Source of the DNA: Spiroplasma syrphidicola EA-1 | Lineage (GTDB): Bacteria; Bacillota_I; Bacilli_A; Mycoplasmatales; Mycoplasmataceae | Assembly: GCF_000400955.1 (NCBI RefSeq) | Contig: NC_021284.1 | Coordinates: forward strand, 496,001-560,000 | Length of the DNA stretch: 64,000 nt | Direction: 5' to 3' | Translations under genes and position numbers: made by a program | The notes under the pieces: generated by a model | Databases searched by the model: none | What the model was told of the DNA's origin: nothing | What the model saw: only the letters and a program-made list of their open reading frames with translations | In this document: piece after piece, positions 1 through 64,000 of the stretch | Layout: the number at the start of each line of letters is the position of its first letter | Numbering within the stretch: the stretch's first letter is position 1

Positions 1-2
1 TT

Positions 3-2126
3 AAATATTTTGATTTTTTATGATTGTTTATTAAAGAAAATCCGGTTTTTATAACTTTGCTATGTGTAATTCTAACTACCATTTTTTGAACTATAGCTTT
101 TACTATTATTTTAATTAAAAAAGAATTGGAAAAAGTTTATATTAAAGAAGTAGATTCAACTGAATATGGTGCAGCAAAATGAATAGTTAATGAACTAAAG
201 GAAAAGGGAAAAATAGAATCTTTCAATGAACTATATCCTAGTTATAGTCTTATAAATTCTGAGCAACCTGGTTGAGCAACAAGATTTATTAAAAACAAAA
301 ATGAGTTAGTTTTTAACATTCGAGATAATACGCATGTCGTATGTTTAGGACCAACAAATTCCGGAAAGTCTCAAAAAATCGTAATGCCCTCAGCAATTTA
401 TAATGCAAATTTGGCTTCTGACAAACAACCATGTATGGTTTTTACTGATCCAAAAGGAGAGTTATATCAAAATCTTTCTAAACCATTACAAGAAAAGGGA
501 TATGAAGTATTAACCTTAAATTTACGTGATGCTAAATTATCCTCATCTTGAAACCCGCTAGCTATTGCATTCAAATATTATTATGATTCAGTTACATTAA
601 ATGAACAAATTCAGATGGTTAAATTCAATAACTTAGAAGAGTTAAAAGAAAAATTGAAAGACATTAAGTGCTATGATCATGAAGAAAGTTTTTGTTATGA
701 TTGTTTAAATTCACTAGAAGAAAAAGGACAAATTGCTATTTTTGAAAAGATGTGATTTAGAAAAGTAAGTAAAGCAGAGTTGCTTTGTGAAACAATGAAA
801 CGAGAATTAAAATCTTTTGCTATTGAAGAAATTAATGATTTAGTTTTAACAATTTGACCGTTAAAAGGGAGCGACAATGATCACTTTTCTACAATGGCCG
901 GAAGTATTGCCAAATGTTTAATGCTAGGGATGTTAGAAATATTGGATAAAGACCCAAATGAATTGACACTAGAAATGTTCAATTTGCCAACTATCGGAAT
1001 TTTGGCATCAGACCGCCAAAAAATGAAACAATGACATAATTCTTTACCTCTAAAATCAATGGCCCGAATAATTGGTTCAAATGCCTTGAAAACGGGTGAT
1101 AAAGAACTAGGTTCTATTTTATCTACGTTAGATAAAGGACTACAAATTTATCAAGATATTGGAATTCAGACTATTGTTTGTAAAAACGAAATTGATTTAT
1201 TTGCATTTACTGATAAGCCAAAAGCTCTATTTCTAATTGTGCCTGATGAAAAAACTAACCGCCATATTTTTGCCAGTTTAATTGTTTCTCAATTATATAA
1301 AGCAAATGTTCTGATAGCAAATTCACAATCTAATAAGCGTTTGCCAAGAGACATCCAATTTTATTTAGATGAATTTGGGAACATGCCAATGATTCCAAAC
1401 TTTCAAGGATTCGTAACGGTTGCTCGAAGTCGAGGGATGTTCTTTTTACTTATTTTGCAAGACTTTTTACAATTAGACCAAAAATATGGAAAAGAAAATG
1501 GGGGGATTATTCGCTCCAATTGTAACTTAAACATTTATATTCAAACAAATGATACACAAACAGCCGAAATGTATTCAAAAATTCTAGGTGATCAAACAGT
1601 AGAAGTTGTCAGTTACACAACTAGTCGCGATCCAAAAACAAAGAAAATCATTAAAAACCCACCACAAACTAGATTAGAAGGAATGCCATTAATTAAAGCC
1701 GGGGATTTGATGAAACTAAAAAATCCTTATGGAATTATTTTTAGTTCGAAAGAAAATCCAGGATTAGTTTACATGGAATCAGCCTGAAAATTTGCTAAGG
1801 AATTTAATCTAGGAAAAGAACGAAAAGAAAAAGAAATTAATACTGTTGATTTCTTAAATGACTACTTTTTTGATTTATTTTCATATGTTCCCGGTAAAAA
1901 TAATATTGATGTTGATATTTTGGTCAAACAAGAAACAGAAAGAGAGATTTCACAAAGCAAAGAAAAGGTTGAATTACCAAATATTACAAGCTTACTAGCT
2001 AAAGCACCAAGTGAAAGAACACCCGAAGAACGTGAAATTGTTGCAAAATATCGCAACATTCAAACCAAAATAAATAAAGAAGAAAATAAAAATTTAATAA
2101 ATAAAAATAAGCAAGATTTGAAATAA
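3..2126 (+). CDS. traG: VirD4/TraG-type conjugative coupling protein (5' partial)
   Basis: Couples the relaxosome to the type IV secretion channel and powers DNA export; inner-membrane ATPase. The reading frame is open from the window edge, so the start is missing. Visible are N-terminal hydrophobic segments (about residues 5-45 of the fragment), a Walker A loop GPTNSGKS around residue 120 and a Walker B-like LDEFGNMP near residue 455, in the family order. At least 707 residues are present and many TGA codons are read as Trp. The C-terminal 100 residues are Lys/Glu-rich. The stop codon lies inside a terminator hairpin. Family assignment is confident. Confidence 0.92.
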
Positions 2127-2138
2127 ATCTTGTTTTTA
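2112..2138 (+). terminator. Intrinsic terminator after traG
   Basis: CAAGATTT (2112-2119) pairs with AAATCTTG (2125-2132), followed by TTTTT. The traG stop codon is in the loop region. Confidence 0.8.
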
Positions 2139-2184
2139 TGTGTAAAATAAAGATAATTAACATAATAATTAGGAAGGATAGCAT

Positions 2185-3225
2185 ATGAGAAATATTTTTT
2201 GGTCAGTAAAATTTATTTTTAGTTATAGTAGTATCAATGAAACAGAAAATACATCAAAGTGAACTGATATTGATATTCTACAAGCTGTTTTAGCCGGAGT
2301 TGGAGGATTAGTGAGCATAATAGCTTTAACTTTTGGTATTATTATTTGAATTAATCATCAGAGGAATTATTACTTTAAATTTGAAAAATGTTATAAAAAG
2401 TATAATAAATTTATGTATTTTTATAAAAAAAAATTTAGAAGTATGGATGTTGATACATCAATAATGTTTAAAAATATTACATTTTATTTTAATAAAAAGT
2501 ATAATATTTATTTTAAAAAAGTTGATTCTTATTATATACCATTTAAAGATTATTGTTCTTTGAATATTGTAGTAAAAAAAATCAAAAAGAGTATAAAAAA
2601 TCTTTATTGATTTTATAAAATAATCATAAAAAATAATATTCGTAAAGATAATATTTATGTCAAAATATATCAAAATTGAGAAGATTTTTTAGAACCAAAT
2701 TGAGAAAATAAAGTCATTGAAAATTCAATATATGATAGATTACATCCAAATATAATTTCTAAAAATCTTAAGATACCTATTGTTAAAAATTATAATGACT
2801 GATTAGAATATAAAAATAATTTAATTAAAAAACCAGAAAAATTAATAGCTTACATTCCCCAATTGTTTGATTTTTTTGGTAAAAAATATGCAAATGAAGT
2901 TGTTATAAAAGAACCAATTGTGGCTGATGATAAAACAATACTAAGAGGAATGTCAATGGGATTTGATGCAAATTCATGAATAAATGGATTAAATAATGGT
3001 ATAGATGATGAACGTGAATGAATTTTTGAAGTTTTTATTTTTCTTGTTCAAGAAAATATAGAATTTGAAAAAAAAATTTGAAGTTGAGATTATAGGGTCT
3101 TATCATCAGTAAATAAAAAATGATATAAAAGAAGGGCTGATTTTTCTATTTTTGAAATATGTGAAATTGAACAAAAAGGTGCTAAATATTTTGCTGAACA
3201 AATTAAAAAGCAAACAGAAAAATAA
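2185..3225 (+). CDS. Hypothetical membrane-anchored protein, 346 aa
   Basis: No family recognised. The ATG follows AGGAAGGATA at a normal spacing. One clear transmembrane segment lies near residues 34-53 (LQAVLAGVGGLVSIIALTFG region), followed by a long, basic, Lys/Ile/Tyr-rich cytoplasmic or external part with many TGA-encoded Trp. It sits 58 nt after traG, behind a terminator, so it probably has its own promoter. Extreme A+T content and the low-complexity middle are typical of Spiroplasma accessory genes. It could be a conjugation accessory or ICE cargo protein. Confidence 0.75.
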
Positions 3226-3289
3226 TAATAAAAATAACTTAATAAATACAAATAGGATAATATCTTTAAAAAAAGGGAGTGGGGGTTAT

Positions 3290-4102
3290 ATGTCAAGTTT
3301 TTATATTAAAAAATTTTTAATTGAATTAGTAGTAATTACATTTTCTACTATTTTTATTTTGGACTTTCTAATAATAATAAAATTATTTCCATGGGAATTA
3401 TTATTAATAAATTTATTAATATTATTTTTAATTCCAATTTTATTAGTTATTTCTATACCGTTTAATAAATATACAAACAATACTTTTAATTCAATTTTTG
3501 CAGAAAATATATTTGTTAAATCATACTACAATTTTGTTTGATCTAAAATTGGAATTATGTGACTTAATATAATTTTAAGAAGTGTAATAATATTTTCATT
3601 TGCGTTATTAAGTTATTTTTATTATTCTTTTAGTGTTGAAAAAAACCAAAATTCTTGAAGTATATTTTTTCTAGCTTTTTTTACATCTTTAGTACCGATT
3701 GAATTTAAACTATATTTTATATTATTTAATATTCCAGACAATTACCTTAAAAAAGGCAAAGAGAGCATCAAACAATTATATATAGTTTTATCTGAAGCTA
3801 TTAACTATATTCAAGAAAAACTTGAAAATAAGGAACTTGAAAATAAGGAACTTGAAAATAAGGAACTTGAAAATTATAAAAATTTTATTAAATTTCAAAT
3901 ATTAGATTCATTTATTTTTAAAAACTCAAAGTTTGATTTTTCAATTAAAATTGATATTAAAATATTATTGTCATGAATTAAAATAATGAAAAAAACTATA
4001 GATAGTTATTTTTTTCATTATTCAGATAAAGAAAACTTTAGTTGAGATAGTTACATTATGCTTTTATATTTTAAAACTGCTAAGTTTGAAAACAAGATAT
4101 AA
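3290..4102 (+). CDS. Hypothetical multi-pass membrane protein with LENKE repeats, 270 aa
   Basis: No family recognised. The start is placed at the ATG preceded by AAAGGGAGTGGGGG; the frame is open further upstream without a better ribosome site. Hydrophobic segments occur near residues 10-35, 38-55, 85-110 and 120-140. A short charged coiled-coil follows, built from three perfect 15-bp repeats encoding LENKE (3821-3865), then a soluble tail. It shares the membrane-plus-soluble layout of the preceding gene, so the two may work together. A terminator follows at 4161. Confidence 0.72.
3821..3873 (+). repeat. 15-bp tandem repeat, 3.5 copies, within the 3290 gene
   Basis: CTTGAAAATAAGGAA occurs three times in perfect tandem plus an 8-nt partial copy. 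The unit is a multiple of three, so copy-number change would lengthen the coiled-coil without a frameshift. Confidence 0.9.
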
Positions 4103-4104
4103 TC

Positions 4105-4340
4105 CTCGGCTGTCCGAGAAAGAGGGCAAAAAGAAAAGTGCGCACACTTTTGCGCCCACGAAAAAGGCTGTAAACACAGTCTTTTTTATACTTTAGCGCG
4201 CACTTTTATGCCCTCTTGTAGAGTGAGTGCGCCCACGATTTTTCCGATATCTATCGGAAAAATTGGGGTTGTGCGCGCACTCCTTATCCTGCTTCTGAAA
4301 TTACTCCGTAATTTTCGAAGAAATGGGGTATAATGTTAAG
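4105..4340. other. Repeat-dense intergenic region, candidate oriT or replication origin
   Basis: No gene is visible. In order: hairpin CTCGG/CCGAG (4105-4118); a long interrupted inverted repeat with arms AAGAGGGCA + AAAAGTGCGC (4120-4143) and GCGCACTTTT + TGCCCTCTT (4198-4217); an 11-bp direct repeat TGCGCCCACGA (4151-4161 and 4228-4238); 8-bp arms GAGTGCGC/GCGCACTC (4225-4232, 4275-4282) enclosing a perfect 11-bp palindrome TTTTTCCGATA/TATCGGAAAAA (4239-4262); and a small inverted repeat near 4297-4316. The region is far richer in G+C than its surroundings. The architecture resembles origins of transfer or plasmid origins; function is inferred. Confidence 0.55.
4161..4187 (+). terminator. 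Intrinsic terminator
   Basis: AAAAAGGCTGT pairs with ACAGTCTTTTT (one G-T pair) around an AAAC loop, ending in a T-run. It terminates the 3290 gene and lies inside the inverted-repeat-rich region. Confidence 0.75.
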
Positions 4341-4410
4341 GTAGATGACCAAATGACACATGCTACGATTTTTATCGTATGCATGTGTTTTTTATTTGGT
4401 AAAGAACAAA
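4329..4410 (+). promoter_or_regulatory. ICE leader element, copy 1 (promoter plus nested hairpin)
   Basis: TATAAT at 4329-4334 is followed after 6 nt by a 70-nt element (4341-4410) repeated almost exactly three more times in the ICE. It folds as an outer stem ACCAAAT/ATTTGGT (4348-4354, 4394-4400), a middle stem ACACATGC/GCATGTGT (4356-4363, 4381-4388) and a top stem TACGAT/ATCGTA (4364-4369, 4374-4379) with a TTTT loop. A T-run follows the middle stem, so the inner hairpin looks like an intrinsic terminator at the start of the transcript. This copy precedes the 4432 gene and, further on, the traE operon. Confidence 0.8.
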
Positions 4411-4431
4411 TTAGAATGAAAGGTTTAATAA

Positions 4432-4992
4432 ATGTCATTAAGTGAAAAAAATAAACTAGATAAATTAAGTACATTGTGATCAAAGATAGATTCTGAATAT
4501 AAATATTCTAGAAATGAAAGTATTCTGAGAAATGGATGAATATTGGGCCAATTTATTGGTAATCCGGAGTTAGATTTAATTTGTAGTAATAGTAATATCC
4601 TAAATTTAGTTAATTTAGCTTATTCATTTAAAGAAATGAATGATGAAGAATTTAACGCGAAATTTAATGATTTGCCAGAAAATGTTGAAAAATACCAAGT
4701 TGTTAATTTTAATGAAAAATTCCCAATGAAAGATGGAAGTGATTTAGCCTTGAATCGTGAAGAAGCCATTAAAGAAATTAAAGAGTTGATAAAAAATGAT
4801 TCGGAATATACTTTTACAGCAACTGGTTATTGCCCGGTAGAAAATGAAGATGAAGATTTAACAGGAGATGGCCATTATTGAACGCAATGAGATGATTTAA
4901 CAAGTGAAGAATTAATTGATAAATTAAGCGATCATAATTATCAAATTGAAGTCTGAATATGTAATGAATTATCTAACGAGATGGAATTATAA
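4432..4992 (+). CDS. Hypothetical acidic protein, 186 aa
   Basis: No family recognised. The ATG follows GAAAGG 9 nt upstream and lies 21 nt after leader element copy 1, so it is the first gene of that unit. The product is soluble and strongly acidic (runs such as ENEDEDLTGDG and DDLTSEEL), without signal peptide or membrane segment. Acidic small proteins in conjugative elements are sometimes anti-restriction DNA mimics, but no such family signature is visible here. Confidence 0.75.
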
Positions 4993-5002
4993 AAATAAAA
5001 AA

Positions 5003-5085
5003 AGAACCAATGGTTCTAAAATCATACCTGAACTATTCAGGTACTTACGTCTCATCTTATAAGTAAAAACTTACAACACTAAGAT
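5003..5085 (+). promoter_or_regulatory. Three successive hairpins before the traE operon
   Basis: Hairpin 1: AGAACCA/TGGTTCT (5003-5017). Hairpin 2: perfect 8-bp TACCTGAA/TTCAGGTA with a 3-nt loop (5025-5043). Hairpin 3: nested ATCTTA/TAAGAT (5054-5059, 5080-5085) enclosing TAAGT/ACTTA around AAAA (5060-5073). Only the first could be a weak terminator and it lacks a T-run. The set sits in the 144-nt gap before the 5137 gene and could be a structured leader, a processing site or a protein-binding site. Confidence 0.5.
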
Positions 5086-5136
5086 AAATTAATATTAACA
5101 TACTATAAACAAAAAACAATAGAAATGAGGAAAAAT

Positions 5137-5865
5137 ATGAAAATACGCACATGACAAGTATATGAAGTTCAGAATCCAGGAGATTTAGATCAATACGGAA
5201 ATCAAAAGAAACGTGCATTTATAGCATTAGGACAGGGGCATAATCCATATCAAACATATGGAATATTGACTACTACTTCTTATAAGAATAATGAAATAAA
5301 AAATCAATTAGTTATAAAAGATTTACTAAATAATAATAAAGAAAATAAATTATTGCCAAATAACTTAGTTAGAATATTTAATTCAAATATTATTAAAGAA
5401 TTTTATCATATTGAAAATAAAGAGAAATCATTAGTTGATATATCAAAGGAAAATAAAAAGAAAATTATTGAGCATTTTAATTTGAAAGAGTATCGAACTG
5501 TAAAAGAGTTTCAATTTCATTCGTTAGATAAAGATGAGACAATTGACTATTCTTATCAGGTAAACACTTTGTTAAAAGGAATTAATAAAAATCTTGATCA
5601 AGCATATGATGCAACTGGGAATTTAATTGATGAATTAGCAGATAAACATGTGTCAGGAGATAAAGGAGTTGTTTTAGATATTGAAACTTATGCCCAGTTA
5701 AACCAGGGTTATGAAAATGCTCAATATTTACAAAATGAATTATCTAAAGCTCATCAAAAAATTAATGTTCTTGAAAAAGAAAATGAACAATTAAAATATG
5801 AAAATGATAATTTAAAAAATAGTCAAATTAAGGCAAGTGAAGAAGATTATGAAATGGAGATGTAA
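5137..5865 (+). CDS. Hypothetical protein with PemK/MazF-like N-terminus and C-terminal coiled coil, 242 aa
   Basis: The ATG follows AATGAGG at good spacing. Residues 1-115 have the beta-strand spacing of PemK/MazF proteins (QVYEV, then KKRAFIALG, then YGILTTTSY, then VRIFNSNIIKEF), but the identification is tentative. Residues 175-230 are a strong heptad coiled-coil. The end (EEDYEMEM) and its junction to the next gene are almost the same as at 13,620-13,645. The stop is 2 nt before the VirB4 gene, so the two are co-translated. A toxin-derived domain joined to a coiled coil could serve as a conjugation regulator or accessory. Confidence 0.75.
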
Positions 5866-5867
5866 AA

Positions 5868-8543
5868 ATGAATAATAGTATCATCGCTCCTCAATTAAAA
5901 AAGCAGAAGTTAAAGTTAAAAGATAACTTTACGTTAGTTGATTTAGCCTTTACGCTTATTTATGCAGTTATTGCTTTTTTGATTGGTTATAATTTAGTAT
6001 TTTTATCAATGCTAATTCGAATAATTATTGGTATAACGGTGTTTATGTTTTTAATGCTGACGTTAATTCATTCAGAACGCTATAATGCGAAAATCTATAT
6101 GATTGCAATTCGAGGATTCATTTTTTGGAGTAAAAAGAAAAAGTTTAGTATAGATTCTAAAACTAATAACACATCTTTACTAATGCCTTATCGAAAATTG
6201 CATGATGAAGGTTATATTGAAACAAGTATTTTAGAGGGTGGTAAAAAATGATATATTAGTGCCTTAGAAGTTAAAGGTATTAATATCACAACTTTAGATC
6301 CCGAAGAACAAATCCTAAAATTAGAACAATTAGCTAGTATGTTTCGTTTGACCGATTGTCAATTAAGTTTAGTAAAAATGGAGCGTCCTCATAATCTGAA
6401 TAAGAATTTGAAATTTCTACAAACAGTCATGAATAAATTAGAAGAATTAAAGAAAACTAAAAAATTATCTAAACATGGTTATGATAGTAGAACAAAACAA
6501 TTGGAAGGTTATCAAAACTTATATTCTGACCAGGAAGGAATTTTAGGATATTCACAAACGGCAAAGACTTTTATTTTATTTATTTATGAAACAGAAGTTT
6601 CAAAACTATTTAAAGCTGTTAAATTAATTAAAAGTAAAATTAATGAAATAAATTTGCGAGCTGAAGAAATTACTAAATATGAATTAGTAAATAACATTAA
6701 ACTTATTTTTAATCCATATGACGAACCGTTTTCTAATGAAAAAATAGATGAATATAGTAACAAACTAAATGAACTATTAGCAATTGATAATATTACATTT
6801 ACCCAAAATAATTTTAAAATTAATGATGTTTATTATTCGGTAAAAGGAGTTAGAGATTATCCAACTTATCCTCAGAATGGTTGAGCAGCTAAATTATGTG
6901 CAACAGATAGTACTGTTATTATTAACATTGCTAAAACTAATTTAGATGCAGTTAAAGAACAATTACACAGGGCAATGGTAAATGCACGTACTAACTTTTT
7001 TTCAATTAAAAGAACTGTTAATCGAACAGAAAAAGAAAATGAATATCAGTCGTTTGAAAATCTAGTAAATTTAATTTCTTCTGGTGAAGAAACAATTAAA
7101 AGAGTTAATGTCTTATTTTTGAACTATGGTGTTGATAAGAAAACTTTAAAACAAGCAGAAGAAAGTGTGGAATTGCTTTTAAAACAACAAAATATGAAAA
7201 TGGATTATCTGCTTTTCAAGCAAATAGATGGATATAGTGGGATCTTACCAAAACCAACTGACCCAACAGCATATACAAATTCATTTGAAATGCCGTGTGT
7301 AACTATTGGTAATTCATTTCCATTTCTAAATAATGCTTTAGAAGATGAAAAAGGTTTATTTGTTGGTTATAACTCGACAGGTGATGTTGTATTTTCTGAT
7401 CAGTTTAAGCGAGGGGGAGACTATCAAAATTCGAATGCCTTTTTTATTGGAACAACTGGGGGAGGTAAAACAACAACTGTTAGCAAATTTCTAAATTACC
7501 ATATTGCCTTAGGTCGCAAAGTAATTATTATTGATCCCAAACGAGAATTTGGTCAGTTATGTAACTATCATGATGGCAATTGAATTGATGCAGGAAGTGG
7601 GACAAAAGGTAATTTTAATCCTTTGCAAATTCAAGTTCCAGTTGATGAAAATATTAGTATTGAAATGGTTATTGGAGACCATTTACAAATTCTAGAAACA
7701 TTCTTTCGTTTTACAGAACCTTCATTTTATGAAGAGGAAATAAAATTCTTATTGCAAAGAATATTAGATTTTTATTTATCTTTAAAAGTTAATAAATCAA
7801 ATAAAATAGTAAAAATGAAAAATAGTGATTGGCCAACTTTTAGTGATTTAGTTATCTTTTTAAAAGCACAAATTCCGAATTTGGGTGAAGAAATCCTTTT
7901 AAATAAAATTATTAAAACAATTGAATATGATTTTACCGGGTATGGGAAATATGCGGCTTTATGAAATAAGCAGTCATCCGTTAGTTTAGCTAATAACTTA
8001 TTAAATGTGCTAGACATTCAAACCTTATATTCAAAATCACAATTTAATGTTTTAAAAGCTCAAATGTTCTTAATGTTAAATTTCATTCGAAATGAAATTA
8101 ATAATAATCGTTTTAATGATAATAATGAAATCATTCTTGCTGTTGATGAGGCCCACGTTGTTATTGATCGCGATAATCCACAAGCTTTAAAATTCTTATT
8201 TGAAACAGTCAAAATGATTAGAGGATTTAATGGGGGTGTTATGTTAGTCACCCAAAACTTATCAGACTTTAAAACAACCCCGGAATTAGAACGTGAAGCA
8301 ACAGCAATTTTGAACAATGCTCAATATGTTGGAATTTTAAAACTAAAACAAAAAGATTTACAGGATGTGAGCGATTTGTACCAGGCAAGTGGTGGTTTAT
8401 CATCGGCTGAAATTAACTTTTGTGCAACTGCGCAAAGGGGAGATATGTTATTTATGGCAACAGATTATAATCGCCATTGCCTACATGTTGAATTAACTGA
8501 AATTGAACAAGAAGCAATAGGTATTAAACTAACAGAAAACTAA
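5868..8543 (+). CDS. traE: VirB4/TraE-type conjugation ATPase with fused N-terminal membrane domain, 891 aa
   Basis: Energises assembly and substrate movement of the type IV secretion channel. The ATG follows GGAGATG and overlaps no other gene. Residues 20-80 contain two hydrophobic segments resembling a VirB3/PrgI-like module fused to the ATPase, as in many Gram-positive systems. Walker A GTTGGGKT is at residues 528-535 and Walker B LAVDEAH near 757-763. A C-terminal NAQYVGILKLKQKD segment matches the VirB4 fold. The frame is intact when TGA is read as Trp at several positions. The best recognised gene of the element. Confidence 0.95.
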
Positions 8544-8564
8544 AACTTAAAAGTGAGGTAAAAA

Positions 8565-8741
8565 ATGGGAAAACAGAGTAAAAAAACAACAAAATCAAAT
8601 AATTTTAGAATCCAACTAAAATTATCCCCGGAAACATATTTTGAAGTTAAAAAATATACTGATGAAGAACATTCGTTGGGGGATGTAATTCGATATTTTA
8701 TTACTGAGGGATTAAAACAAAATGAAAAAAGTGATGATTAA
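8565..8741 (+). CDS. Small ribbon-helix-helix-like protein, 58 aa
   Basis: A short basic N-terminus precedes FRIQLKLSPETYFEVKKY and a helix pair ending YFITEGLKQ, the pattern of a MetJ/Arc-type ribbon-helix-helix DNA-binding protein. The ATG follows GTGAGG 21 nt after the traE stop. The last 20 nt overlap the next gene. Such proteins in conjugative elements act as relaxosome accessories or repressors. The fold is inferred from pattern alone. Confidence 0.68.
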   Translation: MGKQSKKTTKSNNFRIQLKLSPETYFEVKKYTDEEHSLGDVIRYFITEGLKQNEKSDD

Positions 8742-9012
8742 TGATTTGGCCAAACAGTTAGCATCAAAAGCTAATCTAACTCAAAAGCGATCAAAAGAGT
8801 TAATAAATTTAACTTTTGAATTAATTAGTGATGAATTAACTAATGATAATGAGGTTTTAATATCTAACTTTGGTAAATTTAAAACAATAAATGTAAATCG
8901 TGAAGAAACTGTTTTAAAACAAGAACAATATAAAATAAGGGCCAGTAAAACAGTTAGTTTTTCATCAGCCAAAAAGTTTAATCAGTATTTCAGGAGAGTA
9001 AATCATGAGTAA
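8722..9012 (+). CDS. HU/IHF-like DNA-binding protein, 96 aa
   Basis: Residues 1-90 match the HU/IHF family: N-terminal helices (INDLAKQLASKANLTQKRSKELINLTFELISDEL cannot be confused easily in spacing), then VLISNFGKFKTINVNRE and an arm-like region ending SFSSAKKF. The characteristic IxxFGxF core is present as ISNFGKF. Such proteins bend DNA and can assist relaxosome assembly or act as nucleoid proteins. It overlaps the preceding and following genes, so the three are translationally coupled. It differs from a chromosomal HU in its unusual arm sequence. Confidence 0.8.
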   Translation: MKKVMINDLAKQLASKANLTQKRSKELINLTFELISDELTNDNEVLISNFGKFKTINVNREETVLKQEQYKIRASKTVSFSSAKKFNQYFRRVNHE

Positions 9013-9478
9013 AAAGATAGTAGAAGTTAGATTTAAATTAAGACATTTAAATCAAATTCAAGAACATAAATTATTTGTTGAAAGTCATAAAGATAAATAC
9101 AATTCAATTAATGAATTACTAGCTAATACATATATTTCTTCTATTCAAAAAAATAACTTAGAAGATAAAACTGACATGATAGCAGATATAGTTCGTGAAG
9201 AAATAAACAAATCAACAAGTCTTTTATTAAAAGCCACAAAAAATTATACTGATGATTTAGTTTCTTATTTGTTATCGCAACAAATAATTACTGATCAGCG
9301 AATTAAGGTAATGCAAAATATCTTGGCCAAACAACTTGGGATTGATTTAAATACTTTAAATAACCCTGATGAAGAAATTTTACAAGAACTAGATTATATA
9401 AAAGAGTTTTCACAGCAAATTAAAACAGATTATGAAGTTTGAAAAGAAAACCGCCGGAAAGAAAGAGGTAAAAAATAA
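9005..9478 (+). CDS. Hypothetical helical protein, 157 aa
   Basis: No family recognised. It starts inside the last codons of the HU-like gene, preceded by CAGGAGAG. The product is nearly all helical, with charged stretches and a basic C-terminus (WKENRRKERGKK) reached by reading TGA as Trp. It is the last gene of the traE unit and is followed by about 245 nt of featureless A+T-rich DNA. A helical basic protein next to two DNA-binding proteins may be a relaxosome or mating-pair accessory. Confidence 0.72.
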
Positions 9479-9723
9479 TGAATAAATTTAATTTTAATAT
9501 ATAATATTTTTAAATATCAAAAGTATTAAAATATTTATTAAAAATTAATAATTAAATAAAATTAATTATATAGTGACAATACAAAAATTAAAATTTACAA
9601 AATAATAAATTCTTTAAAATATATTTTTTAATTTTATTTAAATTTTAATTATTAATCTTACTAACTATGCTCAAATATAAACTATGGATGGGTCAGGGTG
9701 GGAAAACAGAAAGAAGGAAAACT

Positions 9724-10182
9724 ATGAAAAATATTTTATTAAGTTTAATAAGTTCTACTTTTATAGGAGTTAGTGTGTCACCAGTAATAACTAATTATAA
9801 AATAATTGAAAAATCAGTTAGGGAAGATAAAGATATTACTAATATTGATACTTGAAATGTAAGTGGTGTACATAATATTTTTAAATTAGAGATGGGTAAA
9901 ATTCTAGATTTGTTTAGATCAAACCAGAATGATCAAAAAAATTGAATAATTTGGTATTTACAAAAATTGGCTCCTGATGCTGTAATTAGGGATATTAATA
10001 TTATAGAAGCATTTCATGCCGTAAAAATATCAGAAAAAAATTATATTATTGATGCAGCCCATCCTTATAAAACTGATGAAGTCCCGGAAGTTGGATATTT
10101 TTATTTAGAAGTAAATGGAAACAATATTATAGGAAATGATGTTATTGGCATTTCATATATTTTAGTTGAACAAACAAAATAA
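9724..10182 (+). CDS. Exported protein, 152 aa
   Basis: A signal peptide (MKNILLSLISSTFIGVSVS) without a lipobox cysteine precedes a 130-residue domain of unknown type; TGA is Trp at several sites. The start is chosen because of the signal peptide and the AGAAGGAAAAC ribosome site. A G-rich stretch with GGGTCAGGGTGGG precedes it and resembles the leader of the exported protein at 16,784. It is probably surface-exposed ICE cargo. No family recognised. Confidence 0.78.
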
Positions 10183-10233
10183 ATATTTTATGTAGATAGT
10201 ATTTAAAATTTTATAAATTAAATAATTTTATAG

Positions 10234-10315
10234 TATAATATTTGTGTAGATGACCAAATGACACATGCTACGATTTTTATCGTATGCATGTGTTTTTTAT
10301 TTGGTAAAGGACAAA
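10234..10315 (+). promoter_or_regulatory. ICE leader element, copy 2
   Basis: TATAAT at 10,234-10,239, then the 70-nt element at 10,246-10,315 with all three stems of copy 1 conserved. The upstream context TATAGTATAATATTTGT is shared with copies 3 and 4. It precedes the 10,368 gene by 52 nt. Confidence 0.8.
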
Positions 10316-10367
10316 CTAACCTAAATATTAATTTTTTATTTACAGAAAGTATAGAGGAAATTAATAT

Positions 10368-10862
10368 ATGACAGATCAATTACAAAATACAGAACAAAAT
10401 TTAAAACAAAACTATGATTCTTTTTTAATTAAAAAAGAAAGAATTTTAAAAGTTATGGACTCAAAGGAAATTACTTTAGCAGACGGATCAGTTAAAGTAA
10501 TGAAACCAAAATTCCTGGTAAGATTATCGGAAAAAGAAACATTCTTTTACCCACAAAATTCAGCCTTTCTTAAACAATTGGCAAATGATGGGGAGCATTT
10601 AATTAAAGAAGCAGATTCATTAGAAACTGCTGATTATGTGCAGCTATCTTTCCCAAAAGAAAATAAAGAATGAGATAAAATTAAAATCTCGACTTTTGAA
10701 GGAAATGATGAAGCAGGGAAACCTATTTATGGTGATAGAGATTGTGCATTAACAGGTTTAAAAACGCATTTTAAAGAAGAAACAGCTCAAATTTGAGAAG
10801 AAATGCGCCAGGCAAAACAAGAATTTATTAAAAACAAAGACGTCAGTAACAGCATCGAATAA
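10368..10862 (+). CDS. Hypothetical protein with an acidic tail in a second frame, 164 aa
   Basis: The first gene after leader copy 2. The 164-residue product is soluble and mixed-charge, with a possible OB-like beta pattern (PKFLVRLSEKETFFY), and ends NKDVSNSIE. If one A is skipped in the AAAAA run at about 10,832-10,838, the frame continues to 10,914 and ends NNETDVISFDGDDAILWD, an acidic, aromatic tail like that of single-strand DNA-binding proteins. Either a natural frameshift, programmed slippage or a sequencing error could explain this. A role in handling transferred single strands is inferred only from the tail. Confidence 0.7.
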
Positions 10863-10981
10863 CGAAACTGATGTAATCTCATTTGATGGTGATGATGCTA
10901 TTTTATGAGACTAAACAAAATATTTAGGTTAGTAAGACTTTATAAAATACAAAGTCTTTAATTTATTTAAAAGGATAGAAG

Positions 10982-11533
10982 ATGAAAAAAATACTAAGTT
11001 TTTTAGCAATAATAGTTTTAACAACCCCAATTGTCAATACAACTATTGCATGTGAAGGAACAGGGTGAGGAGTTAATCCAAATCCTCCAAAACCACCCCA
11101 ACCAGAACCAGAAAAAGATATTGAATATTATCAAAAATTATATGATTCAAAACAGAAAGATTATTTAAAAACCAAAGGAGAAATTGATGAATTAAAATCC
11201 CCTGAAACAATTAAAGAACTTTGTGGGGGAATTATAATTTGTGCAGATTTACAAGAACTAATTCATTTAACGACAATTGAATTATATCGATATAACGTAA
11301 TTATGGATGATTGTTTATATCAAATTCTTTATTTAGAAAATAATAAAAATATTACCAATCCGGAAGCAAAAGTAAAAGCTGCTGGAATTTTGACAGACGA
11401 ATTAACTACTTTAACCACAATTAAACTAATTATGAAATTATATCCTGATAATTATAAAGAAAAAGATCTTAATGAAGTAAATGAGCAGATTAGCAAAGTT
11501 CAACAATTAATTAGTGAATTGAGTAAAAAGTAA
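10982..11533 (+). CDS. Lipoprotein, 183 aa
   Basis: The signal peptide MKKILSFLAIIVLTTPIVN ends in a lipobox TTIAC with Cys24 as the lipidation site. A Pro-rich linker (NPNPPKPPQPEPEK) follows, then a helical domain with several Cys. The ribosome site AAGGATAGAAG precedes the ATG. It is probably anchored in the outer leaflet and exposed. No family recognised beyond the lipoprotein class. It is in the unit behind leader copy 2. Confidence 0.85.
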
Positions 11534-11534
11534 T

Positions 11535-11930
11535 ATGCTTAAATTATTTAGATTTGATGAGCCAATAAATAATAAAATTAAGCTATTAGAAACAACTAAA
11601 ATTGACTGAAATGAAATAGCTAGTGAAAACTTTACTGATTTAAAGACAGTTTTAAATGATTTTGCTAATGAATTAATAGGATATACGGAAGTAAATAATA
11701 AAGTTAGTTATTTAGTATTTACAGATAATTATGATCAAAATTATTTAGAAAATGAAGATATAACTTTTAGAATTTTATCTAATGAAGCTTTAATTAATGA
11801 GCGATACGAAGTTTCAGATATTTTGTCAGGGAATTTACTTCTAAAAGAATTAGGAATTTCTAATGAAGAAGTATTGTTAAATAATGAGCCTTATCATTTT
11901 AAAAATGATAATAGTTATGAATTAGAATAA
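11535..11930 (+). CDS. Hypothetical acidic protein, 131 aa
   Basis: No family recognised. The start lies 1 nt after the stop of the lipoprotein gene, so translation is coupled. It is soluble and acidic (Glu/Asp/Asn-rich), contains a TGA-encoded Trp at residue 25, and ends NDNSYELE. It closes the transcription unit behind leader copy 2. Confidence 0.7.
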
Positions 11931-12055
11931 AATTAACTAAAATATTATTCAAAATTTTAGCTTAATAAAGAATAAAAATTTGAAGTCTCAATACTAATAG
12001 TTATTTATTTCAAATTATTATTATTATCATAGGATAATAAAAATAAAATTTGGGG

Positions 12056-12061
12056 TATAAT
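12056..12061 (+). promoter_or_regulatory. Probable -10 box of the toxin-antitoxin pair
   Basis: TATAAT in the context TTGGGGTATAAT, 32 nt before the start at 12,094. The TGGGG preceding the box is also seen at leader copy 1. No convincing -35 is visible. Confidence 0.5.
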
Positions 12062-12093
12062 TAAATATATAAATATTATTTTGGGGTGATGAA

Positions 12094-12630
12094 ATGAATG
12101 CAATTACAGTAGCAAGCTTCTTAATAAAAGAGAATAAAAATAGATTTAATAGTAAAACACCTTTAGAATTTAATGGTGTAAATGTAACTGAAGGAAATTT
12201 AATTTTAAATAAACATTTGCATTTAGCACAAATACTTTTTCTCGGAAAATATGGAATGGAATTATTTGAAGATAATTTATTTGCATATATTAATGGAGCA
12301 GTAGTTAATACAGTTCGCCTTAATTATTTATCATTAATTGATGATAATAGTCTTATTTTTAATCAAGATAATTTTGAACGATTAAATGAAACCCAAGAAA
12401 AATTTTTGAAAAATATACTTATTTTTTTATCAGGAGCTTCTTTTGAAGAATTATCAGATTTATCACATGTAGACCCAGCATGGATCGAGGCTAGAAAAAA
12501 TTATATAAAAGGTGATCATTCTTCACAAATTATGGACATTAAAAAATATAAAGATGAATATAAAATAAATTTTAAAGATGCATTAGAAGTTATTGAAAAT
12601 ATAGAAAATTATATTGATAGTGAAAAATAA
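12094..12630 (+). CDS. Probable Panacea-domain (DUF4065) antitoxin, 178 aa
   Basis: Residues 1-140 fit the Panacea/SocA-like domain: an N-terminal helix (AITVASFLIKEN), KHLHLAQILFLGKYG near residue 40, an ELFEDNLFAYINGAVVNTVR segment equivalent to the family's GPV region, and LSDLSHVDPAWIEAR near residue 125. Panacea proteins neutralise diverse toxins encoded next to them. The ATG follows GGGGTGATGAA. The 3' end overlaps the next gene, as expected for a toxin-antitoxin pair. It probably stabilises the ICE in the host. Family assignment is by pattern. Confidence 0.72.
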   Translation: MNAITVASFLIKENKNRFNSKTPLEFNGVNVTEGNLILNKHLHLAQILFLGKYGMELFEDNLFAYINGAVVNTVRLNYLSLIDDNSLIFNQDNFERLNETQEKFLKNILIFLSGASFEELSDLSHVDPAWIEARKNYIKGDHSSQIMDIKKYKDEYKINFKDALEVIENIENYIDSEK

Positions 12631-13060
12631 AATTCTTAGATGCCATATTCCTTATGATAATGGAGAAAATCCACCAACTTCTAAAGATGATAATAAACCT
12701 AGAAGATTATTAATTTATGAAGATACTTCTAAATTTTTAGTTTGTTTTAATATTACTAAATTAACTCAAAATAATATGTACAAATTAATTCAGTATAAAA
12801 ATATGTTAAAAATTTCTAAAATAAAAAACCCGGCTTTATTAAAATGTGATTCTATTCTTAAATTAAATAAAATATTTGTTATTGAAAAGTTTGATGGAAT
12901 TGAAAGATCTTTGTTTTCAAATGTGGAATTGGATATTTCTGATTTAATAAGAATTGAGGAAAGAGTAAAAGAAATATATAAATCAGATTTAGACCAAGAA
13001 ATAGTTAAAATATCAAAGAAAGTTTTTCAATTTTTAAATAATGATTTGTATGAAGTATAG
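12614..13060 (+). CDS. Putative toxin partner of the Panacea antitoxin, 148 aa
   Basis: Overlaps the antitoxin gene by 17 nt. No ATG is available: the start is TTG at 12,614 or GTG at 12,620, giving (M)KNKILRCHIPYDNG. The beta-rich first 80 residues (RRLLIYEDTSKFLVCFNITKL and CDSILKLNKIFVIEK) resemble the PemK/MazF-type strand order, but the match is weak. The stop at 13,058-13,060 directly abuts the TATAAT of leader copy 3. The toxic function is inferred from position and overlap. Confidence 0.62.
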   Translation: MIVKNKILRCHIPYDNGENPPTSKDDNKPRRLLIYEDTSKFLVCFNITKLTQNNMYKLIQYKNMLKISKIKNPALLKCDSILKLNKIFVIEKFDGIERSLFSNVELDISDLIRIEERVKEIYKSDLDQEIVKISKKVFQFLNNDLYEV

Positions 13061-13143
13061 TATAATATTTGTGTAGATGACCAAATGACACATGCTACGA
13101 TTTTTATCGTATGCATGTGTTTTTTTATTTGGTAAAGAACAAA
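13061..13143 (+). promoter_or_regulatory. ICE leader element, copy 3
   Basis: TATAAT at 13,061-13,066 and the element at 13,073-13,143 (71 nt, one extra T in the T-run). All stems are conserved. It lies 18 nt before the 13,162 start and controls the unit that ends with the TrbL-like gene. Confidence 0.8.
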
Positions 13144-13161
13144 TTTGTAGAAGAGGTAGTA

Positions 13162-13422
13162 ATGTCAGGATTATGAACGATTAAATCATCGCAACCTTTT
13201 TCACAGCAAGAAATTAAAAATAACTATATTGAATATGATTATAATTTAAAATCACGATATCAAATTAATGAAAATTTTAAAGCTAAACAAGTTTTAAATA
13301 ATAATTTTAAGATTAATAAATCATATTGGGTTATGAACCGTTTTAATTTCTTAGTGCACAAAGGTAAAAAATATAAAAATCAAAAGAAACATTATCTGAA
13401 AAGAGATAAATGAAATAGATAG
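13162..13422 (+). CDS. Hypothetical basic protein, 86 aa
   Basis: The first gene after leader copy 3; the ATG follows AAGAGGTAG. Small, very basic, Asn/Lys/Tyr-rich, with two TGA-encoded Trp. No family, signal peptide or membrane segment recognised. It is followed 11 nt later by the next gene. Confidence 0.62.
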
Positions 13423-13433
13423 GAGATAAGACT

Positions 13434-13640
13434 ATGCCAAATTGTGAGCATGAACAAATAAATATAACAAAAACTTTCTTTGATAGTTTTAATAATGTTT
13501 GTATTAATTTTGAATGTCTTAATTGTAAAGAAAATATAAGTAATTTTACAATTGCCGAAATTAAAGATCTACAAACAGGATTAGATGAACAAATTGAAAG
13601 TAACACAAATAAAAAAGAAGATTATGAAATGGAGATATAA
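13434..13640 (+). CDS. Small Cys-containing protein, possible zinc-binding, 68 aa
   Basis: The start follows AGGAGATAAG. Cys and His occur as CEHEQ near the N-terminus and CLNCKEN at residues 29-35, which could bind zinc. The end (KKEDYEMEI) and the following TAAAAATG junction nearly copy the end of the 5137 gene. No family recognised. Confidence 0.65.
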   Translation: MPNCEHEQINITKTFFDSFNNVCINFECLNCKENISNFTIAEIKDLQTGLDEQIESNTNKKEDYEMEI

Positions 13641-13642
13641 AA

Positions 13643-14275
13643 ATGAGTAAAAGACAAACAATATTTGAATTGCATGAGGTTATTGGATTTGATGATAATG
13701 GTAATTATGATGAAAATTATGATGAATTACTTTATACATTTACTAGTTATGAGGATGCTCAGAATGAATTAAATTATCAAGTTGAGCATGGATATGCGCC
13801 AAGTGAATTAGAAATTCAAGAAGAAGAAATTGATTATGACATTAATCAAAATGAAAACTATTTAGAAACACTTGAACATTTAAAAAGAGTTGAACAAAAC
13901 TATCAAAAAGAAGCGTTTTATGATGAAATTTATAGTTTGCGACATGCTTTTGTCAATAATGAAATTGGTATTGTTGGGATTAGTGCTAGATTAATGAAAA
14001 TAGGTTTTAGTGCAGAACAAGTATTAGATTGAGAAACAAAAGCTAAAACTTTAAATACAAATAATGAAATTCTTATTGAACAAAACGAAAATGAAGAATT
14101 AAGAGTTCCATTTGATAATTATCTAAAAAGCTTAAAACCTGAGTATGGATTACAATTGTTTCAAAATGAAGGTGCATTTAAAGAATACGAATCTGAATTT
14201 AATGAATATTTAAATGTCAAAGAAATTCAAAATAAAGAATTTGAGGCAAAAAATAATGAAACGGAGTGAGAATAA
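13643..14275 (+). CDS. Hypothetical acidic protein, 210 aa
   Basis: The ATG is 2 nt after the preceding stop, with GGAGAT as ribosome site. The product is strongly acidic (EIQEEEIDYDINQNENY and similar runs), helical, and reaches its stop through two TGA-encoded Trp. No family recognised. The composition recalls ArdA-like DNA mimics in conjugative elements, but no signature is seen. Confidence 0.72.
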
Positions 14276-14276
14276 T

Positions 14277-14591
14277 ATGGGATTTTTATTAAATATTTTA
14301 GCAGATGTTCCGGATTTTAGTGGCACAACAAAACTAGTTGTTACTTTATTAAATGCCATTTTAACCCCAATTTCAATTATTGCCGGGGCAATTTGTGTTT
14401 TATATATTGTTAAACATGCTTTAAAAATTAAGAAGTTTGCTGATGATCCTGAACAACGTAATATTCAAATTTTTGCAATTGTTTGGTGTGTTGTTGGATT
14501 AGCTTTATGTATTTTCGCACCAATTTTTGTAAATACTATCTTGCCGGAATTAATGAATGGGGCTGGAGGATATCAACCTCCAAATAGTTAA
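14277..14591 (+). CDS. Two-helix membrane protein, VirB2/TrbC-like, 104 aa
   Basis: Two long hydrophobic segments (about residues 18-45 and 62-88) flank a short charged loop (KIKKFADDPEQRN), the layout of VirB2/TrbC pilins and their Gram-positive equivalents. It lies immediately before the TrbL/VirB6-like gene (3-nt gap), as in other type IV secretion clusters. The start follows CGGAGTGAG. A conjugation-channel component is likely; pilin identity is inferred. Confidence 0.65.
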   Translation: MGFLLNILADVPDFSGTTKLVVTLLNAILTPISIIAGAICVLYIVKHALKIKKFADDPEQRNIQIFAIVWCVVGLALCIFAPIFVNTILPELMNGAGGYQPPNS

Positions 14592-14594
14592 TAT

Positions 14595-16196
14595 ATGGTA
14601 GATGTTATTAACAATTTAAACCTGTTTGGGTTTATTGATTGAATCCAAGAAGGGATTTTAAAGGTTGTCTGAAAAATTTTTATTGAGGGACCTTTAGGAA
14701 TCGTTTCGGCATTTGATCAAGTGTTATTATTTTTATCAAGTGGGATAGTATTTGATTTATTGTTTAATTCAAAAACCCAATTTTCATGAGAAAATGTTCC
14801 AACAGCATTTTGACAATTTTCAATTGTCGCAGTTGGTTTACTTGTTATTATCTTTATTTCGCAGTTTTTAACATTGCAGTTTAGAGAAGCAGATAAGATG
14901 AAACCAAAACTAATTAGTTGTTTGAGGTTTACCGGATTAGCTGGTGTATTTGTTTTCTTTATTCCATTGGGTTTTTTCTTTGTAAATGCAATTATTACCT
15001 GGTTTGTTTCAATTTTAAATACTATTTTTGGAACAAGTGGAGTTAATTTAGCAGATGCCTTATATTGAGCAGGTAATATTAATGGAATGCAAGGGCATGT
15101 TGATGGTTATGGCCCTCCTTCAAACATAAATGATTGATCAGTAATTGTAGAAATATTTGCGGTGTGATTTGTATTAATTGCAGTAGCTATGCTAGGTTTA
15201 GCCTTAACCCAAAAAGTATTTGAATTATTGTTCTTATTTATAGTTTCCCCATTAGTAATGGCCGGAATGGTGCAAGATGAAGGGAAACGCGCCTTAACTT
15301 GAAAAGATATGGTTTTGTCGAAGATGTTAGCAGCATCAGCAACATTAGTGGCATATTATATTTATATGTTGTATACAAGTATTGTTGCAAAACCAAGTTT
15401 TGGCCCAAGTAATTTCCCAAGTTACGCAAAAATGTTACTGACTTTATTATGTTTATTAGGTGGGGCCTTAGGAACCTGAGGAATTACAGTCATTATTGCT
15501 AACTTTATTGGTGAAGGAGTCGGGGCAATGGAAGGAATGAACTCAATTCGAACAACAATGGCCGCCGGAATGTTTGCAGCTGGCTCGGCTAAAATGGTTG
15601 GGAGAGCCTTAGGATTTGCCAAATCAAAAAAACAATTGAAATATGAACGAAAAATGGGAATGGGTGGAGCAAATCCGCTATCAAGTCCATTTGGGGAATC
15701 ATTAAATTCAATGTTAGGACCTGATTCAACCGGGGCAAGTAGATCAGGTATACCGCCAATTAGTGCACCAACTAGAATGGCTAGTCGCAGTGGTATTATA
15801 GGCGGGTTAGCCACTATTGGTGGATTAGCTGCAATTGGGGCTGGAAAAAGTATATGAGCCGTAAAAAATGGCTGAACTAGTGCCAAAGATACTAGTGGAA
15901 TTGTTCCAACTAAAAATGGAATTGATGTTAAGCGAAAAGGTAAAGTCGGAACATATGCTCGTAAATTTGGTAAAGCAATTGGGGCTGGTTTAGCATCACC
16001 ATTTGTAGGAATCGGAAGAACAGTTAAAAAAGGTGTTCGTGTTGGTTGAGATTCAGCCGGAGAAGTATTTGGTGGAGAAGCCAGAAAAGGTTATAAACGT
16101 GCTGAGGAAATTCCACAAGAAATAATGGCTGCTAAAAAGAAACGAATTAAAGATAAACTAGATAAAAAATTAGAAAAATCTAAAAATAAAAACTAG
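14595..16196 (+). CDS. TrbL/VirB6-like conjugal transfer membrane protein, 533 aa
   Basis: Forms part of the inner-membrane channel of the type IV secretion system. Five or more hydrophobic segments occupy residues 35-320 (for example FTGLAGVFVFFIPLGFFFV and VIAVAMLGLALTQKVFELLFLF), followed by a Gly/Ala/Ser-rich region (residues 325-430) and a basic C-terminal tail (KKKRIKDKLDKKLEKSKNKN). This arrangement matches TrbL/VirB6. The start is 3 nt after the preceding stop without a strong ribosome site. The stop lies in a terminator. A fragment of its tail is duplicated at 17,767. Confidence 0.82.
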
Positions 16197-16224
16197 AATT
16201 TTATTATAAATTCTAGTTTTTTAT
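16191..16224 (+). terminator. Intrinsic terminator after the TrbL-like gene
   Basis: AACTAGAATT pairs with AATTCTAGTT (16,209-16,218), followed by T-run. The arm includes the stop codon. The same hairpin is repeated at 17,868-17,902. Confidence 0.85.
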
Positions 16225-16285
16225 ATTATAATAAAAGCAAATATCAACTGTATTAACCATTATTAATTTACAAAGGAGATTTAAT

Positions 16286-16672
16286 ATGGGTATTAAAAGT
16301 TTACTTGGAGGCGAAACAAACTACAAGGCAATTAATAAGCATTATCAAAAAGAATATAAAAAACTAGCAGAAAAACAAAAATTTATTAATGATTCTGACA
16401 AAACCTATTTTAGTTTGCTTAATAAAATAGGGCCTGAAAATTTTGTTAAGAGAGTGCTTGAAGCAGTAGGACCAAAATATTATGAAATGGAACAACGAGA
16501 TATAAAAGATTTTTTAGAACGTTACCCTGATGCTATTCCGCCTGAATATAATCCTTATTATGTTAAACCAGAAGTTGTACAAGAAAATAGTAAAGATCTA
16601 GAAGCATTAAAAATTGAAAAAGAAATCCTTGAAATGAAACTAAAGTTAAAAGAGCTAGAAAATAGTAAATAA
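16286..16672 (+). CDS. Hypothetical protein, 128 aa (paralogue of 17,964)
   Basis: The ribosome site AAAGGAGATTT precedes the ATG. Conserved with its paralogue are the first 25 residues (MGIKSLLGGETNYKAI), a RYPDAIPPEYNPYYVKPE motif, and a coiled-coil tail EKEILEMKLKLKELE. No family recognised. It is part of a duplicated module with the terminator before it. Soluble, without signal peptide. Confidence 0.75.
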   Translation: MGIKSLLGGETNYKAINKHYQKEYKKLAEKQKFINDSDKTYFSLLNKIGPENFVKRVLEAVGPKYYEMEQRDIKDFLERYPDAIPPEYNPYYVKPEVVQENSKDLEALKIEKEILEMKLKLKELENSK

Positions 16673-16685
16673 TTACTATTTTTTC
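16661..16685 (+). terminator. Intrinsic terminator
   Basis: AATAGTAA (16,661-16,668) pairs with TTACTATT (16,673-16,680) and is followed by TTTT. It overlaps the stop of the 16,286 gene. Confidence 0.75.
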
Positions 16686-16783
16686 AGTGTAAATTTTAAA
16701 AAATTTTAAATATTGATTATCAAAATATTACTTATTAAAATAGGTAGGGTTTTGGGTGGGTCAGAAGGAAAGGACTTGTTAGA

Positions 16784-17536
16784 ATGAAAAAATTAATATC
16801 TTTAATTGGAGTAGTAGGATTATCTACATCTGGAACGACTTCAGTGTTATCAATTAATCAAGAAAATAATCAAACCGTAAATATTAAAAATGAAAATTAT
16901 ATTAATGAGATGAAAAAACAAGCAATGAATTTTATAGAGAATGCATTTATGAATTTAGGGGATTCTGTGCAAACTACAGATGTATCTTCAAAATTATTTA
17001 AAATTCAGATTGCTTATTCAGATATTAGTAAATCTTATGAAATTTTAAATAATGTAGAACATACAGCTGATATAGTTCAAGCAAAAAAATGATTATTGGA
17101 AAGTGCTGATAATGTTGATCAGGCAGCAAGACTAGGGAATCCTGATAAAATGGACTATTATGTTGGAAAAGCAGTTCAATCATTATCTAGTTCTTTGAAA
17201 ATTATTTCTTATGACAAATATGGTGATAAAAGCGTAGCACAGGATTTTATAGAATTTTCAATAATTCATTTTGGGAGATCTCTACAAGATGTAAGTTTAA
17301 CTTGAAAATTTAAGAACATTGAACTTGGTTATCCCGTTCTTGATACAGCAATGGTTGTTTTAAATAATGCACAAAATACACCTTTTGTAGCTTTAGCAAA
17401 ACAAAAATTATTGGAAGGTACTAACTATATTGAACAAGCACAAAAACAAGTAACTGGTTTTCAAGTGAATTATTATGTTGGAAAAGCAGTTCAATCATTA
17501 TCTAGTTCTTTGAAGAATATTGGCTTTGCATTATAA
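16784..17536 (+). CDS. Exported protein with internal repeat, 250 aa
   Basis: The signal peptide MKKLISLIGVVGLSTSGTTS lacks a lipobox Cys. The mature part holds two related units: NYYVGKAVQSLSSSLK-like sequence occurs at about residues 125-141 and 229-244, encoded by a near-identical 40-nt stretch (17,157 and 17,471). A G-rich leader with GGGTGGGTCAG and the site AGAAGGAAAGGA precede it. Inserted between the two copies of the 16,286/17,964 module. Probably a secreted or surface protein; family unknown. Confidence 0.78.
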
Positions 17537-17581
17537 TAATGCTTTATTAGAAATTTAAAGTGAATATATTTATCAAAACTT

Positions 17582-17612
17582 AAATCCTATTTAATAAATA
17601 GGATTTTTTATT
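17582..17612 (+). terminator. Intrinsic terminator
   Basis: AAATCCTATTT pairs with AATAGGATTT, followed by TTTTA. The hairpin and about 25 nt downstream recur at 27,539, after the large surface protein. Confidence 0.85.
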
Positions 17613-17766
17613 TTATATTAAGACAAAAATAACAAGGAAGAAATTTTTAAATCATATTCTTAAAAAATAGGTTTTGTAAATTACTAAGATTGATAATTAG
17701 GTCTTTTTTACACAAGCAAAACAATTTTCGCTATTTAATTTCAAGTAATTCCTGGTGTCATAATAA

Positions 17767-17869
17767 GAGGTATAAACGTGCTGAAGAAATACCAAAAGAG
17801 ATCAAGAAAGACAAACTAAATAGACAAAGAATTAAAGAAGAAAAAAAGTCTTTGAAATCAAAAAAATAA
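17767..17869 (+). pseudogene. Duplicated C-terminal fragment of the TrbL-like gene
   Basis: Reads GYKRAEEIPKEIKKDKLN and ends KKSLKSKK at a TAA, matching the tail of the 14,595 gene (GYKRAEEIPQEIMAAKKK). It has no start and is followed by the same terminator. It shows that an ancestral segment running from the end of the TrbL-like gene into the next gene was duplicated. The rest of 17,537-17,963 holds the two terminators and no gene. Confidence 0.8.
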
Positions 17870-17902
17870 ACTAGAATTTATAATAAAATTCTAGTTTTTT
17901 AT
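17868..17902 (+). terminator. Duplicated intrinsic terminator
   Basis: AAACTAGAATTT pairs with AAATTCTAGTTT with a T-run. Paralogous to the terminator at 16,191. Confidence 0.8.
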
Positions 17903-17963
17903 ATTATAATAAAGACAAATATCAACTGTATTAACCATTATTAATTTATAAAGGAGATTTAAT

Positions 17964-18350
17964 ATGGGTATTAAAAGTTTACTTGGAGGCGAAACAAACT
18001 ACAAGGCAATTGATAAACATTATCAAAAAGAGTATAAAAAATTAGCTGAAAAACAAAAGTTTAATAATGAAATGGATAAAGATTACTTGGAATGAATAGA
18101 ATTGGTAGGACCAGAAAATTTTATTAACAAATTATTTGAAATTAGTAAAGATCAAAAAACAACAGAAACCTTAATTAAAGAATTTTTAGAACGTCATCCT
18201 GATGCTATTCCACCTGAATACAATCCTTATTATGTTAAACCAGAAATTAAGCAAGAAAATAGTAGTGATCTAGAAGCATTAAAAATTGAAAAAGAAATCC
18301 TAGAAATGAAACTAAAGTTAAAAGAACTAGAAAATAGTAAGGAAAAATAG
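17964..18350 (+). CDS. Hypothetical protein, 128 aa (paralogue of 16,286)
   Basis: Nearly identical to the 16,286 product over the first 35 and last 45 residues, with a diverged middle. AAAGGAGATTT ribosome site is conserved. Shares the HPDAIPPEYNPYYVKPE motif and coiled-coil tail. It stays intact, so both copies may be used. Followed 3 nt later by the next gene. Confidence 0.75.
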
Positions 18351-18353
18351 CAT

Positions 18354-18800
18354 ATGAGTAACGAAAATATTAATAAAATTAACAACTGAGCATTAGAAAC
18401 ATTGGAAAAATATTTTATTAAAAATAATGATAATATTATGAATAATGATAGTATTGTTATTTGACAGTCGTTTGAAAAAAATGACAAATATAATTATTTA
18501 TCATCGATTATTTATAAAAAAGTAGAAAAAGACAGAATAAAATATTTTTTACACCATCAAAATTATTTTTTGCAAGAAATAATACCATCAAATCCAGAGT
18601 TTCAACCATATAATCCATCAAGAAGTATTAGTGTAGAAATTTTAAATTCTCAATTAAATGACGAAAATATTGATAATATAATTAAAGAAGAATGTTATAG
18701 AACTAATAACTTTACTGCATTTAACCCTGAGCTATCAATGGAAATTATGTATTTTATTATTAAAAATGATTTAAATAAATTTAGAAATAAAAATGATTAA
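18354..18800 (+). CDS. Hypothetical protein, 148 aa
   Basis: No family recognised. The start is 3 nt after the preceding stop. Soluble, Asn-rich, with two TGA-encoded Trp. It contains FQPYNPSRSISVEIL and ends KFRNKND. It probably belongs with the 17,964 gene in one transcript. Confidence 0.68.
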
Positions 18801-18833
18801 GAGTAGTATAAAAAATTGAAAGGCAAATAAATA

Positions 18834-19463
18834 ATGTATAAATTAATTAATACAATACTAAATAAATATTTAAAATATACTACTTTGTTTATATTATCTT
18901 TTTGTTTTTCTATAATATTAATATTTTTTGGTGCATGTATCTATTGATGAATAGATTTATGAAAAAAATATTATTCAATTTTTATTATACTTGGAAGCTC
19001 ATTAATGTTTTTTAATCTTTTAATATTATGTTCAAACTTTTTTTATAAATTATATTTGGAAAATAAGAAAACAAAAAAAATCATTGATAAATTTGAGAAC
19101 CTCAAATCAGAAGTTATAGATTGATTTGTTCAAAATTTTTACAATACGAAAAGTGAAAAATTTGATGGTGAATGCTCTTGGAATCCTACTAATTTTAATG
19201 AATATTATGTAAATGATTATATTGATAAATTAGAAAAAATTGAGGGAATTATTTTTGATCATGGTAATCCTAATTATATTGGCAGTGAAGCTAGGTTATC
19301 ATATGAAACAACAAAAAAATTAAATAAATTAGTAATAAAAAATAAAAAATTTATAAAATTAATAAATAGTTATAGTACTTTATCTTTATTAGAAAATTTA
19401 GAAGAAAATAAAAAAGTAAATAATATTTTTAATGATGAAGAGGAAAAAATTATATGAGATTAA
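18834..19463 (+). CDS. Hypothetical membrane protein, 209 aa
   Basis: Two hydrophobic segments (about residues 17-40 and 50-75) are followed by a charged soluble domain of about 130 residues. The start is preceded by GAAAGGC. TGA is read as Trp at five places. Layout is similar to the 2185 and 3290 genes (short membrane anchor and cytosolic domain), but no sequence family is recognised. Confidence 0.7.
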
Positions 19464-19593
19464 AACTTATAAAAAACTTACTACAGTTTTTGCAAACTAT
19501 TTAGATAAATTTGATAAATTCAATAAAGAATAAATAATATTTGTAATTAGTTTAAAAAAAATTAATTTTTATAAACAAAGAAAGGAAACAAAT

Positions 19594-19887
19594 ATGGCAG
19601 ATAAAAGAGGAAAATGGTCCAAAGATGATAAAAATCTTATTTGAAAAGATTATATTGAAAATAAAATATTTGATATTTATGAAGAATATAAATTAAAAGA
19701 AATTGATTTAACACAAGAATCCTTATGCCCAGAATGTGGGGAAATAATTTTAAAAGCTCAATATCAAGGTTATCAACCTGATAAAGATTATTCTTGAGAT
19801 GTAGATCATATTAATGGCAATTATAGAGACAATAGATTAGAAAATTTGCAGCCAATGCATCCTTGATGCAATAAGTCAAAAGGATAA
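19594..19887 (+). CDS. HNH endonuclease-like protein, 97 aa
   Basis: The HNH core is visible: CPECGE near residue 45, WDVDHINGNYRDNRLENLQPMHPWCNKSKG at the end in outline (DH, N, H and the second Cys pair in order). The ribosome site GAAAGGAAAC precedes the ATG. HNH nucleases nick or cut DNA with a metal ion; in mobile elements they serve in transfer, packaging or defence. At 97 residues it is a minimal domain with a short N-terminal extension. Substrate unknown. Confidence 0.8.
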
Positions 19888-19991
19888 ATATTTGTATTAA
19901 TAAATATTACATATCTTATACATGTATTAAACATAGAAAACGAAATTTTATAAATATTTAAATTAAAAAGTAGAATTGGAGAAATAATAAA

Positions 19992-20594
19992 ATGTCTTAT
20001 ATAGAAGAATTATTATCTATGACATATGATGAATGTGTAGATAGTCTTTTAAAAAAATACGGTTCAGTACCAAAAGATTATTTTTTAGATGCAGACTGTA
20101 TAAAAAAAACTCCAGGAATAACTAGAGGTAAAGAAGGATTATATATTCATCATATTGATGAAGATAAAGCAATTTTACTTTCTACACCAGATCATGCGCG
20201 ATTAAACTCATTTGATTATCAAAAAGCTGATAGATTAGTATATTGTAATTTATTAGAGCATTTAGTATTACATATTAAAATAGTTGAATATCCTAATGTA
20301 GAGCAAAATTATGGTCAAATATGTGGCATTGGCGGAATTACTAATTTTATTGTTCCAGAATTAAATGATATTTATAGTGGGATTGTTTATAAACAAGAAT
20401 GAAAGAAAAAAGTAATTGAAGTAGTATTACCGTATAAAGCAGATTATCTAAAATGCATAAAAAAAATAGTTGATATGAATATACATGTACCTTTATTATC
20501 TTCATTTATCTTTAATGAAAAGGCTGGAATTTGAAGTAAAGATAAAAATGAGGAACTTTTTAGGGAACTTAAAAAAATAGGAGTAAAATACTAA
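19992..20594 (+). CDS. Putative HNH-like protein, 200 aa
   Basis: The central EGLYIHHIDEDKAILL and LVYCNLLEHLVLHIKI motifs resemble a widespread Firmicutes plasmid and phage protein with an HNH-like HH...N...H pattern. N-terminal region has KYGSVPKDYF. TGA-encoded Trp lies at residues 137 and about 180. Start follows TTGGAGAAATAA. Second HNH-like gene in a row, suggesting a local nuclease module. Biochemical activity not certain. Confidence 0.7.
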
Positions 20595-20623
20595 TTTATT
20601 CACAATTTAATTAGATATTAATT

Positions 20624-20914
20624 ATGGCAACAATAAATAAAGTTCATATCAAACATAATTGATATGCAAGAATGATTGAATTTCTTAATAAAGCAGAATA
20701 TAATTCAGCAACTAAATCTTGGCAAGCTTATCGAAACGACTTATTGCATTGAAATAATTGAGGGGATAAAAAACTAACGTACAAACCACCCGCCCTTGTG
20801 GAATATAAAAGAGGGCCAAGTGGTAAAGGTTATTATGAAATTAAAGCAGATCTGTTAAAAGAAGCTATTCAATTTTGAAGAGATAACTACGAAATAAAAT
20901 GAATGGGGGAATAA
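20624..20914 (+). CDS. Hypothetical protein, 96 aa
   Basis: Trp-rich (seven of them, five by TGA) and basic, with YKRGPSGKGYYEIKADLL near the C-terminus. No strong ribosome site precedes the ATG, so the start is less sure. Overlaps the next gene by 16 nt. No family recognised. Confidence 0.58.
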
Positions 20915-21090
20915 AGAAAACAAATACAAAACTAATTATTTTAATAATTTATACATTTATAATAGGCTTGATTGTATTTGGAATATTACAGTTGATAAGT
21001 TCAATTGGATCAATGATTAGTATATCAGCATTAGGAGTTATATTATTAATTTTAGGATGTTGGATATTAAAGAATATTAATAAAAAATAG
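20899..21090 (+). CDS. Small two-helix membrane protein, 63 aa
   Basis: Two hydrophobic segments (about residues 11-33 and 38-57) with a short loop and a basic end NINKK. It overlaps the previous gene, whose last codons supply no clear ribosome site. Function unknown; small hydrophobic proteins in such elements can be holin-like, toxin-like or surface-exclusion factors. Confidence 0.55.
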   Translation: MNGGIKKTNTKLIILIIYTFIIGLIVFGILQLISSIGSMISISALGVILLILGCWILKNINKK

Positions 21091-21166
21091 CAAAATATTA
21101 AAAGAATTGTGTAATAATAAAAATAGTTATTAAATTAAAAAATATAATAGGAATTAGGTATTTTTA

Positions 21167-21511
21167 ATGGAATCTTGAGTTGTAATTTTAATAAGTTTAT
21201 TTGGTGGTGGTGGTGCTTTAACTGCCTTAATTTGATTAATAATTTGGTGTGTTAGAGGTTGACATAAAATAAAGCAAGAAAAAGAAAAAACAAAGCAAAA
21301 ACAAATCGAATATAATGCTAAAATTACTATTGAACAATTAAGAAATGATCGTGAAAAATTAAAACAACAAAGTATTACAGAGAGAATAAAGATGCAAGTT
21401 CAAGATGAAAAAGAAAAAAGAAGAGAAGAGATTATGAGAAAATATCCTAATCCTCATAAATATCATGAAACTTTAAGAAAAGGACATAAAGGTACAAAAA
21501 CTAAAAAATAA
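21167..21511 (+). CDS. Single-pass membrane protein with coiled-coil tail, 114 aa
   Basis: A hydrophobic N-terminus with a Gly run (LISLFGGGGALTALIWLIIW) spans the membrane at residues 5-28, followed by about 70 residues of highly charged helix (KIKQEKEKTKQKQ and EKEKRREEIMRKY). Trp codons are mostly TGA. Possible AGGAATTAGG ribosome site at a distance. Family unknown; topology resembles mating-pair or phage-shock-like anchors. Confidence 0.65.
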
Positions 21512-21604
21512 TTTAAATATTGAATTAATTTTTAAAATATTATAAAATATGTATGATATCATATAAGAAACAATTATAGGATTTAATCAAAAAAGGTGAT
21601 ACAG

Positions 21605-22156
21605 ATGTTAAAAGGAACAAATAAATTATTGATTAATGAAACTCTTAAAAATCAATTATTAGATAACTTAGCAAATTTAATATTAATTGAATCAGCAGAT
21701 AGATATTTAGATTTATTGCAAAAACAAAAAACTGACTCAGTACCAGAAATAGTTTTATCATTTTTAGATGGAATTTTTGATTTTTTAGATAAAGATTTTA
21801 ATATAATAAAAGAAAATACAAATAATTTAATAAAAATGAATAAAAAAGAGATTAGACATTTTAATTCTGCTATTGATAAATCAAAAGAATATAAAAATAT
21901 CTGTTTAATGCTAATGACAGTTTATAATATTTTTAAAAATGAAAATTTAAAAAATAATATTGTATATGAATTATATAAACATTATGAATTATTAGAAAAT
22001 AAAAATATATCTATAAAAAAACAATATAATAATGGACAACATCAGATTAAAGAAATAAGTATTATTAATGAAACTAATTTACAAGAAAATTTAAAAAAGG
22101 ATGTTATAAATTTATTTAAAAAACATGGTAAAAATGATATATATTATAATTATTAA
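21605..22156 (+). CDS. Hypothetical helical protein, 183 aa
   Basis: The ATG follows AAAAAGGTGATACAG; an upstream in-frame GTG at 21,596 overlaps that site and is less likely. Predominantly helical, with a hydrophobic stretch NICLMLMTVYNIF near residue 100 and many Asn/Lys. No family recognised. Ends just before leader copy 4. Confidence 0.7.
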   Translation: MLKGTNKLLINETLKNQLLDNLANLILIESADRYLDLLQKQKTDSVPEIVLSFLDGIFDFLDKDFNIIKENTNNLIKMNKKEIRHFNSAIDKSKEYKNICLMLMTVYNIFKNENLKNNIVYELYKHYELLENKNISIKKQYNNGQHQIKEISIINETNLQENLKKDVINLFKKHGKNDIYYNY

Positions 22157-22172
22157 TATTTCATTTTTATAG

Positions 22173-22255
22173 TATAATATTTGTGTAGATGACCAAATGA
22201 CACATGCTACGATTTTTATCGTATGCATGTGTTTTTTTATTTGGTAAAGGACAAA
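22173..22255 (+). promoter_or_regulatory. ICE leader element, copy 4
   Basis: TATAAT at 22,173-22,178 and the element at 22,185-22,255 (71 nt). All stems are conserved. It is 21 nt before the primase start and heads the primase-relaxase-surface protein unit. Confidence 0.8.
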
Positions 22256-22276
22256 TATTAATAAAGGTAAATAAAT

Positions 22277-23314
22277 ATGTTAGAGGTATTTCGTGATTAT
22301 TTAAAATTATCGAAAAGAGGGCGAAATTATGTTGCAATTTGTCCTTTTCATAGTGATTCGCATCCTAGTTTATCAGTATCGGTAGAAAAACAAGTTTGGC
22401 GTTGTTTTGTTTGCAATGTTGGTGGAACAGTTGAATATTTTGTTGCTAAAATAGAAAATCTTTCAATTAATGAAGCTAAGCAATTAATTGCAGTTAAATA
22501 TAATTTAGATCAGCAACAGACAATTACACAGGCAAAACTAGTCCCTCAAACTGAAAAAGATAAATTATATCAATTGAACAATTTAACCATGTTATATTTC
22601 AAAAATAGTCTAAATACAATAAGTGGCGTAACAGCAAAAGAATACTTACTTAATAGAAAATATTCTGAACAAACAATTGATGAATTTGATTTAGGATATT
22701 CCAATAATGATGATCTAATTAACTTTTTACTAAAAAAAGGTTATGGCCAAGAAGAATTAATTAAAGCTAATTTAGCTAGACTAAACTATAAAGATGAATT
22801 GTGCAGTGTTTTTAAAGAACGTGTTATGATTCCGATTAAAAATGAAAACAATCAAGTTGTTGGTTTTTCTGGCAGAGATTTAACAAATACAAGTCAAATA
22901 AAATATCTTAATTCAGCAGAAACAGATGTGTTTACTAAAAGTAATATATTATTTAATTTAAATAAAATTCCGGAATTTCAAAAAGAAATTACGGTTGTTG
23001 AAGGTTATATGGATGTTATTTCATTGGCCCAAAACGGAATTCCAGCAGTTGCTTTAATGGGAACTAATTTATCAAGAAATCAAATTTCCATACTATCAAA
23101 GCGTTTTGATAAAGTTAATGTTTTTCTAGATAATGATAATCCAGGAAGACTAGCTAGTGAAAAAATAAATAACTTATTGGCAAATGCAGGAATAACTGTG
23201 AACGTAATTAAAAATAATAGTCAGTATAAAGATGCTGATGAAATTTGTCAAAGCAAGAGTTTCGATTTATTAAAACAATTATACAAAAATGAGGCGGAAT
23301 ATGAGCTTGAATAA
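22277..23314 (+). CDS. Short DnaG-type primase, 345 aa
   Basis: Synthesises RNA primers on single-stranded DNA, probably to complete the transferred strand in the recipient. A CHC2-type zinc finger uses Cys22, His25, Cys43 and Cys46. The catalytic core has a Toprim domain with VVEGYMDV (Glu242, Asp246) and LDNDNPGR (Asp285, Asp287). Chromosomal DnaG has about 600 residues; this protein lacks the C-terminal helicase-interaction domain, as in many plasmid primases. Start follows AAAGGTAAAT. It overlaps the relaxase gene by 14 nt, linking priming and transfer. Confidence 0.93.
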   Translation: MLEVFRDYLKLSKRGRNYVAICPFHSDSHPSLSVSVEKQVWRCFVCNVGGTVEYFVAKIENLSINEAKQLIAVKYNLDQQQTITQAKLVPQTEKDKLYQLNNLTMLYFKNSLNTISGVTAKEYLLNRKYSEQTIDEFDLGYSNNDDLINFLLKKGYGQEELIKANLARLNYKDELCSVFKERVMIPIKNENNQVVGFSGRDLTNTSQIKYLNSAETDVFTKSNILFNLNKIPEFQKEITVVEGYMDVISLAQNGIPAVALMGTNLSRNQISILSKRFDKVNVFLDNDNPGRLASEKINNLLANAGITVNVIKNNSQYKDADEICQSKSFDLLKQLYKNEAEYELE

Positions 23315-24626
23315 AACTGGCGGGTATAAGCATGCTGATCAAAGTGTCCCGGTAATTTGAAAGATAATTCGGTTTTCAAAAAACAGTGAAAAATTTCAGT
23401 CCAAACGAAAATATTATAAAAGCGGCGATTATTGAAAATACATTACTAGACCAGAAGCATTATGTAAATGCTGTTTAAATAATGATAAACTAAAAAACTT
23501 AAAAAATGCTGAATCAGCAAAAGACTATACTAAAAAAATTAATGAAATTTCTAAAAGTGAAGATAAAAAAGATACCGGAATTTATGCTAATGGCAAAAAA
23601 CTAACCCCAGCACAAGCAGATGAAATGAGTAGCAAAATAAAAAATCTTGAAGAAAATCAATTACTGTGGGATTGTGTATTAAGTTTTTCAAATGATTTTG
23701 AAAAGGAATACAATTTGCATAATCGTGAACAAATTGCTGAAGTAATTGATTCTAATATTAAAAAATACTTTCGTAAAGCTGGATTAGATCCAAACAATTT
23801 AGACTATTGATTTGTTGTCCATGACAATACTGAAAATATTCATGCTCATATTGGGTTTATGGAAAAAGAGCCAAAATCATTGGCAAAAGGGGGTAAGGAA
23901 TTTAAGTATCGTGAAATGGGTAAAATATCAGAAGAAGCTAATGAATATTTTCGGTTTCAAACTCAGCAATATGTTGAAAATAGAAGAGAATTTTTTAAAG
24001 AGTTACGAACAAAGCGAGATGAAATAACACCAAAATTTAGGATGCAAGTTCATAATGATATTAAAAATAATTCCGATGAATTAACTAATTTAATTAAAAC
24101 TTATTTAACAGATGTTCCAATCCATAAGAATGGTAAGCATTTTAAATATGGAGAGTTATATAAAACTGCTCCCGAAAAACAACTACAACTTCGTAATATT
24201 GTTAATTATGTAATTCAGAATAATGATGATCTTAAATTTCAGTTTGATGACTATGTAATAAGTTTACAAACTCACCGTGATCAATTAATTAAGGATAGTG
24301 AAAATAATAAAACAGCTATTGATAAAGCAAATAAATGATATTGAAAAGAAATTTATGGTGATGGATTATATCGAAGACTATCTAATGCATTTTTAAATAC
24401 TTTATACTTTAAACCAAAGCGAGCAAGAAAAGCAAAATATCCGCCAGGATTATATGAGGGAATAAACAAACCTTTTAATTGAAAATATAATTCATTATCA
24501 AAATTGACTTATGAATTATCTCAACAATTTGGTGGTGCAATGCAAAATGCCATGAATAATTTTAGACAATTACAGAATGAAATTCATAACGTTAATAGTT
24601 ATGAAATCAAAGCAAAGGGGGAATAA
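23301..24626 (+). CDS. mob: MobL-type relaxase, 441 aa
   Basis: Nicks the origin of transfer and pilots the single strand through the channel. The metal-binding histidines are visible as VVHDN (His174) and IHAHIGF (His181, His183), spaced as in MobL/MobP relaxases of Firmicutes. A CKCC cluster occurs near residue 57. Candidate catalytic tyrosines lie in the N-terminal 50 residues (GGYKHAD, KYYKSGDYW). It overlaps the primase gene and is followed 3 nt later by the surface-protein gene, so all three are co-expressed behind leader copy 4. Reaching full length needs TGA as Trp. Confidence 0.85.
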
Positions 24627-24629
24627 ACT

Positions 24630-27527
24630 TTGAAAGTATTATTATCAATTATCACAGCATCAACTTTATTAACAGCACCAATTTTATCATTAACAACACA
24701 TCAAATAATTTCATTATATAGTAATTTAAAAGGAACACCATTTCACCCAGATATTAAAATATCAACAAAAGCAGAAGAGCGTAATAGACAAGAAGGTAAC
24801 TTAAATCATTCAGAAAAAAAGGGGTATCCTGGATATACATCTATTACATGAATAAATTATGCTGATTCATGAGAAGAATTTAAACAATATTATAAAACTA
24901 TTACTTTATATACTTCTGGTTATGCTGATGGAAAAGAAGCCGGGAGAAAGGATTTTGGGGATGTCTCTATAACTATTGCAAATCTTGAACAGATATCAAG
25001 TTGACATAGTGATGATATTTTAAGAGCAAGTGGGTCTCCCTATTGTCTTGTATATACATCAAAAAACTTTACTTTTGGTTCTTATGATCAATCAGGAGTC
25101 TATTGAGATGCAATTGTTTCTGGAACTTTAATCCAATTTAGATTTTTTTTGTGAACAAAAGCACATCAAGCTGGAACAGGATCTATTTGATCAGAAGCAT
25201 ACATTAATTTTAATGGAGGTATTGTTTCATCAAAATGAAATTTAAATTCTATAAAGAATAATTTATCAATTGCTTTATCTAATGAAATTAACTTTGTTTC
25301 AAATTACTCTGGAAGTCTAATTGACCAACGTAATATTAAAGACCCAACAGGTAAAAATAATGATTTAACCTCACTATTAAGCGCTAAAATTTCAAATGTT
25401 TTGGGAAATGAATATAATGATTGAAAACAATATATTCAACCGTATTCTTTTAGTGATTTAACACGAAAAGCAACAACTATTATTAAATTTAAAAATCCTA
25501 CTACTAATCAGCAAGAAGTTTGGTCATTTGAAACACCAATAAAAATTACGTTATCAAAAGACTATTGAAGTAATGAGTTGAATGAACGATTGCATATTTT
25601 ACCTGGTAAAGTAGTTAATCCAGATGATTCAACAAAAGGAATGGTTACAGATGCACCTGAACAATTGGCTCCACCTGATACTTCAAAGAATTATGGGGGT
25701 AAATGACGTTATCACACAACAGTTGGATTAGAATTTGATGCTTTAGAGCAAGCAGAAGATGTTACAGTTAATCCCGAATGAGTTGAAATAAATGGCGTCA
25801 AAATTGATGTTTTAGATAATAAGTTTATTGCTACACTAGAAGATAATCGTATTAAGGGCGAAGAAAAAAATGATTATTCCATTGTAATCCGCCATAAAGA
25901 TAGTGAATATGATATTATGTATACTATTGATATTGTTATTGAAACGTTAGTACCAAATTTAAAGCTAAAATGGCATGCATGAGATCCAGAACACAATCCA
26001 AAGCAAAAAGAATTAATTACTCCGAATTTGGAAAATGGACAACCTAATCCTAAATATGATAAAGAAATCAATCCGGATACTGGGACAAAAACACAAATAA
26101 TTTGAGTTAAACAAAAATCAACTGTGCCTTTTCCGTTAGATCCATTAAATAAAAATGGGGAAGTTATAAACCCAGAAAAGAATCCAGAAGAATATGATTT
26201 AGGTTTTATTGCCGAAGGTTCAGTTGTTGGAAAAGGGGTAAACCAGACTTTTTCAAGTGAAGCAATAAAAAATGTTTACCGGGAAGGGATTGATGAAAAA
26301 TCATTTAAAGCTTTTGAAACTCCTAATGATAGACAAAGAAACCAAAAAATAACTTCAAACTCAGCAACGCAGTATTGATCAGATAGTGGAATTTGACATT
26401 ATACAGTAGAAATGTCTGACAAAACTACGGCACAAAAATATGCTATTATTGGTCCTGAATATCAAAATCAGTACCCCCGTTTTTTAGATGTTATTGAAAA
26501 TAATCAAGCAGTCGAATTTTGAACAACAATTCATGGTGTTCATTTAAAAAATTATTTATCCACTTATAAGAATTTAGATTCTACCGGGATTGCGCAATTG
26601 AATTATGAACAAGTTGCCGCTTATTGAAAAGATTATACAAGTGATATTATTGCCCAAAAAATTCCGCCAAATCCAACTCCTGAAAACTACAAGGATATTA
26701 GCGGTAATATAGATGTTTTAAAATTAAATGAAGAAGAAGTTAATCCTATTCGTGATGCAATTATTGATAAAGTTAAAAAATACATTAACAAATTTACCAA
26801 TAAAGCCATTCTTGGAATTGATTATCAAATTCAAACCCCTGATGGTAAAGATATTACAGTTGATGCATCCGGGTTTGAACCTTTGCTAAATAATAAAGAT
26901 AATCCACAATTTCTAACAGTTTCAGTTAATACTTTAGTTACTTCAACACTTTTAATTGGTAACGCGACTTTGTCAATCCGTAATTCCTCAACTTATAATC
27001 CAGAAACTAGTTATGATTTAAGTGCAATTCAGTTTAAAAATTATCAATATAATTTTTCTAAGTTTAGTACTGAACAATTAAGAAATTGAATTTATGAAGA
27101 TGTTGAAAACTACATGACTAGCTATAAATATAATGATATTGATCTAAATGAAGACTATGGAATTTCAGCAAATAAAATTCCTGATGAAAATCCCGAAACA
27201 CATGCAAATACACCAGGAGATTTATCAGATGCTGTTTTAAATGAATTTTTAAAGGCAGAAACTTCTGTTTCAACTTTAAAACTATTCATTTATTCAGCTT
27301 CAACAAGTGATAAAACAACAGGTTATTCAGAATATACATTGATAAATGATTCTGAGTCTGAAATTGTTCCCCCAGACCCTCCAACGCCACCAGACCCAAA
27401 TAAACCGCATGCTAATTCCCAACATAAATATTTATCATGGTTATTACCAATAATTTTATTGCCAATTGTAGGTTTAGGAATATTTATGACATGGTTTATT
27501 ATTCGCCGACGTAAAAAAATTAGATAA
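24630..27527 (+). CDS. Large surface protein, adhesin-like, 965 aa
   Basis: The start is TTG at 24,630, preceded by AAGGGGGAATAAAC. A signal peptide (MKVLLSIITASTLLTAP) opens a 920-residue extracellular part; a Pro-rich stalk (VPPDPPTPPDPNKP), a final transmembrane helix (LLPIILLPIVGLGIFMTWFII) and the basic tail RRRKKIR anchor the C-terminus. Genes for adhesion-related proteins next to mob and tra genes are known from Spiroplasma citri and S. kunkelii plasmids; this gene has the same position and architecture, but sarpin repeats are not obvious. It may mediate mating contact or insect-cell adhesion. Confidence 0.82.
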
Positions 27528-27538
27528 CTAAAATATTT

Positions 27539-27567
27539 AATCCTATTTATTAAATAGGATTTTTTTA
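27539..27567 (+). terminator. Intrinsic terminator after the surface protein
   Basis: AATCCTATTTA pairs with TAAATAGGATT, then a T-run. Nearly the same sequence as the terminator at 17,582. Confidence 0.88.
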
Positions 27568-27678
27568 TTTTATGTTAAGATAAAAATAACTATTTACAGA
27601 AAATTATAGATTACAGAATGTATCAAAGAAAACAAAATATTAGGATTCAATCAGATCAGAATAGGGGTAAAAAATATT

Positions 27679-29178
27679 ATGTACCAAAATAGTATTAATT
27701 TTTCTTTGTATCAAAATGACTATTCACAAAATATTTTTAAACAAATTGAAATGTTTAAGAATTTTGAAGAAGAAGTTAAAAATAAAACTAGAAAAGCTAT
27801 TCAAGAACATTATGAAGAATTGGATTTACATTTACGTAGAAAATACTCAAATAATAATAAAGGATATATTCTTTATGGTAAGCGTCCAGCCACTTTAATT
27901 ACTGAATGAGGACCAGTTACTTATGAAAGAACAAGATTTCGTTATTATGATCGAAAAGAGTATAAACATAAATATGTTTTTTTGTTAGATGTTGAAATTG
28001 GCCGTAAACCTTATCAACGCCTACATTTTGATTTATATGTTAAAATTTTAAAAGAACTTGATAGTGGTAAACGCTACCGGGATATTTTAGATAAATATAA
28101 GTATTCAGAAATTTCATTAATGACAATTTCAAACATTAACCGAAGTATTAATTTGCAAGAGTATAATAATTTTTGTTCTAATTTTGATAAGAAAAAAATT
28201 AAGTTCAAAGAAAAATATTTGTATGTCGGCATTGATGATACATACACCAATATTTTTAATTACAACAAAAAATTACGAAAGAAAGAAATTAGTAAAAGTA
28301 CAATCCGGATGGCATATGCTCATACCGGTTTTGATAAAAAAAAGTCAATTAATAATCGTAGAGTTTTAAAAGATAAAAAATTATTTATGATTTTAAATGA
28401 CAAAGGGAAAAATGAATTATACAATTATGATCAAAAATTGTATAAGTTTCTAAATGAAAACTATGAGTTAAAAGATAAGAAAGTTGTTATTCTTGGAGAT
28501 GGGGCGACATGAATTAAAACAACGGCATCACAACTTCATGGCGATATTGTTTTAGATGAATTTCATTTAAAAAAGTATTTACATCAATGTTTTAGTTTTC
28601 GTAGGTTTAAACTAAAAATAAAAGGTTATTTAAATTCAATCGAAATTAAAAAGCGAGCAATATATTATGACCTGGAAGCATTTATTAAAAATGGTGATGT
28701 AACTAATTTAATAAAATATATTGAAGATTTATTAACACCACTTTATCAAAATAAATTTGTGTTTTTAAGACATAAAAATGTTCAAATTCAAGAACTTTTA
28801 AAATATGTTAAAAATAACAAAGAAGGAATTAATAATTATAGTAAAGAATACTATATTGGTTCACAAACTGAATCGCAAATTTCCCATAATGTTAAGTCTT
28901 TAAAATCATACGGGGCAAAGGCATATAGTAAAACAACATTTTCCAATATGTTAAGCATGAGAATGGCCAAAGTAAATGGATGAGATCCAATTGATATTAT
29001 TATCAATGATTATAATGATGAAATTAAAGCTAGAAAGAATTATTTTTTCCAAAATATTTGAGTAAAGAACAATATTGATGAAGAATATATTCCAAAGCAA
29101 GGTTCTGTGCCAATTTTAAAATCAAGAACTAGCTCATTTGCTAGGGCAGTTCGAGGTATTTTAAGTACTAAAAACTAA
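27679..29178 (+). CDS. UPF0236 / ISLre2-family DDE transposase, 499 aa
   Basis: Full-length member of the UPF0236 family: N-terminal coiled region, KRPATLITEWGPVTYERTRF motif near residue 68, LYVGIDDTY near 185, VVILGDGATWIK near 270 and LDEFHLKKY near 288, which hold acidic catalytic candidates. It cuts and joins DNA ends. The frame is intact using TGA as Trp. It is the last gene of the ICE region, directly before core chromosome. Either it is an independent insertion sequence or the recombinase that moves the whole element. No terminal inverted repeats could be identified by eye. Confidence 0.9.
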
Positions 29179-29213
29179 CATATTTATTTAAAGCTTTAAT
29201 AAAAAAATATTAG

Positions 29214-29237
29214 CTAATTTATAAAATTAGTACTTTT
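29214..29237 (+). terminator. Intrinsic terminator after the transposase
   Basis: CTAATTT (29,214-29,220) pairs with AAATTAG (29,224-29,230), followed by TACTTTTTT. Confidence 0.7.
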
Positions 29238-29301
29238 TTGTATTGTAATTTTTGCTAAAAATGGTTTAATAAATATAAGTAAATAAGATTTTTCATCTTC
29301 T

Positions 29302-29330
29302 AAATGCTTATAATGTAAAAATAAGCATTT
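29302..29330. repeat. Perfect 10-bp inverted repeat in the junction region
   Basis: AAATGCTTAT and ATAAGCATTT separated by 9 nt, without a T-run. It lies between the transposase and the first chromosomal gene and could mark an element end or bind a regulator. Confidence 0.6.
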
Positions 29331-29406
29331 AAAAATATGCCTCAACAACCACATAATTTATTCCATCGTCAGAGAAGTTAGAATTTAAGAATTGAAAAAT
29401 TTATGA

Positions 29407-29412
29407 TATAAT
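29407..29412 (+). promoter_or_regulatory. Probable -10 box
   Basis: TATAAT in TATGATATAATATTAACG, 48 nt before the 29,460 start. No good -35 is visible at 17 nt. Confidence 0.5.
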
Positions 29413-29459
29413 ATTAACGTTAAGTATATTTTATTAAATACAACAAAGGGGATTCCTAG

Positions 29460-30197
29460 ATGAAAAAAGATATGATAGTTCTGAAAATTCCAGAATTTAT
29501 TTCCTTAGAACCAGAAGAAAATATTAGAAATGTGAAAGCTAATGCTGAATATCAATTTGACTATGGTAGTTGAAAAACTATTGTCTATTCTTCAAATAAA
29601 ATTAAGTTTATTTTCCGTTACATGCAAGGAATTTTCAAATGGTTAAGTGATGTTGTTTCGTTAGATGATTTTATAATTAGTATTAGTGCAATTGATTCAG
29701 ATAAATTTAATATTTCGTTATTTAAAAATGACATTCATTTGTTAAATTGTAATTTAGCAACAGGTTTCTATTTGATTGCTGAATCAGAATGAGCTGATCG
29801 AATTACTGAGCATCATTCATCAAGTTTTGATATTGTTGATAATAATTTAATTCATAATACAATTGAAACAAACCAATGAAAAGGCGAAGAAGGATTTGGC
29901 AAATTTGTTAGTTTAATTCTAATGTTAACACGTGATTTTGATGGAATTGACTTAAATGAATTACCAATTCAATGAATGATTGAATTTAAAGATGGTAAAT
30001 TAGCAATGTCAAGAATTAGAATGCAAATCCAATCATTACAAAATCGTAATCGTCCTGAAAATATGTTATTATCAGAGGAAGAAGAAATCAACAATCTTAA
30101 TGAAGAAGGAATAGATTTTAGTAAACGTCCTAATTTAAATGTTAATGATCAACCAATTGAAGAACCAACATGAAATAAATATTATGATAAAAAATAA
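29460..30197 (+). CDS. Hypothetical protein, 245 aa
   Basis: The ATG follows AAAGGGGATTCCT. Soluble, without signal peptide or obvious domain; contains WKGEEGFGKFVSLILMLTRDFDGIDLNELPIQW-like conserved-looking core around residues 140-175 and an acidic, low-complexity tail. Codon use and spacing look like a stable chromosomal gene. The first gene after the ICE; function unknown. Confidence 0.75.
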
Positions 30198-30224
30198 ACA
30201 TCCTAAAAATAGTATGTTTTTTTA
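30198..30224 (+). terminator. Intrinsic terminator
   Basis: ACATCCTA pairs with TAGTATGT (one mismatch) around AAAA, followed by a T-run. Confidence 0.65.
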
Positions 30225-30245
30225 TTCTTTTTTTATTAATTACGA

Positions 30246-30455
30246 TATAATAAAGATGTAAAACTAAAATAATTTTAGCTATTTTATTTTTTAGAGAGAT
30301 AAGATTTGGTGAAACTTATTACTTAAAATAGTTATTTTGACAAATTTTGGTTACAACTAAATAATAATAGTAAATAAGCGCATTAACTAAAAGATAATGA
30401 AATGGGATGGCACCGCGAGATAATCGTTCCTATTAATCTTTTAGTTTTTATTTTA
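30246..30455 (+). promoter_or_regulatory. T-box leader of hisS-aspS
   Basis: After a TATAAT box (30,246-30,251) the leader holds a stem I with a TTTGGTGAAAC distal loop (about 30,306), and the diagnostic T-box sequence GGGATGGCACCGCG (30,404-30,417). The terminator arms ACTAAAAGAT (30,386-30,395) and ATCTTTTAGT (30,436-30,445) are followed by TTTTT. An uncharged tRNA would pair with the T-box, favour the antiterminator and allow hisS-aspS transcription. I could not assign the specifier codon; neither a clear CAC/CAT (His) nor GAC/GAT (Asp) sits in an obvious loop. Confidence 0.88.
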
Positions 30456-30469
30456 AGGGAGGAAAAAAG

Positions 30470-31729
30470 ATGAAATTACAACGTCCACGGGGAACCGAAG
30501 ATATTTATTATGAAAATGCTAAAGAATTAACAGCCTTAGAATTAATTTTACGAAATATTGCTAGTCAATATAATTTTCATGAAATTAGAACACCAATTTT
30601 TGAGGGCAAAGATTTATTTGTTCGTTCAATTGGAACTGAAACCGATATTGTTAGTAAAGAAATGTTTGAATTATTAGATAAAAAAGAGCGAGAATTTGTC
30701 CTACGTCCAGAAGGAACGGTTCCAACAGTCCGTAGTATTATTGAAAATAAATTATATGGTAAATATGAATTACCGTTAAAATTATTTTATATCGGTAGTA
30801 TGTTTCGTTATGAACGTCCTCAACATGGTCGTTTACGCCAATTTAATCAATTTGGAACAGAAGTTGTAGGGGTTAAATCTTATTTATTAGATGTGGAAGT
30901 AATTCTCTTAGGATATAATCTGTTAAAACTAATAGGATTAGAACAAGTAACATTAAAATTAAACTGTCTAACTGATTCTGATAGTCGTCCTAAATACATC
31001 GCAGCGTTAAAAGAATTTTTAAGTAATGAAAAATTATGCGATGATTGTTTAACAAGAATAGTTAATAACCCCTTACGCGTCCTAGATTGTAAAATTGATC
31101 ATGACAAATTTATCTTAGCACCAAAAATTCATGAATACTTATCACCAGAAGAAGCAACTTATTTTAATAATATTCAAAATGTCTTAAATAAACTAGCAAT
31201 TCCTTTTGAACTTGATCATAAGCTAGTTCGAGGGCTTGATTATTATACTTCCCTTGTTTTTGAAATGACAACATTAGACGAAGAGGGGAAAGAATTAACA
31301 TTATTAGGTGGGGGTCGCTATGATCATTTAATTAATGAATTTGACCAACAATTAAATTATCCAGCCGTTGGTTTTGCGATGGGATTAGAACGAATTTTAT
31401 TAACGCTTGCTAAAAATGGAATTAAGTTAGCAACTGAAGATGAATTAGATGTCTATGTTATTGTTTTATCAGAACATGCCCGTTATTTTGCTAGTTCATT
31501 ATTACTATTATTACGTAGTAATGGCCTTTGTGCTGATACTGATTATTTAAATCGCGGTGTTAAAGCCCAATTTAAGTCTTCAGAGCGACTAAAAGCAAAA
31601 AATGTCATTATTATTGGGGATGAAGAATTGAAAAAAAATGTTGTTAAAATCAAAAATCAAGCAACAGGGAAAGAACATGAAGTTAAATTTGAAAAAATTA
31701 TTAATGTTTTAATGAAAGGAAAAGCTTAA
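30470..31729 (+). CDS. hisS: Histidyl-tRNA synthetase, 419 aa
   Basis: Attaches histidine to tRNA-His using ATP; class II synthetase. Visible are the N-terminal RGTEDIY, motif 2 (FRYERPQHGRLRQF), the LVRGLDYYTSLVFE histidine-binding loop and motif 3 (GFAMGLERILL). Length is normal. The ribosome site AAGGGAGGAAAAAAG is strong. It is controlled by the T-box before it and is separated from aspS by 2 nt. Confidence 0.98.
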   Translation: MKLQRPRGTEDIYYENAKELTALELILRNIASQYNFHEIRTPIFEGKDLFVRSIGTETDIVSKEMFELLDKKEREFVLRPEGTVPTVRSIIENKLYGKYELPLKLFYIGSMFRYERPQHGRLRQFNQFGTEVVGVKSYLLDVEVILLGYNLLKLIGLEQVTLKLNCLTDSDSRPKYIAALKEFLSNEKLCDDCLTRIVNNPLRVLDCKIDHDKFILAPKIHEYLSPEEATYFNNIQNVLNKLAIPFELDHKLVRGLDYYTSLVFEMTTLDEEGKELTLLGGGRYDHLINEFDQQLNYPAVGFAMGLERILLTLAKNGIKLATEDELDVYVIVLSEHARYFASSLLLLLRSNGLCADTDYLNRGVKAQFKSSERLKAKNVIIIGDEELKKNVVKIKNQATGKEHEVKFEKIINVLMKGKA

Positions 31730-31731
31730 AA

Positions 31732-33474
<1,743 letters not shown>

Positions 33475-33577
33475 GATAAAATTGAATTAATTGCCGTGAA
33501 ATCACGATTTATGGCTAAAATATGTTAAAATTAATGAGAAAAAAAGTTTTTATTAAGTAAAAGGTAGGTGAAAGAAA

Positions 33578-33793
33578 ATGCCATGATGAGCAGGATTAAT
33601 AATTGGGATTGGAGCTCTTATTTTAGGAGGAGTTCTAGGATTTATTATTACAAAAAAAATTGTGCAAAAACAATTACGTGATAATCCACCAATTACAGAA
33701 AAACAAATTCGTGCAATGTATATGCAAATGGGGCGTAAACCTTCAGAAGCAGATATTAAAAAAGTCATGAATTCAATGAAAAAAGCGAAATAA
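33578..33793 (+). CDS. UPF0154 (YneF-like) membrane protein, 71 aa
   Basis: An N-terminal transmembrane helix (LIIGIGALILGGVLGFII) is followed by KKIVQKQLRDNPPITEKQIRAMYMQMGRKPSE in outline, the signature of the UPF0154 family found throughout Firmicutes and Mollicutes. Length is normal. AGGTAGGTG precedes the ATG; residues 3-4 are TGA-encoded Trp. Function unknown. Confidence 0.93.
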
Positions 33794-33817
33794 AGTATTT
33801 GTTAAAAATACTTTTTT
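33793..33817 (+). terminator. Intrinsic terminator
   Basis: AAGTATTT pairs with AAATACTT, followed by TTTTTATT. Confidence 0.85.
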
Positions 33818-33854
33818 ATTAAGAAGATAATATATAAGGAATAAGGTTGACATA

Positions 33855-35408
33855 ATGGAACAAGAGCAGCAAATTGATTGATATCAATTAATTGAAATTC
33901 AAAGGAAATTAATTGCTAAAACAGAAAAGAAGCAAGATGAAGTTATTAAAATTAAAAAAGAATTAGGGCTACAAAAGCGCTTAGATCTTAAGCATTTAAA
34001 ACAAGAATTTATTAATAATGAACTATTAAAAAGTGAGTTTCTAAAAACCAAAGAGCTAATTATTAACGAATATCAAACAAAAATTAAGAGTTTGAACCAG
34101 CAACTTGATAGTTTAATTATAGAAAATCAGGATCAGTATGCTAAATTAGGTAGTTTACAACATAACCCAGGAGCAAGAACATTAAAAAAACAATATCAAG
34201 CTGAGTTAAAAAGTTTGCAAAAAAGTAAACCAGTAACAGAAGAAAAGCAAAATTATGAACTTTATTGTGCTAGTGTTACTCTTCAAAAATCTAAAATAAA
34301 AAATCTTAGCCCTGCAATTACGAAAAAAAACTATATCTTAAGTTTTGCGATAATTCCAATTTTAGTTTTAATAGGTTTTTTAACAACTTTCTTATTTTAT
34401 TTACCTCATTCATTAAATCAAGGTTGAGGCTTTAGTTGAATTAATATTAGTTACTTAGGAGCTTTTATTTTAATCTTCTTGTTATTAATAATTGGTATTT
34501 TATATACGATTTTATTAGTTAAAGATAGTGCCAAAATGCTAGTTGTTGATCGTGAGACTAGTTATTGAAAAAGTGCTTTTACTGGTTTTATTGCTAATTT
34601 TTTTGATACATTAGGGATCGGATCATTTGCTATTTCAGTCGTAATGTTAAATAATTTTAAAATCTCAAAAGATAGTAAAAAATTGCCTGGAATTTTAAAT
34701 GTTGGTTGTACCATTCCTGTTATTTTTGAAGCAATAATTTTTATGACAGCTGTTAAAGTTGATATTACAACTTTAGTTGTTTTAATTGTTGCTTCAATAT
34801 TAGGGGCTTATTTAGGGGCAGCAATTGCTAATAAAATTAATGCCCGTATTATGAAATTAGTAATTGGTGGCTGTTTATTAGTTATTGCGATTTTAATGAT
34901 TTTATCGCAACCCGGAGTTGATGTTTTAACTGGCTTAAATGGAAATTCAACAACATTATTACAACCCGGAGCATGATGAAAATTACCAGTAACAGCAATT
35001 ATTTATGTAGGATTAGGAATTCTGATGTCATTAGGGATTGGTTTTTATGCTCCGGCGATGGCTGTTATTGCTATGATGGGAATGGATATTACTGTAGCAT
35101 TTCCGGTTATGATGGGAGCCTGTGCCTTTCTAATTCCAGTTGGGGCAACAAAATTTATAAAGGATAAAAATTATTCTCCTAAAATTGCCGGAGCAATGGC
35201 CGTTGGAGGAGTAGTTGGTGTTATTAGTGCTTTCTTATTAGTTTTTATTGGAATTAAAATTGGTTTAGGATTAAGCGATAGTGAATTTTTGACTTGATTT
35301 AAATGAATTGTGATTGCGATTAGTATTTATACTAGTGGTATGTTATTTTATGAATTTGGAAAAGAAACAATTCGCTTACAAAACCAAAAAAAGGTAGATG
35401 TTTTTTAA
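33855..35408 (+). CDS. TauE/SafE-like permease with N-terminal coiled-coil domain, 517 aa
   Basis: Residues 1-145 are a charged, helical cytoplasmic domain (EKKQDEVIKIKKELGLQKR and later coils). Residues 165-500 carry about nine hydrophobic segments matching the TauE/SafE/YfcA family of anion or sulfur-compound exporters, with internal repeat GFIANFFDTLGIGSF near 242 and GIGFYAPAMAVIAMMG near 395. The usual family length is about 250-300 residues, so the extra domain is unusual. Weak ribosome site AAGG. Substrate not predictable. Confidence 0.85.
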
Positions 35409-35440
35409 TTAAAACTATTATTAAATTAAAGATATATTTA

Positions 35441-35726
35441 TGTAAAACTATAAAAAATAAGATATAATTAACTTACGATTTATTGAGTTTAAGTGTAAGT
35501 TTTCAAAAAGTATAATTCTAATTATTTAAATTATTTTAAATATAAAAATTACCAGCGTAAAATCAAAGATATTGTTTATGGTGTGAAAAGGAGTATTTAA
35601 AAGAGTTAGAAGATTAGAATTATTTTTTATTAATTTTTAAAGTATTTAAATTAATGAAAAAATTATTTTCAAATCTTCAGAATAAGTTTGTTAATTTTTC
35701 CTTGTTTAAACAAAGGAGGAAAACAA
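35441..35726 (+). promoter_or_regulatory. Long structured leader before the ABC transporter
   Basis: TGTAAA (35,441) and TATAAT (35,463-35,468) are a plausible promoter. The 250-nt leader contains an inverted repeat AACTTAC/GTAAGTT (about 35,470-35,500) and a long-range pair AATTCTAAT (35,513 region) with ATTAGAATT (35,610 region) followed by ATTTTTTAT, like a terminator. Just before the start, CCTTGTTT and AAACAAAGG can pair and partly cover the ribosome site. A small frame at 35,654 (MKKLFSNLQNKFVNFSLF...) overlaps the gene start. A cis-regulatory RNA is likely; class unknown. Confidence 0.5.
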
Positions 35727-36449
35727 ATGTTACCAATTATTGAAGTTAAAAACTTATCTAAAAGTTATCAAAAAAAAGAAGTTTTAAAAAATCTTAATGT
35801 CCAGATTTATCCTGGTGATCGTGTGGCAATTTTAGGAGCTAATGGCTGTGGAAAAACAACTTTTGTTGAAATGATTTCCAATTTTTTAAAACCGACAGCT
35901 GGAGAAATTATTATTAATTTGGATAGTAATATTAAAAAAGATGTTGGAATTCAATTTCAAGAAGGATATTGGCCAATTGGAATTCGAATTAAAGATATGA
36001 TTAAGTTTTACCGTAAGGTTTATGAAAATTTTTCCCCAGCTTATGAAAAGATGCTTGAGGAAGTTTTTGAATTAGACAAAATTAAAAATACTAATTTACA
36101 AAAATTATCAGGAGGACAAAAACAGCGGTTTAATGCAATGCTAGCAGTTATTAACAATCCAAAAATTGTTATTTTAGATGAATTAACAACAGGGCTGGAT
36201 ATTGAATTACAGTATAAAATTTTAAATTTTTTCAATGAATATACTATTAACAATAATAAAACTTTGTTAATTGTTTCCCATCATCCTGAAGAGGTAGAAA
36301 TGTTATGCAATCGGATCTTATTGTTTGGGAATAAATCAATTTTGTTAGATTGCCCAATTAAGGAAGTAAAAAATAAATTTGGCTCAATTCGAAATTTAAT
36401 GAATTTATATTTTAAAGGAGAAATAAAACATGAAAACTACTCCAAATAA
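35727..36449 (+). CDS. ABC transporter ATP-binding protein, 240 aa
   Basis: Energises a transport or export step with the permease encoded next. Walker A GANGCGKTT is at residues 37-45, the signature LSGGQKQRFNA near 128, Walker B IVILDELTTGLD near 147 and the switch His in VSHHPEE near 187. The start is placed after AAAGGAGG; an upstream in-frame ATT/ATG-less stretch is not used. Its 3' end overlaps the permease gene by 20 nt. It resembles drug or lantibiotic exporters (CcmA type). Confidence 0.95.
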   Translation: MLPIIEVKNLSKSYQKKEVLKNLNVQIYPGDRVAILGANGCGKTTFVEMISNFLKPTAGEIIINLDSNIKKDVGIQFQEGYWPIGIRIKDMIKFYRKVYENFSPAYEKMLEEVFELDKIKNTNLQKLSGGQKQRFNAMLAVINNPKIVILDELTTGLDIELQYKILNFFNEYTINNNKTLLIVSHHPEEVEMLCNRILLFGNKSILLDCPIKEVKNKFGSIRNLMNLYFKGEIKHENYSK

Positions 36450-37299
36450 AAATATAAATTTCAAATCTAATTTTTCAATTTTTACGGAATTAATACTATT
36501 AATAAATAAATCATTTTTCCGTGAAAAACGGGGTCCAATTTTTATTTTTATAGTTTCAACGATTTTTTTAGTTGTCTTTTACTATATTTTTAATAATTTT
36601 CAAGAATCTGGTGGTGGGACAAAAATTAAAACATTATTGCTTTTTATTTATATGCTATTACCAGCTTTAAGTATTATTGTGTCATTATCAACAACCTTAG
36701 TTGATTGAAAAAAATCTGTTTTTTTAAAACGGATTGATGCAACAGGAGTTAAAAAATCAACATTTTTAGTTTTACTAGCGTTATTTTATTTATTTTTAGG
36801 AATTATCGGATTCTTTTTTGAAATGCTATTTGGTGTAATGATAGCCACTAATGATTTTATTGCTGTTTTTAAAAATATTAATTGAGGTTATTTAATGTTG
36901 GCCTTGATGTTAACAATTTTACTATCAATTGCAATTGCCTTTTTGCTTGGGGGAATTTTTAGTAATGAAGGAATAACTAATTCAATTGCAATAATTATAT
37001 ATATCTTAACTCTTTTATTATCAGGGGTCTTGATTTATCCCCCAACAATTAGTTTTGACTTTGGAGTTAGAGTATTAACTTATTTTATTCCTCATAAATA
37101 TCCAATTTTTCTATTTTACTATGCTATCACTGGAACTAACTGAGAAGCGCAATTTAATACTGGTATAGGGGTTTCACTTGGTGAAAGAACAGAATATTAT
37201 CATCATTTTACTAGTACTTGGCAACCAATAGTAGCTAGTATTTTATTGTTAGCTGTATTTATTGGGGCAACTAAATTTTTATTTAAATGAAATATTTAA
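36430..37299 (+). CDS. ABC transporter permease, 289 aa
   Basis: Six hydrophobic segments are visible (about residues 38-58, 75-95, 118-145, 155-180, 192-212, 262-282), the ABC-2 permease layout. It overlaps the ATPase gene by 20 nt and completes the transporter. Several Trp are encoded by TGA. Substrate unknown; export is more likely than import as no binding-protein gene is near. Confidence 0.88.
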
Positions 37300-37345
37300 T
37301 TGTCTTTTAAAATTGAACTATTAGTAATGAAAATAAAAATATTTT

Positions 37346-37402
37346 AAAGTATTTGGTCCTTATCATTTTAACGCAAGTAATGTAGGACTGAATACTTTTT
37401 TT
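37346..37402 (+). terminator. Intrinsic terminator with long stem
   Basis: AAGTATT and GGTCCT (37,347-37,360) pair with AGGAC (37,384) and AATACTT (37,391-37,397), followed by a T-run. Confidence 0.82.
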
Positions 37403-37418
37403 CTGCTTTAAATCGTAG

Positions 37419-37424
37419 TATAAT
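37419..37424 (+). promoter_or_regulatory. Probable -10 box
   Basis: TATAAT in CGTAGTATAATTAATATG, 40 nt before the 37,464 gene. Confidence 0.55.
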
Positions 37425-37463
37425 TAATATGAAAATGATAATAATAGAAAGTAGGGGTTATTA

Positions 37464-38465
37464 ATGGAAAACAAAAAACAATTTAATTATTGAGAAGAAG
37501 ATGAAAATGATTCATCATATATTGATCCTACTAAAAGACCTACTTCAATTGAAAAAAATAAATTAGATATTGATGATTACTGAATTAAAGTTGAAAGAAA
37601 AAAACCATCTGAATCAGCAGTAAGTTTAGGTCAAAAAATTGATCAAGATGAAGAATTAGAACAATTGGATGATATGAATCTTAATAATAATGCTAAATTT
37701 TCAAATGATGAATCACGTCCTTTATTTAATGCGAATGAGTTACAGAATCGTTGAAATAATGTTAAAAATAATGTTGTGCAAGAAAAAATGGCGACTTTAA
37801 GAGAACGTGCTCAAGAACCATTAGTAACCGGAAAAAGAAAATATAGTTTTTTTATTCCTGATTCATTAGATGATTTAGTTAAAAAGCCAGAAATTGTTCT
37901 TGATGCTACGCCACGAGCAGGAGATTTTAATGTCCCTTTTCAAGGATATAATAGTCATGGTAGCCAAAATAGTTTGCCAATTCAAGAAGATGAAACTGTT
38001 GAGTTAAAACCTTTTGATTTAGATCATGAACAAGAAGATGAAATTAAATTTAATAATGATTTTGATTTTACTGATGTTAATAATGACTTTGAAATTACTG
38101 AAAGTACAACAAACGAAGAAAATGATTATGATCAATTAGATTTACCGCTAGATGAACCCGAAGAGAATCTTTCGGTTAATTCATTTTTAAATCGTGTTCG
38201 AAATAATATTGCTGCTAGTAAAAAAGAAGCTATTTTTATTAACGATGAAGATGTTTTAGATCCAAATAATCTGACAACAGCACAACGATTACGCCTATTA
38301 AAAGCTGCTAATGATCCAAATAATAAAGAACGAGAATTATTGTTGAAAATGAAACTTAATAGCACAAATGGAATAGGGACACTTGGCCAAGTTGTAAAAG
38401 AACGTTTACAACAAGTTAACTCTGGAAAAATAGAATTAGTTGAAGATAATAATGATGAATCATAA
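37464..38465 (+). CDS. Hypothetical acidic protein, 333 aa
   Basis: No family recognised. Largely disordered-looking and acidic (Asp/Glu/Asn-rich; for example DLDHEQEDEIKFNNDFDFTD), with a more ordered C-terminal region around residues 240-310 (SFLNRVRNNIAAS, LTTAQRLRLLKAA). No signal peptide or membrane segment. GTAGGGG precedes the ATG. It is followed 23 nt later by a membrane-protein gene, with which it may be paired. Probably Spiroplasma-specific. Confidence 0.78.
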
Positions 38466-38488
38466 AAAATATTAGGAGGATAAAGAAA

Positions 38489-39274
38489 ATGTTTTTAGGC
38501 AGTAATAATTTTACGTTTATTTTAATTGCAGTTTTATTTTTATTTCATCTCATTTTTATTTTTTATATTTGATTAATGTATCGTAATATTATTATGCCAA
38601 CTGAATTTCACAATAATAATTCCAATAATAAAATGCAAGCGATTGAAATTGGGGAAAAATATTTATTACAAAATAATATTACAGCTTTAGAATTAAAATA
38701 TAATCTTAAAAATTATTCAATCGATAAAATTTATCAAAACAAAATTCTTTTGATTAATGATTTATCAGTTAATAATGTAAATTTATCTTTAACAGGATTA
38801 GGATTAGATTATGTTTTAGGAAAAGTTTTTTTTGGATCAGAATTATTTAAAAAAAATTCAACAATAAAATCAATTCGCTTTTGATTATTTCAAGCACCAA
38901 AGTTATTTTTATTTTTATTTTATTTTTTTATTTTATTAAATATTATTTTTGTAGTAGTTGTTAATCTTAAACCAAGTATTTTAGATAATGAAATAATAAA
39001 TATTATTAATAAGTATCAATTATTTAGTTTGTTTCCAATTTTAATGGGAGGATTATATTTAGTTTGTCTTGCAATGAGCCCTAAGTTAAAAGAAAATTTA
39101 GAAAATCTTTATGAAAGTAAAATGAAAAAATTTGTGCGAGAAGAGTTTCCAGATTTTTTCGGGGATTGACTTAATGCTCGATTATATGCTCGTAGTAATC
39201 GTTTTACTTACTTAGTTGGTTATAATTTTATCTTTAAACATAATTATAAATATACCGGACCATTTGGTTTATAA
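38489..39274 (+). CDS. Hypothetical membrane protein, 261 aa
   Basis: A hydrophobic segment at residues 8-30 and two more at about 135-160 and 180-200. The long cytosolic loop (residues 35-130) and the C-terminal tail hold no motif I can name; no HExxH metalloprotease motif is seen. AGGAGGATAAAG is a strong ribosome site. It sits between the 37,464 gene and dinB, 12 nt before the latter, so the three are probably one operon. Confidence 0.8.
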
Positions 39275-39286
39275 AAAGGAGAGAAG

Positions 39287-40537
39287 ATGAAAGTTATTTT
39301 TCATATTGATATGAATAGTTTTTTTGCTAGTTGTCATGAAGCAATCACGCCGGAATTTCGTGGTAAACCGCTTGTTGTTTCTTCACCATCGCGACGAGCA
39401 ATTGTTTCAACAGCTAATTATCCCGCTCGTGAATTTGGAATTAATAGTGCAATGCCATTATATAAAGCAAAAGAATTATGTAAAGAGTTAATTGTGGTTG
39501 ATCATGATTTTAATTTGTATGTAAATTTTGCCCAAAGGCTTTTTGATTTTATTTGTGAAAACTACACAACTAAAATTGAAGTAGCATCAATTGATGAATG
39601 TTATATTGATGTAACAGAGATTTATCGGAAATATCAGAGTGCGATGAATTTAGCACAAGATATGCAAAAAAGAGTTTTTAAAGAATTGGGTTTACCAAAT
39701 AGTATTGGAATTTCATATAATAAGTCTTTAGCTAAAATTGGGAGTGATTTTAAAAAACCAATGGGAATAACTTTAATTAAAAGGGAAGATGTTCCCAAAA
39801 TAATTCATCCTTTGGCTGTCACAAAATTATTTGGGATTGGTAGACAGACTGCATCCCAATTAGAAAAATTAGAAATTTATACAATAGGGGACTTGGCCCA
39901 TTATCAAGATGTTGATTTTTTAGAAAAAATAATTGGTAATAATGCTCATAGCTTAATTGCCAAAGCCCAAGGCAAAGGGAGCGATGAATTAAAATATGAT
40001 AATAATGGTTTAAAATCAATTGCTAATGAAACAACACTTGAATATGATTTGAGTGATTATGAAGAAATTAAAGAAAAAATATTTTTATTGGCAAAACATG
40101 TTTGTCAGCGTGCCCGTAAACGAACTTTAATCGGGAATGTTATATATGTGACACTAAAATATAGTAATCATCAACGTCATTCAAAACAAATAAAGTTATC
40201 AACATATACTTGCGATGATGATAAAGTTTATTCAATTGCGATTAGTCTCTTTGAAAAATTATGAAATGGGGAAGGAATTCGCTTAATTGGCGTTGGCATC
40301 AAAGGAATTATTAGTAAATATGATTTAAAAGAACAACTTAGTCTTAATAATTTTGCAACAGCAAGTCCCTTATCCGAAACTAACAAATTAATAAATAATT
40401 TAAATAAAAAATACCAAAAAGATTTATTGATGACAGGGGAAAAACTAGAAGAAATGAAATATATTTTACAACAACAAACTAAATATATTCAATCAGATAG
40501 CCGAACATTGGATGATACAAAGAAAAAAAGGAGATAA
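39287..40537 (+). CDS. dinB: DNA polymerase IV (Y family), 416 aa
   Basis: Translesion DNA synthesis opposite damaged bases. Catalytic acidic residues are Asp8 (FHIDMNSFFAS), Asp103 and Glu104 (VASIDECYID). NSIGISYNKSLAKIGSDFKKP and KLFGIGRQTASQLEKLEI (helix-hairpin-helix) follow in family order, with a little-finger domain after residue 235. Length is somewhat above the usual 350 because of a C-terminal helical tail. AAGGAGAGAAG precedes the start. TGA as Trp is needed to reach the end. Confidence 0.96.
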
Positions 40538-40541
40538 TGTT

Positions 40542-41177
40542 ATGAATAAAAAAATAATATTGCCAGATGAAAAAATAAAAAAACCAACAAATATTGAGGG
40601 TATTTATTTAATTAAAAATTATATTAGTAATAAAAATATTACGATTGGTGACTATACATATTATCATTGTGACAATGAACAAGAAGCAATTGAATTTCAA
40701 AATAAAAATATTCGCTATCATTTCCCTAATTTTTTTAATGATAATTTAGTTATAGGTAAATTTTGTTCAATTGCAAAAGAAACAATTTTTTTGATGAATG
40801 GAGCTAATCATAATTATAATGCCATTTCAAGTTATCCATTTTATTTATACGCCAACGATGAAGAATTTAAACAACAAATGCTAACACAATTACCTAATCG
40901 TGGTGATACAGTTATTGGAAATGATGTTTGAATTGGCTATCAAGCCACTATTATGCCAGGGATAAAAATTGGCAATGGGGCAGTAATTGGAACTAAAAGT
41001 GTTGTAACAAAAAATGTTCCCCCTTATGCAATTGTTGCAGGTAATCCCGCCAAAATTATCAAATATCGTTTTGATCAATCAAAAATTATTGAATTAGAAA
41101 AAATGCAATGATGAAATTGAACAAAAGAAGAAATTATTAATAAAATTGATCTAATTTGTTTAAATAATTCTTTTTAA
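40542..41177 (+). CDS. Xenobiotic (Vat/CatB-type) acetyltransferase, 211 aa
   Basis: Transfers acetyl from acetyl-CoA to a hydroxyl group; relatives inactivate streptogramin A or chloramphenicol. The catalytic-histidine loop is visible as FLMNGANHNYNAISSYPF, and the hexapeptide-repeat left-handed helix as [32 protein letters not shown] in outline (residues 125-165), ending in the family's AIVAGNPAKIIKYRF. Length is typical. The start after AAAGGAGATAATG is chosen over an upstream in-frame codon. The substrate cannot be told; resistance is not implied. Confidence 0.92.
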
Positions 41178-41200
41178 ATGTTTTTTATTTATAACTTTGA

Positions 41201-41206
41201 TATAAT
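41201..41206 (+). promoter_or_regulatory. Probable -10 box
   Basis: TATAAT in ACTTTGATATAATCAAATT, 25 nt before the 41,232 gene. Confidence 0.55.
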
Positions 41207-41231
41207 CAAATTAGAAAAAAGGAGAATTATT

Positions 41232-41921
41232 ATGGCTAAGACACCAACTTTTTGCTCTGTACACTTAAAAATACATGTTTGTCCTTTAAATAATAAAAAG
41301 GCGATTGCCTCAGCTAATGAAACAAAAATTAAAGAAAAAATGTCAAGAATGTTAAATCCAACTAGTAGTCAACCGCCTGAACCTAATAAACAAGAAGCAG
41401 AAAAGGGGACTATTCAGTTTTTATTAGCAAATGCTAAGAAAAAAAATAATGCGATAAAACATAATTTAGGACTCGATGAAGAAGAAAAAATGTCAGAAGG
41501 GGTATCAGAAACAGATATTAAATCAAAAATGGCGAAATTGAGAGCTAATATTGGACTAAATGAAACAGCAATTACCCCTACTCCAAATTCTGAAATGGCA
41601 TTAGATTCACAATTAGAAAGCTATTCAAATATAATTGAAGAAAATACCTCACCTAATGTTAATAATGAAACTATTGATGTCAATTCAGAACAGCCAAAAC
41701 AAAAAGGACAGCGTAAAAATGGTCAAAAAAAGGTCGTTTCAGCTGCATCGAAACAAAAAAATGTGGATAATACTCAATTGGATGCTAATAAAATACCAGA
41801 AATAACTGATAATATTAATGGTGAAGAAAAAACAATTGTTTTAACCAAGACTGAAGTAGAAGAAATGATCGCAAAAGCTGTTGAAGCAGCGCTAAAAAAA
41901 AGCGAGAAAAATAAGAAATAA
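41232..41921 (+). CDS. Hypothetical low-complexity protein, 229 aa
   Basis: Begins MAKTPTFCSVHLKIHVCPLNN with a possible CxxH...C metal site, then runs of Asn/Lys/Glu/Pro with no stable-looking domain until a C-terminal helix (TKTEVEEMIAKAVEAALKKSEKNKK region). AAAGGAGAATT precedes the start. No family recognised. Two short helical segments (TKIKEKMSRML, TDIKSKMAKLRANIGL) look like repeats of one motif. Confidence 0.72.
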   Translation: MAKTPTFCSVHLKIHVCPLNNKKAIASANETKIKEKMSRMLNPTSSQPPEPNKQEAEKGTIQFLLANAKKKNNAIKHNLGLDEEEKMSEGVSETDIKSKMAKLRANIGLNETAITPTPNSEMALDSQLESYSNIIEENTSPNVNNETIDVNSEQPKQKGQRKNGQKKVVSAASKQKNVDNTQLDANKIPEITDNINGEEKTIVLTKTEVEEMIAKAVEAALKKSEKNKK

Positions 41922-41960
41922 TAAGTTAAATAAGAATAAAGGATATTTAACTTATTATTT
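41920..41960 (+). terminator. Intrinsic terminator
   Basis: AATAAGTTAAAT (41,920-41,931) pairs with ATTTAACTTATT (41,945-41,956), followed by ATTTTAT. Confidence 0.78.
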
Positions 41961-42310
41961 TATATATGTATTCTATAATATAGACTAATATAATATATTG
42001 GAAAAATATTTTATTTTTTAAAAAATAAATAATAATTATTGTATTATTTTTAATTTGATGTAATATTAGGGTATGGAAAATAATTTTTCCTAAAATTTTA
42101 ACTTTTAAAGAAAATATTATATTAAATAAATAAAAGCTTCATTACTATCTCTCCCCTTTTTAGTTTTAAAATATCTCTTTACTTTTCTTTTATTTAATAT
42201 TTAAAATAATTATAAATTTTTTTCCTCATTATTAAATATAGTGTAATATTTTCTTTTCTGAATTATCAAATAAAAACAGTATTGTATAATACTGTTTTTA
42301 TTATATTTTT
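41961..42310. other. A+T-rich intergenic region between converging genes
   Basis: No reading frame with a ribosome site is visible. The only structures are a bidirectional terminator at 42,272-42,303 and several T/A runs. Confidence 0.7.
42272..42303 (-). terminator. Bidirectional intrinsic terminator
   Basis: AAAAACAGTATT (42,272-42,283) pairs with AATACTGTTTTT (42,288-42,299), with T-runs on either strand. It ends the minus-strand operon stopping at 42,311. Confidence 0.85.
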
Positions 42311-42826
42311 TTAATTTTCAATATCTTTTAAAAAGTTGAAAGCTTTTTTACCAATAATGGTCTTTTTTTCTTTATCTCCTTCGATCATGAAACAAAATTT
42401 TTTAAAAAAGCCAGTAATATCTAAACCAATTACCTGTTGAAAGTTAACTGTTTCATCTAAAAAAATAATTTCTGCTTCCGTTACTTTGATTCAAAGACTA
42501 TTAATTGTTAAAGTTTCTATAATTAAATAAATTAAAATTAAAGCGTAGTTTATTAAACCAATTATTACATATAAATAAGCTCAAATTGGACTAATATTAG
42601 GCACAAATAATAATAAAAAGTAATCTATAGCAACAAAAAGAATAATAGGGGTTAAAATACCGTATATTCCAGTAAAAACAAAGATTATCATCCCTTTTCA
42701 CTTGTATTCTTTTTTAAAATTAATAATTTTCTTTTGGTTTTGATAATGTAGTAAAAAGATAATATGAAATCCATAGAGGCAAATTGCTAAAACTAAGGTA
42801 AAAATTAAAATTATATGCATTTCCAT
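42311..42826 (-). CDS. Hypothetical membrane protein, 171 aa
   Basis: Three to four hydrophobic segments in residues 1-105 (MEMHIILIFTLVLAICLYGF, GMIIFVFTGIYGILTPIILF, IWAYLYVIIGLINYALILIY), then a 65-residue C-terminal domain (LTINSLWIKVTEAEIIFLDETVNF) that resembles a small PH-like beta domain. No stop is present in frame when TGA is Trp. The RNA-side site AAAGGGGATTAAG precedes the start, which lies 5 nt after the preceding stop. Last gene of a four-gene minus-strand operon. Confidence 0.78.
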
Positions 42827-42831
42827 TGTTC

Positions 42832-43449
42832 TTAATCCCCTTTCTGTCCCCTCTTTTGTTGTGATAATTCATTAATTCTTAGTCCCATTTTAACATCATC
42901 TGTTCAAAAACAATAGACTGATTTTTGTTTTGTAATTAATAACAATCCTGGTTGGAATGTATCATTAATATTCAAAATTGTTGGTAATACAGTAATAATA
43001 TCAGCTAGTCAAATTGTAATAGCTTTATTTACTTCATCGATTAAAACTCTTTGATTTGTTAAGTAAATGTCACCATGATAATCAGGGTTTTCTTTGTGTG
43101 ATCGAAAATTTAAAAAACCATTTAAATTTGTTAACAAAAATTGTTGATCATCTTTTAACTCAAATAAAAAGAGATTCTTTTTAATTTTTTTTTGGGAAAG
43201 AATTGTCCCTTTAATTTTTTGTTGGAGATAACAAATTTCATTGTCTGGTAATTCATATTTAATTTTAATTGGGTTCAAATTCTTGTTAAAAGCTGTTTTT
43301 GCCAAGTTAATTTCTTTTTGATAATTAGTTTTGATTTTTTGGTATTGCTTAATTCGTTTTTGTTGTAAAAAAGCTAAAATTGCTAGTATTAGTATTGCTA
43401 TTAATAGTAAACTAGCAAAAACAATAATAATTAGTCACTTAATGTCCAT
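42832..43449 (-). CDS. Membrane-anchored protein with a PH/GRAM-like domain, 205 aa
   Basis: One N-terminal transmembrane helix (WLIIIVFASLLLIAILILAILAFL, in part), then a soluble domain with GDIYLTNQRVLIDE at residues 125-138, the loop typical of bacterial PH/GRAM-like domains. It ends NELSQQKRGQKGD. The start is 11 nt inside the end of the upstream gene, so translation is coupled. Its neighbour 43,439 has the same layout and may be its paralogue. Function unknown. Confidence 0.8.
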
Positions 43450-44038
43450 TATTTTTTCACATCCTGTAAATTAAATATGCTAGATCCAAATTATCTATAA
43501 TCATAATATAACACTTATCTTCCATAAATAAATAAATTCCTTGTTTAATTTTATTTTTGATTTGAAAGATTGATAATTCAAGGTTTTTAATTAAATTTAA
43601 ATCTCAAGTTGTAGTTATATCTTCATTAATAATTAACAGGCGTTGATTAGTAATGACTAAATGCCCAAGTTGAAATGGGATTAAGTTATTTTCAATGCTT
43701 TTTTTACCATTGCCATAGCCTACGTTAAGCCCCTTTTCAAACGGAATAAAATATTTTGATGATAATTTATTTTGTTTTTGTTTTTTTGTTAAATAAACAT
43801 TAATAATTTCATCACTGTAGGCATGTTCGTTTGGATTTAATTTAAGTTTAACATCAACTGTTTCTAAAGGATTTTTTAAATATTTATTGTTCAAGTATTC
43901 TTGATTTTCAACTTCTAAACGTTTAAAAATATTAAAAATCATTTCTTGTTTACGATTATAAAAGATTCATCAGATTATAATAAAAATTATTAAAATTATT
44001 ATTAAAATAGCTAATAAAATTCATCCTCACGTTGTCAT
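43439..44038 (-). CDS. Membrane-anchored protein with a PH/GRAM-like domain, 199 aa
   Basis: N-terminal helix (MTTWGWILLAILIIILIIFI) and a soluble domain with LGHLVITNQRLLIINED near residue 120, the same loop as in its downstream neighbour. Start is placed at 44,038 because the frame is open to there and AAAGGG lies upstream; a shorter start at 43,942 would lose the membrane helix. Two such proteins and a third membrane protein in tandem suggest a membrane complex. Confidence 0.8.
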
Positions 44039-44058
44039 ATTAGTTTTCTAACCCTTTC

Positions 44059-45303
44059 CTATTTAATAATATTAATTCCATTATGAAAATTATTAATAAA
44101 AGTTTGTAGCATCATTTCTTGGCCAGAATTTCTTGGCTGCTCAAAACGATTATAATAATAAATATTTAACATTTGCTTTTGTTTTTCATTTAATTTTTCA
44201 TAATATTTTTGGTCAAGAAGAAAATGATTTGATAAATTAATTATTAAACTAGAAATAAAATTTTCTCATTGCTTAGGTGTTTTAATTTTTTCATCTCATT
44301 CCTCAAAATATGTATTATAAATCCGATTATTTTTATGATAAACAAATTTAATGCTACTATGTTTATCATAATGAATGATATTTGCATATAAAATCTTATT
44401 TGGTAAAAATGGATTATTTGGTGAATTAATTGCTTGGAAAGTAATTGGTGTTAATTGGGCCAACAGAATATCATTACATTGCAGTACATTGATTTTTTTT
44501 GTTAGTGAAATTTCTTTAATAATGTAGCTATTTCTATCATTATTTAAGTCGCTTGTAATACGCATTAATTCTAAATCGTAGAAATAATGTAATTTAATAA
44601 TTTTTTTTAATTTTAAGGTCATGATTACTTGTTCAGCAACTGAAAGTAAATGAGAATATTGTAAAAAAGTTTGATATGCAACATGATGATCAATCAAATT
44701 ATCATAGTAATTTATTAATAAGGCTTTAATTTGATCGGCTAATTTATTATTACTTAATAATTTATCATGATGTTCATGACAAATAACGCTAAAAGTATAA
44801 GGAGTTTCAGCGGGATTAACAAGATCTAAAAAATTAGTATTAATATTTTTAAAATAATGTTTTTCATTATAACGATCTAAAAATAATTGCGGTTTTGTTG
44901 GCATTTGTTGATATAAAGCAATTTCAATTACGGGATTTTGGCAATCATTAATAAGACAAGCTGCTTGGTTTTGTTGTAAGACTGCTGTTTTAAAGTAACC
45001 TTTTTCTTGTTCAAGATATTTTTCTTTTAACTCGGGCTTACTAATTACTTCTAAAATCGAAATATAATTATCACGTTGAGCACTTGTTGCCAAAACTTTT
45101 GGTTTACAACATTCAAAGTATTTTTTATTACTTAAACAAATACAGTTTTCTTCATCCCCAATAGTAAAAATTGGTTTATAGTAGCGGTGTAAATAATCTA
45201 ACTGATCATCATCTAAATAGTAACTTTTTAGTAAGGCATCAAACATTGCCCGTTCTGATCCTTTTAATTCTCCAAATAATTGTTTTTCAATTTGGTCACT
45301 CAT
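44059..45303 (-). CDS. SEC-C motif protein, 414 aa
   Basis: The SEC-C zinc motif (ENCICLSNKKYFECCKP) is at residues 53-69: Cys-x-Cys then Cys-Cys, as found at the end of SecA and in other proteins. The rest is a helical domain with CHEHH near residue 172, without a recognised fold. AGAGGTAAAATTTTTT precedes the start. It is the first gene of the four-gene minus-strand operon. Full length requires TGA as Trp after residue 335. Confidence 0.82.
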
Positions 45304-45379
45304 AAAAAATTTTACCTCTTCTATTCTCTATTAATTATAAACCAAGTTAAGTAAATAATTCCTTATTTTTTGTCAAAAT

Positions 45380-45648
45380 TTAAAAAGCGCTTTACCCACA
45401 AAGAGTAAAGCGCACAAAGGCAACATATTATATAACATATTTTATTTAAAAGTTAAGTTCTAATAATAAAATGTTTGTATCGTTTTGGACCGTTAGAATT
45501 TTTTTTATTATTTGGAAATAAATAAAATAAGTCATTTTTCGTTTGTAGTTTACGAGCAAAAAAATGTTATATAAATAGTTATTTATATAAATAAACAAAT
45601 AATTTTTTTCCATTCATTTTAGCTTTTCAACTACAAATCCATTATATC
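45380..45648 (-). ncRNA. Candidate minus-strand small RNA or structured leader
   Basis: On the minus strand, TTTACA and TATAAT (plus 45,643-45,648) with an 18-nt spacer form a good promoter. The following 250 nt contain no gene but have paired arms TTTGTAGTT/AACTACAAA (plus about 45,542-45,549 and 45,630-45,637), TTCTAA/TTAGAA, and end at a GC-rich hairpin GCGCTTTAC/GTAAAGCGC (45,387-45,413) followed by TTTTTAAA. The hairpin is an intrinsic terminator upstream of the SEC-C gene. It could be a free-standing small RNA or an attenuated leader. No known RNA class was recognised. Confidence 0.45.
45387..45413 (-). terminator. GC-rich intrinsic terminator on the minus strand
   Basis: GCGCTTTAC (45,387-45,395) and GTAAAGCGC (45,405-45,413) form a perfect 9-bp stem; on the minus strand it is followed by TTTTTAAA. 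Confidence 0.8.
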
Positions 45649-45795
45649 TTATTTTTAAAAATATTGTAAAAATTTTTTTAAAAATGAAAACTATTTTATT
45701 TAGAAAGAAAAAAACAAAATAATATTCTTTTTATTATAGACAAAGTTGAAAATATTATTATAATGTTTGTAAAAGAGATAAAGGAGTTAATTAAT

Positions 45796-46992
45796 ATGGA
45801 AAAATTAGCCTTATCAAACCAAACAAAAGATAAAATTAGAGCTTTACATTATGAACACATTAGCAAATATTACCAGAAAAATAAGTCTTTTTTTATCAGT
45901 TCAGTTACATTTAAAGTCTTTTTTGTAATAATGTTGATATTGTCAATTGCGTTAATGATTACAGGTGGTATTTTACTGGACTTTAAGTTTACTTTTTTAA
46001 TATCTCTGATTTTATTATTAAGCGGGGTTATCGTTTTTGCTGGGTTAATTGTGACAATGAGTATTATTAGTGCTCGTTCAATTAAAACAACTCTCTTCTT
46101 GAATCAACTAAATTATAATCAATATTATCAAATTGCAATTGATGACTATTTTAAGGATAAAGTTATATTAGAGGTTATTAATAACCAATTTAACATCATG
46201 CCTGTTCCTAATTTTACTAGTGTTAGTAAAAATCCCCGAAAAAATAATCTTTTACAAGAAAGCTTAATTCGGGTAAGTAGTTTAAAAGAAAAAATGGATA
46301 ATAAGGTAATTAATGGTTCATTTGAAAAAACTAAATTTTCATTAGGAGTAATTACTGTTCGAAAAACAATGGTTTTTTTGAAAGGATTAGTTATTTTAGC
46401 ATATGTTGCTTTGTTTTTTTTCGATTTGTTTGATCAAAGTGATGTTAGTTATTTGTATGAAGATGAGAAAGAAAAAGTTATTAAAAAAACGCTTAATTTT
46501 TTATCATTAATGCTATTGGTTGAGATGAAAAGATCAGAAAACTATTTCTTTTTCAGTACCAAATTACCAGTTAGTTTCAATATTGAAGCAAATATTGTTC
46601 CCCACCAAAATGAATTTAAAAAATTTGTTTTACGAAATAAAGAAATTAATTTTGAGGGAAATGAATTCAATAACATTTTTGATACTAATACCACAAATCC
46701 GGTTGAACTTCGTAAAATATTAAGTCCCAAAGCAATGGCTAATTTAATTGACTATTCACGCCAATATCAAGAAGCTTTATCTATGTCTTTTGTGAATGAT
46801 ACTTATACTTTATTACTAGATAAATATTCATATAGTAAAAAAAATCACCATTTGAATCAAATTTGAAAACCATTAATTAATAGTAAGACAAATATTGAAA
46901 CATGTATTGATGATTTAATTACAAAAATTGAAATAGACTTATTTCATTTAGAAAAAAGTTTAAATTATTTAAAAGGCTTTGATATTGATTAA
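45796..46992 (+). CDS. DUF3137-type membrane protein, 398 aa
   Basis: Two adjacent transmembrane helices (residues 38-92: FKVFFVIMLILSIALMITGG and LISLILLLSGVIVFAGLIV) then a large soluble domain with a buried helix FLKGLVILAYVALFFFDLFDQ. The C-terminal NPVELRKILSPKAMANLIDYSRQY matches the DUF3137 family. A start at 45,796 after AAAGGAG is preferred to the upstream in-frame one. Stop is reached through a TGA-encoded Trp. Function unknown; common in Mollicutes. Confidence 0.82.
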
Positions 46993-47030
46993 ATTTATTG
47001 ATAATAATTAATTCTAAACTCCCCTACCGA

Positions 47031-47072
47031 TAACTATTAACTCCCCTACTGGGAAAGTTAATAGTTATTTTT
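47031..47072 (-). terminator. Terminator shared by DUF3137 gene and recA
   Basis: TAACTATTAACT (47,031-47,042) pairs with AGTTAATAGTTA (47,056-47,067), with T-run on the plus side. The recA stop lies in one arm. Confidence 0.78.
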
Positions 47073-48102
47073 CATTCTTTTTAATTAGTGCCAAAATTTT
47101 ATCTTTGATAGCGATTTTAACATCGGGGTTTAAAGTTAAAAATTCTTTAACTTTTTCTTTTCCTTGCCCTAACCGATTATTATTGTATGAATATCAAACC
47201 CCTGATTTATCAAGGACATCATATGTTACTGCTAAATCAATTAATTCTGCTAAAGAATCAATTCCTTCATTATAATTAATTTCAATTAAGGCAACTTTAA
47301 ACGGTGGAGCCACTTTGTTTTTAACAACTTTAATTTTAACTTTATTGGCAATTGCTGTTCCAGAATTTGTTAATGTTTCCACGCGTCGAACATCAAGCCG
47401 GACAGAGGCATAAAAGCGTAATGCGCGACCTCCAGCTGTTGTTTCAGGATTACCAAATAAAACACCAACTTTTTCTCGAATTTGATTAATAAAAATAACA
47501 ATACAATTAGTTTTGGAGATAATTCCATTCAGTTTTCGTAGTCCCTTACTCATTAGTCGGGCTTGAGCCCCAATTGTAATATCGGTCATTTCCCCTTCTA
47601 ATTCAACTTTTGGAACTAAAGCTGCCACTGAATCAATGACAACAATATCAATAACATTCGATTTAACTAATGTTTCTAAAATATCAAGGGCTTGTTCGCC
47701 ACTATCTGGTTGGGCAATAATTAAGTTATTAATATCAACCCCTAATTTTTTGGCATAATTAGGATCTAAAGCATGTTCAGCATCAATAAAAGCTGCACGA
47801 CCATGATTTTTTTGTACTTCCGCAATAGCATGTAAGGAAAGCGTTGTTTTCCCGGAAGATTCAGGACCAAAAATTTCAATAATTCGCCCTTTTGGATAAC
47901 CTCCAATTCCAATCGCATTATCTAATAGTAAACTACCAGTTGAAACGGCTTCGATTGCTAGATTAGTTTTATCTCCTAAACGCATTACAGCCCCTTTACC
48001 ATATATTTTTTCAATTTCTTTTAAAGCATTAACTAATATTTGATCTTTTTCTGCTTCTGAATTTTTTTCAATATTAGTGTTTGGTTCTTTTGTTGTTCCC
48101 AT
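47065..48102 (-). CDS. recA: RecA recombinase, full length, 345 aa
   Basis: Forms filaments on single-stranded DNA and drives strand exchange and DNA repair. Walker [10 protein letters not shown] at residues 79-87, Walker [13 protein letters not shown], the loops [17 protein letters not shown] and QLxx region are all present. The frame continues through a TGA-encoded Trp to a Lys-rich C-terminus (LALIKKNEK). Length is normal. S. citri strains have been reported with a truncated recA; here the gene is complete. The ATG follows GGAGAATG on the minus strand. Confidence 0.97.
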
Positions 48103-48154
48103 TACATTCTCCTTTCTAATTTTAGTTACCTAATTTTATTTTAATTTCATTTAA

Positions 48155-48619
48155 TTATTTAATTATTTCTAATAAAATAGTCAAAGCTTTTTCAACAGCA
48201 AGTTTTTTGATTGTAATTCGATCAAGATGAGGGTCTAATAATAATTTTTCAACGATTAAGGTTGAATGATATTTAACCCCAATGAATACAAGACCAATTG
48301 GTAAATTATCAAGCGCTGTTGGCCCCGCATTACCAGTAAAACTGACAGCAAGATCAGTTTTAAATTGTTTTTGACATTTATCAGCCATTGCTGCGGCAAC
48401 TTCGTAAGATACAACGCCATATTTTTGAATTATTTGCTTACTAACTTTGCCATTTTTGCTTTTAACATAATTACTATAAGTTATGAGACCGCCAGGAAAT
48501 ATTTTACTAGCATTTGGGATATTTGTAATTGTATTGGCAAATAATCCTCCCGTAATTGATTCATAACTAGATAATGTCAAATTATGTTTTAATAATAATG
48601 CGACAATTTGCTCTTCCAT
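48155..48619 (-). CDS. CinA C-terminal domain protein (nicotinamide-nucleotide amidase-like), 154 aa
   Basis: Deamidates nicotinamide mononucleotide in relatives (PncC). Conserved blocks are ESITGGLFANTITNIPNASKIFPGG in outline (residues 20-44), the TYSNYVKSK segment, GVVSYEVAAAMA and SFTGNAGP. Only the C-terminal domain of CinA is present, common in Mollicutes. It is 52 nt upstream of recA on the minus strand, the cinA-recA pairing seen in many Firmicutes. AAGGAGATAAAATAG precedes the ATG. Confidence 0.92.
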   Translation of the reverse strand: MEEQIVALLLKHNLTLSSYESITGGLFANTITNIPNASKIFPGGLITYSNYVKSKNGKVSKQIIQKYGVVSYEVAAAMADKCQKQFKTDLAVSFTGNAGPTALDNLPIGLVFIGVKYHSTLIVEKLLLDPHLDRITIKKLAVEKALTILLEIIK

Positions 48620-48668
48620 CTATTTTATCTCCTTAAATCGCTTTTCTTTATTTTTTTTAATTATATAA

Positions 48669-48674
48669 TATAAT
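48669..48674 (+). promoter_or_regulatory. Probable -10 box for pgsA
   Basis: TATAAT within TATATAATATAATAG, 43 nt before the 48,717 start. Confidence 0.5.
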
Positions 48675-48716
48675 AGTAAAAGTAAAATAAAAAGTACAGA
48701 AAAGAGGAAAAATTCA

Positions 48717-49418
48717 ATGAATTGAGCTAATCGTATCACTTTAATTAGATTATTTTTAGTACCAGTAATAATTGTTTTAATGCTATTATATCCATTTTCA
48801 AATGCCTTGTATGCTGGATGGACTGATGCAATTGTTATTAAGGTTAATGATACTGTTACTTATACCCTACCTTATGCCTATTTAGTGGCAGGAATTATTT
48901 TTATTATTGCTAGTTTAACTGATTTTTTAGACGGCTATATTGCTCGTCATTATAATCAAGTAACTACTTTTGGAAAGTTTTTTGATTCAATTGCCGATAA
49001 ATTATTAACCAATACTGTCTTAATTGTTTTTGCTTGTGCCAATATTTTGCCGGTTTGAATTGTTGTCGTTTTATTAGGACGTGATTTAATTATCGATGTT
49101 GTCCGTCAAATTTTAGCTAGCAAAAAAGTGGTAATGGCCGCAAATTGATGAGGAAAAGTTAAAGCAGCGGTTGAAATGTTAGGAATGTCAATGCTATTTT
49201 TTGTTGGTTTCCAAATGTTTAATGGCCAAATTCATGGTAATGGTCAATGGGATGAATTTGGTTGAATTAATCAAGTAATCATGATTCCAATGTATTTAGC
49301 AACGCTATTATCATTGTATTCAGCAGGAAATTATATTTATTTAAATCGTAAAATGTTATTTGATTTTACAGTTATTAACAATAAACCAAAATTACCTGAA
49401 CAAAAGGAAAATAATTAA
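48717..49418 (+). CDS. pgsA: CDP-diacylglycerol-glycerol-3-phosphate 3-phosphatidyltransferase, 233 aa
   Basis: First committed step to phosphatidylglycerol in the membrane. The CDP-alcohol phosphotransferase signature is complete: Asp69, Asp72-Gly73, Ala76-Arg77, Gly86, Asp90 and Asp94. Five or six hydrophobic segments follow. Begins MNWANRITLIRLFLVP with a TGA-encoded Trp at residue 3. GAGGAAAAATTC precedes the ATG. Stop is 1 nt before the next start. Divergent from cinA. Confidence 0.95.
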
Positions 49419-49419
49419 A

Positions 49420-50226
49420 ATGGCAAAGCAAAAAATTGCTAATCAATGAGCAATTGTAACAGGCGCAAGTAAAGGCTTAGGATATGCCTATTGCCAAGAA
49501 TTATTTGAAAAAGGCTATCATGTTATAGCTGTTGCTCGTAATTGTGAATCAGTAGAAGAGTTAGCTAAAAAGTACCCTAATCAAAAAGTCAAACTATTAA
49601 ACTTAGATTTAAGTAAAATAGCTAATGTTTATCAATTAGCCCAGGAAACAAAAAACGAAAATGTGACATGTTTAATAAATAATGCCGGATATGGTGTTTG
49701 GGGTTACTTTAAAGATTCTGATCTAGAACAAGAATTAAATATGATTGATTTAGATATTAAAGCTTTACATATTTTAACAAAGTTATTTGTCCAACGTTTT
49801 TCTGAAAATGGTGTTGGTCGAGTGATTAATGTTGGTAGTTTAGCAGCCTTTACCCCTGGGCCAGTTTTTGCTAGTTATTATGCGGCGAAAGCTTATGTGT
49901 GAAGTCTAGGTGTTGCTGTTAATACAGAACTGAAAAAAACAAAATCACCAGTTCGTGTTATTACAGTTTGTCCAGGGCCATTAAAAACCGATTTTTGAAA
50001 TCGCAGTAGTAATCAAAGCGATGCTAATTATCATTCAACAGTAAAAGTAATGTCAACGCAAAAATATGCGCATAAAAGTTTAAACAAAGCTTTAAAAGTT
50101 AAGAAAAAAAATTATCTTATCACAGGAACAACAAATAAATTTGTTAAAAAATTAACAAAATATGTTCCCCAGAGTTGAGTTTTAACATCAGTTTATAATT
50201 ATCAAAGAAAACGAAAAGAAAAGTAA
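49420..50226 (+). CDS. Short-chain dehydrogenase/reductase, 268 aa
   Basis: NAD(P)-dependent oxidoreductase. Cofactor loop TGASKGLGYAYC at residues 14-25, NNAGYGVWG near 88, catalytic Ser/Tyr/Lys in VGSLAAF and SYYAAKAYV (residues 138-160), and CPGPLKTDF near 185. The start is 1 nt after the pgsA stop, so both are coupled. The stop codon at 50,224-50,226 lies in the terminal inverted repeat of an adjacent IS3 element, so the natural end may have been altered by the insertion. Substrate unknown. Confidence 0.93.
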
Positions 50227-51519
50227 GTTCATCTGTGAATACCTACAATAAAATAGACACATAAAAAGTTAGTTATGTGTCATAATTTTATTGAAAGGTA
50301 TTTTTTTATTATGGGAACAAAATGATTTATAAAAAACGAAAAACTTAATATTTTAAAATATTACAAAGAAAATGGTTGAGCAAAAACAATCAAAAAATTT
50401 GAATTACAACACCAACTTTAACTCGTTGAAAAAAAGCAGCTAAAATTAGTGGCGAAAAAGCGTTAGAACCAGGAAATGGTTTACAATCTAAAGGAATTCG
50501 CCGAACAGGCCCTCCAAAAAATCTTAACTTTGAATTAATGACAAAAAAAGAATTAATTGAGTATATTGAAATGATTCAAGATGTAAAAAAGTCTTTGAAC
50601 AAATCGAAAAAGAAGAAATTTCAAATGATTTGGTCCTTAAAGAAAAAATACAAGATTAAATATTTATGCAAAATTTTAAATGTTTCTAGAGCTGGTTATT
50701 ATAATTGATTTAATAGTGGTATGAAAGCATTTAATAAGTGAAATAATACAATTGTAAAAATAGTTAAAACATTATTTCTAACTTTTAAGAAAATTTATGG
50801 ATATAATATGTTAACACTAATTATTAATAAACTATATAATTGAAATTTAAAATCACATATTGTCTATAGATATATGAAAATATGAATTTAAAATCAATTA
50901 TTAGAATAAAAAAATTTAATTATAAATTATCTTTTGATAACAAAAGACATGAAAATATCAGGAATCAAGATTTTTCAACCACAGATATTAATCAAAAAAT
51001 AGGAACAGACATAACATATTTATTAACAAACGACATAACCTATTTTTGATCAATAGTAAAAGATCTGATTGTAGAACTCAAGTTGATGGCTTTCCAGCTT
51101 TTACTCAAGAATTAATTATGTTTTTAAAAACAAATTCTTTTTCTAAATTATTACTGATTTAGTAGTCCAAAATTTCATTAGTATTAAAGTCTTTGTTTTC
51201 ATTATACAAATTCTGATTATGAAAAATTATGCAATTATCTTGGAATTACGATTTCAATGTCCAGACGTGGAAACTCTTATGATAATGCCCATACAGAATC
51301 ATGATTTCGTACTATGAAAACTGAATTTTTATATCATATAAAAATAAAAAAACGAACAGCCAAATGAATTATTGAAAATCTACCTAAATATATCTATTTT
51401 TACAACAATTTAAGACCACAAGCCAAATTAAAAGGAATGAGTCCTGTTCAATACAGAAAATCATTCCTTCAAGTAACTTTTTAATTGTCTATTTTTCTTG
51501 ACATATTCACTGAACTTAC
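50223..51519 (+). mobile_element. IS3-family insertion sequence, degenerate
   Basis: Bounded by inverted repeats: ATAGACACATAAAAAGTTA (50,253-50,271) at the left and its imperfect complement (51,474-51,495) at the right; the symmetry extends outward to GTAAGTTCA (50,223-50,231) and TGAACTTAC (51,511-51,519). An internal hairpin GACACATAA/TTATGTGTC (50,256-50,281) lies near the left end. The transposase gene inside is broken. Confidence 0.82.
50311..51483 (+). pseudogene. Broken IS3-family transposase
   Basis: Begins MGTKWFIKNEKLNILKYYKE (helix-turn-helix) and stops at 50,421; the frame resumes one base off with TPTLTRWKKAAKISGEKA and runs to about 50,890, then remains only as fragments of the integrase core (GTDITYLLTNDITYF; RRGNSYDNAHTESWFRTMKTEF; the last with the DDE Glu region) ending KSFLQVTF at 51,483. 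At least four frame changes or stops occur, so no active protein is made. Confidence 0.85.
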
Positions 51520-51547
51520 TTTTTTATTGTTCTTTAAATTTTATTTC

Positions 51548-52765
51548 CTATTTAGTGCCAAAAGTGACTTCAATATCGTAACCATAAACTGGTGAAACAT
51601 AGCCATTAACAACATTTGCTGCCATTTTATCATGGTTCATAAATAGCATTGATCCAGGCTTAACTTCTAATTTAGCAATTTTTGTATTGTAATCAACTGT
51701 TCTAATTCAAAAATCTTCATTTAAAACATCACGATACTTATTAACAAATTCTTCCCCAAAATATTTAGTTACTAAATCACCGACAATTTCTTCAATATTA
51801 TTGATTGTATAGTCATTATCTAAATTTTCTTTAAGAGTACTTCAATCCCCTGGTATTAAATCATCAGTTGGTAATTGTGTTGGAGTAACATATGGACGAT
51901 TATCTTCTAAAGCTTTAAAAGTTATTTTAATTTTTTCATTAATAAATGAGTTATTTTCCGGTGGGTTTAAGATAAATGTTCCGTTATAATTATTATCTAT
52001 TTTAATTGTAACAGCCCCTGGGGTACCAGATCATTGGAGCCCTCAAGTAATCATATTAGCTTGGAAAAATTCCATTAATAAATTTTTTGCTCCCACGTAT
52101 TCAAATACTAATGGCATCATTAGCATAACAGCTAAAGCATTTTCATCTTCAGGATATTTTTGTATATGTCCATTATAATAGTCAATAATATTATGACCAA
52201 GATAAATATTTCCTAAATTTTGAACTGGAATTAAATCACTTCAAAGCATTTTTTCATTGTAAATAATAACGCTGCCAGTAAAGTTATTTTGGCCAGTTAA
52301 AGTAACATTTCCTCCTGCTTCATAATCTACTTCAACATCATTTGCTGTTAAATTAGTTTGATTTAAAAGATTAATTGCTTCTAAAATCCCCTCTTTATTT
52401 TGTTTTGCTTCAGGGATTCCATTAATTGCTAATGATGTTTTAGTAATAATATGATAAACATCATTTGTTAAAGGATTAATTGTAACCTTTTTTGTCACAA
52501 AAGGTGCTCTGTTAGGTTCACCCATATAACGGATAATCGCTTCATTTAATCCTGGCGTAAATTTAATTTGTAAAATATCAACATTATTTCCATCTTTTAC
52601 TAATAGTTTTTTTAATTCATAGGCGTTTGGAATAACATCATAGCTATCTTTAATATTGAATTTGTCAATTGGACTAGCAACATTTTGAGTTCCACAGGCA
52701 ATAACTGAACTTGCCCCAGAAGCAGTAATGGCAACGGCTCCTAAAATACTTAATAATTTTTTCAT
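51548..52765 (-). CDS. Lipoprotein, 405 aa
   Basis: Signal peptide MKKLLSILGAVAITASGASSV with lipobox VIAC; Cys24 is the lipidation site. The mature part is about 380 residues with several beta-rich repeats (NNVDILQIKFTPG, GNVTLTGQNNFTGSVIIYNEK, GAVTIKIDNNYNGTFIL), typical of Spiroplasma surface lipoproteins. AAAAGGAGAAACAAA precedes the ATG. The full frame needs TGA as Trp. Function unknown. Confidence 0.85.
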
Positions 52766-52843
52766 TTTTTTGTTTCTCCTTTTATTGTTTAAAATTAGTT
52801 TTTATTTTGTTTTTTTTATTTTAAGATTTATTTTAGTAAATTA

Positions 52844-53551
52844 TTAAAATAAAGGTGGTGCTACGCCCTTTTTAAAATTATTTAAATAAAGTGATCAACG
52901 AAAACGGAAAATTAAGTTTCGAAATTTTAACGTAACTGCATTCAAAAAATTATTAGAAAAATAAATGATAACAGTATTTTGAGGTTCAATGACAACTAAA
53001 TACTCAAGATAGTTTTCAAAAAATTCTTCAAAAAGATCAATATTTGAAATGTTTTTAATTATTTTTAAGTACTTTTTAAAAAAAATAGTAATAATAATAG
53101 TTGTGATTAAAAAAATAATAAAACTTGAATATAAAAAGGCAAAAAAGTAATATAAGCCAAAATAAATACTATCTTCTGCTCCTAAAATGATGCTAATTAA
53201 TGAATGCCTATGATTAAATATTTTTATGAAAAAAATGAAAAGATTCGTTATTCATAAAATTATTAAGATACTATTATTGCCAATAATATTTTTTCATTCT
53301 AATTTGACCTTTGGTGATGCTAAAAAATTGTATCTTTTTATATCTGTATATAATTGAATTAATAAACTCATATATGAAATAAAAATAATAAAAATTATTA
53401 TACTATATAGTAAATTATAAATTCAGTAAAATAAAGTTATATTATTTAGAAAAACGTTAAAAATTGCTGTTATGATATTATTTAAAACAAATAGTGCCAA
53501 AATAATGCCAACAAGTCAACAAAATTGATGTTTAATTTTACTGATGTTCAT
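52844..53551 (-). CDS. Hypothetical membrane protein, 235 aa
   Basis: Four hydrophobic segments (about residues 10-32, 40-62, 90-110, 125-160) then a C-terminal domain of about 70 residues (LVVIEPQNTVIIYFSNNFLNAVTL). The whole frame is open when TGA is Trp, although no standard-code frame of that length exists. AATTAGGAGAAC precedes the ATG. No family recognised. It may be co-transcribed with the lipoprotein gene, 78 nt downstream. Confidence 0.75.
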
Positions 53552-53897
53552 AGTAGTTCTCCTAATTAATATTTTAAACCTACTTATTATTATACTTTTT
53601 AAAATTATTTTTGCAAATTTTTAAATCAAACGTGATTGATTAAAATAGTTGATTTTTATTGTTTATTTTTAAATTACTGGTCGTTCCCTATTTTTTAATA
53701 TTAGTATTGTAAATAAATAATAATTAATCACTATTTTTTGTTCTATTTGAATTACCTTATTTATAAACTTTTTTGTTTTAAAGTTAACATTTACTATAAA
53801 ATATATTAAAATTAGTAATATCAACCTTAGTAATATCAACCTTAGCAATCTTATTAAAGGGCGGCGGGAGGGAATTACGCAAGAAGGGAAACTATTT
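53552..53897. other. A+T-rich divergent intergenic region with a short tandem repeat
   Basis: Holds the promoters of two divergent genes. TTAGTAATATCAACC is repeated perfectly at 53,812-53,826 and 53,827-53,841 and begins a third time. A G-rich stretch AAAGGGCGGCGGGAGGG follows (53,856 region) just before the exported-protein gene, unusual in this genome. No other structure. Confidence 0.7.
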
Positions 53898-55025
53898 ATG
53901 AAATTATTATTAAGTATTTTAGGGGCTGTTGGGTTAACAGCAACAAATGTGCCTTTAATTTACCCATCAGTTAATGGTAATCAGGTAACTAATAAAACAG
54001 ATAAGAAAGCAAGCCCAATTAATTTAAATAACTTAAATTTAGGAGTTATCAGAGCTGATATGTCTCCATTAGATGGTTCAGACTATAATTTTGCGGATAT
54101 TAAGAGACAAGTTTTTATGGGGATTTATGAAGCCTATCCAGAAAACGCCGATGTACAATTGTTATTTTTTTCACTAATTAAAAACGAATCAGCTTGATTT
54201 ATTGGTGGTTTAAAACAAACAATCCCAGCGAAAAATGAAACTTTCACTATGGATGCTCTATTTATTCCGATTAATGAACCAGGATTTACAGGAGAATTAA
54301 AATTCAAATTAACTTATACCAACGGGGAAAGTGATCATTCTTTAGGAAGTGTCCTTATTAATAATGATTTAGGAACTTTTCAAGAAAAAGACATGAGCTA
54401 TAAAATAGTTTTAGACAAAGTACTTAAACTTAATGGCAATTTAAGAATCAGTGATATTGCAATTAAAACGGGTAATTTACATTATGGAAAAGCAATTATT
54501 AGTGCAACAAAAGAGTCTGGTTATTTTGGTGATGTGGAAGTCAAATATAAAACAATCATTCCTGATATTGCTAATTTTGCTGAACGTAAAAATACAGCGC
54601 TACATGTTACAAGCGGAACACGTTGAAGTGAAGTACATGCAACAACAAGATATCGATCAGTTTTAGGAAAACAAGAATTTATAGATTATTTTAATCTTAA
54701 TTTATCATATTATGGTGAATATGAATCAGGGATAAGTTATCCAGGGGGTTCAGTAATAACAAGAAAAACTAATTTTGATAAAACAGTTGAAATCCGTAAT
54801 ACAGGTAATGATCAAGAGATTAATATAAACAATTGAGAAGAATCAAATGGTAATTGGCAAGCTTTTTATGTAAAAGTAAGTTATGAGTTTGAACCAGATG
54901 GTTTAACATTATTATTGATAACTAAACTTGTAATTGGGATGAAAGCAAGTTTTGTCCTTGGTACTAGTTATGATGCTTATGCAAATGCACAAGGAACTAG
55001 ATTATCTTTTAGTAGTAAATATTAA
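53898..55025 (+). CDS. Exported surface protein, 375 aa
   Basis: Signal peptide MKLLLSILGAVGLTATNVPL without a lipobox Cys, then a mainly beta-rich mature domain ending RLSFSSKY. GAAGGGAAACTATTT precedes the start. Contains YTNGESDHSLGSVLINNDLG and VKVSYEFEPDG; the end may be a beta-barrel-like or toxin-like repeat, but no family is recognised. TGA as Trp is needed. The G-rich leader is similar in style to those of the ICE exported proteins. Confidence 0.8.
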
Positions 55026-55044
55026 ATATTTTATAGAAAAATTT

Positions 55045-55076
55045 AAAAGCCATTTTATTAAAAATGGCTTTTAAAT
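55045..55076 (+). terminator. Intrinsic terminator
   Basis: AAAAGCCATTTT pairs with AAAATGGCTTTT (55,061-55,072). It may serve both the plus gene before it and the minus chitinase gene. Confidence 0.82.
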
Positions 55077-55128
55077 TTAATTTTAAATTTTAGTTATTGT
55101 ATTTTATTAAGTTATTATTTTAATAATC

Positions 55129-56190
55129 TTATTGGTAAAATTCATTTAAGTAAATATCTCTGAATCAGTAGTTAACATTTTTATCTCAGTTTACTGATCA
55201 AGTCATTAATCCTTTGATAAAGATGTTTTTTGCTTTTAAGTAATTTGTTGCTTTTGCAATATCACCTGTTTGAACTTGACCGTTATTAGCAGCATCAATG
55301 TTTGAAGGTAATCCCATTACTAATTTGTTAGCATCAATTTGATAGAAGTTATCTTTTCCCTCTACAATGTATTTGCTAATTAAGTATAAAAATTCTGCTT
55401 TGTATTCAACGTTATTTTGCGGTAATCAATATAAGTTCAAGTTTAACTCAGCACGATCTTCTTCTTGGACATTAACTCCATCACCAGCTTGATTATAAAA
55501 TTGAGGATTAATTCAATCATAATATCCTTCCAGGGATTCTAAATATGTAATATAATCTGCATTCGCTGCGTTAGTTTTTAAGTATGGAAATTCTGGCGCC
55601 ATTGTAATGTAGAAATATTTTCCTTGAGCTTGATAATAGTCTTTAACATATTTTAAAGCTTCTGGAATAACTGTTTCGTTATCACTAGCATTAATAGCAG
55701 TTTGTTCTAAATCAATATCTAGACCATCAAAATCATATTTATTTGTTAATTCAATAATTTTATCAATGAAAGCATCTGTATCAGCTGTTTTTAAATCAAC
55801 ATGTGCATCTGCTCCTCCTAATGATAAAATAACTTTCTGACCACGACTATGTAGTACATCAACTTCACTCGCAAAAAAAGCATTTTTTTGCTCTTGTGTC
55901 ATTTCTGGGTGTGTTGCGACTAATGGTGTAAAATCAGGCAATACCCCTATTTGTTCTGAACGCATAAATGAAACATTAACAAAACTGTAATCAGTTGGAA
56001 CGTCAGTTAAATCGATATATTTTGCAAATTCCTGTGTTCATTGTGCTGATTGAGCATTGTCAAAATTATGTCAGTATCCAACTAAAACTGAATTTTCTGT
56101 TTCATTAATATTGTTTGTATTATTTACTAAAGTTCCGATTGGAGCTGCTCCTAAAGCAAAAACTCCAGTTAATGATAATAATGTTTTCAT
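55129..56190 (-). CDS. Secreted family 18 glycosyl hydrolase (chitinase-like), 353 aa
   Basis: Hydrolyses beta-1,4-linked N-acetylglucosamine polymers in the family. Signal peptide MKTLLSLTGVFALGAAPIG; VGYWHNFDN near residue 37 is the first barrel strand; KVILSLGG (119-126) is the substrate-binding motif; DFDGLDIDLE at 153-162 carries the complete DxxDxDxE active site with catalytic Glu162. Ends with MTWSVNWDKN, the last conserved strand. A catalytically intact secreted enzyme. Start after AAAGGGATAAAAT on the minus strand. Confidence 0.95.
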
Positions 56191-56303
56191 AAATTTTATC
56201 CCTTTCATAGTAAATTAAATCGTTGATAAATTTATATAGACGTTATTTCTTTAATAAGTAGCATGGTTAATGCTAAAATAATTATAACTGATTTTAAAAA
56301 AAT

Positions 56304-56328
56304 AAAATAGCCTTTTAAAGGCTATTTT
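56304..56328 (-). terminator. Intrinsic terminator after the repeat protein
   Basis: AAAATAGCCTTT pairs with AAAGGCTATTTT. It begins right after the stop at 56,327. Confidence 0.85.
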
Positions 56329-59299
56329 ATTTAAGTATAACTTCTTTATTAATATTAATATTTTTGTCAAAATCTATTTTTAATAAAATTTTACTCGTAT
56401 CTTTTTTAGTAGACGATTGTTCTTTTATTGTGAAGGTAACTTCAATTGTACCAGGATTATAAATTGTACTGTCATCTTTTGCTTTGATAGTAGCTTTTGT
56501 TTCTTCAGCAACTCCGTCTAATTGGATTTCAGTAATGTCGACATCCTTGTTTACTGTTTGAATAACGTTAAGGATTGTTTGTTCTTCGTTGTTGTCAAGT
56601 TCGCCTAATGTTGTTTCTGTGATTACATCGCTTAGATCTTTTTTCGTATTTTCTTGTTTTATTGTGAAGGTAACGTCGACAGTTCCAGGATTATAAATTG
56701 TACTGTCATCTTTTGCTTTGATAGTAGCTTTTGTTTCTTCAGCAACTCCGTCTAATTGGATTTCAGTAATGTCGACATCCTTGTTTACTGTTTGAATAGC
56801 GTTAAGGATTGTTTGTTCTTCGTTGTTGTCAAGTTCGCCTAATGTTGTTTCTGTGATTACATCGCTTAGATCTTTTTTCGTATTTTCTTGTTTTATTGTG
56901 AAGGTAACGTCGACAGTTCCAGGATTATAAATTGTACTGTCATCTTTTGTTTTGATAGTAGCTTTTGTTTCTTCAGCAACTCCATCTAATTGGATTTCAT
57001 TAGTATCAACTTGGTCATTTTTTGCTTTAATGGCATCAATGATTGTTTGTTCTTCGTTGTTGTCAAGTTCGCCTAATGTTGTTTCTGTGATTACATCGCT
57101 TAGATCTTTTTTCGTATTTTCTTGTTTTATTGTGAAGGTAACGTCGACAGTTCCAGGATTATAAATTGTACTGTCATCTTTTGTTTTGATAGTAGCTTTT
57201 GTTTCTTCAGCAACTCCATCTAATTGGATTTCATTAGTATCAACTTGGTCATTTTTTGCTTTAATGGCATCAATGATTGTTTGTTCTTCGTTGTTGTCAA
57301 GTTCGCCTAATGTTGTTTCTGTGATTACATCGCTTAGATCTTTTTTCGTATTTTCTTGTTTTATTGTGAAGGTAACGTCGACAGTTCCAGGATTATAAAT
57401 TGTACTGTCATCTTTTGTTTTGATAGTAGCTTTTGTTTCTTCAGCAACTCCATCTAATTGGATTTCATTAGTATCAACTTGGTCATTTTTTGCTTTAATG
57501 GCATCAATGATTGTTTGTTCTTCGTTGTTGTCAAGTTCGCCTAATGTTGTTTCTGTGATTACATCGCTTAGATCTTTTTTCGTATTTTCTTGTTTTATTG
57601 TGAAGGTAACGTCGACAGTTCCAGGATTATAAATTGTACTGTCATCTTTTGTTTTGATAGTAGCTTTTGTTTCTTCAGCAACTCCATCTAATTGGATTTC
57701 ATTAGTATCAACTTGGTCATTTTTTGCTTTAATGGCATCAATGATTGTTTGTTCTTCGTTGTTGTCAAGTTCGCCTAATGTTGTTACTGTAATTACATCA
57801 CTTAGATCTTTTTTATCATTGACAACTGATAGTGTAAAGTTTACCGTTTGTGTGCTACCTGGTTTATAATCTTTACTATCACTTTTTGCTTTAACAATTG
57901 CTTCTGTATTGCTAGGAGTCCCGTCTAATTGAATTTGGTTAATGTCCAAGTCTTTGTTTGCTGTTTGGATAGCATCAAGAATTGTTTGTTCTTTATTGTC
58001 TTCAAGTTCACCCAAAATTTTTACTAAAATAACATCTTTTAATTCTTTTTTTAACTCAAATTGAATTTCAATTCCTTTATCATTTGGTAAATAAAATTGA
58101 CTATCTTTAATTGGTTTGATTGTAGCTTTTGTATCAGTAATATTCTCAATTAAAATTTCTGACATGATAAGATCTTTATTTTTATTTTTAAGATTTTCAA
58201 GAATAGTAGAATCTGACTTGTCATTAATTTTTTCTAGATTTGTTACTTTTAAATCTGTTGATAGTTCTTTTTTGACAATGTATTCAAATGATACTTGCAT
58301 TGTATCATCACTAAGATATTGACTATTAGCATCTTTGGCTGTTAAATTATAAAATTTACTTTCAGCATTTCGTCCTGATTTAGTTTCAGTAAGTTTAAGC
58401 TCCGCGGTTTTTAATTGATTATTTTCTGGATAACTAGCAATAATTGCCAAAATTTCATCAAGATTACTTTTAGAAATGTCATCAGTAAAAGTAGTTTTTT
58501 TAAGATGAGTTGATAAAGTAATTTTTGTTGCTTTAAAAGTAACTTTAATTGTTGAATTACTTTTGTAAACTGTACTATTAGGTTTTGGATAAACAACAGC
58601 ACTTGCTTCAGTAATATCTTTAACTAATAATTCTTTAATTTGTAATTCTAAATTTTGTTTTTGGGCTTCTTGTAAAATTACTTCAGGCTTATTACTTGAA
58701 ATAGTTGTTAAATTAGTTATTGTAAAATCGTTAGATAAAAGAATTAAGTTATTTTGACTATTTGCTTGATCAGTTAAAAAATATCAAGTTATAAAACCAC
58801 CACTAGCCCCAAGTAACAAAATTAATAAGACAAAAATAATAGCTATTTTTTTACGCATTTTTGAAATGTGAACTAAATAAAAATTATTTTTAACTTGTAA
58901 TTCTTTAATTGCTGAAATTTGTGATTGATTAGATAATTGATTATTACCAGAAGGTATTAAACTATTTTTACTTTGCATAATTGTTTCGCGAGACAAAGTA
59001 ATCGTATTATTAATGACTGGCAATTTTGATAAACCAAAATTATCATATAGATTATCTTTTCAAATAAAAACATAAGAATCATAAGGACAGCGGATTATTC
59101 CGACTGGCCGAATTCCTTGATCTTCTCTTATTGAACGATTAGGGTCAATACGGCAATTAAAAATATCTAAATTTTGGATATTTTTGCTTGAATTATGTTT
59201 AATATTGTTGATTATATCATTAAATTTTTTTTGACATGCTGGGCACATACGATTATATAAAATATCAAGTTTATTTTTCACTTTTTCAGTTTTCTCCAT
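56327..59299 (-). CDS. Large membrane-anchored surface protein with tandem repeats, 990 aa
   Basis: The frame runs without a stop from 59,299 to 56,327 when TGA is Trp. Residues 1-150 are a cytosolic part with a MCPACQKKF Cys motif (possible zinc site); a single transmembrane helix (IAIIFVLLILLLGASGGFI) lies near residue 155; the rest is extracellular. It is built from about ten copies of an 78-residue beta-rich domain of the form KKDLSDVITETTLGELDNNE...IQLDG...TIYNPGTVDVTFTIKQE. The last six copies are nearly identical at DNA level. The domain recurs in Spiroplasma surface proteins (from memory). Likely host-contact or phase/size-variable surface protein. Confidence 0.88.
56411..57814 (-). 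repeat. 234-bp tandem repeat array, six units
   Basis: Unit boundaries (minus strand, from the 5' side) at 57,814, 57,580, 57,346, 57,112, 56,878 and 56,644. The units between 56,879 and 57,580 are almost perfectly identical; the outer units differ by a few codons. Each encodes 78 residues, so gain or loss of a unit preserves the frame. Older, diverged copies continue to about 58,780. Confidence 0.9.
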
Positions 59300-59456
59300 T
59301 TAAATAGCTTTATTTTTCTATAATAATTCTTCAAAAATAATTATATCATTTTTTTGATTTTATTACTATATATAATGATTATTAATAACATTTTTAAGAG
59401 AACAACACTAATTAAAAGGCAAAAAAATTTATAGTTTTATTAAAAATAACAAAGAA

Positions 59457-59482
59457 AAAAACCGATAAAATTATCGGTTTTT
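59457..59482 (-). terminator. Intrinsic terminator after the PTS gene
   Basis: AAAAACCGATAA pairs with TTATCGGTTTTT around AA, with T-runs. Confidence 0.88.
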
Positions 59483-59514
59483 AAGCAAATAAAGTGGTAA
59501 TTTAATTTTTAAAA

Positions 59515-61410
59515 TTATTTTCCTGAAATTTTTGAAAGTTCTTTTGCTACTGATTCAACATAAACTCCAACAATAATTTGGATTCCTTTGTCTTTTGAAA
59601 CTAGAACTAAACCAGCAACACCTGTATCTTTAATTTTTTGTTGATCAATAATTGTGTTATCTTTTACTGTTAAACGTAAACGTGTCATACAGTTATCAAC
59701 TTTTTCTAGGTTATCATGACCAATTGCATCATAGATTACTTTGGCCATTTTTGCTGCTCCTTCTGGATCTTTTTTCAAATCAAATCTTGTTTCACTACCT
59801 GTAGGGGCACTTGCCACAACAGGTCCAACACTAGTAGCTAATTGAACGTTTTCTTCTTTTTGTTTTTTATTTGCATGTTTTTCAACTGTTTTTCCTAATT
59901 TTTTAGCAATTGCAGCGGCTTGATCTTCACGCCCTGGAGTTGCTAAGTTTAGTTTTTTAATTAATCATTTAAATGAGAAGAAGTATACTGCTCCCTCTGC
60001 AATACCAATTGGCAGAATCATTAACGGATTTCCTAATACTTTGTAAATTGGGTTTTGCAATGTTCCTGAAATTGTTGACATATCTCATGATGTTTTGATT
60101 GAGACAGCTCAGTCAACAAACCCAGCTGAGAATCCAAATCCGGCACGAATTCCGAATCCAACAGTAATTGCGGCGAATACTCCAGTAATTAAAGCATGTA
60201 ATCCTAATAAGATTGGTGCTAAGAAGATAAATGAGAATTCAATTGGTTCTGTAACCCCTGTTAAGAATGAAATTCCAGCAGATGATCCTAAGATTCCGGC
60301 TACTTCAGCACGTTTTCCTTTATCTTCAACTGATAAAATCATTGCAGCACAAGCGGCTGGTAAACCAAACATCATCATTGGGAAGAATCCTGTTTGGAAG
60401 ATTCCACTTCCTCCAGCTAAACCAAATTTAGCATCAGCATATAATTGTCCTAAAAAGGCATTAATGTCACCATTCATGGTTTCAATAATTCCTGTACTAT
60501 TTCAACCATCAATAATTGGTTTACCATTTTCCATATGATAAACTGCTCATTGTAATACCCCATCTGTGATTTGGTATAATGGTACTCCGTTCAATGACAT
60601 TAAGTGTCCAACAATTGGTTGTTGGAATCATAAATAAGTATTTAATACTTGGTGTAATCCAAATGGAATTAATAAACGGTTAAAGATTCCATAAAAGAAT
60701 GCCCCAAGCGGTGGGATTGCCCCTAACCCGTAACCTAGATATTGCAATGCAAGTTGTAATCATGGTCATATGGCCGCAATAACAAATCCTCCTAATAAGA
60801 AGAATAAGACTGTAACCATTGGCACAAAACGACGTCCTGAGAAGAATCCTAAAGCGGCTGGTAATTTAACATCTTGATAACGATTATAAATTAACGCAAC
60901 ACAAGCTCCAGCTAAAATTCCCCCAAAGACTCCCATATCAATATTGTATTTAGCACCATAAGTTCCATCTGCTGCTTTTGAATTGAAATCAAAAACATAT
61001 AGAATTTGTGAATGCGCTTCTGTCCATTTTGCTTCCCCATTAAAGTTACCAATTGGTTCATAGCTTGTCATAACATTGCTATAGTATAGTTGTGGAATAA
61101 TTGCCATTAATCCTGTGATTACAGCTCATCCAAAGAAAGCAACTAATGCTGCTTCTCCCCGGAAGTCTTTGGCCATTCCAAATCCTAACCCAATGGCGAA
61201 TAAAGGTGCAAGGTTATTTAAAGCAGCAGATCCTACTGCATTTAAAATAGCCCCAGAATATCAAATCCCCGAAAGTGATCCTGTCTGTGTTAACGCAGAA
61301 TTCAAACTACTATCGGTCATTAATGCCCCTATCCTTACTAATAAGGCTGCAATCGGTAATACAACAATTGGAAACTGTAATGCTTTACCCAATTTTTGTA
61401 AATATTGCAT
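59515..61410 (-). CDS. ptsG: PTS permease IIC-IIB, glucose/N-acetylglucosamine type, 631 aa
   Basis: Imports and phosphorylates a hexose or amino sugar. Residues 1-480 form the IIC domain with about ten membrane segments; SGIFQTGFFPMMMFGLPAACAAM and GVTEPIEFSFIFLAP are its signature motifs. A Lys/Glu-rich linker leads to the IIB domain near 560-631 with phosphorylated Cys in KVDNCMTRLRLTV. A IIA domain is absent and must come from elsewhere. It is close to the secreted chitinase and surface protein. Glucose and N-acetylglucosamine permeases cannot be told apart from motifs alone. TGA as Trp in many places. Confidence 0.9.
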
Positions 61411-61463
61411 AGATTTTTTCCTTTCTTAAGAATAAATATTAATTATAAAATAGTTACAAATAT

Positions 61464-61787
61464 TTATTGCACTGCAATCTGAATCACGGTAATTATTCCG
61501 ACAACTAATGCAACAGCAAACAATGACGATAAAATTAAAAAAATATTTCCTTTAATTTCTGTTACAATTCCCCGTTCTTTAGTTGCAACAAGTGAACCAA
61601 CACGATTGCTGCGAATTTTTTTTCTTCATCAAAAAAAATGTAAGAGTAAAAAAAGCACAATAAAAAATATGCTCACTGCAACAACTGAACCTCAAATAAT
61701 CATTAATGTTTGTAAATCTAAATCACTACTATTAACTGAAGTATTTATTGGTTTTAAATTGGTCATTGAATAAAATATTTTTAACAT
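61464..61787 (-). CDS. Hypothetical membrane protein, 107 aa
   Basis: Two hydrophobic segments (about residues 29-50 and 82-103) flank a basic loop (WWRKKIRSNRVGSLVATKERG). Start after AAAAGGAAAGC on the minus strand. Upstream of and close to the PTS gene (53 nt), so possibly in one transcript. No family recognised. Confidence 0.72.
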
Positions 61788-61888
61788 AGCTTTCCTTTTT
61801 TTAATGATATATTTTTAACTATTTATAAAAAAATTATAACAAAAAAATTAAATAAATTTAATTTTTTAAAGAATAATTTTCTGGAAAA

Positions 61889-62221
61889 TTATTTTTGGTT
61901 ATATTTAATCATTTGCCCTTTTTTTGGTGCTTTTGAAGTTGGTGGCAAAACTTCATGATTGTGTTGTGAAATAAAAATAAATGAATGACTTGATTTAATA
62001 CAGTTTGGGGTTACGCAATGTAATTTATATTTACATGGTTTTGTTCGGCAAAAATACATTTGTTGTTCACAAAATGGACATTTTGTAATTGCTACTTGTC
62101 CATCTTGCAAATTGTTACATTTTTCACATTCTTTGGCATGTTGTTCACAACCAACTAATACTGTATCAGGCATTGGGATTTTACTTTTTGTTAGATCTTT
62201 ATTTTTTTCTTCCGGTTTCAT
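61889..62221 (-). CDS. Cysteine-rich zinc-ribbon protein, 110 aa
   Basis: Twelve Cys and several His in a row of CxxC-like motifs: CEQHAKECEKC, CPFCEQQMYFC, CKYKLHC and CIKSSH, probably binding two or more zinc ions. No family recognised. The start at 62,221 after CGAAAGGAAATATC is preferred to an upstream in-frame ATG. The basic tail is KAPKKGQMIKYNQK. Confidence 0.78.
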   Translation of the reverse strand: MKPEEKNKDLTKSKIPMPDTVLVGCEQHAKECEKCNNLQDGQVAITKCPFCEQQMYFCRTKPCKYKLHCVTPNCIKSSHSFIFISQHNHEVLPPTSKAPKKGQMIKYNQK

Positions 62222-62439
62222 AAGATATTTCCTTTCGTTGTAATACAAAAATAATTTTTATCGTTATTTTGTTATTTGGTCCAAAACATTTTTAACATTA
62301 AAATTATTATAAAACTTGATTACAATTAAAATCTAACTTTTTTTTACCCTAAAAACAATTAGAATTCCCAAAATTCTGACTTTTTAAAGTTTATTTTGGT
62401 TTATTTTGAAAATTATAAAGGCATAAAACATAAAAAAAT

Positions 62440-62469
62440 GATAAGAACAACGCTATTTTTGTTCTTATC
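62440..62469 (-). terminator. Intrinsic terminator after tpx
   Basis: GATAAGAACAA (62,440-62,450) pairs with TTGTTCTTATC (62,459-62,469); on the minus strand it is followed by a T-run. Confidence 0.85.
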
Positions 62470-62499
62470 AATATCTTTTTTTGTTATTTTTATTGCTTA

Positions 62500-63003
62500 T
62501 TAATTAATTGTTGCCAAAAAGTCATATACTTCTTGATAATTTGGCTCTGATGTTACTGGTGATACAATTTGTAAATAAATTACTTTATTTTCTCGGTCTA
62601 AGACAAGGACAGTTCGAATTAATAAATTAATAAAATCAAAGTATAGTTTTGTTTTGTTTCCAAAATCCCGATAGTTTGCATCACTTAACAATAAATGTTG
62701 CGGGTGAAGAAAACTTTCACAAGCACGATTTAAAGCAAATGGAAGATCACGGGAAATTGTAATTAATTGAATGTCAGGGTATTTCTCTAAGATTGTTTTA
62801 TTAAATTGCGTTGTTTGTAATAAACAAACGCTAGTATCGATACTTGGGATTGTTGAAATAACTTTGTATTTGTTCTCAAGCGAATTTAAATCAAAGTCCT
62901 CTAAATCGGTTTTTTCGGCGATAAAAGATAGTTTATCGCCAACTTTAATATGGTTGTTACTAATTTTTTCGAAAACGTTTCCTAATAATGTGCCTTTAGC
63001 CAT
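62500..63003 (-). CDS. tpx: Thiol peroxidase, 167 aa
   Basis: Atypical 2-Cys peroxiredoxin that reduces peroxides with thioredoxin. The peroxidatic Cys60 is in PSIDTSVCLLQTTQFN and the resolving Cys95 in SRDLPFALNRACESF, with the expected spacing. Length is normal. AATGAGGTAAAAAT precedes the ATG on the minus strand. An intact antioxidant enzyme. Confidence 0.95.
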   Translation of the reverse strand: MAKGTLLGNVFEKISNNHIKVGDKLSFIAEKTDLEDFDLNSLENKYKVISTIPSIDTSVCLLQTTQFNKTILEKYPDIQLITISRDLPFALNRACESFLHPQHLLLSDANYRDFGNKTKLYFDFINLLIRTVLVLDRENKVIYLQIVSPVTSEPNYQEVYDFLATIN

Positions 63004-63046
63004 ATTTTTACCTCATTTCTTGTCTTAATGTAAATATTATAATACA

Positions 63047-63073
63047 AAAATAACCACTTTAAGCAGTTATTTT
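63047..63073 (-). terminator. Probable terminator after tlyA
   Basis: AAAATAAC (63,047-63,054) pairs with GTTATTTT (63,066-63,073), with a T-run on the minus side. Includes the tlyA stop. Confidence 0.6.
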
Positions 63074-63870
63074 AATTTTTTTCAGGCTGTATTGATAACA
63101 TTTTCAATCATTTTGTTAGAAATATGATTGACAGGATTAGCTGTTCGTTGCAGTAAGGCAATAAATTCAATGTTTGCTTTTTTATTGCCAAGAATTGGGG
63201 AATAATCTAATTGTAAAACACTAAAATCATTTGCTAAAGCCAGGTTAATAATTTTAGTAATTGTTTCAAAATGAACAGTAGGATCAGAAATCTTGCCTTG
63301 ATTAACTTTTTCAATTGTTGTTTCAAATTGTGGTTTAATTAAAACTACCGCAAAATGGTTAGGCTGTAAAATGTCTTTTAAGGGTGGTAAGATTTTATCT
63401 AATGAAATAAAAGAAACATCACAGCAAGCAAATTCAATCGGTTGGGAAAATAAACTAGGAGTTGCATAACGAAAGTTTGTTTTTTCGAGACTAATAACTT
63501 GGGCGTGTTGGCGTAGTTTTCAGACTAGTTGATTTGTACCAACATCAACGGCATAAACTAATTTGGCATTATGTTGCAATAAGCAATCGGTAAATCCCCC
63601 AGTTGAAGAACCAATGTCTAAGCAAACTAAGTTTGTCACATCAATTTTAAAGGCTATTAATGCTTTATCTAATTTATCCCCTGCTCGCGAAACATATTTC
63701 ATCTCTAATCCGCGTAATTTAATTTCACAGTCAAGGGGGACTAATTCTCCGGCTTTTAATGCTGGAACATTATTGACTAAGACATTATTAGCTAAAATCA
63801 TGGCTTTGGCTTTTTCCCTTGATTCTGCTAGGTTTCTAGTTAACATCAATTGGTCTAGACGAACTTTCAC
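63067..63870 (-). CDS. tlyA: TlyA-family rRNA methyltransferase, 267 aa
   Basis: Methylates ribosomal RNA 2'-O in relatives; some act as hemolysins. An S4 RNA-binding domain (MKVRLDQLMLTRNLAESREKAK) starts at a GTG codon after AAAAGGAGAAAAAAAT. The S-adenosylmethionine loop DIGSSTGGFTD is at residues 85-95, followed by VYAVDVGTNQL and CDVSFISL. The C-terminal NPVNHISNKMIENVINTAWKKLK completes the usual length. TGA is used for two Trp. Confidence 0.92.
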
Positions 63871-63884
63871 ATTTTTTTCTCCTT

Positions 63885-64000
63885 TTAATAAAATAGTTTT
63901 TTGTTTTTAGCACGGTAAAAATGCTGTTGTTTTTTAATTCGCGCTGTTCGATAAGTTTCAATAGCAATATCTTGCTGAATTAAGTAGTTAGTAATTTTTT
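63885..64000 (-). CDS. C-terminal fragment of an unidentified gene (partial)
   Basis: Frame open from the window edge to a stop at 63,885: KITNYLIQQDIAIETYRTA then RIKKQQHFYRAKNKKLFY. It ends 15 nt before the tlyA start. Too little is present to name it; position upstream of tlyA suggests the same operon. Confidence 0.55.
   Translation of the reverse strand, partial: KITNYLIQQDIAIETYRTARIKKQQHFYRAKNKKLFY

Follow-up and report, generated by a model that had tools for sequence, protein, structure and literature searches.

Leaders at the heads of the ICE operons

The 64,000-nt stretch of the Spiroplasma syrphidicola EA-1 genome analyzed here (the window) carries a TraE ATPase, a pilin, and a coupling protein, the set that marks a mycoplasma-type ICE (Mbov_0395/0396/0397 module) (Table 1). 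Several plasmid relatives of the TraE/VirB4-like ATPase are annotated as Mbov_0397 family ICE ATPases, and the coupling protein gene belongs to a unit headed by a leader copy at genome position 495476 (+), just left of the window. As the initial annotation had reported, four near-identical elements head operons on the forward strand of the window, and both direct reading of the sequence and a repeat finder recovered them. Measured to the final ..ACAA, the leaders are 69 to 70 nt long in the window and 69 to 72 nt across copies. In all four, a TATAAT box ends exactly 6 nt upstream of the element, also as first described, and the start codon follows 19 to 53 nt after it (18 to 52 nt as first described). 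Three of the four leaders begin 12, 28, and 63 nt behind the preceding stop codon; at these sites the hairpin described below would be expected to end the preceding transcript as well. The stop codon nearest to leader 1 is 238 nt away.

Comparison with the whole genome yielded seven full leader copies (E values of 4.6e-31 to 7.5e-27), those beyond the window lying at 495476 (+), 563773 (−), and 831266 (−), together with one decayed copy at 493671 (+). All seven full copies head genes, or gene remnants, of a mycoplasma-type ICE, and leader conservation begins at the predicted +1.

Table 1. Leaders, hairpins, and ICE genes in the window (window coordinates)
Feature	Position	Strand	Remarks
Coupling protein (T4SS-DNA_transf)	24..2126	+	family match
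−10 box TATAAT, leader 1	4329..4334	+	sequence reading
Leader 1 (GTAGATGACCAAAT...GGTAAAGAACAA)	4341..4409	+	
Terminator-like hairpin, leader 1, then T-run	4355..4389	+	−19.0 kcal/mol
Acidic 186 aa protein, first gene after leader 1	4432..4992	+	no Pfam match
246 aa protein	5125..5865	+	no family above cutoff
TraE/VirB4-like ATPase (P-loop_TraG)	5868..8543	+	profile match
HU-like DNA-binding protein	8722..9012	+	family match
−10 box TATAAT, leader 2	10234..10239	+	sequence reading
Leader 2	10246..10314	+	
Terminator-like hairpin, leader 2	10260..10294	+	−19.0 kcal/mol
164 aa protein, first gene after leader 2	10368..10862	+	no Pfam match
Lipoprotein-like gene, two overlapping frames (10982-11533, 11514-11930)	10982..11930	+	by eye; no Pfam match
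−10 box TATAAT, leader 3	13061..13066	+	sequence reading
Leader 3	13073..13142	+	begins 12 nt past stop of gene 12614-13060
Terminator-like hairpin, leader 3	13087..13121	+	−19.0 kcal/mol
Basic 86 aa protein, first gene after leader 3	13162..13422	+	
T4SS pilin (PF18895)	14214..14591	+	Pfam match
533 aa protein	14595..16196	+	labeled TrbL-like in the initial annotation; no Pfam match
−10 box TATAAT, leader 4	22173..22178	+	sequence reading
Leader 4	22185..22254	+	begins 28 nt past stop of gene 21596-22156
Terminator-like hairpin, leader 4	22199..22233	+	−19.0 kcal/mol
DnaG-like primase	22277..23314	+	family match
MobA/VirD2-like relaxase	23289..24626	+	family match
965 aa protein	24630..27527	+	labeled surface protein in the initial annotation; no Pfam match
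Weaker terminator-like hairpin, centered 22 nt past last gene	27539..27561	+	−7.6 kcal/mol

The leader hairpin has the form of an intrinsic terminator

The three stems originally proposed, ACCAAAT/ATTTGGT, ACACATGC/GCATGTGT, and TACGAT/ATCGTA, are all present, the two inner ones forming a single 14-bp hairpin with one bulged T, and the whole 69 to 72 nt is predicted to adopt one nested fold. The leader RNA folds at −27.0 kcal/mol, compared with a mean of −10.5 (standard deviation, 2.4) for 200 shuffled sequences, none of which was as low (z = −6.9). The T-run noted behind the inner hairpin comprises 6 or 7 T's in the window leaders, the last stem base included. Each of the four window copies thus has the form of a leader attenuator, in which a stable hairpin, directly trailed by a U-run, separates the promoter from the first start codon.

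Among 28 terminator-like signals that a script located on both strands of the window, the leader hairpins were the four most stable. Of the remaining 24, 10 occupy intergenic positions no more than 75 nt behind a stop codon on the same strand, showing that the terminator-like form occurs at gene ends in the window. A second scan, by terminator consensus, passed over the leader hairpins, probably because its stem rule does not tolerate the bulge; its yield was close to the level of shuffled sequence (5 versus 3.9, standard deviation of 2.0, and 6 versus 3.3, standard deviation of 2.1). All matches to Rho in the genome fell below the cutoff, which makes intrinsic termination the likely route.

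Distribution of hairpin-bearing and short copies

A covariance search found 29 hairpin-bearing copies in three genomes, a count that leaves out two partial BLAST hits in G024 (312044 and 896072) and the decayed copy at 493671, the last of which is included in the 40-copy set. TATAAT stands exactly 6 nt upstream of 27 of the 29, and a T-run of at least 6 (last stem base included) is likewise present in 27, being broken in G024:858364 and G014:386543; the 3′ box is lost in G014:484633 and G014:525732. The initial annotation had proposed that such a search should find the element before tra genes only. An association with ICE genes held for 27 of the 29 copies, which head ICE-type genes or sit inside an ICE gene run, the exceptions being G024:59197 and G014:483621. 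Of 320 genomes of the order, the covariance model placed the element in 7 at E ≤ 0.02, with strict filters that can lose weak matches. An additional match, in G137, was taken as chance; the stretch around it has the look of a protein gene. Further weak matches to the model within the genus had E values of 0.07 to 0.8.

A related ICE found in four further genomes carries the flanking boxes, GTAnATGrCCA…TGGyAAATkAC, at two or three of its operon heads. The 10 short copies in these genomes have the boxes and lack the terminator hairpin; TATAAT lies at 6 nt in four of them, all before a 98 aa gene, and is absent there in six, among them the short-type site before a 72 aa gene. Since the related ICE keeps the boxes without the hairpin, the boxes appear from these sequences to be the more widely shared core, and they may be a binding site for some factor.

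Searches of plasmids and phages by blastn, and of viral contigs and species genomes by exact pattern and TraE, found no wider distribution, and the plasmid collection gave nothing with two leader queries; both TraE scans count as weak nulls, being limited to close relatives and having confirmed nothing. For three plasmids of S. citri and S. poulsonii, which carry a distant TraE, the model gave chance-level matches only (E values of 0.22 to 2.8). Rfam gave no match in the window at the gathering score, and within positions 10150 to 10400 its best weak match was the greA leader (21.7 bits against a cutoff of 60).

Pairing is retained where sequence is not

In G024, the apical stem has been swapped for two unrelated sequences with pairing largely retained, which implies that the structure is selected. 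Across 14 distinct hairpins in three sequence classes, the hairpins' own arms paired at a mean of −17.2 kcal/mol, compared with −8.9 kcal/mol for arms swapped between classes (best swapped pair, −15.3 kcal/mol). The basal stem is otherwise nearly fixed, and one copy covaries there (ACACGT/ACGTGT). The leader structure is a prediction, and as judged by these predicted pairings, compensatory evolution has taken place in the hairpin. In the outer stem, the ACCA/TGGT pairing comprises 24 AU, 2 GC, and 2 GU pairs across 28 cells, a modest covariation in an alignment that was itself fitted to that stem. Alignments A1 and A2 comprise 18 and 15 chosen distinct sequences rather than all copies, the automatically built model R1 aligns the variable stem poorly, and model R2 holds seven outer pairs only. 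As closure of the outer stem comes only once the U-run has been passed, this stem cannot be what decides termination. Two short copies folded no better than shuffled sequences (z of about −1).

Search for a switch or an antitermination factor

The initial annotation had read the leaders as attenuators opened by a competing fold or an antitermination factor. The structured leader, the exchanged stems, the strong terminator-like hairpin, and the ICE association all agree with an attenuator, whereas neither proposed means of opening it was recovered. When prefixes of five leaders were folded, the terminator fold reached −17.3 to −25.4 kcal/mol, whereas the best alternatives, small 5′ folds that differed between classes, reached just −3.6 to −5.0 kcal/mol, so that an RNA-only switch was rejected. 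No known antitermination protein family emerged from Pfam, PHROGs, or genome family searches: Pfam gave no recognizable factor among 48 proteins encoded in and beside the ICE region, a set that includes ordinary chromosomal genes, and PHROGs gave none among 10 proteins. The sole NusG match at E ≤ 0.1 lies at genome position 196290, outside the ICE, and a paralogue of the RfaH/LoaP kind was accordingly rejected for this genome.

The BglG/LicT-RAT systems use a leader hairpin of about 30 nt, and the short Spiroplasma-type copies resemble it in carrying internal loops. A BglG-type factor was rejected, as CAT_RBD had no match in the genome at E ≤ 0.1 (the control matched in 5 of 14 genomes). The leaders also differ from these systems in that box stem and terminator are nested rather than mutually exclusive. 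A likeness of the boxes to a K-turn or box C/D, considered by eye, was set aside on account of additional bases in the second strand, and attC-like or IS-like readings, suggested by conserved boxes around a variable middle, were dropped because most copies stand at a fixed distance from TATAAT.

Attenuation and its alternatives

Promoter-proximal intrinsic termination (attenuation) is in our view the best reading of the leaders, and one toward which we lean slightly. The mechanism that we infer, from start site and termination to read-through control and factor, builds on the observed sequence, operon positions, terminator-like form, and ICE-gene association. A cassette identical in kind would stand at the head of the main ICE operons. 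The TATAAT promoter would start transcription at the G of GTAGATGACC, and the first ~50 nt would fold into a 14- to 16-bp hairpin ending in U6-8 (last stem base counted), an intrinsic terminator that would release many polymerases with an RNA of ~50 to 54 nt. Polymerases that read through, and no others, would go on to the 3′ box (UUGGUAAAGRACAA), able to pair with the 5′ box as the outer stem, and from there to the genes. Transcripts from the upstream operon would be halted at the same hairpin, and the boxes on either side of it would be where a factor, from the element or the host, makes contact and alters read-through. We propose that ICE expression would be kept low jointly across these operons because each carries the same cassette. 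The related ICEs that keep the outer boxes without the hairpin count against a pure attenuator. A tentative and somewhat doubtful extension is an element-wide gate, in which exchangeable hairpins between two fixed boxes would be read by one factor, a single antitermination event would open all these transfer operons, and each junction of the repeated promoter-terminator cassette would block its neighbor's read-through; related ICEs would have lost or never gained the terminator, the factor's site remaining.

The same arrangement might be operon punctuation without regulation, in which the hairpin ends the upstream operon and keeps neighboring units separate, the next promoter is squeezed in front, and expression stays constantly low with no factor. 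Three of the four window leaders do lie at the distance behind a stop codon expected of a terminator, no antiterminator family was found among the ICE-region proteins scanned, and in pLS20, EGeRS1 prevents read-through from promoters upstream of it (PMC8708921). We nevertheless regard punctuation as unlikely, given that TATAAT precedes the terminator in 27 of the 29 hairpin copies, a placement that a plain insulator would avoid, that the flanking boxes are conserved more widely than the hairpin, and that leader 1 is remote from any stop codon. The single nested fold of the full leader and the persistence of the boxes in short copies would also suit a 5′ structure that shields or tags ICE mRNAs, acting on their stability, on their processing, or on translation through a bound protein, with the T-run a by-product of an A/T-rich genome; by our own interpretation, the GTAnATGAC direct repeat in both boxes and the ACCA/TGGT pairing would form a symmetric internal loop. 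This is distinctly unlikely in the face of a T-run kept directly behind the stem in 27 of the 29 hairpin copies, window hairpins stabler than every other terminator-like signal there, and the weak folding of the short copies tested.

The boxes could act as duplex DNA, a protein on GTAGATGACCA (+1 to +11) and GGTAAATGAC blocking or activating the promoter and the hairpin being an independent terminator. They are near direct repeats, the first overlaps the predicted start site, and they are the sole part kept in the short-type ICE. Their start-to-start spacing, however, is 20, 21, 36 to 37, or 56 to 61 bp, without clear helical phasing, the ACCA/TGGT pairing survives GC and GU variants although a direct-repeat operator would not need pairing, and TATAAT is missing from its usual position at the short-type site that precedes the 72 aa gene, making an operator quite improbable. 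We give hardly any weight to a single-stranded-DNA promoter or recognition hairpin (Frpo-like) used when the ICE enters the recipient: long hairpins at several operon heads recall such promoters, whose paired repeats themselves form the promoter (PMC8708921), but here the −10 box lies upstream of the fold, and outside it, in 27 of the 29 hairpin copies.

Relation to known systems

In the lambda Q and HK022 put systems, a terminator lies soon after the promoter, and read-through is governed by a factor, or by an RNA, that is loaded close to the start. The attenuator that we favor would resemble them in having a promoter closely before a terminator-like hairpin. That the element is not known from the literature agreed with a limited search, in which no open-access match listed described it (titles and abstract starts). 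Repeated structured leaders and termination/antitermination are, however, already known in conjugative elements (PMC8708921, PMC11658703, PMC8955417). EGeRS1 of the pLS20 family is likewise a conserved 5′ region rich in inverted repeats before several operons (five on pLS20), and one tested copy stops read-through from upstream; it differs in being about 400 to 600 bp or longer, with no constitutive promoter found, and in preceding establishment genes (PMC8708921). The Spiroplasma leader is about 70 nt long, with its own −10 box, at the head of transfer operons. In Tn916, intrinsic termination at T1 to T3 gates ICE genes and is reportedly overcome by an RNA-based mechanism, the single, processive 452-bp canT (PMC11658703), whereas the Spiroplasma ICE has many small cassettes, each with its own terminator-like hairpin. 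The conAn system of pLS20 likewise controls conjugation genes of a Gram-positive element by termination/antitermination, as a single bipartite system (protein and RNA) at one operon start (PMC8955417).

What appears to be new is a form of leader attenuation for conjugative elements, without an Rfam match, with predicted termination and a putative regulator. As far as a limited literature search showed, few accounts exist of how conjugation is controlled in wall-less bacteria, and a small, recognizable RNA leader at operon heads provides a handle on when these ICEs switch on. With attenuation, each site should yield a specific short RNA; the leader also suggests that the termination gating found in other forms in Tn916 and pLS20 may also operate, in a multicopy and modular form, in Spiroplasma-type ICEs.

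Position and structure of the leader element

The initial annotation had described four near-identical elements heading ICE operons, and both direct reading of the sequence and a repeat finder recovered them at 4341, 10246, 13073 and 22185. In all four, the conserved stretch opens with GTAGATG and a TATAAT ends exactly 6 nt before it. The fold of 10246-10316 has an energy of −27.0 kcal/mol, well below that of 200 shuffled sequences (z = −6.9). Seven full copies are present in the genome (1,107,344 bases, one contig; E values of 4.6e-31 to 7.5e-27), and an eighth, decayed copy lies at genome position 493671.

Leader copies and genes of the ICE (window positions unless marked genome)
Feature	Position	Remarks
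Coupling protein	24-2126	
TraE	5868-8543	several plasmid relatives annotated Mbov_0397 family ICE ATPase
HU-like protein	in ICE region	
Pilin	14214-14591	
Primase	22277-23314	
Relaxase	23289-24626	
Leader copy	genome 495476	heads 97 aa gene and coupling protein
Leader copy	genome 831266	heads 97 aa gene and coupling protein pair, broken form
Leader copy	genome 563773	heads 13162-type gene, then pilin and partial gene of 533 aa type

The region is a mycoplasma-type ICE, and ICE genes also lie behind each of the three copies outside the window. The proposed association with such genes held for 27 of the 29 copies that carry the terminator-like hairpin. The lipoprotein-like gene does occupy two overlapping frames (10982-11533 and 11514-11930), the first part having relatives in other ICEs. 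Left of the window (L008:13671-15434, equal to genome 493671-495434), a restriction-type gene (GmrSD_N plus HNH nuclease) lies ~180 nt downstream of the start of the decayed leader and stops 41 nt short of a full copy; it is possible defence cargo of the ICE. Before leader 1, the stretch 4103-4320 is G+C rich with several short inverted repeats; its end (CTTATCCTGCTTCTGAAATTACTCCGTAATTTTCGAAGAAATGGGG) recurs, the same or similar, before leaders in genomes G014 and G024, and the stretch is a possible oriT or regulatory site. A stretch of ~480 bp occurs in two diverged copies (16182-16668 and 17860-18340; 91-92% over two matched parts), a hairpin of the form AAACTAGAATTT...AAATTCTAGTTT standing close to the start of each, and a 234-nt unit is repeated in six tandem copies at 56417-57886, inside a 990 aa minus-strand reading frame (56327-59299).

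Distribution and evolution of the hairpin

By BLAST against 60 genomes of the family, strong leader matches were confined to G000, G014 and G024. A covariance model of the seven outer pairs only, run under strict filters on 320 genomes of the order, had matches at E <= 0.02 in 7 of them; one further match was judged to be due to chance. TraE relatives occur in 25 of the 60 family genomes, so most TraE-bearing genomes have no detectable leader. The totals were 29 hairpin copies (7, 11 and 11) and one decayed copy, as well as 10 short copies, lacking the hairpin, in four genomes.

The apical stem in G024 comes in three classes of unrelated sequence, all of them wholly or largely paired. Arms swapped between classes formed weaker duplexes, with a mean of −8.9 kcal/mol compared with −17.2 for arms of the same hairpin (best swapped pair, −15.3). 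Judged by this compensatory change, the leader is a structured RNA. Hairpin class is independent of the gene, all three classes being found among the G024 primase copies. Copies 868211 and 869585 join a class-2 5′ arm to a class-1-like 3′ end, and G014:1007914 (L046:7845-7914) is chimeric, its upstream part of leader-1 type and its downstream part of leader-3 type; these joins suggest recombination among the leader copies. In the outer stem formed by the flanking boxes, 98.4% of 193 cells pair, versus 96.1% after shuffling and 24-66% after sliding, and three changes are double-sided. This gives modest support for pairing in an alignment that had been fitted to that stem.

Termination and its alternatives

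A search of the window, on both strands, for stable hairpins with a T-run immediately behind them gave 28 terminator-like signals, among which the four leaders ranked top at −19.0 kcal/mol. Of the remaining 24, 10 fall between genes, no more than 75 nt past a stop codon on their own strand. In 27 of the 29 hairpin copies the hairpin runs into at least 6 Ts, if the final base of the stem is included. The leader hairpins were absent from the output of a simpler terminator scan, in which terminator-like sites were about as frequent as in shuffled sequence. Only below-cutoff matches to Rho were found in the genome. Three of the four window leaders start 12-63 nt behind the previous stop codon, so that at these sites the hairpin should end the upstream transcript too.

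Short-type leaders without a terminator count against a simple attenuator. A related ICE in four genomes (TraE 71% identical) carries GTAnATGrCCA…TGGyAAATkAC at two or three operon heads, with 7 to 24 nt and no terminator between the boxes. Two of these positions match those of long leaders: one precedes a 98 aa gene that accompanies the coupling protein, the other a small gene ahead of the pilin. TATAAT stands at 6 nt in all four short copies before the 98 aa gene and in none of the other six, and two short copies folded no better than shuffles. At locus L085, the reading frames flanking this ICE look by eye like ordinary chromosomal genes and a large surface gene is interrupted by a stop, so this ICE may be a remnant that the four species inherited in common, the hairpin having been either gained or lost.

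As for conditional read-through, the competing fold that had been envisaged was not found, and the search for a known antitermination factor yielded a single NusG in the genome, outside the ICE, no CAT_RBD, and nothing recognizable among the scanned proteins. The fixed boxes suggest binding by a putative factor.

Repeated leaders are described in conjugative elements as EGeRS1 of pLS20, one copy of which blocks read-through (PMC8708921), and termination is overcome by element RNA at Tn916 canT (PMC11658703) and conAn (PMC8955417). None of the three consists of a promoter-terminator cassette of 70 nt that recurs at several transfer operons. Rfam gave no match at the gathering score, and a scan of one leader for weak matches gave only hits below the cutoff. 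For the clade whose leaders carry the hairpin, promoter-proximal intrinsic termination, with both start sites and termination predicted from sequence, would be the most economical function.

What the first reader, a model, noticed from the sequence alone, without database searches (positions are those of the whole stretch)
4105..4340. Dense inverted repeats in an unusually GC-rich gap: candidate transfer or replication origin
Seen directly: a long interrupted inverted repeat (19 paired bp; arms at 4120-4143 and 4198-4217), a perfect 11-bp palindrome (4239-4262) held within 8-bp arms, an 11-bp direct repeat, and two smaller hairpins, in 230 bp that separate two divergently organised blocks of ICE genes. 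Conjugative elements carry nested repeats of this kind at oriT or at plasmid origins. The relaxase gene is 19 kb away, which is not unusual.
Basis: partly seen in the sequence, partly recalled or inferred. Interest (0 to 1): 0.72.

Follow-up and report, generated by a model that had tools for sequence, protein, structure and literature searches.

The report
Transfer origin of a Spiroplasma ICE
The hairpin-rich gap is almost certainly the DNA site where a mobile element of a wall-less insect bacterium is cut by its relaxase to start moving into another cell, with a nick site that can be predicted to the base, which matters because no such site has been pinned down in the mobile elements of these minimal bacteria.

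Summary
The repeats are real, at the stated coordinates, and far beyond chance. The region is best explained as the oriT of an ICE in Spiroplasma syrphidicola. Directly 3' of the big inverted repeat (arms 4225-4232/4275-4282) lies CTTATCCTG|CTTCT (4283-4296). This matches the published MOBP nick consensus (C/T)ATCCTG(C/T), 9 nt from the repeat. The predicted nick is 4291^4292 on the + strand. The ICE encodes a MOBP-type relaxase (23289-24626; PF03432; HUH fold). The 225-bp module is 98% identical in S. chrysopicola although the genes on both sides differ there. In a 78%-identical relative the hairpins keep pairing through double changes. The same anatomy, with unrelated arm sequences, occurs beside relaxases only 24-26% identical in other spiroplasmas, in the S. 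corruscae plasmid and in other Bacilli. In those Bacilli, 6 of 11 such motifs have a repeat, against 25 of 985 permuted controls. Relaxase loci of the mycoplasma family (f7) and spiroplasma plasmids lacking this relaxase did not show it. Nicking itself is untested. The flanking genes are not divergent: both are on the + strand. New member of a known kind, with an unusual tandem-cruciform layout.

The parts
4099..4323 (+). whole oriT module as duplicated elsewhere in S. chrysopicola
   Evidence: the segment copied in inverted orientation at G001:1002348-1002573 (96%) spans window 4099-4323
4105..4118 (+). small 5' hairpin CTCGG-CTGT-CCGAG
   Evidence: pairing kept in all seven related copies, with G-T pairs in the two eroded ones; CTCGGCTTTCCGAG in G008 beside a 24%-identical relaxase
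4120..4217 (+). stem A (first cruciform): outer arms 4120-4143 / 4198-4217
   Evidence: outer helix kept in all five near copies; analogue with other arms in G034
4161..4186 (+). inner hairpin of stem A (AAAAAGGCTGT / ACAGTCTTTTT)
   Evidence: 2 pairs with changes on both sides between copies
4225..4282 (+). stem B (second cruciform, nick-proximal inverted repeat): GAGTGCGC / GCGCACTC
   Evidence: 2 pairs changed on both sides (T-A to C-G, G-C to A-T) in the G011 copies
4239..4262 (+). inner palindrome of stem B
   Evidence: CCGATA/TATCGG becomes ACGGTA/TACCGT in a G011 copy
4283..4297 (+). nick region CTTATCCTG|CTTCTG; predicted nick between 4291 and 4292
   Evidence: matches (C/T)ATCCTG(C/T) of MOBP (PMC3772185); TTATCCTGCTTCTG kept in all 7 related copies apart from one C-to-A in G011_77
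4292..4320 (+). hairpin just 3' of the nick (would be the first DNA to enter a recipient)
4328..4400 (+). adjacent dispersed promoter-leader repeat: TATAAT 4329-4334, then terminator-like hairpin 4348-4399
   Evidence: 8 copies in this genome, in front of ICE operons; not part of the duplicated oriT module
23289..24626 (+). relaxase, MOBP type with three-His motif H178/H185/H187
   Evidence: PF03432 27.6 bits over the 24.6 cut-off; MobP2/MobP3-like but below those cut-offs; best fold matches are conjugative relaxases, Z 7.6-10.0
24..2126 (+). VirD4/TraG coupling protein
   Evidence: PF02534 1.9e-38; CD1115-family VirD4-like 2.3e-73
5868..8543 (+). VirB4 ATPase, Mbov_0397 ICE family, in the predicted leading region
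   Evidence: NF045975 1e-270
8722..9012 (+). HU-like DNA-bending protein encoded by the ICE, possible relaxosome helper (inferred)
   Evidence: PF00216 4.2e-15
27679..29178 (+). transposase-like protein (Mbov_0401 family) near the right end of the ICE; hisS and aspS follow
   Evidence: NF046004 2.1e-87

Best explanation
4099-4323 is the origin of transfer (oriT) of a mycoplasma-type conjugative element (ICE) in Spiroplasma syrphidicola. The ICE's own MOBP-type relaxase (23289-24626) is recruited to the inverted repeat 4225-4282. It then cuts the + strand in TTATCCTG|CTTCT between 4291 and 4292 and stays bound through its active tyrosine to the 5' end that starts CTTCTGAAATTAC. The strand then leaves 5' first, so the genes from 4432 on (including virB4) enter the recipient first and the coupling-protein gene (24-2126) among the last. 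The repeated half-palindromes GTGCGC/GCGCAC that form the outer arms of both stems are probably binding sites of an accessory protein. The repeats, the nick motif, the conservation and the relaxase are shown; nicking, strand, recruitment and accessory binding are inferred.
For: (1) Nick motif: of the TATCCTG copies in the window's ICE part, only 4285-4291 has an inverted repeat next to it; those at 11441 and 24825 have none. The repeat ends 9 nt before the predicted nick; in the RP4 oligonucleotide of PMC3772185 the repeat arm, as I recall its extent, ends 8 nt before it. (2) Relaxase: PF03432; HUH motif invariant in 11 homologues; relaxases lead the fold matches. (3) Conservation: the element is 98% identical in S. 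chrysopicola while window 2155-4099 and 4412-4964 on either side have no match there; 78% identical over its full length in G011; the nick 14-mer occurs in only 4 of 60 family genomes. (4) Pairing kept by double changes: 8 pairs, 0 of 500 shuffles, slid controls at most 1. (5) Same plan, other letters, beside diverged relaxases: G034 AGAGTGATATCAC...GTGATATCACTCT, 8 nt, nick, again with an inner hairpin and a palindrome shared by both stems; G042; G008; S. corruscae plasmid NZ_CP022536 with a 28-bp repeat. ATCCTG ranks first of 180 permutations there: 4 of 27 sites have upstream folding of -18 kcal/mol or better against 38 of 5898. (6) Other Bacilli, loci picked by relaxase alone: CCTTATCCTG|Y after a repeat at 7 of 19 loci; 6 of 11 sites against 25 of 985 permuted sites. 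(7) A MAG contig with a 26%-identical relaxase has TTTATCCTG|CTTC 0.8 kb upstream of it.
Against: No nicking or mobilisation data exist. The oriT is 19 kb from the relaxase gene. The relaxase scores below the curated MobP2 and MobP3 cut-offs. With the plain motif and a stricter repeat score the Bacilli set shows no excess (1 of 35 against 60 of 4278); the excess appears with the longer motif seen in the window, so part of that test is after the fact. More than half of the relaxase-bearing loci outside the family, and those fetched from the mycoplasma family f7, show no such site. Folding energy alone cannot tell a DNA element from an RNA.
Confidence: 0.91

Rival explanations
1. A structured non-coding RNA or a 5' leader transcribed rightwards from the TATAAT-like sequence at 4098-4103.
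For: RNA folding z = -8.9 on the + strand, a little stronger than on the - strand; some pairs vary through G-U; a terminator-like hairpin follows one copy (G001:1002).
Against: No Rfam match. Arm sequences are unrelated between elements while the CTTATCCTG next to the repeat is constant, and it is the published nick consensus. As single-stranded DNA it folds just as exceptionally (z = -9.8).
Confidence: 0.04
2. A rolling-circle replication origin (dso) of the excised element, with the relaxase acting as replication initiator; it could be the same site used for both purposes.
For: HUH enzymes start both processes, and nicking of oriT by a relaxase also starts rolling-circle replication (PMC5357655).
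Against: The nick motif is the conjugative MOBP one, and the site accompanies this relaxase type across unrelated elements.
Confidence: 0.03
3. An oriT, but nicked at the IncQ-like (MOBQ-like) stretch GAGTGCG|CCCAC (4225-4236) rather than at TATCCTG.
For: GTGAGTGCGCCCACG resembles the RSF1010/pGO1-type nick region as recalled from memory.
Against: It is not kept in the G011 copies (AAAAGCGCACTC), although TATCCTGCTTCTG is kept exactly in one of them and with one change in the other. The relaxase is PF03432, not the MobA/MobL family of MOBQ.
Confidence: 0.02

Closest known systems
IncP/MOBP oriT (RP4, Agrobacterium VirD2 sites, Helicobacter pylori tfs4)
   Same: Inverted repeat immediately 5' of (C/T)ATCCTG(C/T), about 8-9 nt from the nick, in an element with a PF03432-type relaxase (PMC3772185).
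   Different: Two tandem cruciforms, each with an inner hairpin and outer arms built from one repeated half-palindrome, plus a small 5' hairpin; relaxase is MobP2/MobP3-like; oriT is not beside the relaxase gene.
pSKU146 of Spiroplasma kunkelii, reported IncP-like oriT (PMC1318496)
   Same: An IncP-type oriT was already claimed for a spiroplasma plasmid.
   Different: The ATCCTG sites found here in NC_006400.1 have no inverted repeat beside them, and the record is not matched by the window's relaxase.
ICEA of Mycoplasma agalactiae and other mycoplasma ICEs
   Same: Same backbone proteins: Mbov_0397 VirB4, Mbov_0399, Mbov_0401 transposase-like.
   Different: Their oriT is not known; a hairpin TGGCTCAT-N5-ATGAGCCA was only suspected (PMC6030558). 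No ATCCTG-plus-repeat excess at relaxase loci of that family.
oriT of pLS20 (MOBL relaxase)
   Same: Nested direct and inverted repeats and a GC-rich patch.
   Different: Nick sequence differs (signal drop after GAATCGGGGGCCGG, PMC5313138) and so does the relaxase family.

Membership tests
MOBP/IncP-type oriT | nick core ATCCTG, consensus (C/T)ATCCTG(C/T) | tested here: met
   TATCCTGC at 4285-4292, conserved in the related copies
MOBP/IncP-type oriT | inverted repeat immediately 5' of the nick | tested here: met
   4225-4282, 9 nt from the predicted nick
MOBP/IncP-type oriT | cognate MOBP relaxase encoded by the same element | tested here: met
   PF03432 above the gathering score; relaxase fold
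MOBP/IncP-type oriT | site-specific nicking and mobilisation in cis | not testable with these tools
   needs purified relaxase and a mating assay
MobP2 relaxase family (NCBIfam NF041498) | whole-protein score at or above 200 bits | tested here: not met
   68.9 bits, E 5.9e-19: related, not a member by the curated cut-off
MobP3 relaxase family (NCBIfam NF041499) | whole-protein score at or above 150 bits | tested here: not met
   58.0 bits
MOBP relaxase | three-His (HUH) motif III and a tyrosine in motif I | tested here: met
   H178, H185, H187 invariant in 11 homologues; conserved YITR near residue 54 is the likely motif I; the tyrosine's role itself is inferred
Known RNA family | Rfam gathering score | tested here: not met
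   no match in the window
Mycoplasma-type ICE | VirB4 of Mbov_0397 type, Mbov_0399 and Mbov_0401 homologues | tested here: met
   all above curated cut-offs

The most novel reading that the evidence does not exclude
A distinct oriT class used by MobP2/MobP3-like relaxases across spiroplasmas and other Bacilli. It has an extended nick site C(C/T)TTATCCTG|Y behind a repeat whose arms hold a palindrome iterated several times in the region (GTGCGC here, TGATATCA in G034, GGTATACC and CGTATACG in two other Bacilli). The palindrome would be an element-specific address read by a co-varying accessory protein, while the nick site stays constant.
Probability: 0.4. Interest if true: 0.65.

Novelty: new member of a known kind. 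Interest (0 to 1): 0.55.

Why it matters
ICEs drive gene exchange in wall-less bacteria, yet in the papers read here their oriT was unknown (M. agalactiae, PMC6030558), and spiroplasma plasmids gave either no oriT (PMC2386487) or a predicted one that I could not match to this anatomy (PMC1318496). A site with a nick predicted to the base and a named relaxase makes relaxosome function in mollicutes directly testable. It also gives a search rule for oriTs of MobP2/MobP3-like elements in other Bacilli.

Tried and rejected
Rfam and tRNA scans of the window: nothing. Distant blastn of the region against plasmids: nothing. Exact nick-region pattern in genome contigs: nothing (near relatives may be left out there). 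Relaxase loci of families f7 and f3 of the order: 199 ATCCTG sites, none with folding of -18 kcal/mol or better, no excess over 179 permutations, so the rule is not extended to them. Spiroplasma plasmids without this relaxase (pSKU146, pSci2, S. poulsonii, S. melliferum and others): no repeat-plus-ATCCTG site of this kind. Idea that virB4 directly follows oriT in all elements: true for the S. corruscae plasmid (26% identity) and near it in the window, but not for G034. RHH accessory protein among small ICE proteins: none recognised by Pfam. Terminal inverted repeats of the ICE: no clear pair found, so its left end is not placed.

Full report
The window is bases 496001-560000 of a 1,107,344-bp genome. 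That length equals Spiroplasma syrphidicola EA-1 in the table of PMC4607517, and the closest relative G001 (1,123,322 bp) equals S. chrysopicola DF-1 (one search shows the table). TGA is read as Trp.

The observation. The region is 44.5% GC in a 26.7% GC window and among the richest 0.1% of stretches. Folded as single-stranded DNA, 4105-4320 gives z = -9.8 with 0 of 200 shuffles as good. One statement is wrong: the flanking genes are not divergent, since ORFs 3152-4102 and 4432-4992 are both on the + strand.

The surroundings. The genes are those of a mycoplasma-type ICE: VirD4 coupling protein 24-2126, Mbov_0397-type VirB4 5868-8543, an HU-like protein 8722-9012, a primase 22277-23314, a relaxase 23289-24626, an Mbov_0399 homologue 24630-27527 and an Mbov_0401 transposase-like protein 27679-29178. 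Beyond it lie hisS and aspS. The relaxase has PF03432 above its cut-off and resembles MobP2 and MobP3 below theirs. Its three histidines are invariant among 11 homologues. Its predicted model has modest confidence (mean pLDDT 69), but conjugative relaxases fill the top 19 rows of the structural comparison, Z 7.6 to 10.0 over about 140-155 residues at 3.4-4.4 A.

The key motif. Directly 3' of the repeat 4225-4282 stands CTTATCCTGCTTCTG. PMC3772185 states that MOBP relaxases (RP4 TraI, Agrobacterium VirD2) and H. pylori Tfs4 VirD2 need ATCCTG, consensus (C/T)ATCCTG(C/T), with an inverted repeat immediately upstream. Here the repeat ends 9 nt before the predicted nick. The other TATCCTG copies in the ICE, at 11441 and 24825, have no repeat beside them.

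Conservation. The element occurs in S. chrysopicola (98%, and a second copy at 96%), in G011 (78%, and a shorter copy), and as eroded copies at G000:829 kb and G001:525 kb. In S. chrysopicola 4099-4412 is 98% identical, while window 2155-4099 and 4412-4964 on either side have no counterpart there. A gene gap that is better kept than its neighbouring genes argues for a function in cis. The second S. chrysopicola copy spans 4099-4323, which outlines the unit. Among five near copies 8 pairs changed on both sides and still pair; no shuffle of 500 reached that, and slid structures gave at most 1. The set is small and holds essentially two lineages.

The same plan in diverged elements. I fetched up to 40 kb around homologous relaxases in the family and scanned for the nick motif with a repeat at 5-14 nt. 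G034 has AGAGTGATATCAC-inner hairpin-GTGATATCACTCT, 8 nt, TATCCTG|CTACA. It also has a first stem with its own inner hairpin, a small hairpin further upstream, and the same palindrome TGATATCA in both stems: the plan of the window with other letters. G008, whose relaxase is 24% identical, even keeps the small hairpin CTCGGCTTTCCGAG and then TTATCCTG|TT. The S. corruscae plasmid NZ_CP022536 has a 28-bp repeat and TTATCCTG|TT. ATCCTG came first among 180 permutations of its letters: 4 of 27 sites with strong upstream folding against 38 of 5898.

Outside the family, 19 loci chosen only by MobP2/MobP3 matches gave CCTTATCCTG|Y just after a repeat in seven: L239, L240, L246, L247, L248, L251 and L252. 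Counted with the longer motif, 6 of 11 sites have a repeat against 25 of 985 permuted sites. With the shorter motif and a stricter repeat score there was no excess (1 of 35 against 60 of 4278), so I treat this as supporting, not decisive. A MAG contig labelled Gastranaerophilales has TTTATCCTG|CTTC 0.8 kb upstream of a relative of the relaxase.

Limits. Relaxase loci of the mycoplasma family f7 showed nothing of the kind. Spiroplasma plasmids not matched by this relaxase showed nothing either. That includes pSKU146, for which an IncP-like oriT was reported (PMC1318496); its ATCCTG sites have no repeat beside them here.

Mechanism, shown and inferred. Shown: the anatomy, the conservation, and the presence of a cognate type of relaxase. 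Inferred: nicking at 4291^4292 on the + strand; attachment to the CTTCTG end; entry of the 4432-onward genes first; recruitment by stem B; an accessory protein on the GTGCGC half-palindromes.

Immediately downstream lies a 73-bp promoter-leader unit with TATAAT and a terminator-like hairpin (4328-4400). It occurs eight times in this genome, mostly in front of ICE operons. It is not part of the oriT module, but it would place a promoter 38 nt behind the nick, in the first DNA to arrive.

Verdict. An ordinary kind of element in an unusual place and shape: the oriT of a spiroplasma ICE, a new member of the MOBP oriT kind, confidence 0.91, interest 0.55.

Noticed in passing
4328-4400, 10233-10305, 13060-13133, 22172-22245; outside the window G000:C1 495463, 493658, 563712(-), 831207(-): A dispersed 73-bp unit (GTATAAT, then GTAGATGACCAAATGACACATGC..., a terminator-like hairpin and T run) sits in front of ICE operons such as the primase gene; the hairpin changes on both sides in G011 and still pairs. 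It looks like a shared ICE promoter with an attenuator; nothing was found about what would relieve it.
   Followed up: partly
L049 (G001:C1:1002348-1002573 +): S. chrysopicola's ICE holds a second, inverted oriT copy 5.3 kb from the first, in place of window 9491-10204, followed by a terminator-like hairpin. Two opposed oriTs in one element are odd.
   Followed up: partly
L011 (G000:C1:829231-829354 -) and L050 (G001:C1:525735-525836 -): Solitary eroded oriT copies away from any relaxase match, shortened by deletions between the repeated arms; a similar arm-to-arm deletion is seen in G042 (L097). Possible ICE remnants or mobilisable hitchhikers.
   Followed up: partly
56327-59299 (-): A 990-aa ORF whose opposite strand shows a ladder of open frames every 234 bp, so the protein probably carries several tandem 78-aa repeats.
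   Followed up: no
L251 around 6957 and L247 around 11324: In two Bacilli elements the candidate oriT lies within arrays of GGTATACC or CGTATACG palindromes that are nearly absent elsewhere in the locus.
   Followed up: partly
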